A stretch of 64,000 bases of DNA, from the NCBI GenBank assembly GCA_011033025.1, contig WFMF01000031.1, positions 620,001 to 684,000 on the forward strand. The letters are read 5' to 3'. Source of the stretch: Beroe forskalii. Lineage: Eukaryota > Ctenophora > Nuda > Beroida > Beroidae. The position numbers and the translations under genes are program-made. Each line of letters begins with the position of its first letter. The stretch's first letter is position 1. The notes below the pieces were generated by a model. It ran no database searches and was not told where the DNA came from. It was given only the letters and a program-made list of their open reading frames with translations. Below, piece by piece: positions 1-64,000 of this stretch.

Positions 1-586
1 ATGGATAATACTTTCGCTGCAAAGAAAAAGTTCATAAATTTATATTCGACGGGTAGGGCTTTGCTAAAAGGCGGGCTAAGTCAAAATCAAAGAAATTTTA
101 ACGTTATCAATTTGTTAGAATAAGTTATTTTTCCTAAAACTAAAGGAGAAATTATTTTAGATGATTGTGTTATATATTTGATTTGAAACCAGATTCACGT
201 GTAAGAACATTGATAATTACATAATTATGTAATTATCAATAAACCAGAATTTTTTAATTTTTGTATATATTCAGTATTTATGAAAAAAATAATACCATGA
301 TTCGGTGTAACTTGTAATTGATTTGGTTGATGGCATCGTAACTATTTCTTTGTATTTTGTCAATTTCCAGGCGATGAATCACGCCGGGTCTATTTCAACA
401 CAGGATGACGGTCACTGCCATATACCGTCCAAATCGCAGCCTTAACCATGGTCTTTAAATGCTCTCCCAGGGGTAAGTAGGGGAGGGGTCCACCGGCCAA
501 CGGCCATTTTATTAGCCTAATTAATTCTAATACACATTAAACATCACAATAACATCACTGTTCAATTTATACTGTTCAATAAAATC
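1..586. other. Intergenic, no gene seen
   Basis: AT-rich sequence with no convincing exon on either strand. Short direct and inverted AT-rich words occur around 200-240 (TAATTACATAATTATG-like). Nothing else can be supported. Confidence 0.5.
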
Positions 587-870
587 ATGGAAAATGTATA
601 CCTACAGAAAGAAGCGGTTATTTTAAACTGGGTGCGTCAACATAAGCAGTTACATGTCGAAGTGGTGACCGTATACCGCAACTTATATGGTCGAGGCGAC
701 AGCCGTGACTGTGTAAGTTGGATAATGGACGAGGCGTGCCGAGTTCATTATCGAAGGTATACGGTCACAGCTGAGATCATGGAACCGGAATATACCCCGA
801 CCGGAAACAGCTGAGACCGAATTTTCTCCGACAAAGCAAAATATTTCTCCCCTTTGTCCGGATTCAACGC
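587..870. repeat. Dispersed repeat, left copy of inverted pair
   Basis: This segment, including a 75-codon open frame at 587-814, recurs in reverse orientation at about 4030-4400. Both copies share words such as TTTCCGGTCGGGGTATA and GTTGAATCCGG in opposite orientation, with many substitutions. The reverse copy has a stop within the equivalent reading frame, so the open frame is better read as chance coding inside a repeat than as a gene. The STAR/KH exons lie between the copies, and this copy ends just before the 100-N gap. The family is not recognised. Confidence 0.7.
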
Positions 871-878
871 TTAAGAAG

Positions 879-978
879 NNNNNNNNNNNNNNNNNNNNNN
901 NNNNNNNNNNNNNNNNNNNNNNNNNNNNNNNNNNNNNNNNNNNNNNNNNNNNNNNNNNNNNNNNNNNNNNNNNNNNNN
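879..978. other. Assembly gap (100 N)
   Basis: Exactly 100 N, a conventional scaffold gap of unknown true size. The 3' end of the STAR/KH gene on the minus strand may be hidden here or lie beyond it. Confidence 0.99.
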
Positions 979-1041
979 TTACCTAAACCAGTAATTAGGA
1001 CGTATAATTAGTAAAATACTGGATATTAAACCCTCACTCAC

Positions 1042-2422
1042 CTCGGCTAGAAGTACCACCCAAGTAGTCTGGTTGAAAGGTTCCGTTGAGGACAGCTAGT
1101 TCCCTCAACTGTTCATTCTTTATCTGATCATGCAATGGGTCCTGAAAGGGAAATCAGTAGAAGCACATCAAATGATGTCACCTTTAATTTTACAATCACT
1201 GATGATATTCAACCTGTAGACGATGATCAATCTACAGACGATTTGAAGACATAATCACAGTCTATTCAGTAAGATAGTAAACGCATGTGGTAGGACTTAC
1301 AACTGGGAGGCAGATGTGTTTGATCTCGGCAGCTGCAGCCTGGAACCTAGCCTCAGCGACCCCGGGCGCCCCTTCCACCTCAATGAGGACATGTAGCTCC
1401 TCCAGAAGGTGTTCATGCTTTGGCTTACTTCGCAACTCATCTTCCTGAAATACAAGACAGTGTGAGAAGGGACTGTGTTGAAAAGATTCAGGGGAAGACA
1501 AAAGAGTCACGGAAAAGGGTAGAAATGAATATCAGAGCCACCTCTCACCTTTTGCTTATCTCTCATGCTTCCACGGCCAAGAACTGTCATTTTTGTCCTG
1601 GTGTCGGCCTGTAACCTTTGCAAAGTCAGACCCCGAGGCCCAAGAAGTCTTCCCACGAAATTGAACTGAAAATTACAAAAATTTATATCTTCTCATTACA
1701 AGAAATACAACACTACCTAAATCAGAAATAACACCTTCAATATTCTTTGAAGCATTTTCATTACTTTGAGTTTGAAGAAGTTAGGTGATTGACACCTTGG
1801 CTATACAACTAACTGTTTGTTAAGCAGTTAGAAATATACACTAAAAGCTACTCACATCAGAGGGCATTCCAGCCATCCTCACATCAGTACTTTCTTGGAC
1901 TGGGAGGTACACTTTGCCACTGGCTTTGACAATAACATTGGCTCCATCTGCACTTATTATCTGGGTAGGCAATGTATCTACCCTTATCCGCCAAAACATA
2001 GGATGCACAAAAGCTGACTGCTGCACATGCTGGATCTCTGAAAGTTTAGAGGTTTGTGGTTGAGAGGTAATGGTCTCAAAGTCTTGACAATATGATGATG
2101 ATATTATGTTCTTTAGATCTATAATTTGGTTTCACTAAGGTTTAATATTTGCTTGTGTATTCATACAAAGCTCTTAAAGTCTCTAAAATTTCTGAAAAAC
2201 TTCAATAAGAATTAACATGACTATGATTATCAGCAAATAATTGATACATTTTTGATAGACATAATATGATTGATTCATAGCTGTCATACCATGTTCAATA
2301 AGCCTTTTACAGTGCCTCAGTCCACTGTCAAGTCTGTCTTTTTCATGGTGAAGTTCTTGTAGGTATGACTGGTTATCTTTATCAACAAGGCTTAATGAAC
2401 CAAAAGGTGGCAACCCATTCAT
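1042..2422 (-). CDS. STAR-family KH-domain RNA-binding protein (quaking/KHDRBS-like), 3'-incomplete
   Basis: Five minus-strand exons with GT/AG borders: about 2422-2290, 2037-1856, 1665-1549, 1444-1301, 1141-1042. The first carries a Qua1-like dimerisation segment ([16 protein letters not shown], then [11 protein letters not shown]); an ATG at 2422 is a possible start, but the exon could begin further upstream. The second ends with [10 protein letters not shown]. The third encodes the KH core [12 protein letters not shown] followed by LGRGSMRDK, the STAR signature. The fourth has [18 protein letters not shown], and the fifth [15 protein letters not shown], the Qua2-side motif. STAR proteins bind bipartite RNA motifs and regulate splicing, stability or translation. 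An oddity is about ten extra residues ([11 protein letters not shown]) between the YLPV strand and FNFVG compared with quaking and Sam68. The C-terminus is missing because the sequence runs into the gap. Assignment to the quaking or the KHDRBS branch is open. Confidence 0.85.
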
Positions 2423-4029
2423 CCTTCTTGTTAAGAATAACATTTCAATAGAAATCAATAATATACATGTCATCAAGTACAAAAAGAACTACATCATTAG
2501 GTATCTGATGAATAAAGAATGATTGATTCCTGCAAGACATCAATCTACAAGACTTTTCTCCAATCAGTATCTAAAAATTATATCAATCTATATTGATATC
2601 AATCTATCTTGGTATCTAATCAGTATCTAATCTATCTCAGTATCTGTTTGATATGATTGATCATTGCAGTGAAACACAGAAATCTCAATAATGAAATCTC
2701 AGTATCTTATTTAAATAAGTGTGTGAGAAGTAGATTTATTATTTATGAAATTAATTGAATTTTATTATTCCATTTATTCACCGTTACCTTAATTTTATGC
2801 AGTACATCCTATAAAATTTCTCTTATTGCTTATAGGGTGGATAGTTGATGTCCAATTATAGTCCAGTTCAGGTCCAATAATCTGTGCTTCTTCTAAATTG
2901 TTCCTGGAGTACCAGGGCAACTTCAGAAGTTTTTAACTTCCAATGTTACTTCTATGGGGGCATCCATAAAACTTGGCCCATGGCCAGTCTGTTACCCAAG
3001 CAGTCCATTCCAAAAATAAAAAGAAGGAGAAGCATACTGTCAAACAAATGAAAGACAAAGAGCACCTGCAAAATTTTGGCCAATTTAGAAAGGGAACTAT
3101 GATATGTAATACTTATAACTCCTGACAGGGACGTATCCACAGAGTAGGGGACACAGGCAACCACCTCCCCCTTTTCTGACAGAATTTGTGAAAGTTTCGC
3201 AATGATTAGATCTTGGAGCCAAGCAAAATAAAGAAAAAAACAGGTTTTGAATGTAACTTGCCAAACCCCTCTCTAAAAACCTGGTTATGCCCCTGACTCC
3301 TGAACATATATAAAACCGTCATCAGCAGTTTGCCAGGCAATTCATATTCATCCTTCTTTTTGTTTTTTTTTATTAAAATTTCAAATCAGGTGGTTTTGAA
3401 TTGATTTTTTTTGAATATAAAATCTGAAATGGAGATGAAGGTTTTGCCTTTTCATGCCTTTTTCATGCTAAAAAAATTAGCATATGTTTTCAATTGGCAG
3501 ATAACTTCATGGATTGTGGTGATTGGGGTAAATCATTACCAAATTGAACCATACATTTAAGCAATCAAAAATATGACCCATGGCAGTTGGTTACCCAAGT
3601 AGCCTTTAATGATGAGAAAGAACAGCACAATGGTAGGTTAACAACAAATTGTTAACCTACCTTTCAAGGTCTATACTTCTATTTAAAAAAAGAGAGTGGA
3701 AAGATCTTATGAGCTTGTAGCCAAAAAGTTGAGTGATTCATCTTATGCTGAAGGCATAAAACAACTGTACACACAACATGCAAAAGAGGGCTCTGGTTAG
3801 GCACCTATCTCTCAAACAACAAAAGGAACTGAGCAATTATTCACACACCCGAATGGATCATATTATACTTGTAACTTAATAGTATGATTTGGATTTTGGC
3901 TGATCAACTGCATAACATTACTTAAGGAAACATGTTGGAGCTTACACCCAGAGTCAGAGAAATGTTCTTATAGATTGATATTAAAGAATCAACCCTTTCA
4001 TTTGTACAGATTAACATACATTATACCCC
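2423..4029. other. Noncoding stretch, nothing specific
   Basis: AT-rich sequence with small tandem words (AATCTATCT-like at 2540-2660). No exon, RNA gene or inverted repeat could be supported. It would be upstream or 5' intronic sequence of the STAR/KH gene. Confidence 0.4.
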
Positions 4030-4420
4030 TCCCAAGCTTGTTTTGGCGACCGTATAAGTTTGGTTATACGGTCTCCATTGAATTACAGTGCAAAAAAGCA
4101 TAAAATGAAATTTGATTTTATAAAGGAGCACTCAAAAATCTACTTAAGCGTTGAATCCGGAGGAGGGTTGTCAGACCCGAGTAGGAAGAAATACTGTTGT
4201 TTGGTCATAGAATAGTCGGTCCTAGCTGTTTCCGGTCGGGGTATAATCCTGTTCCATGATCTCAGCTGTGACCATATAGGTACCTTCAATAATGAACTCG
4301 GCACGCCTCATCCATTATCCACCTTACACAGTCTCGGCTGTTGCCTCGACCATGTAAGTTGCGGTATAGTGTCACCACTTCGACATGTAACCACCTAGTA
4401 TTCAGGAAAAGTATATTAGC
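4030..4420. repeat. Dispersed repeat, right copy of inverted pair
   Basis: Reverse-orientation partner of the repeat at 587-870. It contains the complement of the same TATACGGTC, GTTTCCGGTCGGGG and CGACATGTAA words. It has diverged by substitutions and small indels, and the reading frame seen in the left copy is interrupted here. Confidence 0.7.
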
Positions 4421-4739
4421 ATTCAGTATAAATTGCTTGAAAGTTCAAGGCATACTATAGTTTCAGCTCAGCTCAGAATGCACTATTTTGCAAAGTGTAC
4501 CATCTTTAAACTTTTTGAAAGTAATGTTTGAGCTCACATGAGCACATGAGCAATGAGTGACATATAAATTAAATACTGAATTGGATTCTTATCTTTGCCA
4601 GTAACTAACTGAAAATATTTAGTCAATGTAAAATAGATACAGCATTACAGCAAACTATTTTCAGGGAAACACCAGTGCACATGGCCCACAAAAAGTCAAA
4701 AGAGGTCTCCAGTTAATAAATCTTAGATGGATTTCACCC

Positions 4740-5205
4740 ATCCCTAGCGCGCAACACTCAGAAATTTCCCTGCGGAAAAAAATGGCGCGCGGCGGAGGGT
4801 AGGGTAAAATCCTACTAATAAATCTGATTTGCAATTACTCTAACTGAGTAACCAGATCTCTGTTTTCATATAGATTTAACGCACCCAGTTGCCCAACACC
4901 CAGAAACAAGTTAAAAGAAAGGGACAGGCATTGCCCGTCCACATGTATACCTCTGTTCGTAGGATGTTACCCTACCCTCGCGCGCGCGGCGCAACGTTCC
5001 ACATTTGGACGTCACTTTGCGCCTTCGGCGAGGCGCAAACAAGTCAACAACAAGTCAGAAGAAAGGGGCGGACATCGCCCGTCTTCCCCTAACCAGGGGC
5101 ATCATTGTCAGGCGTTGCAGTTGCCTGACCCCCTCGCGCGCGCCCCGACTCGCAGTAAAATTGAAAATTGAAAATAATGGGTCTGACGACGTCAGACAAG
5201 GGTAT
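4740..5205. repeat. CpG-rich repetitive tract
   Basis: GC-rich sequence with repeated CGCGCG blocks and paired fragments (for example AGAAAGGGRC-type words at about 4915 and 5060, and CGGACATCGCCCGTC/GGCATTGCCCGTC). A short palindrome, GTCTGACGACGTCAGAC, sits at about 5181 and recurs at about 5886. It looks like the edge of a compound repeat with no coding potential. The short open frames here are not supported as genes. Confidence 0.5.
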
Positions 5206-5207
5206 TT

Positions 5208-5438
5208 CTCCCATATAAACGGCTCTGAGTGACGTCACAGATCTAAACGTCAATTTTTTTGTATCCTAAACCTAACCATAGCCCTAACCAAAACCCTAAC
5301 CTTAATCCTAACCCTAACAAATCCTGGCCCTAATCCTGACCCTGACCTTTGTCCTTAAAGCGCTAGGTGCGCTTAATTATATTTTTCTGAGCTTGACGTC
5401 ATTGTCATAGATAATAAAGGCTCCCGTTTATATGGGAG
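5208..5438. mobile_element. MITE-like element, copy 1, with telomere-like core
   Basis: Bounded by CTCCCATATAAACGG on the left and its exact reverse complement CCGTTTATATGGGAG on the right (231 bp). TGACGTCA-type CRE words lie just inside one end. The core at 5270-5345 is a degenerate array of CCCTAA units, the metazoan telomere motif. A second copy in the same orientation lies at 5510-5744. No protein is encoded, so this is a non-autonomous element of unknown superfamily. Confidence 0.75.
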
Positions 5439-5509
5439 ACGTACCCAGACAAGGGCGCGTCGCAACCTCCGTCATCCGTGCGGCGCGGCGTGCGCGCAAC
5501 CAGGTATCT

Positions 5510-5744
5510 CTCCCATATAAACGGCTCTGAGTGACGTCACAGATCTAAACGTCAATTTTTCTGTATCCTAAACCTAACCATTGCCCTAACCAAAACCCTA
5601 ACCTTAATCCTAACCCTGAACCTAACAAATCCTGACCCTAATCAGAACCCTAACCCTAATGCTTAAAGCGCTAGGTGCGCTTAATTATATTTTTCTGAGT
5701 GACGTCATTGTCATAGATAATGAAGGCTCCCGTTTACATGGGAG
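5510..5744. mobile_element. MITE-like element, copy 2, with telomere-like core
   Basis: Second copy, 302 bp downstream of the first. It has the same left terminus and a right terminus with one mismatch (CCGTTTACATGGGAG). The core again is a degenerate CCCTAA array (5570-5665), followed by the shared palindrome AAGCGCTAGGTGCGCTTAA and TGACGTCA. Near-tandem spacing suggests duplication of a segment larger than the element itself. Confidence 0.75.
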
Positions 5745-6150
5745 ACGTACCCGCAACCAGGGTCCTGGTTAGGGCAACGCGGGTCATACATCGTACGACA
5801 AAGCAAAGTCACTGTCAGGATTGTCACTTTCATTGCTAAACACCTCTAATCTCTATTTGTCAGGCGTTAAAATTTTAAATAATGGGTCTGACGACGTCAG
5901 ACAAATCTCTATACCTTTGTCTATCGTTGATTTCCCCTCACCAGGGGCGTCGCGCACTCCGTGCGCGAAACCAGGGCGCTGGTTTGTGGTTAGGGCAAAT
6001 CGTTGATAGACCCTTCCGAGCGACGCGTCATATGCGTCAGCGAGTCAGACATCATCTGACAAGGGTCAGACAACGTCGGGGCGCGCGCCATGGAGGAAAA
6101 GTTTTCACGATGACAATGTGCCAATTCGAACTGCAGTTTAATTCTTTACG

Positions 6151-6287
6151 GGGGCGTGTCGAATTCATATTTCATATTTGCGCGGTTTTTCCGTGCGCGG
6201 CTTACTGCCTGTAATTAACAGGCAGTGAGCCGCGCACAATTACGCCGCGCATGGAAAAGCCGCGCGCATATGAGTTCGACACGCCCC
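6151..6287. mobile_element. CpG-rich palindromic MITE, family member 1
   Basis: Termini GGGGCGTGTCGAA and TTCGACACGCCCC are exact reverse complements. The interior is itself largely palindromic, with two GCGCGGCTT/AAGCCGCGC arms around CTGCCTGTAATTAACAGGCAG-like sequence. A related element lies at 11147-11281 inside a LRRK intron. No coding capacity. The target duplication is not clear, so no superfamily is assigned. Confidence 0.75.
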
Positions 6288-6842
6288 TGTTAGTGTGCGT
6301 GGCTTAGAGTTAGCCTTAAGTTTGCGCGGCGTACATACGTACACATGTCTATACGCTGCGCAAACTTAAGCAGCGCAAAGTGAAAGTGCAGTTCGAACTG
6401 CCTTGTGTAAATTATTGTGACTAATGAAGAAGAATATCTTTAAAAGTGGTATAAAAATTGCACAAGTATAATTTATAATCAAAATGAACAATAATCAACA
6501 AAAGAACAACATGCTATATGTCGCTAAGAGTATGAACAATTAAACAATTAACATCAATATTCAATTAACTTAATTAAATGAAAGTTAAAAGAAGCACGAA
6601 TACACTCCAGAGTTACGTCAATACATCAATTATATGTTCGATTATCTGCTCAATTATCTGGTCGAGTACATTTACAATTATAACACTTCAAATCAAGAAC
6701 TGTGATAGTTGATACTGATCTAAGGGAACAAATGCAGTCAACGCTGTGACTTAGTGACAATAATATGACATTAACAAGGGAAGCAAAAGTCATGGCTCAA
6801 CTAGTTTTGTGACACTGCCAAAGTACGGCAAACGTCCCTCTG
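6288..6842. other. Noncoding, downstream of LRRK stop
   Basis: Immediately 3' of the LRRK stop codon on the minus strand. It holds another GCGCAAACTTAAG/CTTAAGTTTGCGC inverted pair at about 6320-6375, then AT-rich sequence. No convincing polyadenylation signal or gene was identified. Confidence 0.4.
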
Positions 6843-9800
6843 TCAGAGCAAGCCACCCGCCTGGTAGAGACTGTTAGAGTAGATGATGTGGCTTGCTGGT
6901 GGCTCCTCTAGGACTATGGCGAACAAGCCGTCAGGGGTGTCACCCTGGTCGGATTGGGGAGTGTCTGAGAGGGAGTGTCCTGGATCTGCGAACCTGCCCA
7001 TCCCACACACGCACACAAACCCCCCTGCTCGGTAGTCAGGGTTATACCTGTCACTCCTGTTCTCAGAGGGTATCCTCAGCCCCTGACTCAGGGTGAGGGT
7101 CCGGGGGCGAGTCAGTCTAGGGGATCTGAGGTTCCCTGAGGATCTGACGCTGGCATGGGATCTGACACTGCCAGGGGATGTGAGGGTGGAGGAGGCGTTG
7201 GAGGAGGAGGGGTCAGGGCTGCTGGGGTGGGAGACAGTCCCTAACAAGTTATCCTGGGGGTGGTAGGGGTGGATACTCAACACATCCCCAACACAAGGTC
7301 TAATGTGGGAGAGCAGGGTGTGTTGCTGGTGAGTTGAGAAGAGAAACACTGCTCCGAAGTTAGTTCCCACCCACAACACATCTCTAGTAGCAGCAATACA
7401 GAGACACTGCAACCCACTACAATCCAGCGAGGCTTGTAAAGTGGTGAGGTCTATGCCATGCTTGCTAGGAGCCCCCCTCTTCAGATCAAACACTTGGATG
7501 AAGGAGGTCCCCACAGCCGCACTGAACACCTTGTGTCGTGATATCACTGCCATGATGTCCTTATCCAGGTCCGATGTGAAGGTGTATTGAGCCACTGACT
7601 TGAAGTCTGACGTGACCACCAGAATATCGTTACGAGTCAACACCACCAGGTCGATTACAGGCAGTTCCTCTGTTCTGGTCAGGTTCAGGAGTTTGTTGGT
7701 TATGGTGGTCTGCTCTCCACTAGGCACTGGTTTGCGAGTCCTGTACTCCAGGATTCTCACTACATCCTCATTAATTACAGGAAGTTTAAACTGAGTGGTG
7801 GTTTCCTTCAACCCACTCACCATGGCACGTGTGATGTAACCATGACAATGTCCTACAAAGAAGAAAGTGTCCGTTCCTAGGATACAGGTTTGCACGTGTT
7901 GGTGCTGGTTCCCGTAGCTCAGAGAGTCTGATATGGTCTCCAGATCAGGGGCATCCCACTCATCATTAGCATACCTAAAGAGGATGGTCTCCAGGTTAGA
8001 AGCCACCAGGATCAGCATCCTGTCTCTGTACTGTGCGATGTCCTTGATGACAGAGTTGCCTCTCTCCAAGTCCGCGTCATTCAACATAGCCACATCCAGT
8101 GAACTGCCCCCCATCAGCATGACTTTACAAGCCCTCCCCTCAGAACACCCTATCCACAGAGTCTGGGTGTGGGAGCTGAAAGCCGCGCATGTTGCACGTG
8201 CCACTATGGCATTAGGTGGCATCGTGTGCCCCATGAACATCTGGTACCCAATATGGCACAGCATCTTCCCCACGTGCTTCATCTTAGGTCTGAGCAGGGG
8301 GTCCTGGACCCAACACTCCTCCATCAGCTTCTTCAGGTTCCGCATCCCAAACCTCGTCATTCTGATGGACTTGTAGCCGTCAGGGCGGGTGTTGGCTATC
8401 ACATTCCTGTTGATATCGAATCTATGCAGGCCCGAGTAAGCCTTCTTCCTGCACATCCCCTCGTAGATTAGGAAGGAGTAGGAGTAGACATCCACTGCTT
8501 CAGTGTACTCCTCAGTCCCCTGATACACGAGCATCTCAGGAGCTTGGAAGCCAGGGGTCCCATGGAAACCCTTCACCCCTCCTCCACTCACTATCCCTGC
8601 TATTCCGTAGTCTGAGAGCTTGACATTGGGGGATTGGCACACGTCCAGGGAGAAGACTAGGATGTTGGAGGGTTTGATGTCTCTGTAGATTATCTTGTGT
8701 TTGTGGAGGTATGCCAGAGCGCAGGCTGTTTGGTGGAGGGTCTTGTAGAGGAAGAGACGGGGGAGAGGGGAGGGGGAGGAGAGCTGATGTTCCAAGTCAG
8801 AGTAGGGGGCGTACTCTATCACCAGACACTGACTAGGACGCAGGGAGACAGCCAGCATCTTCACTACACAGATGTTCTGCATCCTCTTCAACACGTTCAC
8901 TTCCCTCCTCAACTCCAGATAGGGAGCCTCAGGTTTCATGGGGAAGCTGTTGAAGGTCTTCACTGCGACTGTCTGCCCTCTGAACGTACCCTTGTAAACA
9001 CTCCCAAAGGCTCCTCCTCCAAGCCGTGACTCTGCAGTCTCAGTGAAGTGCACATCTGCTGAGTTCTCAATGTTCCCAGCGTCCAGATCGGACAGGAAGA
9101 TGTCTGGGATAAGGACATCCAGCTTCACAGGAGTCTCAGGGTGGTTGGGACAGGGGATCGCATCACTGTCTGCAATAATCTGCAGACAGTCGTCGTATGA
9201 GAAGGTGTGCACGTGGCACTCCGGGCACGGGATCTTCTGCGAGACCTGTAACGTGTCTGTGTTATGATAAGGGTAATTTGCAATTGGGTCTTTTCAATTC
9301 TTTTTCATGCCGTCATGGACTCAAAACGTTGGATAGAATAATTTACTGTTACTAATAAGTTTGTAATATATCAGTCCGGACAGAGGTTTTAAACCGCTTT
9401 GAGCCAATTTCCCAATTACCTGGTTCTCTGCGAACCCTGACGTAAGCCCCGGGTACCAGTCCTCCACGAGAGTGCTGATAGTGTCGATGATGTGGCAGAG
9501 CGCGCGGCGGCCCATGACGCCGCGCGACACGACGCAGACCACTCCCTCCTGCTCCTCCTCGGAGAGAGGCAGGATGAAGAGGTGGAGGTTGGGGTGGGAG
9601 AAGGAGAGGCCTCGTCTCCAGACCTTGAGGTGCTCCTCTTTGAGAAGGTCGTAACGAGCAGGGTTGTCATCCAGTGTCAGCTCTTCTGTAGAGTCGTTCA
9701 ACCCGTCCACGTCTTCAGGGAATGGAACTTGTTAAGGATAAATAATTCAGCTTTTCAATAATTCGAAATCAGACATGTGCCAATTTCAGTTCGAATATTT

Positions 9801-11510
9801 CGAAACAGACCTCAAATCTTCCTACGTTGATAGTAATAAAGATTAAGTATGTCGGGCTACTTGGTTACTACCTTCATCCAGAAGTATATCATCCACATCT
9901 AGAGAGATGTTGCCTTCTGACATTCTGCTTTGGAGCTTGGAAGTGTCACTCTGTGGAGTCACACTGACACCGCTGTCCTCCAGAGTGACACCGCTGTTTT
10001 GTGGTGTCATGTTGTCATCGCAGGGTGTTGATTCGTTATTTGACAACATGGCCACTAATCCGTTGGCGGGTGGTTTTTCTGACACCCCAGAAAGCTGTGG
10101 GTCAGGTGACTGTTCCTCGTCTATCGTACTGTTGATTCCGTAGTCTGAACTGGTCTGAGAGCTGAAACTCCGCTCTGAAAAAATAAGAAATCATAAAACG
10201 CAGCTGCCAAGCAATCAACGACGGCAAATCCAAATAATTCTACACTTTTTCGGGAAGCTAAATGTTCCTGCTGACCTTTTTGAGGGCTAGGGGATACTAT
10301 GGTAAATGTTTGGAACTCGAAGGAATTTACCTGAGAATCTTCCAGAGTATCTGTAGTCAGCCCTGCTCCACTGCTCCTGACTCATACCATCAGAGGAGGA
10401 GGAGACAGGGTGGGAGTGCTGTCTGGTGATCACGTGATCTGCCACCCCCTCGTCCTTCCACTCTGTAGAAAGAGGGGGTTGAGGGGAGGGGGAAGGAGTA
10501 AAATAGGGGCAGAATTATAATAAGTTGAGATCAATAAGGCGGTCATCCCAAATATCAAAAAAGTACGGATTGAGTCAATAATGCCAAAAGTGGCTTACCA
10601 AAGGAATGCTGGCGTTCTCTGTCGAATTTGGGATTGCACAACTGGAAATAAGAATTCTTCATTTGAGATGGAAGGAGCACACAATGTGCAAGATTTAGGA
10701 TATAAAATCAGGAAAATGGTGGGGCGGCGTTGTATTATTCATGAGAGTACTTTTTCCCGAAATCGCCTTTCTATAGTCAAGTCTCACCTCTTCAGACACG
10801 GAGAGAATGTAGCTGAGAGTGGACACCAGGATGCGATGTATGAAGCCGGAGGGCAGGTTTCTGAAGCTGATCTGCCTCTCAAAGTACTTGATATCGGAGG
10901 GTATGGAGTACGTAACCTCCTCGGCAGAAGGTAGGAGGGAGGGGATCAGGATCTGATCTGTGTCTATCTTCAGCGCTATCTCAAACCTAGAACATGGGAT
11001 GTGCAAGTCCGGAACCGAAACATAGTTTCGCACAATCTTGTTTAAATTTCGATGAATTTGAAGGAAGAATAGGTACCTTGATCGGGATAAAAAAGCAAGT
11101 TTTTCAAATTCAGCCATTCCCTTACTCCCGCATCCCCAGATTGTCACAGGGACGTGTCGAACTTCCACGTGCGCGGCTTTTTCGTGCGCGAATTTTTCAA
11201 ATTCATGCACGGCACTCTGTCTGTAATTACGCCGCGCGTGGAAAAGCCGCGCACGTAGGACTAGGAGTTCGACACACCACCATTACAAATAAGATGTCTC
11301 TCTATAATCTTAAAACCTGTTGAGGATACGGAGGTATTTGGGGAACATGGAGTCCGGGAACTTCCTGTCTTTGAGCATGTGCCGCACTTTGCTCTGCTCA
11401 AGGATACCACTGGTTACGAAGGGGTTCCGTTCTCTGATCGTCACTATCTGTCCCATCATGCTGCACAGCCAGCAGGGGTCCAGGAAGTACTGATTCTGTA
11501 GTGATGGTTC
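6843..11510 (-). CDS. LRRK-type Roco kinase, 3' half (end of COR, kinase, WD40-like)
   Basis: Six minus-strand exons: 11510-11317, 10986-10788, 10460-10331 (acceptor CAGAG|TGG), 10174-9872, 9712-9420 and 9245-6843. Phases match at every junction and the frame stays open to the stop at 6843. The first exons give COR sequence (NQYFLDPCWLCSMM, VRHMLKDRKFPDSMF). A Ser/Thr-rich low-complexity exon and a further COR-C-like exon follow. The last exon starts with a Cys/His-rich linker (KIPCPECH, CPNHPE). The kinase then shows a GGGAFGSVYKG loop, VAVK lysine, YRDIKPSN catalytic loop, DYG in place of DFG (as in LRRK2) and GTPGFQAPE, over about 270 residues. WD40-like repeats follow for about 300 residues, then a Ser/Pro tail. 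About 1,170 residues are encoded. The preceding exon in phase 0 should end in COR sequence LHFK; that intact exon is present only in the right arm at 36480-36638. LRRK proteins are GTP-regulated kinases acting in membrane traffic. Ankyrin exons elsewhere in the locus favour a LRRK1-like over a LRRK2-like identity. Confidence 0.9.
11147..11281. mobile_element. CpG-rich palindromic MITE, family member 2
   Basis: Lies in the LRRK intron between the exons ending at 11317 and starting at 10986. Termini GACGTGTCGAACT and its complement AGTTCGACAC flank inverted GTGCGCGGCTTTT/AAAAGCCGCGCAC arms. Shared termini and arms place it in the same family as 6151-6287. The outermost bases differ between the two ends (CAGGGACG versus TGGTGGTG complement). 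Confidence 0.7.
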
Positions 11511-11527
11511 CTTGACAGATGAAAATG

Positions 11528-11735
11528 AAATGGTTACTAAGTGTTGTCATGGTCACTATGTTTTATCATGGTTACTATGTGTTTTCATGGTTGTACTATG
11601 TGCTGTCATGGTTACTATGTTTTATCATGGTTTCTATGTGTTGCCATGGTTATTATGTTTTGTCATGGTCACTATGAGTTGTCATGGTTACTATGCGTTG
11701 TCATTGTGTTGTCAATGCCATGGTTACAGTTAACT
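11528..11735. repeat. Minisatellite, GTTGTCATGGTTACTATG-type units
   Basis: About ten imperfect 18-20 bp units built on TGTCATGGTTACTATG. It begins about 20 bases upstream of the acceptor of the LRRK COR exon at 11510. Open frames across it have period-driven composition and are not coding. A similar GTTGTCATG core is used by the minisatellite at 14640-14930. Confidence 0.85.
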
Positions 11736-11739
11736 TCCA

Positions 11740-12913
11740 TGGTTGTCTTGTCGGTCCAATGTCTATTCCCACCTAACTTTGATTTTTTCGGCGAACGCGC
11801 AGCGGCTATCACATCTGAGCCCATTACCGAAGTCTGGAGTAGAAGGCTCGGCACAATTGCTGATTTATTCACCATTCCCTCTCATTGCCTCAGCCCTATC
11901 TCCATATTATCATCTATCACTTTAATAGCCATCGAATGGCTCATTGGCTCGGGTGTTATGTGCACATCTCAATGTGATGAGATGTTTTGTTATCATCTAT
12001 CATATTGATATTCATAGTATCACAATAAATCTGAAAACTCTAGGGCGAGCCCCGTTCCATCAATTATAACTTAAAATTGAGTACTTTACCAATGAGCAAT
12101 GATATTTGCAACAAAATATGGTCAACTGGATATATATAATATAGTTGAGTAATAAATTTTTTGCTGAAACTATCGAATAAATCATACATAAAGAATGTTA
12201 TGTTAAAAATTCACTAGAATAATATGAAAATATAAAGTTATTCAAAAAGCTACTCAAAAATAGTTTTAGCATTCATGTCAAATTCTTATTCAGCCTCTTA
12301 AAAATAAAATAACCTTATAAATTGTCTATATACAAAACTGTAAACATAAAATGTTCCATTCCCTGATAACCATTTACAGGCTTCGGCCAGTTTATCAATT
12401 TAAGAATTGTGACCAAATAAAAGGTTGGAAAAGGTCTCACTTGTGGCCAGTTTATCATGAATATTTTTCAAAGTAGCTTCAAAATCGAAGAAAAAGCCAG
12501 ATCAATCAATAAATTCAGATCCTACCCTGATTTTAAAAGTTCTAAAAAAGAAATTTAGATTGAACTTGAAGCCAAACGTAGCAAATAAATCTGACTGATT
12601 TAGTTTACGAAATTCATTTTCATTCAAAAATGTCTAAAGCGTTCATTCTCTGTCAATCAATGCAATCCAACTCTGCTATATGGTCCTATGTGTTCTTCGT
12701 CTCCCCAGCTGAGTGTCCACTCCCTGCATCATTCAGTTCGTTTTAACTCCTACTCTTGATCCCTCTTAGTCCTTTTCAAAGTTTAAAGTCCTACTATCCC
12801 GACTTCCTCTTTCTCGTGACAGTTTTCAGTCCTACTCCTGACCCCTTCCTAGTCCTTCTCAAAGTTTTATTTAAGTCCTACTATCCTGACCCCTCCTCCT
12901 CACATGACACACT
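11740..12913. other. LRRK intron interior, no gene
   Basis: AT-rich between 12000 and 12650, with a CT-rich stretch (12700-12900) that repeats CCTACTCNTGACCCC-like words. No exon supported. It separates the LRRK exon at 11510 from the stop codon of the nested VWD-type gene at 12914. Confidence 0.4.
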
Positions 12914-15090
12914 CTAACTCCCAGCCACACACTTATGTGGGGGGTTGTCCTGGGGGCACCCACTAGCCACCACCTGCAGAATCCACTCACAGCGATCCTC
13001 AGGACACGACACATCCTGAGTCAGCAGCTCAGCCTCCCTGCCGTACTTCAGAGCGCAGGAGACTCTAGCAGCCTGCTCTAACGCACACTCCTGCATCTGC
13101 GTGGGGGTGTGCCCCTCACACCTCAACTCTCCGCACCCCACACTCGCCCCTCCCCCACACACCGTCCAGTCCAGGTCAGTGTATCCAGGGAGATCAGAAG
13201 GGGGCTGACTCAGGGAACACTCTGGTAGAGACTCCTCACACGGCTTCTCAGATGTGTCCACCTCACACTTCCCTCCTGTCTTACCTACCTGCCAGTTAGG
13301 ACGGCGTCCTGATCTCGCGTCAAAACACAGCCCCACGTTACTACTCTTCTTCTTGAGAGGAGAGTAAGGATCCTCCACTTTAGGCTTCATGACGATATGT
13401 CCAGACATCACTCCGTCATACATGGCGGTGAAGAGAGGACACTCCACCTTTGAGGTGGAAGTTCTCAAACACCACGGAGCACTCAGAGTCCGCCACGTTC
13501 TGCTCCACCCCCTCTTCCAGGACCATCTTCACGCCGTGCTGATGCACAATCCACCCCCGCTCCACCTCAAACGCACCCCGTCCAAAGTAGAAGGTCATGT
13601 GGGAGAGCGCTGTCTTGCCGTTCATCTGGTCGAAGGTACCGTAGATAAACCAGGGGTTGGTGTAGTCGCCTCCAGGCCTGAAGTCAGCTGCCAGGACGTG
13701 AGTACAGGCCAGGTCGTAGTAGGTTCCCAGACCATTGAACCCTTCCACAGCTCCCCCTGGGTACATGGAGCAGGTGTGATGGAACTCAGGGACGTTGAAC
13801 TCCTTCTCGAACTCGTCCTCCTCTACATAGACCCTGTACTCGCTCACCACCTCTGTTTCTTCCTCCATACATTGCGTCACTTTGATCCTGTAGGTGCCCA
13901 CATTGTCCTCAGTCACTGTCATCTGATACGGGTCTGCAGGAGGGGAGATGAGCTCCACCGGACTGCCATCCTCGTGATAGAACTCCCATTTAACCTGGAC
14001 AGGAGGCGTCCCGGCGTCCACCACTCCAGAGGTAAGCACCACCGTCTCTCCGAAGTCATCCGAGATGATGTCCGTGTCCACAGGACGGATAACAGGCTCT
14101 ACCCGTCCCGGACACATGCCCTTGTTACCAATCCCTCTCTCCAACCCATCTTTACAGGTCTGCACGCCCATGTGACACTCGTTCATGAACTGCTCACACC
14201 TCGTGCTGCACAGCGGGTCGAACACGAAGGGGCACTCCTCCTCACACTTACACTCGTAAGTCCCTGCCTCGTAGTCTGCCACGCACTGCTGCCCCTCTCT
14301 GCAGTCCGCCTCCTCACACAAGTCCAGGATGATCACCTCACACTCATCACGTGACATGAGCGGGTCGTGGCCGTGCCCGTGGAACACGATGCACGTGTAG
14401 AGGCCGTCATCCACCCCTTTAGTCGCGTTCTCGTACTCGTTTATTGTGGTGGTTTTCTCCCCTTCCATCTCCGTGCGGGAAGCTGTATTCCTGGCTCGCC
14501 GCATCAGTTCCTCATTGCTGGGGATGGATTCCAGCTCCGCTGGGGTGTACATCTGAAAGATGGGAGGGTCAGAGGACTAGAGGAGGCTTATACCGGGGTC
14601 AGAGCGCGAAAAATTAAAGAGTTTCAGCAAATTAGAGAGAAAGAGTAAATGATATCAACACAATATGTTGCTATAACAACAGAACACATGTTGTGGTGAC
14701 AACACATGTCGTCATGACAACAAGACAACAAATGCTGTCATGACAACAAGATAACACAAATCGTCATGGAAACACATGTTGTCATGACAACAAGACAACA
14801 TATTATGTTGTCATGACAACATGACAACACATGTTGTCATGACAACAAGACAACACATGTTGTCATGGCAACACATATTGTCATGAGACAACACATATTG
14901 TCATGACAACATGACAGCACATGTTGTCATAGGTGTACATCCTGGTCAGGACTCCGTGATCAGTCCGGCAGGCGATCGTGTAGTCATCGCCAGGTTTCAC
15001 GTACTTCGTTCCACAAGTCCTAATGTTCCCGTAGTTTTCAGACAGAACCAAGGGAAGAAGGAGAATGAGGGAGAAGAGTAACCTCGACAT
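12914..15090 (-). CDS. Secreted multidomain protein with VWD-like domain, nested in LRRK intron
   Basis: Minus strand. Exon 1 (from 15090) starts MSRLLFSLILLLPLVLSENY, a clear signal peptide, followed by a short Ig- or lectin-like start with two cysteines. Exon 2 (14552 down to 12914) carries an Ig-like strand (GLYTCIVFHG), a Cys-rich segment (CKCEEECPFVFDPLCSTRC then CHMGVQTCKDG) of Kazal/EGF type, and a second Ig/PKD-like stretch. A region with VWD character follows (FNGLGTYYDLACTHVLAADF, WFIYGTF, NVGLCFDARSG), then a cysteine-rich C-terminus ending CVAGS. The frame breaks at about 13455: residues ENFHLK are in one frame and VECPLFTAMYDG in the next, repaired in principle by one A less in an AAA run. 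This may be a sequencing error or a true frameshift. The exon 1 donor is unclear; ATGTACACC occurs both at the end of exon 1 and at the start of exon 2. Function unknown; an extracellular matrix or mucus/defence role is inference only. Confidence 0.75.
14640..14930. repeat. Minisatellite filling an intron of the VWD-type gene
   Basis: About nine imperfect copies of a 25-30 bp unit around ACATGTTGTCATGACAAC, itself a near-palindrome. It occupies essentially the whole intron between the signal-peptide exon and the main exon. The intron borders carry a 9-bp direct repeat (ATGTACACC). Confidence 0.85.
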
Positions 15091-16028
15091 TCTTAGAGGA
15101 GAGATGAGGGTTTAAATCAGAGGAGAGAGGGGTTTTTTAAAGAGGAGCAAAACACAAGGTCAAAGAGAAGGAAACCCCTACATTCTTCAGCGTTTAAATC
15201 AGAGGGAGCAAGTTCAAAAAGTAGCGCATGCAACAGACTAGATCGTTATTCAAATAAGTCACGATATTTAAAGCTCCTAGTCGTATAATAATTCAACCCG
15301 ATATGGTTCAGGTTACTAAATCAGACGAAAATTCCAACAATTTAGCAAATTCTATCATCGATAAACAAATTTTTAGCCATAAACGGTGCAAGTAGTTACA
15401 ACTGGAAATTCAAATTTGATTCAACAAACAATTCGTGGAAAAGCTGACCATAGAAATGGCTCCTTTTCAATTGACGACAAATAAACAAAATACCGGTCGG
15501 ATCGAAAGTAAGATTTCACTGCAAACATCGACAAGATTTCTATCAATCGCTTTGAATACTTGAATTAAAGTACGGACTACTGACTGGAATGGGCTGGAAT
15601 CCAATACAGGAGATGCTCGTCAGGTGATCGCTATGCAGCCAGCAGACATGTGACGTCATCAACTCACCACTCTAACTCCTGATAATGACGTCACTCAGTC
15701 CCGCCTGTGGTTTGAGCTTGGTAGCTCTGTGAGATGTCTACGCAATAATTACGCTGGTATTTCCAATCACCTTCATTCGCCGGATTGCCCGCGCTAGCAG
15801 TGGTTCAGTGGCTACTGTTTGGCTTCCTTACCATGCAGTGTGGCTCCTGCAATAGAGGAGCTATGTGACGTCATAGCATCCCTGCAGTGTGGCTCCCAGT
15901 GACCAAAGAAGAAGAAAAAGAAGAAACAGAAGAAACAGAAGAAACAGAAGAACATGGCTCCCAGAATAGAGGAGTAATGTGACGGTTTAACTCAAGGCAA
16001 TTGTCTCTATAGACAGTAACTCCCTGAC
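15091..16028. other. Upstream region of nested gene; microsatellite
   Basis: No further exon seen. Contains a (AGAAGAAAC)n purine tract at about 15903-15955 and a pair of TGACGTCA words at about 15650 and 15686. This would hold the promoter of the nested VWD-type gene, but no core promoter element can be called with confidence. Confidence 0.4.
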
Positions 16029-16905
16029 AGCTCCTTGTGTGGCATGTTAAGCAATGGAAGGGATGCAACGAGTGCTCTGACTACGTGGCTAAGTGGCATG
16101 TTGAGCAGGGGAAGGGATGCAATGCCTGCTTTAAAACTTAGTGGCTCTGTTTTCAACAAAGAAATTGATTCTTTGACGATAAAGAAATGCTAAGGAAAAA
16201 GTTAAGAAATAAATGTTAAGTGGTTTTGATGTAAAATTGTAGCAAACATAGTTTATTGTAGCAATAAAACGATGTTTGTAACAACATTATTTGTCCTATT
16301 TCTCATCAAACTAACCATTTTAGTGGCTGATTTAGGTCCTTAGGCCACGGATTTTGGAATGCAGGGAATGAGAAAAAGTAAAATTTCGAAACACGCAGAA
16401 TTGCCGAGCAAGGCGATAAATAATTGACCCAAGAATAATAAATACATTAGGGAAATGTAGGGTAAAGGGGTGCAGCTAATGCGTTCATCATTGGATTAAA
16501 AGCACCATCTCCGTTTAACTATAGGCAGTGTGGCGTCATCAACTCACCATGGCAACCAATGATGGTGAGGTCACAAATCACTGACAGATAGCTAAACTCC
16601 GGTCATCATTCGAATTTTGGTAACGAGGTTACCGGGTAATCGCATTGCCGCTGCGTTAAATACGGAAATCAACGCTCTAACCACCTTGGAGACAGCTTCT
16701 GCAGAAACTTGCACACAGAAACTATTGCAAGGTTTACGTGGTGCGATGGTGCAACGATGCTCCTAGTGGAAAGTTACGTCATTATTATAGACTTGAATGG
16801 GGAATTGATGGTGTTAACTGAATATTTCGTGCGAATCAGCATCGCAATGTTCAAGATCGATTGATTGGAAACCCCAAAGGGCCCTGAAACTTTATTAAAA
16901 CAATA

Positions 16906-17491
16906 CCTTAGTACCAGAAATATAGGCGACAAGAAATTAAGGCGATTTTGGAAAAATCGCCTTAATTTCTTGTCGCCTTAATATCTGGTCGTCTAAATAT
17001 ATGGTCGTCTTAATTTTTTAAAAAGACTTTATTTTCAGTTATTTTTCTCCTCAATCGACTTTTCCCAATATAGAACACAATAAATCCCTTGATAGCCAGT
17101 TATCAGTGCAATTAGCAGCAAAAACAAATTAAAATACCTATTCAAGTATTATTCTAGTGGAAATCTCATTATCATTCTAATCTTCATCTGATGTAAAGAT
17201 GCTGCCATGCCGGTATTGACTCTAGAATGTTGATTGACTCGTTTAAAAATCTCAGGATCTGATGTAGGTAGGTACTGTATTTTGAGGGCTCACTCAACAA
17301 GAAATTTTCTGTATTTTTGTTCAATTTTATAGTCATTTCATAGCCATTTCAAATTGAAAAAAAAATCATTTATTTTAATTATTTTTGGAAAAAAACTTCA
17401 ATTTGAACTCCAGGAAAAAATCGCCTTAATATCTTGTCGCCTTAATATCTTGCGCCTTAATTATTAGTCGCCTATATTTCTGGTACTAAGG
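16906..17491. mobile_element. MITE with TA target duplication, left arm only
   Basis: Termini CCTTAGTACCAGAAATATAG and its exact complement enclose 586 bp with internal inverted CGCCTTAAT/ATTAAGGCG words. The element is flanked by TA on both sides. The right arm at about 38540 has the uninterrupted site (AAACAATAATGATAAT in the left-arm orientation), so insertion and a TA duplication are demonstrated within this window. TA duplication is typical of Tc1/mariner relatives. No transposase is encoded. Confidence 0.92.
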
Positions 17492-19298
17492 TAATGATAA
17501 TGACGATCATCTTATTATTAAAGCAATAAAGTTTCAGGATCCTTCTTGATTGATTTACTGACAAGATAAACATGGTACAGATCAGCCCTCGTACAGACAG
17601 GAAAAGGGATAAAATTTCACTCTTTAGACACAGAAACTTTAGACAGATTAGAGGTCTGATTCTGTAATCTGTGACTGAGCCCTTCATCTGTGATGAGCTA
17701 ACTAACCGCACTATTCCATCCAAACATTCCAGATTATGGATGAATAGATGATTCAAGATGGAATCGCCTAATTGCGTCACCAACTGCGTCACCTATTACG
17801 TCAGAGGACCTCCATTGGCAACAACTTTGCTCAGACAGAACAATGGAAGGATTTACCTCCTCCGCCTCCCCCTGGATGAATATATAAATGCAATAAATAA
17901 ATCAACTAAACTTTCGCGACATATTTGCTGAATCAGGATAAAACCTTCACAGCCTGGCTAAACAAAATTTCCAGATCTGTGTATCTGTCTCCACTGCCCT
18001 AGGAATGAAAGCACAGAATGTCAGAATTTTCAGAGGGCCTGCTTTAAAACACGACAATCAGCAACATGATTGAGAGATGAGACCCTCGAGACCCTTGTGA
18101 GAATCAATCGATCCTGACACCACAGGAAGAAAACATAGACTGATGACAGAGTCACGAATAACGATAGAACGCAATAAGAATTGAATATTCACGATTAAAT
18201 ATGCAACGGATTTGATGTTATATTATTCAGCTCAAACCAAACGCTGGAAATGTCAGATAGAAGCACGCTTGCTCCAAGATTCGGGTAATAATCACCAAGT
18301 AAACAAAACACAGTACTAATTCATTTCACGAATGAAGTGAGCGGCAAAAATAGAACGAGCGGACGGAAATACTGTTTTCTAGTGCGTAAAACGGGGCAAA
18401 TGAGATTGTCAATTGCCTCCCCGGATAATATGTAGCCCACAGCTTGCATTCCAAATATCACAAATTAAATAAATAATATTTTGTATGATTCTCCAGTTAC
18501 TCTGTTGTGAAGGTCATAAGCTGAGATGACCGGAGCTCCACAGGGGTTTGCAAAAATAAGGTTAGCAGTATCAAGTGCACAATATGCAATGAGCTCATTA
18601 TGCACCTACTATGTACCTATAGTGTAGCAGGTAGCTATAGTGAACCTACGTAAAGACCTGATGTACAAAAGTACAGTTAGAGCGTCGAATGCCACCAGTA
18701 TGCCCCCATGATTTGCAGAAATATATGCAACCAAAATAAAGAATTACCCAGTATTTTCTTTCATTGATAACTTGTATGTTATTCATTCTTGTAAATGAAT
18801 ATTGAATGACTCATTGGTAGATTATGTTATTATTAATATTTACAAAACAGACGTCAGACGTGACCCATGTTTATGACAGACTGTTGAGTTATCAGTTTTA
18901 GTATTTAAATTTAAACTCATTAACAGTAAGCTCTTCCAAAGTTCACTGATAGTTCTGCAGCAAAAAACACATACTAATACCATAATACAGACGACCACAC
19001 ACAGCTCAAATCCATCCCATTATTGTTTGATAACTTAAAAATATTTCTAAAATTTACCACCACGGCACATAAATATCCGCGCGCGCATTCATTTCACGCA
19101 GGAATGGAACAACGGCCTCATTGCAAAAAATAGCCGCTGCGCGAACGCAATCACAATACATTCAGTCTGAGTCTGTCTGAATGAGTCTTGTGTCATACAG
19201 ATGTCAATTCTTATATCGCACTCGAACTTTTATCATGCTGCATCAAAAATTGGTGTTTAAAACTAAATAGTGAAGAATCCTAAAACCAAAATTCTAAC
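17492..19298. other. Intronic sequence shared between arms
   Basis: No exon in either arm here; alignable with about 36640-38530. Conserved between arms at a level typical of unconstrained sequence, with scattered substitutions and indels. Short open frames near 17472-17792 and at 38235-38588 are matched between the arms but have no coding features. Confidence 0.5.
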
Positions 19299-19456
19299 CT
19301 TAAATGAGAAATGATGCCAGTTGTGCATCCAGATAAATTTGCAGCAGCAAACTGGAACTCCGTGTCAATATCATCACACGCAGTGATACCCCGGATTATA
19401 CCCCATAGCTCCTCCTCCTGTACCACTGCTATACGGTGCTCCTTCTCATAGCGGAC

Positions 19457-20807
19457 CTGGGAGGAGGATTGGGGGAGTGTGTGGGAGGGGGTGTGGGGGA
19501 CGGTGGGGTGTGGGAGGGGAGGGATGAGTGGAAGGGGTAGGGGAGGGGTGAGGGGGAGGGGGTGAGAGGTGAGAGGGAGAGGGTGGGGGACTACTCACTT
19601 CAGCCCATGGCTCTCTCTGTCCACTGCATGATCCCCCCCACCACCTAGTGGGGGGGTCGGGAAGAGGGAGGGGGGAGGTAGGGGAGTGGGAGTGGAAAGA
19701 GGGGAGGAAGGGAGGGGGGGGACGGGGAGGAGGGATGTCCCGGATTTTCCCCCAACCCCTCCCCTTAAACATGCCCCTTCTCCCCTCACCTGGGAGTGAG
19801 GGGAAAGGGGTGGGGGAGGGATGACGGTAGGGGGGAGGAGGGATAATTGCAAAAAGGGGAAGGGGCATAAAAACGACAAATCCTAAATTGTTGTTAAAAA
19901 GGGGTTTGGAAAAGTACTTCACTTTCAGAAACGCTGGGAGGATTTTTTTGTGTGATTTTTTTTTTTCAGACATTTTATTAAAAATTTTTCGGTTTCCGAT
20001 AACTATTTTTTCTTACCCATTTTTCAGCAGATTAATTTCAAATTTTGCCCCCTTTTTGAAATGCCCAAAAATTTCTTTGTCAAAGAAAACCCCTAACGGA
20101 AAAATTTTAATAATCAAAATGGGGCTGGTACAGCACATATGAATGCTAACCGGAACAAATGGACTGTTTTTCGTCGAGTCGAAATATTCCTAAGGGGGTG
20201 CTGACCCAAAAAGGATATGCCCCAGATAGGGCAGTTGCAACTTTGCTCTGGCAATTGCCCAGAAATATGACATTTAAATTACTTGAAACGTTCGGTTATC
20301 GTGTTAGGCTATTAGTTCAGACCCTTCCGTGCACACGTGAGACAACCATTTTTAAGATTTTGACTAATTTCTTAACTTCAGAAACGTAAAAGCAATAAAT
20401 GTGTAATCGTATCTGTCACTGAAATGTTAAATTTGCCACTTTTTAGCTCCACTCATTATCAATCATGCAGGGTTAAATTGAACAAAAATTTGCCCCAGAT
20501 GTCAACCAATCATCCTATTCTTTTAGTTTTGGACCTGAACGCCCTGAATATGTCCTAGTGAAATCGGACCTTAAAAAAAACATGACCTAGAAGATGTAGA
20601 ATCAGGTAGAATTCGCCACAGCGGGAGCACCTGAAAACAATCAAAAACAAGCTAGATGACCCACTCAAAAAATCTTCGTTAACACTGAAAATTTGCAATT
20701 CAGTCTGATAGAGACCCTTGTACTCGAATATGTCGAAATTTTGACATATTTGGTCATATTTTTCATTTTATGCCTGTAGTGACAATCATTTCCGAACGCC
20801 CTAGTAC
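19457..20807. other. Left-arm COR intron, purine tract and unique sequence
   Basis: Intron between COR exons, 1.35 kb against only 175 bp in the right arm (36305-36479). 19460-19860 is a strongly strand-asymmetric GGGAG-rich tract, matched in the right arm by a much shorter CTCCC tract. The remainder (about 19870-20800) is left-arm specific with no recognised element ends. Open frames over the tract are low-complexity artefacts. Confidence 0.6.
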
Positions 20808-21199
20808 CTTGAGTTTGTTGATGACTTCCATCAACTCGAAGTAACTGTTAGGAATGAGCTGTCCTAAGACCGCCTTTTTCTTATACTTCATGTTTTCTGC
20901 TTCCCTGAAAAACAGCAATCAGCAAATTTTGTCTCCTGAACTAGTTTCCTTCATCAAGATTTGAGTCGCGTAGGGGCATAGAAATTAAGGGAAATAAATC
21001 TTCACTTCCTTTGACATGTCAACTAGTGAAGTCTTCCAAACCTGACTATGGCCTCTGAAAGTTTCTCCACAGTTCTCCTCCACTCTGCATCCTGCTCACA
21101 GCTCACAGCAGTGATAACAGGAATGAGGACAGTGCTCTCGTTTCCAAACCCCCATCTGTGAATCCGATTATTCACCTCTTCCAACAATCTCCTGCACTC

Positions 21200-21860
21200 C
21201 TGCAAGACGAAGTCACATGATATGAATCAGGAACATGGAATAAACTAGTCACATGATGTGATCAGTGATGTGCATCGTGCACGGAGTGCAGACTCATGGG
21301 GTGAGCATTACAATCAGGCTGTCACATTGGTTTCTGAGTTAGAAGGGGCCTAGACCCCTCTAATATGGAGGGAGGGGGGGGGGGGCTTTTGAAAACTAGG
21401 GGGCATTCTCCCAGGGAAAGTAACGTTATATCAACAATTTACTCTCTAAATTTATAAAGTCTTAAATTCACTGATGTGCTCCAAATATTTTCCAGAACAA
21501 GTTAATTCAAATATTTAATATTAGTAACTCTTATTCAAATGATATTAAATAAAAGTTATTCGATTATTAAATACCGGGGCTCCAGAATTTGCAAACATTT
21601 AAACCAATCTGATTAGATTAAAACGGTCTGGTTGCAGCTCTTGGCCCATTCCAAATAACACTAACCACACGTTACGGATGGTTTACGGATGCCATAGCAT
21701 TCCGCTGTCATCAAGAGGCGGGAGGGTTTTTCAAATTATTTCCTGGTTACGCTCCATTGCAATTAAAATACAACTTTTTGGAGTGAAGATGGCGTTGAAT
21801 GATCTGAAATCATGACAATAAAAAAGCCCTTTACCCCTAAGATGATGTTACCCTACCAAG
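21200..21860. other. LRRK intron with poly-G run, shared with right arm
   Basis: Intronic and alignable to about 35280-35920. Includes a G9 run at 21371-21380 with a C-run partner at about 35745, and a stretch sharing AATTTTTGGCCGATTTCAACCCC-type sequence only in the right arm. No exon. Confidence 0.5.
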
Positions 21861-24800
21861 ATGACTCAACTCATGTTCTGACACTTTGTCTCCGGGTGGA
21901 TAAGTAAAATTAAACCAAAACTCTCAACTCATCCAACCCACTTTCTCCTGGTGGAAAATAAAATTAGTAATACTGGCTATACTATCACATACGTCGCAAT
22001 AGCAATGATATCCCGTCTAACTGCTACTGTCAACCTTTCCTTGACCCTAATATCACACAAACAAACAAACAGAAAATTTAACTAACCGTTCTGAAGAGAG
22101 AAGATGAGGAGATACAGCGTGGCAGGGGTGATGAAACACTGATGTGTTGCGTAGTACTCCTTCTGTCCACCAAAGTCCCACGTGTGGAAGGTAATAACCC
22201 TCCCACCCACCCCAAAGGGTTTCTTCATCGAATCACTCGCCATCACCTTGGTCTTGCTGATCTCTATACCTACAGTTGACACGTTCTTGCTGCTGACGTA
22301 GTCCTTCTGTAGTCGCCTGATGAGGGTGGTTTTACCCCTCGCCTCCCGCCCCACCACCACCAGCTTCATTTCGTAGAGAGGGCGGAGGGTGTAGAGCTTC
22401 TCTTTCAGATGTCCCAGGATACGGGAGGTTTTGGGGAGGTCTCCACAGAGGTGCTCAATGGGAGATACTCGGGATATCTCAAGGTGCTGGAGCTCTTCCA
22501 GCCGACCTGTAGGAGGGAGGGAGAAAGCACTAAGCAGGGAGAGACTTTTACAAAGTCGCATCTTATAAACGCAAATAAGAATTAGGAAATCCACTGAAAA
22601 TACTCAACGCGTTGTTGAGATAAAATTAATTTTCTATCAGTTAAGAGGGTCCCTTACCCAGTTCGTTTGGAACATCTGTAAACTTGCAGTCCTCTATTTC
22701 CAGATGCAGGAGACTCGTCATCGTACAAATACAACCTGAAAAAGAGATAGACCGTGAATTTTACGAAACTGTGAAGGTGAATATTGCAGAAGACGGTGTA
22801 ACGCTGGGAATGCCATAGAAAAACTCGGTGACAAAGAGAGTGACAACTTTTCGGCACCTGGGAATGTAGCAAAGAGGTTGTGCGACACTTTGAGGGTCTG
22901 GACGGCTGACTCTCTCATCTGATCAGGCAGGGAAGTGAGTTGGTTGCAGGACAGGTTGAGGGACTTGAGGGAGGGTGAGATGGCCAGGGTGGCTGGGAGG
23001 CGTTCTAAGGCGTTAGAGGAGGCGTTGAGAGAGGAGAGATAGGGCAGCTCGAACAGGGGCCGAGGGAGTTCTCTCAGGGCGTTGTTACTACACGAAAACT
23101 TGTGTAGGAACCTGGGGGAGGGAGAAGTCAAGAGACGCTTCAAAATGCGGCAGGATCTTGGTTCATGCAACGAAAGCTATAGGATTGGACGTTTGTCCAG
23201 TGTTGTTGTCAAATGCCCTGTATATCATAATTATGCGAAATTTTAAATTCGAGTTCGACCGAGATTGGGCTCATTACGGCTCACTACACCATTTAAGTCA
23301 ATAATATTCCAACCTGAGCTCTGCAATAGCCTCTGGAAGGAAAGGTCCGATCTGGTTGAAACCTATGTCCAGCTCCCTGAGGTGCTTGAGAGCCTCAGTC
23401 CGTGGCCACTTGTACGAGATGTAGGTGAGTCCTAGGCAGGTCCAGTCCACGATACGGTTAATGGGGTCGTGACGGGTCTCTAGCAGAGAGAATATGCAGT
23501 CCTCGGCTTCCTCGTCCGTGCCGTACATCTTATCTGAGAATATTAAGGGTGTGATAATCAATACAAGGGATATTAAGGGAATAGAATAGACGATATATTC
23601 TCTTATTTTTCTTTTTTAGAATAGCTTATCTGCAATTTTACAGTTATTATAGATGAATTCATTAAACTAAAATTTCTTCTTTTCTATTTTCTGATCATCA
23701 CCGTTTCTATTTTTCACCGTTTACATTTTCCACAGTTTCAATTTTCCATGTTATGTTTTTTCTGTGTTGATTCGGGACGAGTGAATTTGTGATATTTTTA
23801 TTATTATATTGTTATTACTATAAACTATCGATTTGTGGGCGGCAATCTTATTATAATTACCCTGATTTTGGCAATCAGATTCACATAATAGGTGGATTAG
23901 TGTTTCTGAGAAACGTTGGCGTCAATTCGGCGAAAATCGTATAGTGTAAACGTGTCAAGAAAACATTCCAGAAAACAGAAAACATTCTAGAAAACATTTT
24001 AGATAAAAAAAACCCGAGACATGAAATGGTCTATTCGCTGCAACTTTGTACTGTGTTTTATAGATTAAAATAAACGAGAATTGAAAAAGTTCAGCAAGAA
24101 CTGGGCATAGGTAAATGCATTTGGGTCGTTTCGTATTTCATTAAAAACCACAATGTGTGGATACTGTTCTAATAAAGATGCAATAAACCTGTCAAAACTT
24201 TATTGAATTTATCACTTTCTTCAGCAACCTATGGATCCAGAATATGGTCAAATATGGACAAATCAGGAATGACTTTCTTAATAAAATGTGCTGCACGACC
24301 ATGCTCCCGTACTTAACATTGGGGGTGGACTTTTCTCTATCCATTCCCCAGTAAGAAGAAGAAGAAGAAGTAGCTACCTCTACTTCTACCTATTGCACTC
24401 TTATCTTTTCCCTCATTTACAAGTCTGAGCGGGGGTCTCAGATCGAATGACGAGTGGAAGGAGAGCTGTGTGACGTCATCCCCTCGTTCCCCCTCGTCCA
24501 CATCTACTCCGCACTCCCTCATCACTCCCCCGGAGGTGGTCAGATTTCGCACTGCCTGGGAAGGGGTTAAGCAATAGTTGGTCATATTAAAACTGCAATA
24601 TTCGACCTGATATGAAATATCAACCTGATATAAAATATTAATCGGAATTAATAAAATAATGAGAAGATGGAAAAGATATTACCAATAATGAAAGCATATC
24701 AACACGTAACATTTAACAAATTGACAAATACACCCAAAGTTTAAAGTAGTACCTGAGTGTCCAGCATGAGACAGTGAGAACAGAGCATCAGGTAGGAGGC

Positions 24801-25377
24801 GGTGAGGGAGTGGCCGTTACGAGCCGCGCATGACATGTTGTCTGAGACCTGGCGAGCTCCAGACGCTATCAACACTTCGACTGCCTGGGGAGTAGAGAGG
24901 TGAGAGACCTGGCTGTATCAGCACTTCAACTGCCTGGGGGAATGGAGGGTTTTAGGAGTGATGGGAAGAATGGGAGGGTGAGGACATGGGGAGATGGAAT
25001 CATGACGGAGAGGGAAGGAGTGGGGGAAGGAGTATATTTCCACACCGTTGTGAACCGAAATATCACGAGCCGCAACTACGCCCTGCAACTACAAAGTGCA
25101 GGACACCAAGGTCTGCATGAGATCCATGCCCGTACCTGGCCAGCTGTTTTACATTCGCTGGAAAAGTAACAAACTTCAGAAAACAGTCATTCAATAACTC
25201 TTCCATTGGGGTCTAACCTTGATTTGGCCGTTGCAGGAGGCTTTGTTGAGACCTATTTCCAGCATAAAGTTTCCCTTATCTGGATCCTCTTTCAGCAGCT
25301 GTTTGATCTCCTCCACCATTCCTTTGGAACACGCGTAGAGGAACTCTGCGGAGATTCGTCATGATATCCACCCTAGA

Positions 25378-26201
25378 ACCCAACTAAAATAATGGCAGTC
25401 ACATGACGCTTGTATTGGTTGGTGTGACTGGGTGTGATACATGTATTGTCCTGCTAACATTACTACTGATACTCGTCACTCCTGTCCTAGTCACTGCATA
25501 CTAGTTACATTCGTATCATTCTTATTAGGTTCAGTCAACAGATGGAATCTCCCCGGTTTCGCACCATTGTAAATGTTCACTGAACATGATACGCACAGGG
25601 GAGTCTGGGTTAAAATAACCACTCAAATAAGCCTTTGAGTAGCAGTGAGTGAAATAGCAAGACCACCTATTTACATTTACAGATTTACATGCCCTGGTGA
25701 CAACCTTATATCCGCTCCACTTTGTTTACAAACCTCAGATAGTCGTGACGTTAGATTATGTAACTTGATCTGTGGAACTAACATAGTAAAGACACAATAA
25801 GAAAGGAAGTAAACATAAGAATCTTTCACACACAACCTGGAAGTATAAACATAAGAAGTAAACGTACCGTATCCGAAGAGCATGTCGATTATAGAAGAGG
25901 TTTTAGAGAAGAAGAGCTGTCTTACAACTGCCATCCGCGCAGTGTGGTTAGAGTTGTCTCGTAGGAAAGGGTCCGCATCATAATCTGTTAACTTCTGTAT
26001 GATGTCCAAGTGACCTGAAATCAGAAGACAGCACGTTACTATCTAACGGTCTATCATGCTAGCAATATTAAGATATTGCAGCTACAAAATCCGATAATCC
26101 GATAGATTCATGGAACATGTGAGTACTGAGTAGGGGGCCATCCATAAAGGACGTCCGCAATGAGGGGGAGGGGGAGTCTGGCCAATGCGGACGTATTAGA
26201 T
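25378..26201. other. Spacer of inverted duplication
   Basis: Unique sequence between the arms. It holds the minus-strand ankyrin exon 26014-25868. Both arm boundaries fall just upstream of the acceptor of the next ankyrin exon (25345 and 26234). No inverted-repeat ends or target duplications mark the turn-around point. Confidence 0.7.
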
Positions 26202-26233
26202 TCCAGGGTGGATATCATGTCAAATCTCCGCAG

Positions 26234-29200
26234 AGTTCCTGTACGCGTGTTCCAAAGGAATGGTGGAGGAGATTAAACAATTGCTAAAAGAGGATCCAGA
26301 CAAGGGAAACTTTATGCTGGAAATAGGTCTCAACAAAGCTTCCTGTAACGGCCAAATCAAGGTTAGACCCAATGGAAGATTAGAGTTATCATTGGTTTGG
26401 TCCGTGCATGGATCTCACGCGTACCTTGGTGCCCTAGCCTTTGTAGTTGTGCTGCCTGTTCGCAACGGTATGCAAATTCACTTCCCCATTCTTCTCATCA
26501 GTCCTTCAAACCCTCCCCATTCTTCCAACCACTCACTCCTAAAACCCTCTCTAGGCAGTTGATAGCATCAGCACCTCACCAAGTATCTCACCCTTCACTC
26601 TACTCCGCAGGCAGTCGAAGTGTTGATAGCGTCTGGAGCTCGCCAGGTCTCAGACAACATGTCATGCGCGGCTCGTAACGGCCACTCCCTCACCGCCTCC
26701 TACCTGATGCTCTGTTCTCACTGTCTCATGCTGGACACTCAGGTAGTTATTTCACTATGGGTGTGTTTGTCATTTTGTTAAATGTTACGTGTTGGTATCC
26801 TTTTATTATAATATATTTTCTTGATGTGATTAATTTTGATTTTACACATTAATATTTTATATCAGGTCGGACATTGAAGTTGTAATATAACCAACTATTG
26901 CTTAAAGGGGTTCTCTGGTATAGAATTGACTTTATATGAAATTGAAATCATTATGATTTTATCATATCTCACCTTACACGTAATAAAATGTTGAAATCCC
27001 CATCCCTCTATCTTTATTATTTCGCGAGTTATTGCGGTTTAAAATTTAGCGCGATGACGTCACTCCAGCACCAACATGTTGTCGCGCAGTGTTATATTAC
27101 AGGTGAAACAGCTTATTGTACTATTGTAGTGGGAAATAGGTGTGAAATCTGGTGAAATTGTTAAGCTTTTAGCATGCTTATATAGTATTTCATCCTAGTT
27201 CATGGACGGAATTTACTACTTTTCACCTTAGGTTTGGATGATTTTCCAAATTATACATTTTGAAGCGGTTTAATTCATCATGATTGACTAAATATGATAA
27301 TTGATACTATTACTACGTACAAATCATAATGCATATTCACAGTAATATTAACATAGGTATAGTAACGCACTTCTACATGGACAATGAACAGTGAAAAGAT
27401 ATCAGAGTAAACCAAATGTCTTATGAACTGTTGCTGGAATCCAGATTCCGGACTGATGTTAGAGGGAACTGTTGTCAGAGTTTACACTCTTGTTTGAATG
27501 GTTGTTGGAATCCAGACTGGTGTCAAAATGAACTTTTTGTCATTTGAGTGAACACTGATCGCTTGTTGGAATCCGGACTTGAGTCAGAGTGAACTGTTGT
27601 CAAAGCAACTGAGTGAACACTGAAGGTTGTTGGAATCCAGACTGGTGTCAGGGTGAATTAGTGTCAGAGCCACTCTCGCACTTATTCACTCTGGCACCAA
27701 TGGAAGCTAACACTGAACTGATGTTGGAATCAGGAATGGTGTCAGAGTGATCAGTGAATTGGTGTCCGAGTGATCACTGAGCTGTTGTTTGAATCCGGAC
27801 TAGTGTCAGATTGAATTGATGTTAGAGTAGACTGGCGTAAGTCATAAAACAACGCAAACTCGGCCTCGGCTACGAACTTGAACTCGGTCGTTTACTGTTG
27901 TTAGAGTGAACTGGTGTTAGAAGAAACAATGAACCTACTTCGGAATCGGCTAGAATGGGAATTAATATAGATTCAGAGTGAACATGTACTATAGTCGGTA
28001 AGATAAGACCGGAGTGGACTTGTGTCAGAGTATAAAACTTGTTTAAACCGGGACTATTTTCATGAATTCATGAGCCAGAGTGTTCGGTGTTAGAGAGGAC
28101 AGGTCCTACATTGCACTCTTTTCAGAACTGAAACTTGTCAAAACTTGTTAAAAAGTGAATTTTAGTCGGACTGAACAGTTGTCAAAATATAATTGAACTG
28201 GTCGACCGGTATTACGGTAAGAAGGAACTTAGAGTAAATCGCTACTGAAGAGTGACGAGTTTTACTTTCAGAATGAACTGAAGTCAGATCAAATAAGGGG
28301 GTGAGTGAAGGTATCTCTTTGTTCTGATGCCTTAAAGTACTGATTTCACAATGAAAACTGTCAGAATTTACTGCAGGCAAGATGGGCTCATTTCCCATCC
28401 TATTGTCCCAAAATGAATGCATAAATAGTTGAGTGTATCAATTAACTAACATATCTAATCAGCAAAAAATCATTTAAAAAGAAAATAAGAAAACTAAGAG
28501 TGAAGCAAACAATAAAAGTAATGTGGGAAATACCAATTTCATCACGTATTTTAATAGCGCGCATAGCAGTCAGTTGCGGTCTGGTGCAGTAGTGACGTCA
28601 TCGCGCCGTAACATAAAGGTGCGATATCTCGCGATAGGAGGCACCTAGAAACATGGGAATTTCACCATGATTATTGTTACAGAAATAATTAATAAATTGG
28701 ATCATGAAAAATAGCACTTTTTCTGGAGCAGAGAACCCCTTTAATTCCTGTGTAACCCCTTCCCAGGCAGTTAAATTCCTGTTTAATTCTTTTTTAACCC
28801 CTTCCCAGGCAGTGCGAAATCTGACCACCTCCGGGGGAGTGATGAGGGAGTGTGGAGTGGATGTGGACGAGGGGGAACGAGGGGATGACGTCACACAGCT
28901 CTCCTTCCACTCGTCCTTCGATCTGAGACCCCCTCTACGACTTGTAAATGAGGGAAAAGGTGAGAGTGCAATAGGTAGAAGTACAGGTAGCTACTTCTTC
29001 TTCTTCTTACTGGGGAATGGTTGGGGAAAAGTCCACCCCCAATGTTCAGTACGGGAGCATGATCGTGCAGCACATTTTCATTATGAAAGTCATTCCTGAT
29101 TTGACCCTATTTGACCATATTCTGGATCCATAGGTTGCTGAAGAAAGTGATAAATTCAATTAAGTTTTGACAGGTTTATTGCATCTTTATTAAAACAGTA

Positions 29201-32200
29201 TTCACAAATTGTGGTTTTTAATGAAATACGAAACGACCCAAATGCATTTACCTATGCCCAGTTCTTGCTGAACTGTTTTAATTCTTGTTTATTTTATTCT
29301 ATAAACACAGTACTAAGTTGCAGCGAATAGACAATTTCATGTCTCGGAGGTTTTTTTTTTTAGTAATTTTATATCTGAAATGTTTTCTAGAATGTTTTCT
29401 GGAATGTTTCTTGACACGTTTGCACTATACGATTTTCGCCGAATCGACCGCTAACTTTTCTCAGAAACACTAATCCACCTATTATCTGAATCTAATTGCC
29501 AAAAGCAGGGTAATTTTAATAGGATTGCCGCCCACAAATCGATAGTTTATTGCAATAACAAGAAAAATTCACTCGTCCCGAATCAACACAGAAAGAAATA
29601 GAATGGAAAATCGAAACTGTGGAAAATGGAAACGGTGTAAAATAGAAACGTTGATAATCAAGACATAGAAAAGAAGAAATTGTAGTCTAATGAATTCATC
29701 GAGAATAACTGTAATATTGCAGATAAGCTATTATAAAAAATCAAAGGAAGGGAATATATCGTCTATTCTATTCCCTTAATATTCCCTTTATTGTTCATTA
29801 CTACTCTAGTAGCCAGCTGCAGATGTGTATGCATTTCATTGCCCAGAATTTTTGACTGTTCCAGGTCGTTCTTCAGGCAATTCTGGACCAGAATCATCTA
29901 GGTACATAAAATGTATCGCTATTCACATGCCTGTGGGGCCACGCCCATGCCATGCCCTTATCGCGTATGGTAAAATTCATATCTCGGCCCAGGAAGGTCG
30001 TAGAGACTTCGTTTTTTAGCTCAAACAAACCGCAATGGCCATGTTTATATTCGACTTGTTAATAAACATGCCATAAAATACTCAGAAAAAAGTTATGGAC
30101 GAAAAACTGATTTTTGGACCATCGCGAGCCATGTATTTGATGATTTTTGTATCTCGGCCCAAGATGGTCACTTTACAGACTTTGTTTTCAGCTCAATAGA
30201 ACCACAATGGCCACGTTTATATACAATTTGTCAATCGAAATATGCTCAAAAGTTCCCAGAAATACAGAAATGGGCGAAAACTGGTATTCTAACCATGTGT
30301 GGGACGAAGGATTTTTGTATGGATGTACCCGCTCAAAATTAGCTAAAGATTATATGCGAATACTTTGAATCATGTTTTTGTGCATGCAATCAAAGCCCAT
30401 TCTGCTAATGCTCCACAGTGTAACAATGTAAATTGCACAATCTTCCTTGATGATTTGTATATTTTCATCTATATACATATGGAAGTGCTGAAATATGATT
30501 AGCAATCAACCGTGACCCAAAAGTTGGTAGGAAAACAGTGAAATGCAAAAAATAGAATAAACTAAAAGACATAAATATTACCACACCCCTAAGTGAGCCT
30601 ACCACACTCCTATGTAAGCCTATCACACCCCTAAGTAAGCCTATCACACCCCTAAGTAAGCCTATAGCACCCCAAAGTAAGCCTATCACACCCCTATTAA
30701 GGCTACCACACTTCTAGGTAAGCCTATCACACTCCTAAGTAAGCCTATCACACTCCTAAGTAAGCCTATCACACTCCTAAGTAAGCCTATCACACTCCTA
30801 AGTTAGCCTATCACACCCCTAAGTTAGCCTATCGCACCCCTAAGTAAGCCTATCACACCCCTAAGTAAGCCTATCACACACCTAAATAAGCGTATCATAC
30901 CCCTAAGACAGCCTATCACACTCCTAAGTAAGCCTATCACACTCCTAACTAAGCCTATCACACTCCCAAGTAAGCCTATCACACCCCTAAGTAAGAATTT
31001 CACACTTTTAAGTAAGCCTATCACACCCATAAGTAAGCCAATCACATCCCTAAGTAAGCCTTTCACATCTCTAAGTAAGCCTATCACACCCCTATTAAGT
31101 AAGACTATCACACTCCAAAGTAAGCCTATCACACCCCTAAGTTAGCCTTTCACACTCCTAAGTAAGCCTATCACACTCCTAAGTAAGCCTATCACAACCC
31201 TAAGCAAGCCTGTCACACCCCTAAGTTAGCCTTTCACACTCCTAAGTAAGCCTGTCACACCCCTAACTAAGCCTATCACTCTCCTAAGTAAGTCTATCAC
31301 ACTCCTAAGTTAGCCTATCACACCCTAAGTAAGTCTATCACACCCCTAAGTAAGCCTATCACAACCCTAAGTAAGCCTATCACACCCCTAACTAAGCCTA
31401 TCACTCTCCTAAGTAAGTCTATCACACTCCTAAGTTAGCCTATCACACCCTAAGTAAGCCTATCACACCCATAAGTAAGCCTATCATACCCCTATGTTAG
31501 CCTATCACACCCCTAACTAAGCCTATCAATCTTCTAAGTAAGTCTATCACACCCTAAGTAAGCCTACCACACCCCTTAGTAACTAAGTAATTCTATCATA
31601 CCCCTAAGTTAGCCTATCACACTCCCAAGTAAGCCTATCACACCCCTAAGTAAGAATTTCACACTTTTAAGTAAGCCTATCACACCCCAAAGTAAGCCAA
31701 TCACATCCCTAAGTAAGCCTTTCACATCTCTAAGTAAGCCTATCACACCCCTATTAAGTAAGACTATCACACTCCAAAGTAAGCCTATCACACCCCTAAG
31801 TTAGCCTTTCACACTCCTTAGTAAGCCTATCACACTCCTAAGTTAGCCTATCACACCCCTAAGTAAGCCTATCACAACCCTAAGCAAGCCTGTCACACCC
31901 CTAAGTAAGCCTATCACTCTCCTAAGTAAGTCTATCACACTCCTAAGTTAGCCTATCACACCCTAAGTAAGCCTATCACACTCCTAAGTAAGCCTATCAC
32001 ACTCCTAAGTAAGCCTATCACACCCCTAGGTAAGCATATCACACTTCTAAGTAAGCCAATCACACCTCTAAGTTAGCCTATCACACCCCTAAGTAGGCCT
32101 ATCACACTCCTCAGTTACCCTCTTAACCTGAAATTTATGGTCAATCCTAAGGTAAAGCATGGGGAATCCCTTAAAAATAAGTGGTTTTGCTGAGGGATCC

Positions 32201-35200
32201 CCTCTATTTTTAAGGGTTTCCTTTTCTATTATTAAGGATTCCCTCATTTTTAAAGCAATTCCCCCAAAAACACACTATGTTTTACTACATGTCTTCTTGA
32301 CGATCTACTTCGGTACTGCAAGCATATTTCCGATCTCGAGATGGCTTGTTCACACAAGCATTGATGCCTTGGTGCCAAGAAACCATAATTTTGAGTTCAA
32401 ACACTAAATTCTCCAGGAGTTGCCACCAGTTTCAAGGGAAAAGGTCATTTTTCAAGGAAAATCATTAACTTCTGCATACGGGTCATTAACTTTTAACTGC
32501 CCAGATATTCTCGATTTTGTTCCTAGAAGCTTTCAATCTCATCTTATGTAAGACCAACTTTGACCATCATACTGACTAGAGTCACCAAATTTGAAAGTGG
32601 AATATGACTAGTCTGTCTTGATCCTTTTCACTTGATTGACGTTTGGTCAGTCTATGGTGGTATTTTCTTCTTTCGTGAGTCAAGATCAACCATTAATAAA
32701 ACTGAATATGTATCAAAATGTATAACTGAAATTTTTCACTGAGTGTACTGACGAATTGCTGATTATGGAAGCCATGTAGAAATTAAGTTCTTTTGAACTA
32801 TTAAAATAACTAGTAACAAAGTTGAATTATTTCAATATTATCAGTTCTACAGATTTCAGATGAAAAATCTATTGAAGTCCCCAACTGTTTCTAGCATCAA
32901 AACAGGTCAGTTTTGAAATTTTTGAATCTGTCAGAAATACCAACCTAAAAACGTGTCCTTGTGGTAATTCAAATTAGATATATCCTTTGATACATGTCCC
33001 ACGCATGGATGAAATACCAGTTTTGGCCCATTTCTGTACATCTGGGAACTTTTGAGCATATTTCGATTGACAAATTGTATATAAACGTGGCCATTGTGGT
33101 TCTATTGAGCTGAAAACAAAGTCTGTGCGACCATCTTGGGCCGAGATACAAAAATCATCAAATACATGGCTCGCGTATGGTCCAAAAATCAGTTTTTCGT
33201 CCATAACTTTTTTCTGAGCATTTTATGGCATCTGTTTATTAACAAGTCGAATATAAACATGGCCATTGCGGTTTGTTTGAGCTAAAAACGAAGTCTCTAC
33301 GACCTTCCTGGGCCGAGATATGAATTTTACTCATACACGCATAAGGGCGTGGCATGGGCGTGGCCCCACAGGCATGTGAATAGCGATACATTTTATGTAC
33401 CTAGATGATTCTGGTCCAGAATTGCCTGAAGAACAACCTGGAACGGTCAAAAATTCTGGGCAATGAAATGCATACACATCTGCAGCTGGCTACTCTAGTA
33501 TACATTCCCAATAAATCTCAGATAAGATGTACGGCACGGACGAGGAAGCCGAGGACTGCATATTCTCTCTGCTAGAGACCCGTCACGACCCCATTAACCG
33601 TATCGTGGACTGGACCTGCCTAGGACTCACTTACATCTCGTACAAGTGGCCGCGGACGGAGGCTCTTAAGCACCTCAGGGAGCTGGACATCGGGTTTAAC
33701 CAGATCGGTCCTTTCCTTCCGGAGGCTATTGCAGAGCTCAGGTGGGTATTATTTAGTTAAATGCTGACTTCAGACCTTTTCATCCTTCACTCTCAGCTGT
33801 CGACGATAATCACATGATTTTCCAAAGCCTCTCATGATAACTCTCTCGTATCAGTTATCAACCTCTTGGTTTGACTTCCCCCTCCCCTAGGTTCCTGCAC
33901 AAGTTCTCGTGCAGTAACAACGCCCTAAGAGAACTCCCTCGGCCCCTGTTCGAACTACCCTACCTCTCCTCCCTCAACGCCTCCTCTAACGCTCTAGAGC
34001 GCCTCCCAGCCACCCTGGCCATCTCACCCTCCCTCAAATCCCTCAACCTATCCTGCAACCAGCTCACTTCCCTGCCTGATCAGATGCGGGAGTCAGCCGT
34101 GCAGACCCTCAAAGTGTCTCACAACCTATTCGCTACCTTCCCAGGTGACGAAATCATGGAGTGATGCCAAGTATTTCGCTGGTTGATGTTACTTTAACTG
34201 ATGACAATCTACAACTTCATTCGCAGGCGATAGTCGGCTTGATGTACACCATTCAGAACGCATAAGATTGTTTCATTGGCTAAGGATTGTTTTGGGAAAA
34301 TTCTATCGTATGCAACATTAACCCAACGCAGTCCTCAATAATTCACGCTGTATCTGCTTCCCAGGTTGTATTTGTACGATGACAAGTCTACTTCACTTGG
34401 AGATTGAAGATTGCAAGTTTACAGATGTTCCAAACGAACTCGGTAAGGGACCCTTTTAACTGATATAAAATCAATTTTGTCTCAACAGCGCGTTTCGAAA
34501 ATTTTCAGCGGATGTATTGTTCAATTTTGTTGATTTCCTATATGCTCCTTTGTAAAATCTGACTCTAGTAAACGTTCCTCTAATAACCCTGCTTACCCCC
34601 GCCCTCCCACAGGTCGGTTGGAAGAGCTCCAACACCTCGAGATATCCCGGGTATCTCCCATCGAGCACCTCTGTGGGGACCTCCCCAAGACCTCCCGGAT
34701 CCTGGGACACCTCAAAGAGAAGCTCTACACCCTCCGACCCCTCTACGAGATGAAGCTGGTGGTAGTGGGGCGGGAGGCGAGGGGTAAAACCACTCTCATC
34801 AGGCGGCTACAGAAGGACTATGTGAGCAGCAAGAACGTGTCAACTGTGGGCATAGAGATAAGCAAGACCAAAGTGATGGCGAGTGATTCGATGAAGAAGC
34901 CCTTTGGGGTGGGAGGGAGGGTTATTACCTTCCACACGTGGGACTTTGGAGGACAAAAGGAGTACTACGCCACGCACCAGTGTTTTATTACTCCTGCCAC
35001 GCTCTACCTCCTCATCTTCTCTCTTCAAAACGGTTCGTTTGCGTAATATTAGGGCTCTGCTTATTTACTCCAAGGAAAGGTTGACAGTGGCAGTTAGACG
35101 GGATATCATTGCTCTTGCGACGTATGTGATAGTATAGCCAGGACAACTAATTTTCTTTTCCATCAGGAGAAAGTGGGTTGGATGAGCTGAGAGTTTGGTT

Positions 35201-36638
35201 GGGTAACATCTCAGCGAGGGCTGTAGGCAGCACTGTACTTATCATTGGGACCTACCTGGACAAAGTGTCTGAACAGGTAAAGATCATCTTAGTAAAAGGG
35301 CTTTTAACAAATTGTCACGAATTTTTGGCCGATTTCAACCCCCTCTTCACTCCAAAAAGTTGTATTTTAATTGCAATGGAGCGTAACCAGGAAATAATTT
35401 GAAAAACCCTCCCGCCCCTTGATGACAGCGGAATGTTATGGCATAAACCATCCGTAACGTGTGGTTAGTGTTATTTGGAATGGGCCAAGAGCTGCAACCA
35501 GACCGTTTTAATCTAATCAGATTGGTTTAAATGTTTGCAAATTCTGGAGCCCCGGTATTTAATAATCGAATAACTTTTATTTAATATCATTTGAATAAGA
35601 GTTACTAATATTAAATATTTCAATTAACTTGTTCTGCAAAATATTTGAAGCACACCAGTGACTTTAAGACTTTAGAAATTTATGGAGTAAATGGTTGATA
35701 AAACTTAACTCTCCTGGGAGCATGCCCCCTAGTTTTCAAAAGCCCCCCCCCCCTCCCTCCATATTAGAGGGGTCTAGGCCCCTACTAACTCAAAAACCAA
35801 TGTGACAGCCTCATTGTAATGCTCACCCCATGAGTCTGCACTCCGTGCACAGTGCACATCACTGATCATGTGACTAGTTTATTTCATTTAACTGATTCAT
35901 TTCATGTGACTTCGATTTGCAGGAGTGCAGGAGATTGCTGGAGGAGGTCAATAATCGGATACACAGATGGGGGTTTGGCAACGAGAGTACTGTCCTCATT
36001 CCTGTTATCACTGCTGTGAGCTGTGAACAGGATGCGGAGTGGAGGCGCACGGTGGAGAAACTTTCAGAGGCCATAGTCAGGTTTGGCCTTTGGGGTGCCA
36101 CCTTAGGAGGGTCGGTTCTGTAATGTCAACATGTCAAAGGTATATTTCTTTGCCCTTTTGTGAATCAAATCTCGATGAAGGAAAATGCGATAACTGCTGT
36201 TTTTCAGGGAAGCAGAAAACATGAAGTATAAGAAGAAAGCAGTCTTAGGACAACTCATTCCTAACAGTTACTTCGAGTTGATGGAAGTCATCAACAAACT
36301 CAAGGTAGTACGAACATCTGGCAATTTGTTCTTCTGGCACCCTCTCCTCTTTTCACTCCCCCTTCCCTTCCCTCACTCCCCATCTCCCTCTCTCCCACTT
36401 CCACTCCCACTCACTCCCCCTCCCTCCTCCCCTCCACTCCCTCCCCCTCCCTTCCACTCCCACTCACTCCCACTCCTAGGTCCGCTATGAGAAGGAGCAC
36501 CGTATAGCTGTAGTTCAGGAGGAGGAGCTATGGGGTATTATCCGGGGTATCACTGCATGTGATGATATTGACACGGAGTTCCAGTTTGCTGCTGCTACAG
36601 ACCTGATGCACAACCTCGGCATCATTCTCCATTTCAAG
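26234..36638 (+). CDS. LRRK-type Roco gene, 5' exons (ankyrin, LRR, ROC, COR), right-arm copy
   Basis: Eleven exons: 26234-26361, 26611-26742, 28809-28959, 33522-33741, 33891-34144, 34365-34442, 34613-35032, 35167-35276, 35923-36080, 36208-36304 and 36480-36638. They total 1,907 nt and all junctions are phase-compatible and open. Ankyrin-type repeats come first (EFLYACSKGMVEEIKQLL, GARQVSDNMSCAARNGHS). Leucine-rich repeats follow (LRELDIGFNQIGPFLPEAI, LPYLSSLNASSNALERLP). ROC GTPase has P-loop GREARGKTT, switch DFGGQKEYYATH and G4-like GTYLDK. COR starts at VRYEKEHRIAVV and ends HNLGIILHFK in phase 0. No exon corresponding to the rest of COR or the kinase follows on this strand, and the ankyrin exon preceding 26234 is absent, so this copy is truncated at both ends. 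It would join in frame to the 3' half at 11510, which lies on the opposite strand. Confidence 0.88.
26906..28740. mobile_element. Non-autonomous TTAA-inserting DNA transposon (Kolobok/piggyBac-like)
   Basis: Starts AGGGGTTCTCTGG and ends CAGAGAACCCCT, with TTAA on both sides (26902-26905 and 28741-28744). Subterminal inverted similarity extends about 170-200 bp, with GCGCGATGACGTCACT conserved near both ends. It lies in a LRRK intron of the right arm. The left arm has the unoccupied site CAACTATTGCTTAACCCC with one TTAA, so insertion is proven. TTAA duplication is shared by Kolobok and piggyBac. The TCCAGAA motif just inside the right terminus is also found just inside both termini of the autonomous Kolobok at 49281-53282, which favours Kolobok. 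The core, about 27420-28140, is a degenerate tandem array of TTGGAATCCAGACTGGTGTCA-like units with no coding capacity. Confidence 0.88.
28745..28808. repeat. Duplicated splice acceptor region upstream of LRRK exon
   Basis: AACCCCTTCCCAGGCAGT occurs twice (about 28756 and 28797) before the exon at 28809. Only one copy is present in the left arm. The upstream copy is followed by a frame that the true exon does not continue, so the downstream acceptor is the one that preserves the protein. Confidence 0.7.
29811..33491. mobile_element. Long-TIR DNA element with satellite core, right arm only
   Basis: About 500-bp terminal inverted repeats (29811 to about 30310; about 32990 to 33491) begin AGCCAGCTGCAGATGTG and enclose a tandem satellite. 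ACTCTAGT flanks both ends (29803-29810 and 33492-33499). Because the flank is partly palindromic, the target duplication could be called as 6, 8 or 10 bp. Each TIR contains two related units of about 150 bp with TATCTCGGCCCA and AATGGCCATGTTTATAT words. No transposase is present. The left arm lacks the insertion. A diverged relative of the TIR unit occurs at 62760-62890. Long TIRs with a satellite core suggest a foldback or Mutator-like non-autonomous element; the class is not certain. Confidence 0.85.
30575..32125. repeat. Satellite array, 21-bp unit CCTATCACACCCCTAAGTAAG
   Basis: About 75 imperfect copies of a 20-21 bp unit based on AAGCCTATCACACCCCT. Higher-order repetition is visible: a block at about 30948-31147 recurs at about 31617-31816. 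Because 21 is a multiple of three, the minus strand reads as repeating seven-residue GVIGLLR peptides. These frames are a by-product of the array, not genes. Confidence 0.95.
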
Positions 36639-39400
36639 GTTAGAATTCTCTGGTTTTTGGGTCTCTTTCCCTGCTTTGAGGGGTCACTCTTACCCTGGTT
36701 TCAGACTTTTAGGGTCTTACAAATTTAGTTTTAGCACTACCTCATTTAAATCATGGAGTGTTTGATTGATGACATGATTAAAGCTCGAGTGCGGTATGAG
36801 AATGGACTTTTGTATGAAACAAGACTCATTCATTCAGAATAAATGAATTGTGATTGCGTTCGCGCAGCGGCTTTTTTTTTGCAATGAGGCCGTTGTTCCC
36901 TTTCTGCGTGAAAAAAAGCGCGCGCGGATATTTATGTGCCGTGGTGGTAAATTTTAGAAATATTTCAAGTTATCAAACAATAATGGGATGGATTTGAGCT
37001 GTGTGGTCGTCTGTATTATGGTATTAGTATGTATGGAGGCCACATGCGTGTTCTTTTGCTGCAGAACTATCAGTGAACTTTGGAAGAGCTTGCTGATAAT
37101 GAGTTTAAATTTAATACTCAAACTGATAAGTCTGTCATAAAGATGGCTCATGTCTGCCTTATTGATATTAATAATAACATAAAAATATTAATAACAACAT
37201 AATCTACCAATGAGTCATTCAATATTCATATGACAATGAATAACATAAAAGTTATCAATGAAAGAAAATACTGGGTAATTCTTTATTTTGGTTGCATATA
37301 TTTATTATTTCTACAAATCATGGGGCATACTGGTGGCATTCGACGCTCTAACTGTACTTTTGTACATCAGGTCTTTACGTAGGTTCACTATAGCTACCTG
37401 CTACACTATAGGAACAAAGTAGGTGCATAATTAGCTCATTGCATTTTGTGCACTTGGCACAGCTGACCTTATTTTTGCAAACCCCTGTACAGCATCATTC
37501 ATCCCAGCTTATGACCTTCACAACAGAGTAACTGGAGAATCATTCACAATATTATTTATTTAATTTGTGTTATTTGGAATGCAAGCTATGGGCTACATAT
37601 TATCCGGGGAGGCAATTGACAATCTCATTTGCCCCGTTTTACGCACTAGAAAACAGTATTTCCGTCCGCTCGTTCTATTTTTGCCGCTCACTTCATTCGT
37701 GAAATGAATTAGCACTGTGTTTTGTTTACTTGGAGATTATTACCCGAATCTTGGAGCAAGCGTGCTTCTAACTGATATTTCCAGCGTTTGGTTTGAGCTG
37801 AATATGAAAAATATAACATCAAATCCGTTGCATATTTAATCGTGAATATTCAATTCTTATTGCGTTCTATCGTTATTCGTGACTCTGTCATCAGTCTATG
37901 TTTCTTCCTGTGGTGTCAGGATCGATTTATTCTCACAAGGGTCTCGAGGGTCTCATCTCTCAATCATGTTACTGAGTGTAGTGGTTTAAAGCCGGCCCAA
38001 GACCTCTCATCATTCTTTGCTTTGATTCCTAGGGCAGTGGAGACAGATACACAGATCTGGAAATTTTGTGCGGTCTAGAACCAGGCTTCGAAGGTCTTCT
38101 CCTGATTCAGCAAATATGTTGCGAAAGTTTAGTTGAGTTATTTATTACATTTATATTCATCTAGTGGGTGATTAATCCTTCCATTGTTCTGTCTGAACAA
38201 GGTTGTTGCCAATGGAGGTCCTCTGACGTAATAGGTGACGCAGTTGGTGACGCAATTAGGTGATTCCATCTTGAATCATCTATTCATCTATAATCAGGAA
38301 TGTTTGTATGTAATAGTGCGGTTAGTTAACTCATCACAGATGAAGGGCTCAGTCACAGATTACAGAATCAGACCTCTAATCTGTCTAAAGTTTCTGTGTC
38401 TAAAGAGTGAAATTTTATCCCTTTTCCTGTCTGTACGAGGGCTGATCTGTACCATGTTTATCTTGTCAGTAAATCAATCAAGAAGGACCCTGAAAATTTA
38501 TTGCTATAATAATAAGATGATCGTCATTATCATTATTGTTTTGATAAAGTTTCAGGGCCCTTTGGGGTTTCCAATCAATCGATCTTGAACATTGCGATGC
38601 TGATTGGCACGAAATATTCAGTTAACACCATCAATTCCCCATTCAAGTCTATAATAATGACGTAACTTTCCACTAGGAGCATCGTTGCACCATCGCACCA
38701 CTTGCACCTTGCAATAGTTTCTGTGTGCAAGTTTCTGCAGAAGCTGTCTCCAAGGTGGTAAGAGCGTTGATTTCCGTATTTAACGCAGCGGCAATGCGAT
38801 TACCCGGTAACCTCGTTACCAAAATTCGAATGATGACCGGAGTTTAGCTATCTGTCAGTGATTTGTGACCTCACCATCATTGGTTGCCATGGTGAGTTGA
38901 TGACGCCACACTGCCTATAGTTAAACGGAGATGGTGCTTTTAATCCAATGATGAACGCATTAGCTGCACCCCTTTACCCTACATTTCCCTAATGTATTTA
39001 TTATTCTTGGGTCAATTATTTATCGCCTTGCTCGGCAATTCTGCGTGTTTCGAAATTTTACTTTTTCTCATTCCCTGCATTCCAAAATCCGTGGCCTAAG
39101 GACCTAAATCAGCCACTAAAATGGTTTGATGAGAAATAGGACAAATAATGTTGTTACAAACATCGTTTTATTGCTACAATAAACTATGTTTGCAACAATT
39201 TTACATCAAAACCACTTAACATTTATTTCTTAACTTTTTCCTTAGCATTTCTTTATCGTCAAAGAATCAATTTCTTTGTTGAAAACAGAGCCACTAAGTT
39301 TTAAAGCAGGCATTGTATCCCTTCCACTGCTCAACATGCCACGTAGCCCCGTAGCCAGAGCACTCGTTGCATCCCTTTCATTGCTTAACACGCCACACAA
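36639..39400. other. Right-arm noncoding sequence
   Basis: Follows the last right-arm COR exon and corresponds to the left-arm intron 16029-19298. No exons. It contains the empty site (about 38540) for the left-arm MITE. Divergence from the left arm is substitutions plus short indels throughout. Confidence 0.6.
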
Positions 39401-39548
39401 GGAGCTTTTAGATTAGATTAGATTAGATTAAAATTATGACAGGAATCATCTCAGATACTTCATGCAAGGTTTTCAATAAAATCCAAAAATAAATCTGCTT
39501 CTTCAGCAGTCACCAGTTAGAAAATACTTCTTCTAAAAACTGCAAGCT

Positions 39549-42500
39549 TCAGCTTCCAAACAAATTTATTCCTTTCCTTTTTGCTACTTTAGGATTATCT
39601 CTGAGATAATCGTTTTGCCTGTTCTTGTTCTCCAAATAATTTTTTCCTTCTATTTTCTGTAAGACGTTGTAGGAAACTTCCCAGAAATGCCCTTCCTTAT
39701 CGAAATTATCAATTTTATACTGCTCCAGCGCAATCTTAAAATTATTAACATCATTTGAGGATTTTAACATGCGAAGGTAATCTATTCCAATAATGTAATA
39801 TGCGCTGTGATAAGGAACTCTTAAATAGATTATTCACTTTAGTGCTACTACTTTTACATTCTCTAGATTTACTTATAATATTCCGACCTGATCTACCAAG
39901 ACAAAATACATCTCCACCATAGCTTACTAAATTGTTGACAATTTTAAACGTTTCTATCAGATCTCCTCTCAGCCTCCTTTCAGCTAGAGTTGTCAGATTG
40001 AGGGCCTCCAGCCGCTCACTGTATGGGAGTGTGCCAATTCCATTAACTAATCGAGTAAAACGTCTCTGAACACCTTCCAACAGTAAAATCAAATTCCAAT
40101 TCCCATGAGCAGCAACTGGCGACCATAACTGAGCACAATACTCTAAATTCGGCCTCACAATAGTTTTGTAAATGTTAAGCAAGACTTTCTTATCTCTATT
40201 TATGAGGTTTCGTGTAACCCATGCAATCATTTTATTTGCCTTTGATATACATGCCTTAATTTGATCATCCCACTGAAATGAATCATTTGCTATAACACCT
40301 AGATCCTTTTCAGTACTTGCTACACCAATGCTAACATTATTAAGAATATAACTATTCCGTGGATTGTCATTAAAAATCCAAATGTAAAACCTTGCATTTC
40401 TCTGGATTGAAACGTAGTAACCATAGATTTTGCCATTTCTCAAGTTCGCCTATATCATGCTGTACTTCATTGAGATCCGTAGCGTTAGCAATTATCTTAA
40501 GGTCATCGGCAAATAACTGAGCATATCCAGAAAGATTAACTGGTAGGTCGTTAATGAAGATGACAAAGAGTAATGGCCCTAAAACTGACCCTTGGGGTAC
40601 TCCTGAAAGTACTCTACGGACACTAGATAAGTGCCCACCTACGTTAGTCCTCATAGTCCTACCAGTTAAAAAGTCTCCAACAATATCAAGTAATTTACCT
40701 GAGATACCCATACTTTTCATCTTAGTGAGGAGCCTGTAGTGTGGGACGCTATCGAATGCTTTACAGAAATCAAGATAGAAAACATCTACAGGACAACCAC
40801 TATCTAAGACGTTAAGTACAGTTTCTACAGATTCCAAGAGATTAGATAAACATGATTTCTTCTCCACAAAACCATGCTGACATGCTAAAATTTTGCCCTC
40901 GACAATATTCAAGATATAGCGTCTAATAAATCTTTCATAAATCTTACATACTATACTTGTGAGTGACACGGGACGATAGTTTAAGGGATCTCTCTTGCAG
41001 CCTTTCTTAAACAACGAAACAACATGGGCTTCCTTCCATTGGAGTGGTATCTTACCTGAGGAGGCACACTCCTGTAATAATTGAGTTAATGCAGTCACAA
41101 ATTCGTTATTACAGGCTAAGGCTTTTAGCAACTTAGGATGGACAAGGTCAGGACCTTGGCTCTTGCTAATGTCTAGTCTCTCTAACTCACTTCGTACTTC
41201 ATCAATACTTATTTCAATGTCTTCACTAGCAAACGATTCGTGATCAGTGACGTCACCATAGCACTCCTCAGGAAGGGGCCCTGCCGGTTCGTTTACGAAA
41301 ACTGAGCTGAAGGCATCTGCTAAAACTTCAGCTGCCTCAGACTCGTTAGATGTCAAGCTACCGTCGTTCTTGTTGAGCGATCCAATACAAGATTTTAATA
41401 CCCGTTTACTCCTCAAGTATGAGTAGAAAGGCTTACAGTTCTGTTTTAGATTGGAAGTAATTGACTTCTCATACCTAATCTTTGCATTAAACTCAGAATC
41501 TTCATACTTTTTCTGGCAATTAAGAGCAATATTAAGGTTTGACGGTGTCGGATTGGCATCAAAAGCTGCCCACATTTTATCCTTTTTCTTTCTGTTTCTA
41601 TTAAGAGTTGAATTGCACCAATTGGGTCTACTATTTATCTTGCTTTTATTTGGAACGATATCAACTACTGTCATAAGTTTACCATGCAATTCGTTCCACA
41701 TATCTTGACTAGTGTTACTTTCTAGGCCGTCATAGTTCCAGTTTATAGAATTAGAAAATTGTAGAATTTGCTCATCATTAACTTTACCCCAGACCTTTTT
41801 ATCTTTTTGTTCAAAAATGTCAAGTTTCTCACCAGGACGGTACAAGTTCATATCAGAGCAAATTCCCAAGTGGTCACTTTTTCCAAGAGGAGCCGTGATA
41901 TTATGGTCAATTATTAGTGATTCATTCGTACAAAAGATCTGGTCTAATGTACTCTCCTGCACAACACCACCAACAAGTCTTCTCCTAGTTATCTTATCGG
42001 TTATGAACCATGCATACCCACAGTTCTGCATAGTTTTCATAAATTCTATCTGCCGCAATAACGACTGGTTGGTAGTATTATGAGGAGCGCTCACAAAACC
42101 AGTCTCCCAGCATACATCGGGAGCGTTAAAGTCTCCAACTACCACAGTTTCCTCGTTGCAATCAGCCAGTTTCACAAGAGCATTATTGAGAGTACTTAGC
42201 TGAGTTTCAGTATGGCATTCTGCTCTGTATACACATGCAATATTAATACGCCCAGCATTACTGTGTATAGTAATTGCTACTGAGTCCGACACACAGCTAT
42301 TAAACCAATCAATACAGTCAAAATTAATATCGTCCCTGATGAAAATAACTGATCCACCTCGACCACTCGTAACTTGTCCTTCCGATTCCTTTTTGCCACC
42401 TATGACAAAGTCCCTATCCCTGCGTACAATCGCATATCCTGGAAGCGCAATTTCAGCATCGTAAATATCTGAGTTCAAGTGCGTTTCACAAACGCAAATA

Positions 42501-42590
42501 ATATCACTATTATATAGGTGTACACAGTTTTTCAATTCCTCTATCTTGTTCATTAGACCATCGGCATTACAATAGAAAAATTTTAGTGGT
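39549..42590 (-). pseudogene. LINE ORF2: endonuclease-reverse transcriptase, two frameshifts
   Basis: The APE-type endonuclease begins LKFFYCNADGLMNKIEEL upstream of the first ATG (42553) and overlaps the ORF1 stop. Endonuclease motifs ICVCETHLN, VVVGDFNAPD and SDHLGI are present. Reverse transcriptase motifs follow: PVSLTSIVCKIYE, VFYLDFCKAFDSVPH, GVPQGSVLGPLLF and FADDL. The frame breaks near 40375-40440 (after KCKVLHLDF) and near 39760 (SHVKILK to SSNDVNNF). After joining across these breaks, the C-terminal segment (LEYCAQLWSP, RRLRGDLIETFKI) is that of typical CR1/L2 elements. Its reaction is target-primed reverse transcription of LINE RNA. Confidence 0.9.
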
Positions 42591-43698
42591 GAGGGTTTTC
42601 GTTCATTCGTCTCCTCCGTTCTAGTCTCGCTAAAAAACGAGCTTCACGGTCTGCCTGACACAGGTCAGGGTTGATCCAGTACACGTGTTTCACGCCAGTG
42701 TCCTCATCAACAACGTCCACCGAGTAGCCCTTTCCATCGTTACAGTAGTACTGAGCTCTCTGCCTTGAAACGAGTCTTACAATCAGGGGTCGTACCCTCA
42801 CATTGCTGTCTTGATCCTTCTGTCCAGGTTTCCCCGCCCGAAAACAGCTTACAATGTCAGCCTCCGCGAATTCACACCGTTGAATTAAGAAGTCCATGTC
42901 TTGAGATTTCCGAGTTCTACCATCAATCGCCTTGCTCTCAGGGATATTGTTGATGACAACGTTGCACTCACGTTTCGCACGTTCCATGTTGTCATTGTCA
43001 ATCTTCGAAACTACCGAAGTTACAAGTTTCTTGGAGTTTTCTACTGAAGTCACCTTCTCGATCACACTTTCTTGAGCTGATTTGGTGACATCGGCATAAG
43101 ATTTCAGGGTTGTTTGGCATGTGTCTACCAATTCCTTAGATTTCTTTTGGAAGGCTGTCTCTGTGGCGTCCTTAACAGTAGCACGCATTACATTGCATAC
43201 TAGGTTCAACTCTTCTTTAACTATCAAGCGGATAGTATTGCAGTTAGTTCCACCTCTTGAAAATTCGTTGTCATTAGTTTCGCCCTCCTTTTTGAAAAAA
43301 CGAGGCACAAAACAGTTAGCACAACTCCAACTAACAAGAGATTTCACTGCTCGAGCACTTAACCCAGACAGGCCAACACAACTAATATGAAAATGTACTT
43401 TGCAGTTATTGCAACGAATCCACACCTCATCGCTGCCAAGAAGCTGCTCACAGGGGCACACTTTTTGCATCAAGGCCTTTTTGGCACTAGGTGACAAACC
43501 ACTTGATGCTTTCTTACTCCGACGTCTTTTAGATGAATCAGTGGCGGCAGCGGATGACTCCTCATCAATACCTGTGGTCAAACCAAGATCCTCAGTCTCT
43601 GTATCCCCAACAGGACCATGAAGTTGCTGGTTGGCACTGATACTGGCATTATCTTCATCATTACTCCTTTCTGAGGCCTCTTTAGACATCATTTCCAC
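42583..43698 (-). CDS. LINE ORF1 protein with PHD-type zinc finger
   Basis: 371 residues. A nuclear-localisation-like RRRSKK lies near residue 60. A PHD finger at about residues 80-130 shows the spaced C/H pattern CPCEQLL, CNNCKVHFHISC and WSCANC. A central putative coiled region rich in K/E/T follows, then a C-terminal RRM-like or esterase-free domain (KRECNVVINNIPES, VRPLIVRLVS). PHD fingers in ORF1 are known from CR1/L2-group LINEs. The start ATG at 43698 gives an uninterrupted frame. The stop overlaps the upstream-extended ORF2 frame, suggesting coupled translation of ORF2. Confidence 0.88.
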   Translation of the reverse strand: MEMMSKEASERSNDEDNASISANQQLHGPVGDTETEDLGLTTGIDEESSAAATDSSKRRRSKKASSGLSPSAKKALMQKVCPCEQLLGSDEVWIRCNNCKVHFHISCVGLSGLSARAVKSLVSWSCANCFVPRFFKKEGETNDNEFSRGGTNCNTIRLIVKEELNLVCNVMRATVKDATETAFQKKSKELVDTCQTTLKSYADVTKSAQESVIEKVTSVENSKKLVTSVVSKIDNDNMERAKRECNVVINNIPESKAIDGRTRKSQDMDFLIQRCEFAEADIVSCFRAGKPGQKDQDSNVRVRPLIVRLVSRQRAQYYCNDGKGYSVDVVDEDTGVKHVYWINPDLCQADREARFLARLERRRRMNENPHH

Positions 43699-43910
43699 AG
43701 TAGTTCACAGATTTGCTCGGTCAGATGAGTACTCTAAAACTTACTTACCTCATCAGATCAGCTAGAGAATGGGCCACCGAGATGATATGATGAACTTAAA
43801 CCGGCATTCCTCCAAGAGCTTTATCTTCACCCATGAGTGAAGCATGCGAGTCGCCTGAAATCATGATTATGTTGTTTTAAACTGTACAACAGGCTTATAT
43901 CAACGCATTG

Positions 43911-44130
43911 TGAGTGCCCAAAATCTTTTAAATTGCTTTTGGTATGTTAACAAGCCAAAATGCTACTGTTTTAGCGACCAAATTTATGATTTTGTGCCAT
44001 TTCTAGTAAATCTCATTTGGATCGAAACACAAGGAAATATTTTTATCGGGGTAATAAGTTTGTAGAAAATCTGGGCACAGTTGTGATTTGACATTTCCTC
44101 TCTCACCAATCGAATCGCCATGACAGAGAT
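43911..44130. repeat. Dispersed repeat, copy 1
   Basis: Shares GTTAACARGCCAAAATGCTAC, TTTTAGCGACCAAA and ACAAGGAAATATTTT words, in the same order and orientation, with 46462-46640. Both are preceded or followed by GAGTCGCCTGAAAT. Estimated moderately diverged; family unknown. Confidence 0.65.
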
Positions 44131-44814
44131 CGTTTCTCAGTCAGTCGATCGCTATATTTATTCCACCTGACGATAGTCCGGTTACCTGAAATGATACATG
44201 GTGTAAATTAAAAATTGTTGTGGTGATGCTTACAGCTATACTTATAGCATGCTTTTCGAATTACTATGTAGGTAAAGCATAATCAAGACAATTTGTCGGA
44301 CTTCAACACGCTCAATAATAGTGTTTCTTATTATGAAACAGGCTCTGGCAGCCAATCTATGCAGCCCTGTCTCTCCGTCGTTATTTGTACCTCAATGTGA
44401 TTACTCAGTTTAATGAGCATAAATTAATGATAAACAAGCTTTCAAATTTGCTTTTTGGATATCAGACGGTGATCAGACTATTTGAAGGTAGACAAGGTAC
44501 AACAGCTCCAAATTTTTACAGCATAAGATTGTAACAATATCCAGATCTGTCATGATTCTTCAAACACAAGGAAATATTATTATACAGGATATGATGGGAA
44601 AAACATGGCACTTCCTGATCAGGAAACAAGTACATTGTCTCCCACTTCGAGACTACTTGAAAGATGACAATTGCTTCTTGATCATCTTGAAGCTCATTCT
44701 CTCTCATATTTGGTCCCGCTTGGCAGTAAAGTCGGTGCTTCAACAAGCAAACTACTTATACTTGGTATACTTAGGAGTAGAGAGTTTGGGTTAAGGTGGA
44801 ATCACTATACCTCA

Positions 44815-45000
44815 GGTCCTCTGCCGTCCTGTCTCTAATTCGTGAGTACCTTTCAGCGGATGAATCGTCCTGCGTTCGAGGACTATCTGTCTCTGAGAAC
44901 GCGCTGAGTTGCGCGCGCGTCCAGCGTCTCCTACTGTCCTCTGATTGGCCCATGTTACGTCACGCGCTGGTCACGTCCGCGGCAGCTCGAAGAGTCACCA
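44815..45000. promoter_or_regulatory. GC/CpG-rich block with CCAAT and CRE-like sites (candidate)
   Basis: A local CpG-rich island in an AT-rich region. On the minus strand it has TGACGTAA followed within 15 bp by CCAATCAG, a common promoter pairing. The plus strand is open (SLIREYLSADESSCVRG) for 66 codons and the minus strand for 60. Neither protein is recognised. It may be a promoter/first exon of an unseen gene or an ordinary CpG-rich repeat. Confidence 0.25.
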
Positions 45001-46244
45001 AGCAGTCCGCCAATTTTATGATCAATTTTTGGCCAATTTTTAACCCCCTCCCCTCCTAAGCAAGTTTACAGTAGTTACATTTGTTTATACAATAACATGT
45101 AACGTAGTCATTCGTAATCCCCCCCCCTAGGTGAGCCCGAGGGCTTGAAGGGCCCGGGGGCGAAAATTTGTTAAGGCAGATCGAATCAAAGCATGGACTC
45201 AAAGCATTGATGTATTGCTAAATAAATCTCAAAAGTTTTGAAATAGAAAGCTTGAGTCAAAATGTGGTGTGATGCTTTTAATGAAATTTAAAACACTAGT
45301 AATCTTAGAAAAACAAACAATAATCAGATTTATAGAAACAAACGAATGTTGGTAGTATGTCACTTTGAAACGCATCAATTACAACAAAACATGAAATGAG
45401 ATACAAAACGATGAAAGGAAATCGGTTAAAATGAGAAAATTTACATTTGGTGAAACTCGGTTTTTGCAGCACTGTAATAATAGGCAAATGAGAATGACGT
45501 AATTTATATGGTTGAATATGGTATGTCAATGACTTTAAAAGTGTCTAGTATCTTACTTTTCTCATGGGACAGTTGCACAATGTATCAGACTGTTGCGGTA
45601 ATTAGGCGGCATTTATTTGACATCATTTCCTCAGTGTGTGAGAAAAGTAATCCACCATTGTTACTAATGATAATGACGTATTACTCTCACTCAGCTCTTG
45701 CTATTTCCGAAGAATGTGTTACCATGACAACATGGCAATGCAAAACATGATCAACGCAAATTCCAAACTTTATTTCATGATTTTGTATTTAATTCTCTCT
45801 CGTGTTTGATTTTGTATCTTTTTACTTCTCTTCCTTGCGTATGATTTTAACTTTCTCAAAATGATTGCTTTCACAGAATTTGGCCTGCTGCTATCACTGC
45901 TTTCACTGCAGTTCACTGTTCTCTCGGCTATTTTATTCGAGATTTATCCACTGCTGTTAGAAGTGATGTTAATTTGACATAATTTCTATTTCAAAGTCTG
46001 TACTTTTTATACTTTAATATTTCTGTTCGCTGCTGGACTATAGATATCAGTTTTTAGCATTTAATTTCATGAGGCGAGAGCTTGACTACTTCCCATTGCC
46101 ACCATATTTTGCTGATTATCAACTGACATAAGTCCTTCATTTGCTTGTTTTTTGCCTCATGATAGAGACTTTGCTGGGAAACCGACTTGAAACCTCAGAA
46201 ATTTTACCTCACAGCACTTTATCTCTCTTCTCTGTCTCTAACTA

Positions 46245-46330
46245 TACCCTTAACCCAATCCAAACCCTTGACCCTATTCCATACCCTAACCATAAACCTT
46301 ACCAAAACCCTAATCTTAGTCTAACTCTAT
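46245..46330. repeat. Degenerate telomere-like CCCTAA tract
   Basis: Irregular repeats of CCCTAACC/CCAAACCCT type over about 85 bp, similar to the cores of the MITE-like elements at 5208-5744. Interstitial, not a chromosome end, because unique genes continue on both sides. Confidence 0.7.
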
Positions 46331-46461
46331 AGTTGAAACATCATGCGGTAAAGTGTTGTAGGTAGAAAATTTCGAGGTTTAATGTCCGTTCCCCACTTTG
46401 CTGCTTAAAATCTTATGGTGGACACTTTCAAAGCATCATGTGTGTTTAAAATATAGGGTAT

Positions 46462-46640
46462 TGCTTGTCGGGTGTTAACAGGCCAAAATGCTACACTGTT
46501 TTAGCGACCAAAACCGTGATTATGTGATCGATTTTCAGTACTTCTTTGTCTCAATGAAATACAAGGAAATATTTTGTAATGGAATATTAATCACGAAAAT
46601 CTGTGCCATCTGAATTTAATTACCTCTTGATCTCATCTGT
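46462..46640. repeat. Dispersed repeat, copy 2
   Basis: Partner of 43911-44130; see that entry for shared words. Copy 2 has small indels relative to copy 1 and is followed by the GAGTCGCCTGAAAT word at about 46710. Confidence 0.65.
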
Positions 46641-47164
46641 TGGTAGAATTCTTAAGAATTTTCCTCCGGTTCTTGTACCCCAGCATCTCAGATTCTGTTT
46701 CACCTTATGTGAGTCGCCTGAAATGACAAATAATTAGTTAATCAATAATTAGCAGATTTGTGAAGATGCTGCTATCGTCTTGTTTAATGCAAATTTACAA
46801 GGAAAATCGAAATTTCTTCTCGATACGATCTCGGATCAAGACGTTGATTTATCAATCGAAATGAGCGAGGTTGCGCTACAGCGCGCGCGGCTCGGCAAAA
46901 TTCATCTACAACTTTGTAGCGCAACCTCATTCGGGATGAATTTACACCAATTTTACATCGACTCGTGGTGTCGTTCTATAGAAATCCACATTTTGAAGAT
47001 AGAGACTTGAAACCTTCGGGAATCGCTAGAGGATAAAATTTTGTACTTCAAGTTGATCTTAGATTTTGGATATCACGCTCCTGAGCTCCACAATGAACCA
47101 TGGAATTGGAAGACGGCGCAATTAGAAAAACGTGTTTTCTGTTGCGAGCTGTTATTGAACATAA

Positions 47165-49061
47165 CCCAGCCGGCACAGAAACGTTTTAAATACGTTTAAT
47201 AAACGTTTTTTAGGAAACCATAACGAAACGAAGTAACGTTTAATAAACGTTTATTAAACGTTCTTTTGTGTAACGGATAAAACGTAAAAACCGGTTTGAA
47301 TTTAACGTTTAATAAACGTTTCTTGGGAAACGTTTCTTAAACGTCTTACAGAAACGGTAATTAAACAGAAAATTAGGTCTTGCAGTTTGGTTTATTTTTG
47401 GTTTATTATTATAAATCGTTTTCAAAAAAACGTTTTTGATTGGTTTCCCCGAAACGAAAAATAAACCAACTAATTAATAATTTAATCACTTAATTATTTC
47501 TTAATTGTCGACAGACTCAGCGAGTCCTCCGTCGACCATGTGTATGCAGTATACACATGGTTGTAACAAAAATTATATAACAGGGATGTTATCCACTGTG
47601 TTCGCCTTGCAAGGCAAATATTTCTGAGGCTCGCAGGACCAGGGATTATACTTATAAGAATAAAATGTTTCCTTGTGTTTCAATGAAACCTCGTTAACTT
47701 CGTTTTCAAAAGGTTTATTTTTGGTTTGAAAAAAACGTTTATATGAAACCAATTATAAACGTTTAAAAAACGTTTATTTTTGGTTTACATAATAACAATT
47801 TTCGGATTGGAATTGCGTTTCACCGAAACCTCAAATAAACGTTTAAAATACGTTTATTTTTGGTTTGCAGTAAACGTTTCTCGCCAACCAAAAATAAACG
47901 TTTCTGTAACGTTTATGTTCGGTTTTAGGAAAACGTTTTTGTGGACCAAAAATTAAAGTTTTTGGAACGTTTATTTTTGGTTCTGTGTGAAACGTTTCGT
48001 GAATACCAACAATAAACGTTTCGAAAAAGTTTATTTTTGGTTGGCGAGAAACGTTTATTGCAAACCAAAAATAAACGTATTTTAAACGTTTATTTGAGGT
48101 TTCGGTGCAACGCAATTCCAATCCGAAAATTGTTATTATGTAAACCAAAAATAAACGTTTTTTAAACGTTTATAGTTGGTTTCATATAAACGTTTTGGAT
48201 GAACCTAAATTAAACGTATCAGAAACGTTTATTTTTGGAATTTCAATAAACGTTTCTACAGAAACGTTTATTAAACGTATCAAAAACGATTATCCATAAC
48301 GTTTGATGGAAACCAAATCTAAACAAAATATAAACGTTTATTATTGGTTTATTTTTGGTTTGGTTTGAAAATGCCGGCTGGGAACTCCTGGCAGGAATAG
48401 CGTATCTTAATGATCTTTTCACCTATAAACTCGTACAGCTGAGCTCTATTGAATGGTCGCCTTCAAAATTCATTTTTCTTAAGTTTAGACCCTCAAATCG
48501 CGCGATGTTGTCGCGAAATTTGTCCGATTCCCAAAACTGCGCACAAGGTACTAGCATGTAGCGCAACCTCGCGCATCGGGGTTGCAAATACTGTGGTTAA
48601 TAACCCAGTTCTATTACTTTTGTTAAAACCATGTGTGTACTCATACTGTATACTCATGGTCGACGGAGGACTCACTATAGTCCAAGTCGAGATTGTCCTA
48701 GGGGTCTAGGAGAGTCAGAAATTATTTAGTGATGAAATGGTTAATCAATTGGTTTATTTATAGTTTCGAGGATACCAATCAGAAACGTTTTTTTTGAAAA
48801 CGATTTATAAACCATTAATAAACGAAACCGCAGGAACTATTTTTCGAGTGATTTTCCGTTTAATAACCGTTTCTGTTCGACGTTTATTAAACGTTTCCCC
48901 TAGAAACGTTTATGAAACGTTAATTTTAAACCAAATGTATGCTTTAAAACGTTACGCGAAAAAAACGTTTAATAAACGTTTTTTAAACGTTATTTCGTTT
49001 CGTTAAGGTTTCCCAAAAAACGTTGAATAAACGTATTTTAAACGCTTTTTGGCCGGCTGGG
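47165..49061. mobile_element. Foldback element rich in AAACGTTTA motifs
   Basis: Termini CCCAGCCGGC (47165) and GCCGGCTGGG (49052-49061), with inverted similarity extending more than 100 bp inward (AATACGTTTA, GGAAACC, AACGAAACGAA in both arms). An additional internal terminus-like GCCGGCTGGG occurs at 48373-48382, so a nested or composite structure is likely. A second inverted layer is formed by GTCCTCCGTCGACCATG at about 47528 and its complement at about 48655. No coding sequence and no clear target duplication. Confidence 0.85.
47730..48205. repeat. Near-perfect long palindrome, about 230-bp arms
   Basis: Centre near 47965. Left arm words TTACATAATAACAATTTTCG, GAATTGCGTTTCACCGAAACC and GTTTCTCGCCAACC reappear in reverse complement in the right arm with only occasional mismatches. 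It would form a stable cruciform or RNA hairpin if transcribed. The open frame at 47843-48148 arises from this structure. Confidence 0.9.
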
Positions 49062-49847
49062 TCAATATTTTCATAAGTTTTTCCAAAGTTGAAACATATT
49101 AATCAATATTAAAGTATTTACACGATCCATTTTTTTAATTTTCTAGTCAAAAAAAGGGGGGATAAGCCATGATTATGCTAACGTAATGATATTCTCCTCA
49201 AAAGAGGGGGTTGGGCTTTGATTACGTTTGATTACGAGGGGAGAGAGGGGGTTGAAAATTGCCCAAAATTTATTACTTAAAGGCCCCCTGCGGTCCAGAA
49301 CCGACCTTACCCTAAATTGATGCTATAATAGTACTGAACGCAATGTGCTATAAATAACAAACCGAGGCGGGCCCAGGGCTGATCTAATTAGCATTCCGTT
49401 TCGAGCGGATACAAGAACTGCAGCATATGCGCGCTTGCTGTAAATAAACAAACACTACTCATATTATGTGATTTTACGTGAATCAATGTAATTAGCCGAT
49501 ATCACGTAATTATCTGCCAATGTGTGAAGTTTATGCTCTGTAACAATTTAACCAATCACATAAAATGTAAAATATGATAAAAATATATAAATTTATGATA
49601 ACAATGATAAGGAAGTAAAGCATATTATCAATAATGTTTTCTCGTTGAGTGAGAATAGCAATCATTAGTATTTTCATAATTCATAGACGATTTGAGACCT
49701 TTTGAAAATGCTACAGAGTACAGAAAGGGGACGAAATATTTTAATACCTAGCAAGTTAAAGTTCAACTAATTAGTCTATTTCTATTTGCTAAATCCTTAC
49801 AAGGCTCTATGAAAATACACCTAATCATCAGAGAGTTTTCAAAAGTT

Positions 49848-52139
49848 CTATTCAAAGCGAGATCGAGTACTCATGTCAGGGTCTAGGCTTGGCCGCTCAG
49901 CATCCACCATCCGATTTGGTATTTCACACTTGATGTAGTCCCCAAGCATCTCATACACTGGTGGAGAAACCACACCATTTTCCAAATTGAACATCATTTC
50001 AGCCAATATTTTCATTCGGTAGCCAAAATTCTTCTTGAGGACCCGTTTCTTCACTACATACTGCTTCTGGGATCTGGAGTATTTCCAGTATTGCTTACTC
50101 ACATTGCCATCCAGATTACTGTTGATCTCCATGGCTGTCAACATACTCCCGATTATCATTCGCAAAAGTGAATAGGAAGATCTCTTAGGCAGCAACTTCA
50201 AACGCACATTGTGGTAAACTTCAAGGCCCCCAGTGTGGATGAAGCGACAGCATTTCTTCATTGTGTTGCATAAACGTTTGTCCTTGAAGTACTTGAACAG
50301 AGCCTTGAATGAATTTGATTGAAGGTCGAGTAGCTTTAGTCCACGCAATCTTCGGTGTTTTATACGTGTTGAATGTGTACATTTCCGGAACTTACTGAAG
50401 TAAGGATAAGAAACTTCACTTTTCTTCTTCTTTGCTTTACTCTTACTTTCTTTTTCCAACGAGTCCTTCAGCAGTTTAAATGGATCGGCGGTCCAAGCAT
50501 GTTTACCACTCAAATGAAGTAAGCAGCTATGAAATTTTTCTAGGAGCATTTCTGGGTCACTATCACATGTCTGACAACAAAACCAAAAATGGTTGACAAT
50601 CGTTTTGACGAAAGGCTGGAGGTCAGGATATGTCTTGACCATTTTGTTGAGCTTCTTTTTGAGTAAACGAGCTTTATGCCACACATCATAGCAATGGAAC
50701 ATGCGAGGAAAATGTTCTCGGATCATCTTTGCTACTTTCACATTTTCATCAGTTACGAAATTAGCGATCTTTAGGCCTTTCTGTAGTAAGTTTTTCAATA
50801 CTTCCCTACACGCTTCAGTTTCCAAATCACCGAAATACATTCCACGCTGAACAACGAAAAAGTCAAGTATAGCCCCAGTTGCATTGTACATTATGGAATA
50901 TGTACAGTATTTCGCTGTCCAGCCTGGGCTATCAAAGTGACCGTCTCCAGATGCATTGATTTCAGCACTGCCTATGTTATTTATCAATGAATCTCTCATT
51001 TCAACCCATTGTCTGACTATGACTGGATAAAGATGTACCTTGACAGTCCGATAGAACGATGTTACACCTACATATGGAACTTTAAGGCTTGACATTACAC
51101 TTTCCAGCAATGTGTACCCTAAACCACACAGAGAAGCAACAGCAGGAAACATGATATTACAATGATGTGTTCGCTGACTGATGGGGGAACTTCGCCAAAC
51201 ATCTTCATGGGAAAATATCCCGTAACACTTGTAATATATGGAAATAGCAAAGCCTTTAGTTTTCACGCCTGTCACTCGACATCTGGTACCACACTGCGGA
51301 CAGTGATTGAATAATGCCAGCAGGAAAGGTAAAAAAACGAAAGTCCATTGGAATTTGTTCAAAATAGTGTCCGTATTTGAGTATTCATTATCATGAACAT
51401 GCTCCTCCTCGTGTATCTCCTCATCATCGGAGATGAAGTCTGACTCCACCTCGCTCCCAGCCTCACAGTCACTCTGACTGGGTTCATACATGCTTCCAGC
51501 TTCGGAATCGGAGACTGGTTCATCACTATCCTCTTCCATGGTCTGAATGATTTCAAGCTCAACAGGGAGTTGCTCATTTTCCTGGTTCATCCCCTCTGGC
51601 TCTTGATCGACCATCATACAATCATACTGTTGCTCTGAAGTCTCGACAGGAACTGATGGAGGAATCCTGTTTCTTGGTGGTGGTCGATGAGAACCAGAAC
51701 TGGTTGGGCCAGCTTTCATTGTCCCCTGATGATCAATACGTTGACCAGTGATGCGGTCTGTATTAGGTACGGCGTCTTTTTTAAGCCTCACCCTTGCTGC
51801 TGCTGCATCTGGATTCCATCGGGAAAGGTCTTGCTCATTAAAATCACCCAGTTCAAAATGATCGGAGCATATCCTGGTATGGTTAGTAGGCTTCCAGTTC
51901 AGCTCCCGGCCCATTCTGGAGGCCCAAGCTTTTCGACGGGCAGGATCTTTAGGGATGAAATAATACTTCAAAAACTTCCGATCTTCTCGGCTGCTTTCTT
52001 TATTCCTATGACTTCTGTTGGAACAATGAGCATTTGCACAAAAGGAGCCCCCTGCCTTTTGCTTCTTCTTCGCATGTTTACCAGAATTATCCTCTGACAT
52101 ACTGGGCAAAACCTTCCAAAACCAATGCCACGAGCTCAC
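49848..52139 (-). CDS. THAP-domain Kolobok transposase
   Basis: 763 residues in one uninterrupted frame. An N-terminal THAP zinc finger at about residues 33-115 shows the C2CH pattern (CANAHC, the conserved W in RRKAWASRMG, CSDHF) and the closing AVP motif (DAVPNTD). An acidic low-complexity linker follows (about 185-250). A Cys-rich CPQCGTRC segment sits at about 280. The catalytic region contains DGHFDSPG, FVTDENVKVAKMIREHFP and CYDVWHKARL, which fit the DDE-type Kolobok transposase. THAP fingers bind the element ends; the DDE core performs cut-and-paste at TTAA. Length and intact frame suggest recent activity. The start at 52139 precedes the THAP finger by 32 residues; a second Met at residue 14 is also possible. 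Confidence 0.92.
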   Translation of the reverse strand: MSSWHWFWKVLPSMSEDNSGKHAKKKQKAGGSFCANAHCSNRSHRNKESSREDRKFLKYYFIPKDPARRKAWASRMGRELNWKPTNHTRICSDHFELGDFNEQDLSRWNPDAAAARVRLKKDAVPNTDRITGQRIDHQGTMKAGPTSSGSHRPPPRNRIPPSVPVETSEQQYDCMMVDQEPEGMNQENEQLPVELEIIQTMEEDSDEPVSDSEAGSMYEPSQSDCEAGSEVESDFISDDEEIHEEEHVHDNEYSNTDTILNKFQWTFVFLPFLLALFNHCPQCGTRCRVTGVKTKGFAISIYYKCYGIFSHEDVWRSSPISQRTHHCNIMFPAVASLCGLGYTLLESVMSSLKVPYVGVTSFYRTVKVHLYPVIVRQWVEMRDSLINNIGSAEINASGDGHFDSPGWTAKYCTYSIMYNATGAILDFFVVQRGMYFGDLETEACREVLKNLLQKGLKIANFVTDENVKVAKMIREHFPRMFHCYDVWHKARLLKKKLNKMVKTYPDLQPFVKTIVNHFWFCCQTCDSDPEMLLEKFHSCLLHLSGKHAWTADPFKLLKDSLEKESKSKAKKKKSEVSYPYFSKFRKCTHSTRIKHRRLRGLKLLDLQSNSFKALFKYFKDKRLCNTMKKCCRFIHTGGLEVYHNVRLKLLPKRSSYSLLRMIIGSMLTAMEINSNLDGNVSKQYWKYSRSQKQYVVKKRVLKKNFGYRMKILAEMMFNLENGVVSPPVYEMLGDYIKCEIPNRMVDAERPSLDPDMSTRSRFE

Positions 52140-52585
52140 GAGTACTGTATTACCAGGTATAAATATCCTAAGCTGTGAAATTTTTGATAAAAATTATTAA
52201 TGTGAACTTATTATATAACAGATGATTTAGGACTTGATCTATAAATCGTAATGCTACAATTTGCAATTGATAATCGTAAATTGTACTTATGATCCTCGAG
52301 CTCTAATAAATTATCACGAGCCTATTATTTCAGTGAAATAGCCGTCAGGTTTATCAGGTCTTTACTCGGCATTCATTGCTAATATAATGTTAAAAACAAC
52401 TCAATCAAATCACACGACTCTTAGTAGGACAAGGCGAGGCTTCAAACACTACTTTTTGGTGACATAAATGCTTTGCACGGCCAATTTGACAAAAAGGACG
52501 ATTAAAATCATATAGCTACCAACAGGACATAGAATTGTAGCATAATGATTGCATCCCTGTTTTATACTTAGTTTACAGCTAATTA

Positions 52586-52973
52586 CTCTTCAGTCTCAAA
52601 TAGACGGGGGGGGGACGATTGCAGTTTTTTGGATTTTTACTACGGTGGGAGACAATTATTTAACACCCTCCCCGTTTAGAAATTTTGAAAATTTCGAAAA
52701 AAATACATACATAAATCAAAGAAAAATTCATATTTTTGTCAGAATTGAGCAAAATCAAGCAAACCTGAAAGCTTTGACAACTGTTTCTAAGAATTACGAT
52801 CTTTTTCTCGATCTGAGTCCATATGTTTGATGAATTTGGGTATTTCAAACCATTCGATTGAAATTTACCTCCCCCTCCCTCTTATTTGCACCCCCCCCTT
52901 TTTACGACATTTTTGAAAAACCTACACAGGGGGACAGTTATTACAGCCCCCCCGTCTATTTGAGACTGAAGAG
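52586..52973. mobile_element. MITE with TA duplication, nested in Kolobok
   Basis: Termini CTCTTCAGTCTCAAATAGAC and exact complement, each followed inward by a G or C homopolymer run, flanked by TA (52584-52585 and 52974-52975). It lies between the transposase start and the right TIR, so it inserted after the Kolobok element. TA target fits Tc1/mariner relatives. Non-coding; distinct termini from the TA-type MITE at 16906. Confidence 0.9.
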
Positions 52974-53286
52974 TACTGGTCAATTAAAATAAAATAATAT
53001 ATTTGTTGCCAACTACCAGTCTTACTTATGGGCCTAAATAAATCAAATTGCAAGAAACAAGCACAGACACTCAGCAAACAAAGCGCAATGTACCATGTAT
53101 TAGTAACTGTTTGTATAGCACTACGTAAACATAGCGCGCTATATGTTGCAGTTCAGAAAATTGCAGATCTAATTTAGGCGTAGGCCTCACGGAAGCTAAT
53201 TTGATCGAATTTTCGCGTGAATGATGTATACTGGGACTATATCTACAAAATCAGTCGATATGTTCTGGAGTGAAGGGGGCCTTTAA

Positions 53287-53660
53287 TAATATTAATATGT
53301 GAACGATACCTAATCTATTGAAATACTCCTCAAATTGACCAAAATTTCGGTCATATTATCATACGAGCCTCAAGCGAGTCTCAGTCAAGAGGGAACTAGA
53401 AAATTGTCAGCACTCAGCAGCTGAGTCAGCAACACTGCCGTATAAGGGATCGTTCACGTTTACGTAATCAATTTTTGGCCGATTTCAACCCCTCCCTTCT
53501 CGTATTCGTAATCACCTCTTGCAGATTTCGTTTTGATTCTGCAGGATAAAGTTTTATTGTCGAAGTGAAATTGAAAATGGAGGGAGGTTTATTAAGGAAT
53601 AGATACCATGGAAACGATCAGATCACAGTGACAGAGAATAGAGATAATAACTGAGCTTGA
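53287..53660. other. Noncoding, dispersed repeat fragment
   Basis: Contains CGTAATCAATTTTTGGCC and GATTTCAACCCC at about 53465, a word also seen at 35325, at 45015 and, as complement, at 49200-49265. It appears to be an end or conserved part of a common small repeat. No gene. Ends at the gap. Confidence 0.5.
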
Positions 53661-53760
53661 NNNNNNNNNNNNNNNNNNNNNNNNNNNNNNNNNNNNNNNN
53701 NNNNNNNNNNNNNNNNNNNNNNNNNNNNNNNNNNNNNNNNNNNNNNNNNNNNNNNNNNNN
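53661..53760. other. Assembly gap (100 N)
   Basis: Exactly 100 N. The sequence immediately after it is of visibly lower quality than the rest of the window. Confidence 0.99.
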
Positions 53761-55620
53761 AGGGGGTATTAGGAATTGGGGATTACTAAAAAAAACTATC
53801 ACAAGATTCCCCTAAGACCTGATTTAAAAATCCTATAAAATTTGATTTAAAAGTTCCCTAAACATTAGTACTGAAGGGAAAAACCCAATTTTGCCAATCC
53901 CTTTAAATACTTGAATTTCTTTTGTTAAATCCACGTCGGAAACAGTGTCTTTTGTTATGCACATGAAAAAAGACAAAAAATTTCCCCGGGAAAACTGAAA
54001 ATAGTTTTATACTTTTTTTAAATTAGAAGAAAATGAAATCTCGGGTAAAGCTTTGGGCTTTTTTAAATTTTTTCCTTTTTATGCCACCATTTCATTTTTC
54101 ATCAAGTTTTTTGCCCTGTTTTTACTAAAAAGTGACAAGATCTTTAAAAAAACACTAAATTTGACCCCTTAAACATAATACTATTTCCTTTGGGACCAAG
54201 ACCGGGGACCCGGGGCAAACCTTTTTTTTAATTTTGAAGTACAAAAGGAAAATTAAACGCACTTTTTAAAATTTCCCCGGGAATTTTTTGGTCGCATGTC
54301 TTTTTCATTTAAGACGTTTTTTGAAGCTGAAATCCTTTTTAAGATTTCCCCAAAGGGGTTCCCGGGCTCCAAGCAGAAAAGTAAGAGACTTTTATTAAAA
54401 ACACTGAAAAAGGATAAGGAAAAAAAGAAAGGGGAGAAAAAGTGGGTCAAAGTTTTAAAAGGAAAGGGGAAAGACTTGTTTCGTTTTTATCAAAACCGAA
54501 AAGGAAAATTTTCAGGTGCCGGCTTGACCCCCAAAAACGGGACCCCCAAAAGGGGCCCCAAGTGAGAACAGAAGAGGTTGAGTGAGAGCCATTGGACCAC
54601 CAACCCCCCCGGGCCCCCTTTGTTGTCGTGGGGCACGGAGCCTGGAGAACACGAGGCCCAAATTTGGGGAAACACAGAGGACGGGGAAACCTACAAAGAG
54701 AAAGGGGGAACTGTTTTAATGTTATGGCTTTAAGGCCCCGTGTATTTTGGTTACGAATTTCCCCCACCAGCCTGATGTTGGCGGGGAAATTTGGGGCCCC
54801 GCAGATTGAAACTAAAAGTTCTGGGGGTGGGGTGGGGGGGCCCGTGAGGGGAGGGGGGGAGTAGCTGTAGAGACGTTTGGCAGCAAAAGGACAGGCGCGG
54901 GCAGGGGAAGTGATGCAAAAACCAGGACGGGAAAATGGGGGGCCAAAAGGGATGTTACCTGGGAAATGGTGGTGATCTTTGAACTGGTTTTTACAAATTG
55001 GAACAAATTTAATTTTCCATTGTTGTTTCATTGTTCAAAAAAAACATATTCCCAAACCCCAACCAGCAAACCCTTTTAAAGAAGACCTCCAGCAGCCCCA
55101 TGTGGGAAAAAGGAGGAATTATTGCCCAGTAAAAGCAAGATACCCCTTTTGGGAGTGGGGAAAGGCCCCCAAAAAGGGTGTTCCCTTTTCCTATCCCCAA
55201 AAAAAAAATTTAATTTTAAAATTAAACTTCAAACCCAAAACCCCGAAAAAAATTCAAAGTTTTTTGGGCCAAGTTGCTTTACCAAAAATGAAGAAAAAAT
55301 TAAAAAAAGGTTTTAATTAAAGGGAATTTTAAAAAACATTTTTTTTTTAAAACTTTTTTTTTAAAAAAAAAAAAGGGGGGGAGCGGAAGGGGGAAATTAA
55401 AGGATAATATTTTTAACCCCCCCCAAAAAAAATTTATTTTAATTTTTTGTTTTAAAAAAAAAAATTTAACGGGGTTTTAAAAGGTTTGTTTTTTTATTAA
55501 TAAAAAAATTTTTAAAAAAGGCCCCTTTCAAATAAAATGCCTGGCCTTTCGATTTTAAAATTTTTCACAAATCAGAAAATTTTTTTTCCAATAATATGGT
55601 TTTGGATATTGATGATGATG
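53761..55620. other. Low-quality sequence, corrupted direct copy of 57520-58047 at its start
   Basis: Homopolymer runs are inflated and irregular throughout (for example 55330-55520). The first 520 bp track 57520-58047 in order (CTATCACAAGATT, AATCCTATAAAAT, GAAAATAGTTTTATACTT, AAATTTGACCCC, CCCGGGGCAA) with many indels, stopping where the MON2 exon would begin. The rest does not align to anything visible. This is best explained as an error-rich contig end. Open frames within it should not be trusted. Confidence 0.75.
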
Positions 55621-57519
55621 ATAGCCAGAAGAAAACCCTTTTAAATTTGGAAGTGGCCTCAGAAGGCTTCCCTCAAGGGCCCCTTGTGCTTTTTTAATTT
55701 TTTCCCAAAAGAAATGGGATCTAATGATAAGGAGGGGTGTAAGGACTTGTAATTATTCAAAAACTTGGGGAAAACCACACATTATGATTTATGGTATTCA
55801 GCTGCATTAAACTTTACAACGCATTATCCATAGCGGGCAATGTACATTATAATTTGAATACATATCACTTTAAGCCACCTGAACTCAGTATTTGTACAGA
55901 TGTCATATGGGTGTAAATTTTACCTTGTAATCATATTAAACAGCGCAGACTCAAACAAAAGAAAATATACACGTGTACTCGGGATTGGTCGGATGTGCTG
56001 TAATGAAGTGAGCTTCTGGAATCTCACGATTTTCAAGTTGAATATATATAGATATATAGGTATATTGATTTGGCTACTTGTTTTACCCATCTTCTGGCAG
56101 GGTTGAAATCAATTTTCATTTGAGCACGTTGTTTTTATAATTTTCTATTTTCATTTGTATCTGCCAAGTTACATTTAGTTCATTTATTGTTTATTTTATA
56201 CTCTCTCTTTCTACTTAAAAAACTGATTCAAAGGCTTACAATTCTTCCTCAAATCCACATATCCGGAATTCTAATTTCACCTACATACCTTCTTCACTTG
56301 TTTTCTCCCATGAATTTTAATTAGTTGAATTTCATTAGTTCGTTGTACTGGCATCAGCTTTGTGCTTGGGAGACAGACCGTCTATTTATACTTTTGTGGT
56401 TTCTGGCAATAATTATCTTATTCAATTTCCTCTTACTCCAGCATTAATTACATTACCTTTATTATCAATTTATGCTATGATTTTATTTCCATGAAGAATG
56501 CCTTTTATTACATTTAGCTGCGTCCCATGATTGTTTTTCTACTTCCCCCTATTTCCCTTCTACGCACACTTACTTCAAGTTTGTTTATTCTATTACATTT
56601 ACGTACTTAATACGTTCTTTATTTACTGTCTTGGTGAATGAGTACAAATTAAAGTAAGTTTTAACACATTAAATGGGATGTTTACTTAATTATATGTTTA
56701 TCTATAATTCTTTGTTTTCCATTAACTCTTTTCATTGAACTGGGAGCTTTTTTATTAGTTTGGTTACGGTTCAAAAGGTATGGAATGGTTTCACCTTCTA
56801 TATGTGCGGCCTGGGGGTGTAGGTTTCTTGGGCTTGAGGCCGAAAAAATCGTGTGTGGTACACTTTGTGCTGTACAATCACCCTTGCCCAACTGATGACC
56901 CATGTTAGCCCTAGAGCACTAACGTTCACTTTCAGGCCTTAAATTATTATTAAAAAATCATAGAATCCTTTTAAGCATGAATTACTGGAATGATATTACA
57001 TAAATACATATGATTTAACCCTTGCATGGTTACACGTATAATCGTTCATTTTATATTGCTTTTTGTAACCCTGAGATATGGACTGATCGGACTACAGCAC
57101 TTCTGTACTGTAGTTCATAGATTAAAATATTTAAATGAAGTAGAGAATGGAAACATTAGCTAAAATAATGCGGGCATCTGTCTTGTATGTGATTTATCCG
57201 GGAACTTAAAACTGCGATGAGAAATTACACAAGAGAAGAAATGAACGTAAAATGCCCTCAAATTTGCAGGCCTTCCCTCATGCTCCCATGATACACCTTA
57301 TCATGTTACACTTGTACCAGCGTGACGTTCAAATGCGATTATCATAGAGTTCGCAGCAAAGAAAATGTACCATCTGGACTAAATGAAACGCATTAATATT
57401 TCACAGATAAGCATTTCTCAAGTTTCGTGAATTAGCAATTATTTATTGTTATATTGAATATCATGCATTTACGAAATGGCAGCCTGACAGGCTTTCCTCA
57501 CTGATTCAAGAAGCAAATA
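55621..57519. other. AT-rich noncoding, presumed MON2 intron
   Basis: Normal sequence quality resumes. No exon with convincing homology or splice sites was found in the plus strand upstream of the MON2 exon at 58048. No repeat ends recognised. Confidence 0.4.
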
Positions 57520-58047
57520 GCAAATTGTGACAATAAAAAAATCTATCACAAGATTACACTCCAGATCCATTCAAATCCTATAAAATCGAGTATCCTAGAG
57601 GCTAGAATGATACCACAATGACTGTGAATGCACTGCCAATGCCTATGTTCAATTCTTGAAGTTTCTGGTTATTAGACTGGATGTCTGTACAGTGTCCCTG
57701 CTATACACATGAAAATAAAAACAATAAACAACTTCCCTGAGACTGAAAATAGTTTTATACTTATTAAACTAGGAAGTAAATGATATCTCGGTCATGACAT
57801 GGGTTTGATAAAATTTCTTCCTGTTGTATGTCTACCTACTTTCTGGCTTCTTCATCAAGATTTAGCCCCGTGGCTGTGTACTGAGTACGCGAAAAGATCA
57901 TTAAAAAATACTGAAATTTGACCCCTCACGATATACATCGTATTTCCATTGACTGTACATTCGATCCGGGAGCCCGGGGCAATTCTGATTTTAATGATTA
58001 CGAAGTACTCACACAGACAATTATAACGTGCATTTTACAATTTCCAG

Positions 58048-58871
58048 GACATCTGTCAGCTGACTAACTGGGAGCCGCCCTATTGGTTGGTGGGCGTGAA
58101 GGAAGTGCCTCGGACATTTGGTCTGGAGCTGCTAGAAAACGTTCTGGTGTCGTCTCACTCCACTTTTACTGAGGTAAAGAACCCCCACACAGCGCTATGT
58201 TTATAAGTTTATGCAGCGTTATGTTTATGCACTATATGATAAACATTATACACGGAGCATGATGAGCTAGTTTAAATCTTTTGAATGATGAACCATACAA
58301 TCGTACATTGGATTCAATCATGTACTGAGTGCACTGTGCAATGCACTGAAATCTGAGCAATGTAGTGAAAAATACGACAAAATTAATGTAACCCGATGTA
58401 ACTGCTCCTTATTCCTTTGTTGATGGATTTCATCTATTGAAATTAATTAATAGAATATCATCTGGTGTCGTGTTCCATCTGCAATCACAACTCAATGATG
58501 CTATAAATAGGATCATATATTTTGAAAAACATCATGTATGAAAAAACATTCATAGTGCAATGATGAAAGCGAAATTTATATTCATTTGAGAATTGTTTTA
58601 TTTTTATTTCAGCAAAAAGAATTCACCTTCTTGCTAAAGGAGCGAGTTTGCCCCCTGATAATAAAGCTCTTCTCTATTTCAGCAAAAAGAATTCACCTTC
58701 TTGCTAAAGGAGCGAGTTTGCCCCCTGATAATAAAGCTCTTTTCGCCGTCCATCAAACACAGCCGGAGCGCTCCTAAACCCAGTTCTGTGTCGGACAACA
58801 ACATGTTCTCAGTGTGTGTGCGATTACTCAGGATAGTGCACTGCTTGGTCACTAACTACAATACCACTCTG
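58048..58871 (+). CDS. MON2: MON2 homologue, two N-terminal-region exons (partial)
   Basis: Exon 58048-58173 (42 codons, phase 0 to 0; acceptor TTTCCAG, donor GAG|GTAAAG) encodes [16 protein letters not shown] then [12 protein letters not shown]. Exon 58683-58871 (63 codons; donor CTG|GTGAGT) encodes [20 protein letters not shown] and [19 protein letters not shown]. These match the conserved N-terminal (DCB/HUS-like) part of MON2/Ysl2, a large Arf-GEF-related protein at the Golgi/endosome that acts in retrograde traffic. Only this fragment of a roughly 1,700-residue protein is visible. Upstream and downstream exons are outside, in the low-quality stretch or unrecognised. A tandem duplication supplies two acceptors for the second exon; only the downstream one keeps the frame. 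Confidence 0.9.
58605..58740 (+). repeat. 70-bp-period tandem duplication of a MON2 splice acceptor and exon start
   Basis: 66 identical bases at 58605-58670 and 58675-58740, separated by four bases. Each copy includes TATTTCAG and the first 58 exon bases. Splicing to the upstream copy keeps 70 extra bases, which shifts the frame and leads to a stop at about 58775. Splicing to the downstream copy restores the conserved MON2 sequence. Confidence 0.95.
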
Positions 58872-59655
58872 GTGAGTATCTGTCTGTTTGTACTTTGTCT
58901 GCCTGTATCTCTTTGTCTGTATCTGCCTGTCTGTATCTCTTTGTCTGTATCTGCCTGTCTGTCCTCTTCACTTTGCTCGCCTGTATCTGTCAGATTGTCA
59001 GTCATCTTTGCTTAGGTTAGATGCTTATTAGATGCATCATATTTTGCTTTGTAAAATATCTTAAAGCGGCATCTCACAGTTTTAGAAATTTTTGATTTCA
59101 ACCGGGATATATGATCAAAGTGGGACGTTATATTTTAAATTCTGTACGGCATGTTTAACAAGGAATAGAAACTGAGGGGCTCCGTACAGGACATTGCTAT
59201 TGCGAAGAATGTGATTATACCGCCAAGATTTAGATTTCTTTACAGTAAATGAGTTTTTACGTACGTCGTAAACTATATTCGTTCTTTGCTTCAGTGAATG
59301 TCGCTGAGTAAATTCGCAAATATATACTTCTGCCACTTCAAGAAGTTTTAAGACTATTAAGTATTATCTTAGCGACGCGGGTATATTTTTTCTTACAATA
59401 TTTAGAATATGAACAGCAAAATATAAAAACTGCAATTCTACTTGGACACGAATATTTATTTTCTCAAAGCTTAGTTTTTTTGATTTGAATTCGTGAGTTC
59501 GAAAAAGGTATAAATTTCTTCCCCTTTCTTCGGGTGTCAGGTACTGAAAACCTATCTTCGTTCTAAAGTTTCCTTCTCGCAACAGGTGTTGCTAATATCA
59601 GGTTCTTTTCACCATCATTTATTAGATAATAAGAGCTACAATATCCTGTTACGAA
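58872..59655. other. MON2 intron start, microsatellite
   Basis: 58880-58990 is an irregular (GTCTGCCTGTATCT)n microsatellite directly after the donor site. 59020-59650 is AT-rich without a recognised feature. Short minus-strand open frames there look spurious. Confidence 0.5.
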
Positions 59656-62018
59656 ATGTGGATATGTTTGCATTCGACGTTGCTAATATTCATTTGTATC
59701 TGCTGCAATATCATGCTGGCATCTACAGATAGCAGTAGAAATAATAATATTCTTCTGAAACAATCGATGATCTTGTCATCCAAGCCTCACTCCAGCATGA
59801 GGGAAAGTTGCCTCTATTACGCAGCACTTATCTTTGCCAATGCTCGGTACTTAGAAGATATTGTTGAAACAGGCCATGATACAGTGAAATCAGATTCAAA
59901 GGGACCCCCCTTACCGCCTTCATGTGAATTCAACATGGATTTCCTTTGGTTTTACCGGTTGTTGCCTGTTAATCAGCAGCTATTTCACCATAAAGCATTG
60001 GTGGATTACAGTTGGTACTGCGAACCAGTCAAAAGGCCAGGTGGTGAAGCTAATCCCTTTTGCGATGGCTATTCTTACTGCCTCACTGATGAATGTCACT
60101 GTCAATCCAAATCTGTGTTTTTCTGTCCTGATAAATCTGGCTGTATTTCTGTCAAAAATGTATGTGATGGGAAACACGATTGCAAAGATGGATCTGATGT
60201 CCATAGAAGAGTATTGCTCAATTATTTTCAGTCCATCCTGGTTGCAAAGCTTGCTGCTGAACTGCACGTCTGAAATGAATATTTCAGTCAACTGTAAAAG
60301 TGTTGAGGCTTCGTGGATGACAGTGAATTTCAATCCAGTCGAAACTTGTTTGATGAATAATCATATGTCCCTTCTGAACGTGTTCAGCAAAGAAACAAGC
60401 AGTAATGCAAAAGATATACTCATGTCCTTTTGTCAAAATAATTGCTCAACATATTACCAAGGCGAGAACTGGGAATTCTTCTGCGACAAGCTTATCTGTA
60501 GTGGAGTGTATGGCACGTTCGGTTTTTCAATCTACTGTTCAGGTGAGTTATTCCCCACTAGCGTTATTTGCGATGGGAATATAGACTGTAAGGATGATAA
60601 ACTTGATGAAATGAACTGTCCTAATCGTTTTTACTGTGCTGAAAATAGCACTGAATGGGTTGTTCTCGAAAAGGTCTGCGATCACCTCAAGGATTGTTCA
60701 AATGGGCGAGACGAATGCGCCAAATTGCGATAAGGGATACTTATCTTCATCAGAACAGCTGATTAAATTCTAAGATAGTGCTCGTGATCACATCAATAAG
60801 CTGTCTTTTGATAATTTCACTAAATTTAGTAAAGGGGCTTACTTGCTTATTGACACCTTCTTCGACACACGGCGGTGAAATCAATAGAATGGTGACATTG
60901 CAGGTTTATTTCTTCGATATGCTCATGGGAGTGTATCAATCCTTGGTTGTGATCGCTACTTTGACCATCAAACTCAAAGGTGACTATTGTGATTTTGATC
61001 GGGATTGGCGGGCAAGCACCTTCTGCATTGCTCTTGGGATAATCTACACAGTTTCTTCCCATGGGTCCCTTCTATCCATTGTCCAGCTAAGTGTAGTTCG
61101 AGCCATTTCTGTGAGGTTGAACAACACTCTTCACATCAGGAAGCCCGTTGTTCTCATGCATATCCGCTGCTCTTATCACTCTCAATGTTTTAAACTCAGT
61201 GGTTCCCGTCATCCCTCTGCCTTCTGTCCAAAATTTCTTCAGGACTGAAATGTTTTTAACTTACCCCCAGGAAAATCCATCCCTCAGGAAGTAATCCAAT
61301 TAACCTTACTCTACTGAGGGAAACGTATGAAAGAGTGTTTGGTCAGGAGAAATCAGACATTGACAGTATTTTAAGTGAATTCCGAAGCACCACATCCGAT
61401 GATAAAGTTTGGCATACCACCGAAATTAGCTATTATGGAGCATCTGCTATATGCTTACACAATATCTTTAAATCCCAGGCGCACTTCATCCCCTTCAAAA
61501 TTACATATCTTGCAGTTATAGTGCTGCTTCTCTTCATTATGAGTGGAGGATACTTTTCAATTGCAGCTAAAAACAGAAAGAGCAAGGAGAGGTTTCGAAG
61601 TGCAGAGGGTCGCAGACATAATCAGAGAGGTAAAGATTCGGTTTCCTTGACGCCAAAAGTATTGTGGATGATTGGAACCCAGGTGCTGTGTTGGTTACCA
61701 TTTATAGGAACTGTGATTTACTACATGTGCACAGGAGATGAATCTCCACCCAACCTGGTGTTTGAAGTGATTTCCTTCCTTGTCATACCGATAAACAGTC
61801 TCCTCAATCCATTGTATCACAGCAAGTTATATAATGCTTTGGTGAAAACCATGAGGATGATTTGTGTTTGCTTTAAGAAAGAATCGAACGAAAATCGTGA
61901 GCGAAAGGTAAATATTGAATTGCAGATTCTACCAGCGAAGAATCCGCAAATCAAAACTAACATGAGGAAACCTTTTCAAAATCGAACCACAAATTTAAAT
62001 GAAATACCCTCGGAGTAA
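59656..62018 (+). pseudogene. LDLa-repeat rhodopsin-type GPCR, intronless, frameshifted
   Basis: Frame 1 from 59656 starts MWICLHSTLLIFICICCNIM, a signal peptide, and runs into an LDLa module (CISVKNVCDGKHDCKDGSD). Coding similarity then switches frame near 60190 and continues with two more LDLa-like modules (SVICDGNIDCKDDKLDEMNC; VCDHLKDCSNGRDEC) to a stop at 60733. Transmembrane segments follow in further frames: 60778-61190 has TM2-TM4-like sequence (SLLSIVQLSVVRAI, with VVR at the usual DRY position). 61335-62018 has TM5-TM7 (CWLPFIGTVIYYM; NSLLNPLYHS, the NPxxY-like motif). At least three frame disruptions are needed, so it is a decayed gene unless the sequence is error-prone here. The family resembles LDLa/LRR relaxin-type or GRL101-like receptors, but no leucine-rich repeats are seen. 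It lies in the same orientation as, and possibly within, MON2. Confidence 0.8.
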
Positions 62019-62088
62019 GCTTGAATTCCCATTCTGACATGCCCTTCAAATTCAACATTTTCACTTGAAAATATAAAAATATGTAAAT

Positions 62089-62388
62089 TTGGTTCCCAAA
62101 ATGGACCATTGCTATGTCAGTGTCAATTGCCAGACTTCACATCACGTTAATGAGACACACCAGCTGATTGATAAAATAGCAAAGTCCTTTCAGTTCACAT
62201 CTTCAGTGCTCACCATGATAATATTATATTATTGGTCAGGGCATTTAAACTTGGTTTTAGACTCACTTCCTGCGATTCTGATGTCATGTGTTGTACTGTT
62301 GTATCCTCACGAGGTCAGGGCAGTAAAACAGTTAAGCAGTTACAAAGGAACACTTTGCGGCCAAATCAGAAATCAAAATAGAGAATAA
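62089..62388 (+). other. Unrecognised open frame after the GPCR pseudogene
   Basis: 99 codons starting MVPKMDHCYVSVNCQTSHHV with one hydrophobic stretch (SVLTMIILYYW, then LPAILMSCVVLLY). No family recognised and no splice context. It could be a 3' remnant of the receptor, part of another decayed receptor copy (the hydrophobic segments would suit a membrane protein), or chance. Confidence 0.25.
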
Positions 62389-62759
62389 TTTCCTAATTGT
62401 TTTTTTTTCTCGATGAAGGTCGAACACTTCGTGTTATTATCGGAAAAATCTCAAGTTCATTATTGTATTAAGGGGACACAGAAAAATTTTTTTCAGCTGG
62501 TGCCATCTTGCCGCCTATGTAGTCGTGTTAGGTATATAAAAATATGAAAATTACCCGAATATGAGCCATAACCGAGATGACTAAAATTTTCAAATCGGCA
62601 TTCAAGTTTTCAGCAAAAAACGACGTTTTTGACTATTGGTCGTGCTAGGAAAGTGCCCCGACCACCAAACTTTGCAAGGAATTTTAGTTCACCTAACCAT
62701 CTAACTTCTCTCAAAAGGATTTTGCTTTATCTCAAAAAATGAATTTTTCCCGACCAATT

Positions 62760-62890
62760 AAATGATTTTTTGGTCGCCAAAATGGCCATAATTTCGTATC
62801 TCAGTCCAGGAAGGTCATAGAGACTTCGTTTAGGGCGCAAAATGAGCGGAAACATCATTTTTATATACGACTTGTGAATAAACATATGGT
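62760..62890. repeat. Diverged relative of the 29811-33491 element TIR unit
   Basis: Contains ATCTCAGTCCAGGAAGGTC, TAGAGACTTCGTTT and ACGACTTGTGAATAAACAT, matching in order the units at 29975-30075 in the same orientation. Other fragments of that family may extend through 62400-63000. Confidence 0.7.
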
Positions 62891-64000
62891 CTCTCTCCAA
62901 AACCGAGACGGTTGTCGTAGTAACCCCTGCTGATTTGGTGACGTCAGTCCATTTCTTTCGGTTGGAACTAACGTAACTAAACCTCACGCATTCCGAAACA
63001 ACGTTATTCTAACTTGGAATTACTAGAATTGACCAATTAATTTCTACAAATCGTCCACGTGAACTCACGTGCTGAAATGTAGCACCCAGATCTAATTCTT
63101 CGTGCATTAGTCGTATTTGAACCCATTTCAACGTTATCAAGTCGAAAATCGCGTGTAAATATCAATTTATTTAAATCACCTAATTTCTACAAAACGTCCA
63201 CGTGAACTCACGTGATTCACTATTTCATCGTATATTTCCCACATTTAGTAACTGCGAGACATGAAGAAACCATTATTAGTTCGTCATCGTAACACAGAAT
63301 AAGGCTAAAGTACAATTTTTCATCATAAACGTAATTTCAACCATTTTGCGGCTCAATTTTTAGAGGCTTCGCATGACAACATATTTCGACCGATCACCTT
63401 GAAACTCGTTTTATAGCTAAATCTCGAGGTCTAAAAGCAAAATATCGAAGTAAAACATATTCCGATGAAAACTCTCAGTTAGAGATGTTCAAAGTAGCGC
63501 AAAATAGCATTTTATCGCAAAATACGCTATTTTAGTGGTTTTACGCGATTTTGATGACGTCATCACAGCACCCAAATAGGCTCAAACCATCTTCCCATAT
63601 AGCCTATAAGAAATTCCGCCTTAGTAAAACATACTTTGACCGATCTCATCTCAAGATAAGTCGTAGTTCTTGACATCTCACTCATTAAAGTTTTGTCCTA
63701 AAATTTCGACATCGATTTTTCACCGCACCTTAGAAAATCGCGTATATCTCGATGAAAAATCGAGATAGCCCAATAATCCATATGATTTTCTGAAAGCTCT
63801 TTAAATTTGCTAACATTTTTTTGAAAAATTTTGAGCTATCTCCATTCCTTCTTGGTGAAAAATGCGCTCGAAAACGACCTATTTTCGCTAAAAAGCAACA
63901 AAATTTCGCTAAGTTGATGACGTCATAATGACGTCATAATGACGTCACCAGAACTTCTCTTATAGCCTATTACATTTTCCTATCTTATATCTACAAAACC
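62891..64000. repeat. Noncoding end region with short direct repeats
   Basis: CGTCCACGTGAACTCACGTG occurs at about 63052 and, after an A-rich insert, at about 63196, each preceded by AATTTCTACAAA. Three consecutive ATGACGTCATA words at 63920-63950 and another at 63555 add CRE-like palindromes. No gene. Confidence 0.6.

Follow-up and report, generated by a model that had tools for sequence, protein, structure and literature searches.

Inverted 5′ halves of an LRRK-type gene beside one 3′ half in Beroe forskalii: a probable misjoin of two haplotypes

We analysed an LRRK-type locus in the window, a 64,000-nucleotide stretch of Beroe forskalii DNA, and found two inverted, collinear arms carrying the 5′ exons E1–E11, of which only the right arm reads in frame into the one 3′ half that was found. 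The arms are probably strongly diverged haplotypes of a single functional LRRK gene that were misjoined head to head. They would be alleles, or else one of them would stem from another individual or a cryptic lineage within the sample, and in the animal the right-arm type of E1–E11 would be directly joined to an E12–E18. Misjoins at transposable-element sequence would have placed both arms head to head in one contig, while the second 3′ half would have been lost, probably purged as a haplotig. The damage to E8 and E11 of the left arm would reflect local errors in the consensus or, alternatively, a null allele of recent origin.

RESULTS

A continuous LRRK-type reading frame spans exons on opposite strands

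An LRRK-type frame stays open when the plus-strand exons E1–E11 of the right arm (26234–36638) are spliced to the minus-strand exons E12–E18 (11510–6843; borders in Table 1). The right-arm exons have AG acceptors and GT donors, and their open frame ends in phase 0 at the COR residues LHFK, as the initial annotation had described. The same annotation placed a 3′ half of six exons on the minus strand; its phase 0 start (E12 begins with EPSLQNQYFLDPCW) and its open frame up to the stop hold, and its exons number seven. No first coding exon was identified in either arm.

Table 1. Features of the LRRK-type locus and neighbouring elements, in window coordinates
Feature	Position	Strand	Description
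LRRK-type 3′ half, E12–E18	6843–11510	−	remaining COR-A, COR, kinase, possible C-terminal propeller-like region
E12–E18 borders	11510-11317, 10986-10788, 10641-10599, 10462-10331, 10174-9872, 9727-9420, 9245-6843	−	splice borders, open frame
Nested gene, ctenophore family	12929–15033	−	inside left-arm intron 11; one-base frame break near 13448
Left arm	16029–25378	−	E1–E11 shared with right arm, part of intron 11
Left-arm E1–E6	25345-25218, 24884-24753, 24555-24405, 23533-23314, 23111-22858, 22735-22658	−	
Left-arm E7–E11	22506-22087, from 21947 (E8, damaged), 21199-21042, 20904-20808, 19456-19299 (3′ end damaged)	−	
Homopolymer-rich stretch	19201–20400		runs at 2.6 to 5.5 times the expected number per 400-base window; adjoins damaged left E11 on its upstream side
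Spacer between arms	25379–26133		no other long match
Truncated MITE terminal piece, 64 bp	26134–26197		stops 3 bases short of right-arm homology
Right arm	26201–39406	+	E1–E11 intact, plus 2.8 kb of intron 11
Right-arm E1–E6	26234-26361, 26611-26742, 28809-28959, 33522-33741, 33891-34144, 34365-34442	+	intact
Right-arm E7–E11	34613-35032, 35167-35276, 35923-36080, 36208-36304, 36480-36638	+	intact
3.7 kb element	29802–33500		right-arm intron 3 only; long terminal inverted repeats 29802-30305 / 33500-32996; internal tandem array 30579–32121
LINE	39414–43710	−	3′ tail at most 8 bases from outer end of right arm

That the oppositely oriented halves read as one continuous COR domain, another claim of the annotation, is borne out by the Pfam COR-A profile (PF16095). 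Right-arm E10–E11 joined to E12–E13 score 65.2 bits across profile positions 1–143, compared to 13.5 bits for right-arm E10–E11 alone and 40.4 bits for E12–E13 alone; by itself, the right arm breaks off inside COR-A, after 58 of the 143 profile positions. The E11|E12 join is coding-compatible, restores the full COR-A profile and is specific to the right arm. Left-arm E11 with its GT donor has no in-frame reading into E12, and the left-arm product, read through its own GT donor up to the first stop, matches no Pfam family at E ≤ 1. The alignment to P0122 (EukProt sb/3460521/, an identifier style we take to be that of Pleurobrachia bachei) runs unbroken through the join, with 43% identity over query residues 81–816, and the alignment to PDB chains named LRRK2 likewise includes it (query residues 244–827).

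The domains follow the order found in LRRK/ROCO kinases (LRRK2 and LRRK1 PDB chains; ctenophore P0122), namely leucine-rich repeats, Roc, COR-A, kinase and a possible propeller-like region, whereas the halves of the Beroe locus sit on opposite strands. In the conceptual product ending in E13, leucine-rich repeats (LRR_8, 46.5 bits; LRR_4, 42.2 bits) precede a Roc GTPase domain that covers the full profile 1–119 (PF08477, 73.6 bits), and an LRRK1-type ankyrin match at the N-terminus (Ank_2) reaches 20.2 bits, under its 27.3 cut-off. C-terminal to COR lies a protein kinase domain (Pkinase PF00069, 144 bits), and the C-terminal propeller (Beta-prop_LRRK2, PF23748) scores 24 bits, under its 26.9 cut-off; COR-B in P0122 scores 22.6 bits, also under its cut-off of 27. 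The conceptual protein used for searches comprises 1,877 residues and keeps at its front a possible ankyrin-like stretch from the spacer (26014–25868, minus strand; Ank_5 E 0.11, not significant). We rejected this stretch as an LRRK exon: its phase suits E1, but P0122 lacks a counterpart and the Pfam match falls short of significance. None of the four papers listed in a literature search for ctenophore LRRK addresses it in its title.

Nine shared exons differ between the arms at synonymous sites only

Across E1–E7, E9 and E10, nine of the 11 shared exons, the arms differ by 103 synonymous and 0 amino-acid changes, without indels, at a dS of 0.34. These totals exclude codons split by exon borders as well as E8 and E11, whose lesions accompany 7 and 10 amino-acid differences, respectively; one replacement step is counted in E9, where the residue itself does not change. 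Such a ratio indicates that both arms have been held under protein-level constraint; an outcome of zero requires an omega below about 0.007 even with functional alleles, which counts against the haplotype reading. Had the left arm been neutral over 2% of its branch, the probability of zero changes would be 0.014, so that any neutral phase can have taken up about 2% of that branch at most. An old pseudogene in the left arm is ruled out by the same counts.

The coding differences (71 transitions, 33 transversions) look like natural divergence rather than read error; outside exons, the counts of 185 transitions and 252 transversions are inflated by poor intron alignment. Divergence is mosaic. The fraction of synonymous sites changed ranges from 0 of 32 in E2 up to 10 of 15 in E6 (heterogeneity p 8e-5), identity reaches 98% over the outermost 877 bases (14 mismatches), and some introns can scarcely be aligned. 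A fold-back chimera of a single molecule is ruled out by differences that range from 0 to over 20% per 100-base window and by large private insertions.

Left-arm damage is local

The initial annotation considered the left arm damaged, which applies to E8, to the last part of E11 and possibly to the E3 splice site; the synonymous-only divergence shows that it is not long decayed. E8 is scrambled, and the 3′ end of E11 (about 19340–19299) carries changes that add up to a shift of one base. The GT donor of E3 is lost, GTGAGA having become ATAAGA, which is identical to the first six bases of E4; we did not count this loss as fatal because a same-phase GT can be read downstream.

An origin of these lesions in raw-read error is suggestive only. 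The homopolymer-rich stretch adjoins E11, and yet the E11 lesion proper (19300–19345) shows no such excess, all its runs being shorter than four bases, and the excess in E8 is small, a point against our preferred reading; homopolymer ratios of 2.9 to 3.75 also occur elsewhere in the window (for example at 3001–3600, 52601–53000 and 62401–62800). The two LINE copies compared differ by 25 substitutions and also by 11 indels, of which 8 fall in single-base runs, which hints at residual indel error in the sequence.

Mobile elements bound the right arm

If the haplotypes were misjoined, the sites would be the two elements that flank the right arm, the truncated MITE on its inner side and the young LINE on its outer side. 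The MITE is dispersed, and five other copies that we examined measure about 300–390 bp and carry terminal inverted repeats some 26–37 bp long. The LINE encodes a reverse transcriptase (PF00078, 95.6 bits) and is 99.07% identical to the one other copy met, about 36 kb off on the same contig; its 25 substitutions in 4.3 kb make it far younger than the dS of 0.34 between the arms.

Several observations weigh against misjoined haplotypes. Runs of N occur in the window at just two places, 879–978 and 53661–53760, so that the palindrome is in continuous sequence and both of its junctions are gap-free. Past the LINE, homology does not resume (local alignment 1331, shuffle maximum 1476 in 20 shuffles), and the spacer, when tested, showed no palindromy, although introns here often fail to align.

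Searches of the assembly recovered a single 3′ half

Searches for a second 3′ half found none by DNA among the best 40 of 168 candidates and none by E17 protein (the one candidate was scored), which is what purging of the other haplotype would leave. Exon DNA of E4–E11 was likewise not found outside the two arms among the best 40 of 743 candidates. Roc exon protein matched both arms and gave two weak matches elsewhere (nine of nine candidates scored); weak Roc or COR-A matches outside the locus fall on contigs C1, C277 and C436. A COR-A family search of the assembly gave no signal at the LRRK locus itself, because several exons share the domain between them. Searches with other regions likewise turned up no allele-like copy, which counts against haplotypes; a 6 kb piece of one small contig, considered as a haplotig, had no allele-like match among the best 40 of 1311 candidates.

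DISCUSSION

The annotation had left a choice between an intact gene in another arrangement or haplotype and a rearrangement that broke a functional gene. We favour the former, based on the protein-level constraint, the single 3′ half found and the repeats at the ends of the right arm; a rearrangement keeps some weight, given how large the divergence is for a pair of alleles. The locus resembles false haplotypic duplications of heterozygous animals in its copies, which are protein-equivalent in nine of 11 exons (left E8 and E11 being damaged), and in its single-copy surroundings, end repeats and one copy without a continuation, and it differs from them in that the copies are inverted within one gapless contig and that dS is unusually high. 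In Hormiphora, single-nucleotide heterozygosity is given as 2% and combined heterozygosity as 3.2%, with many non-coding indels (PMC8527503), and a dS of 0.34 lies far above that 2% and would be extreme between alleles. In the Mnemiopsis account, 127 of 129 unplaced scaffolds were judged alternative haplotypes (PMC11797021), and long-read assemblies of Beroe are described as nearly double the short-read size (PMC11184263).

A less probable, though still credible, explanation is a genuine inverted partial duplication of E1–E11 that broke the gene in the sequenced haplotype. Such a duplication would be old, as dS indicates, with patchy gene conversion and recent damage to the left copy, the one collinear with the 3′ half. 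A dS of 0.34 is ordinary for duplicates and not for alleles, both junctions lack N gaps, and the transposable-element sequence at the ends also fits a true rearrangement. Collinear inverted arms and mosaic identity, with outer ends at 98%, are also what palindromic partial duplications with gene conversion display. Against this, neither arm shows relaxed constraint beyond two or three local lesions, even though the right copy would lack a 3′ half and end midway through COR-A, and an old event would lie no more than 8 bases from a far younger LINE only by coincidence.

It is unlikely that the stretch enclosed by the outer patches (about 16.9–38.5 kb) is inverted relative to a functional arrangement, either by recombination or by a wrong assembly path between these nearly identical patches, with the other orientation running the intact right arm into E12. 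The 98% identity of the outer 877 bases is consistent with such an exchange, and heterozygous inversions are described in a ctenophore (Hormiphora; PMC8527503). However, the left arm would become an unconnected copy, and it carries 0 amino-acid changes in nine exons.

We also regard as rather improbable a real palindrome in which two synonymously diverged 5′ halves serve one 3′ half, by trans-splicing, in a phylum rich in it, or by recurrent inversion between the outer patches, which would alternate the connected arm. Under either process, neither arm would be expected to gain amino-acid changes. If the palindrome is real, identical-protein copies with one common 3′ half would argue strikingly for trans-splicing or for switching by inversion.

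Trans-splicing specifically, with separate transcripts of both 5′ halves supplying the common 3′ half, is very improbable. Loci of the mod(mdg4) type do trans-splice separate transcripts. The 5′ halves here are protein-identical in nine exons beside a single 3′ half, and the homology of the right arm begins 33 bases ahead of the acceptor of E1. A spliced leader is reported on at least 56% of Hormiphora Iso-Seq reads (PMC8527503), but leader trans-splicing differs from trans-splicing between genes, no specific sign was seen at E11 or E12, and left E11 with its GT donor is out of frame with E12.

If instead the haplotypes were misjoined, as we prefer, gene models would falsely show a split or pseudogenised ctenophore LRRK. 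These models may include P0122, whose 5′ part occurs three times in one chain, with 1, 3 and 4 pairwise differences, and perhaps reflects a similar assembly problem. Synonymous-only divergence of paired copies would then be a cheap, read-free sign of error.

The gene nested in left-arm intron 11 is 48% identical to P0206 (Bolinopsis microptera LOC134826408). No allele-like second copy of it was found among the candidates scored; elsewhere in the assembly it has one long relative, at 66% identity, and the remaining matches are short. Separately, the window holds another palindrome at 47701–48227 (89%).

Intact 5′ and 3′ exons form one reading frame

The initial annotation had described an LRRK locus split across an inverted duplication, and this observation is sound: the two collinear inverted arms are gapless (the only N runs in the window are 879-978 and 53661-53760), and the COR-A domain is whole across the join. 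When right-arm exons E1-E11 (the 5′ half) are joined to E12-E18 (the 3′ half), they yield 1,877 residues with zero internal stops, counting in an uncertain ankyrin-like spacer stretch in front. The Pfam COR-A profile matches the joined sequence in full (65.2 bits, profile 1-143), compared with 13.5 bits (profile 1-58) and 40.4 bits (profile 61-143) for the halves apart. P0122, a ctenophore LRRK-type relative and the best match of the 5′ half, aligns across the E11/E12 join (43% identity, query residues 81-816), as do PDB chains named LRRK2 (query residues 244-827). With COR-A whole only when joined, and with P0122 and the LRRK2 chains aligning across the join, the intact 5′ and 3′ exons are parts of one gene, as had been claimed. 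The left-arm product, translated with its GT donor up to the first stop, matches no Pfam family at E<=1.

The EukProt identifier of P0122 has a style that we take to be that of Pleurobrachia bachei. In its gene model three copies of the LRRK 5′ part (about residues 15-236, 261-688 and 681-1110; pairwise differences of 1, 3 and 4) precede a single 3′ half.

Coordinates of features at the split LRRK locus and elsewhere in the window
Feature	Position	Strand	Description
Left arm	16029-25378	minus	inverted copy of the right arm
Right arm	26201-39406	plus	inverted copy of the left arm
LRRK 5′ exons E1-E11 (11)	right arm	plus	AG acceptors, GT donors
LRRK 3′ exons E12-E18 (7)	11510-6843	minus	splice borders, open frame
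MITE piece	26134-26197		64 bases, broken remnant
LINE	39414-43710		3′ tail at 39414
Right-arm intron 3 element	29802-33500		3.7 kb
Nested gene	12929-15033	minus	ctenophore family; within left LRRK intron 11
Inverted repeat	47701-48227		238 bp arms, 89% complementary, 51 bp spacing
Long open frame	49848-52193	minus	THAP and Mutator-like transposase domains
Receptor gene	59600-62100		dispersed family

Coding divergence in nine shared exons is confined to synonymous sites

We compared the arms codon by codon across 9 of the 11 shared exons (E1-E7, E9 and E10), excluding E8 and E11 because of their lesions. About 374 synonymous sites carried 103 differences (dS = 0.34); about 1,246 non-synonymous sites carried none that changed an amino acid, which bounds omega below about 0.007. 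These exons have zero indels. Had the left arm been neutral for 2% of its own branch, 4.3 changes would be expected (probability of zero changes, 0.014), and neutral left-arm evolution over even that span is unlikely. This confinement to synonymous sites is the noteworthy feature of the locus. The coding differences (71 transitions and 33 transversions) are as expected from natural divergence; the non-exon counts (185 and 252, respectively) are inflated by poor alignment.

Divergence is also significantly heterogeneous from exon to exon (p = 8e-5). The arms are identical across the 132 bases of E2 (24884-24753 and 26611-26742), with flanking introns 16-19% different, while 10 of about 15 synonymous sites differ in E6. 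Several introns are poorly alignable or unalignable between arms, and identity reaches 98% in the outer 877 bases. Either haplotype recombination or gene conversion of duplicates could be the source of this mosaic. The E2 identity tract ends almost exactly at the exon borders.

The left-arm lesions are local, consisting of a scrambled E8, an altered last part of E11 with a one-base shift, and a changed E3 donor. The donor (24404-24399) reads ATAAGA, the first six bases of E4, as in spliced sequence, perhaps by chance or through correction by transcript reads. Beside E11, at 19201-20400, the share of homopolymer runs is 2.6 to 5.5 times expectation, which suggests a poor consensus there; 701 overlapping windows from other loci of the genome had a median of 1.22, a 99th percentile of 3.75 and a maximum of 4.58. 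No such excess was seen at E8 or the altered E11 end, whose lesions may be either consensus errors or a recent null allele. The ratio is 2.6 to 6.0 at 53601-55800, which adjoins a 100-N gap and looks like uncorrected read sequence.

Both right-arm ends lie at transposable elements

Right-arm homology starts 3 bases past the broken end of a MITE, of which five other examined copies measure about 300-390 bases and have terminal inverted repeats. It ends at most 8 bases from the 3′ tail of a LINE, and beyond that element the homology to the left side is not picked up again. A second copy of this LINE, some 36 kb distant in the same contig (L040:1522-5821), shares 99.07% identity with it. The two copies differ by 25 substitutions and 11 indels in 4.3 kb (8 of the 11 indels in single-base runs), which makes the LINE far more recent than the divergence of the arms. 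That an old duplication should happen to stop at a young LINE is conceivable but improbable; a LINE at this position is expected if a haplotype with a young insertion was misjoined through that repeat. Only the right arm has, in its intron 3, an element that combines 0.5 kb terminal inverted repeats with a tandem array of 1.5 kb.

We searched the genome (216 Mb, 1,134 contigs) for further copies. E4-E11 exon DNA occurs in both arms only (among 40 of 743 candidates scored), as does the Roc exon protein apart from two weak matches (9 of 9) and the outer part of intron 11, short repeats aside (38 of 38). A second 3′ half was found neither by DNA (among 40 of 168 candidates scored) nor by E17 protein (the one candidate), and the spacer between the arms has no other long match among 40 of 657 candidates scored.

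Two haplotypes or a real duplication

The simplest account of two copies constrained to an identical protein is that they are versions of a single functional gene. A partial copy ending inside COR-A should lack constraint of its own. We therefore prefer the first alternative of the initial annotation, an intact gene in another arrangement or haplotype. The arms would probably be two strongly diverged haplotypes of a single functional LRRK gene, which the assembler would have joined head to head at transposable-element sequence, the second 3′ half being lost by purging. That the LRRK gene is split is most likely due to the assembly and not a property of the animal. Published ctenophore studies describe 3.2% combined heterozygosity in Hormiphora, with many non-coding indels, heterozygous inversions, nested intronic genes and leader trans-splicing (PMC8527503); 127 of 129 unplaced Mnemiopsis scaffolds judged alternative haplotypes (PMC11797021); long-read Beroe assemblies nearly twice the short-read size (PMC11184263); and long-read gap closing with haplotig purging in Bolinopsis (PMC10232365).

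However, the dS of 0.34 far exceeds reported ctenophore heterozygosity, so that alleles this different would need either to be exceptionally deep or introgressed, or to stem from a second individual or lineage in the sample. The junctions also lack assembly gaps, and searches with other regions gave no allele-like copy among the candidates scored. For these reasons a real inverted duplication in the genome, though we consider it rather unlikely, is a serious rival.

Other features in the window

The nested gene is 48% identical to P0206 (Bolinopsis microptera LOC134826408), the sole named match among 15; elsewhere in the genome it has one long 66% relative, the remaining matches being short (among 40 of 456 candidates scored). 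Its frame has a one-base shift at an A run near 13448. The receptor gene matches LDL-receptor class A under the cut-off and 7tm_1 just over it, and many contigs carry long matches to it, with a DNA identity of 69-75%.
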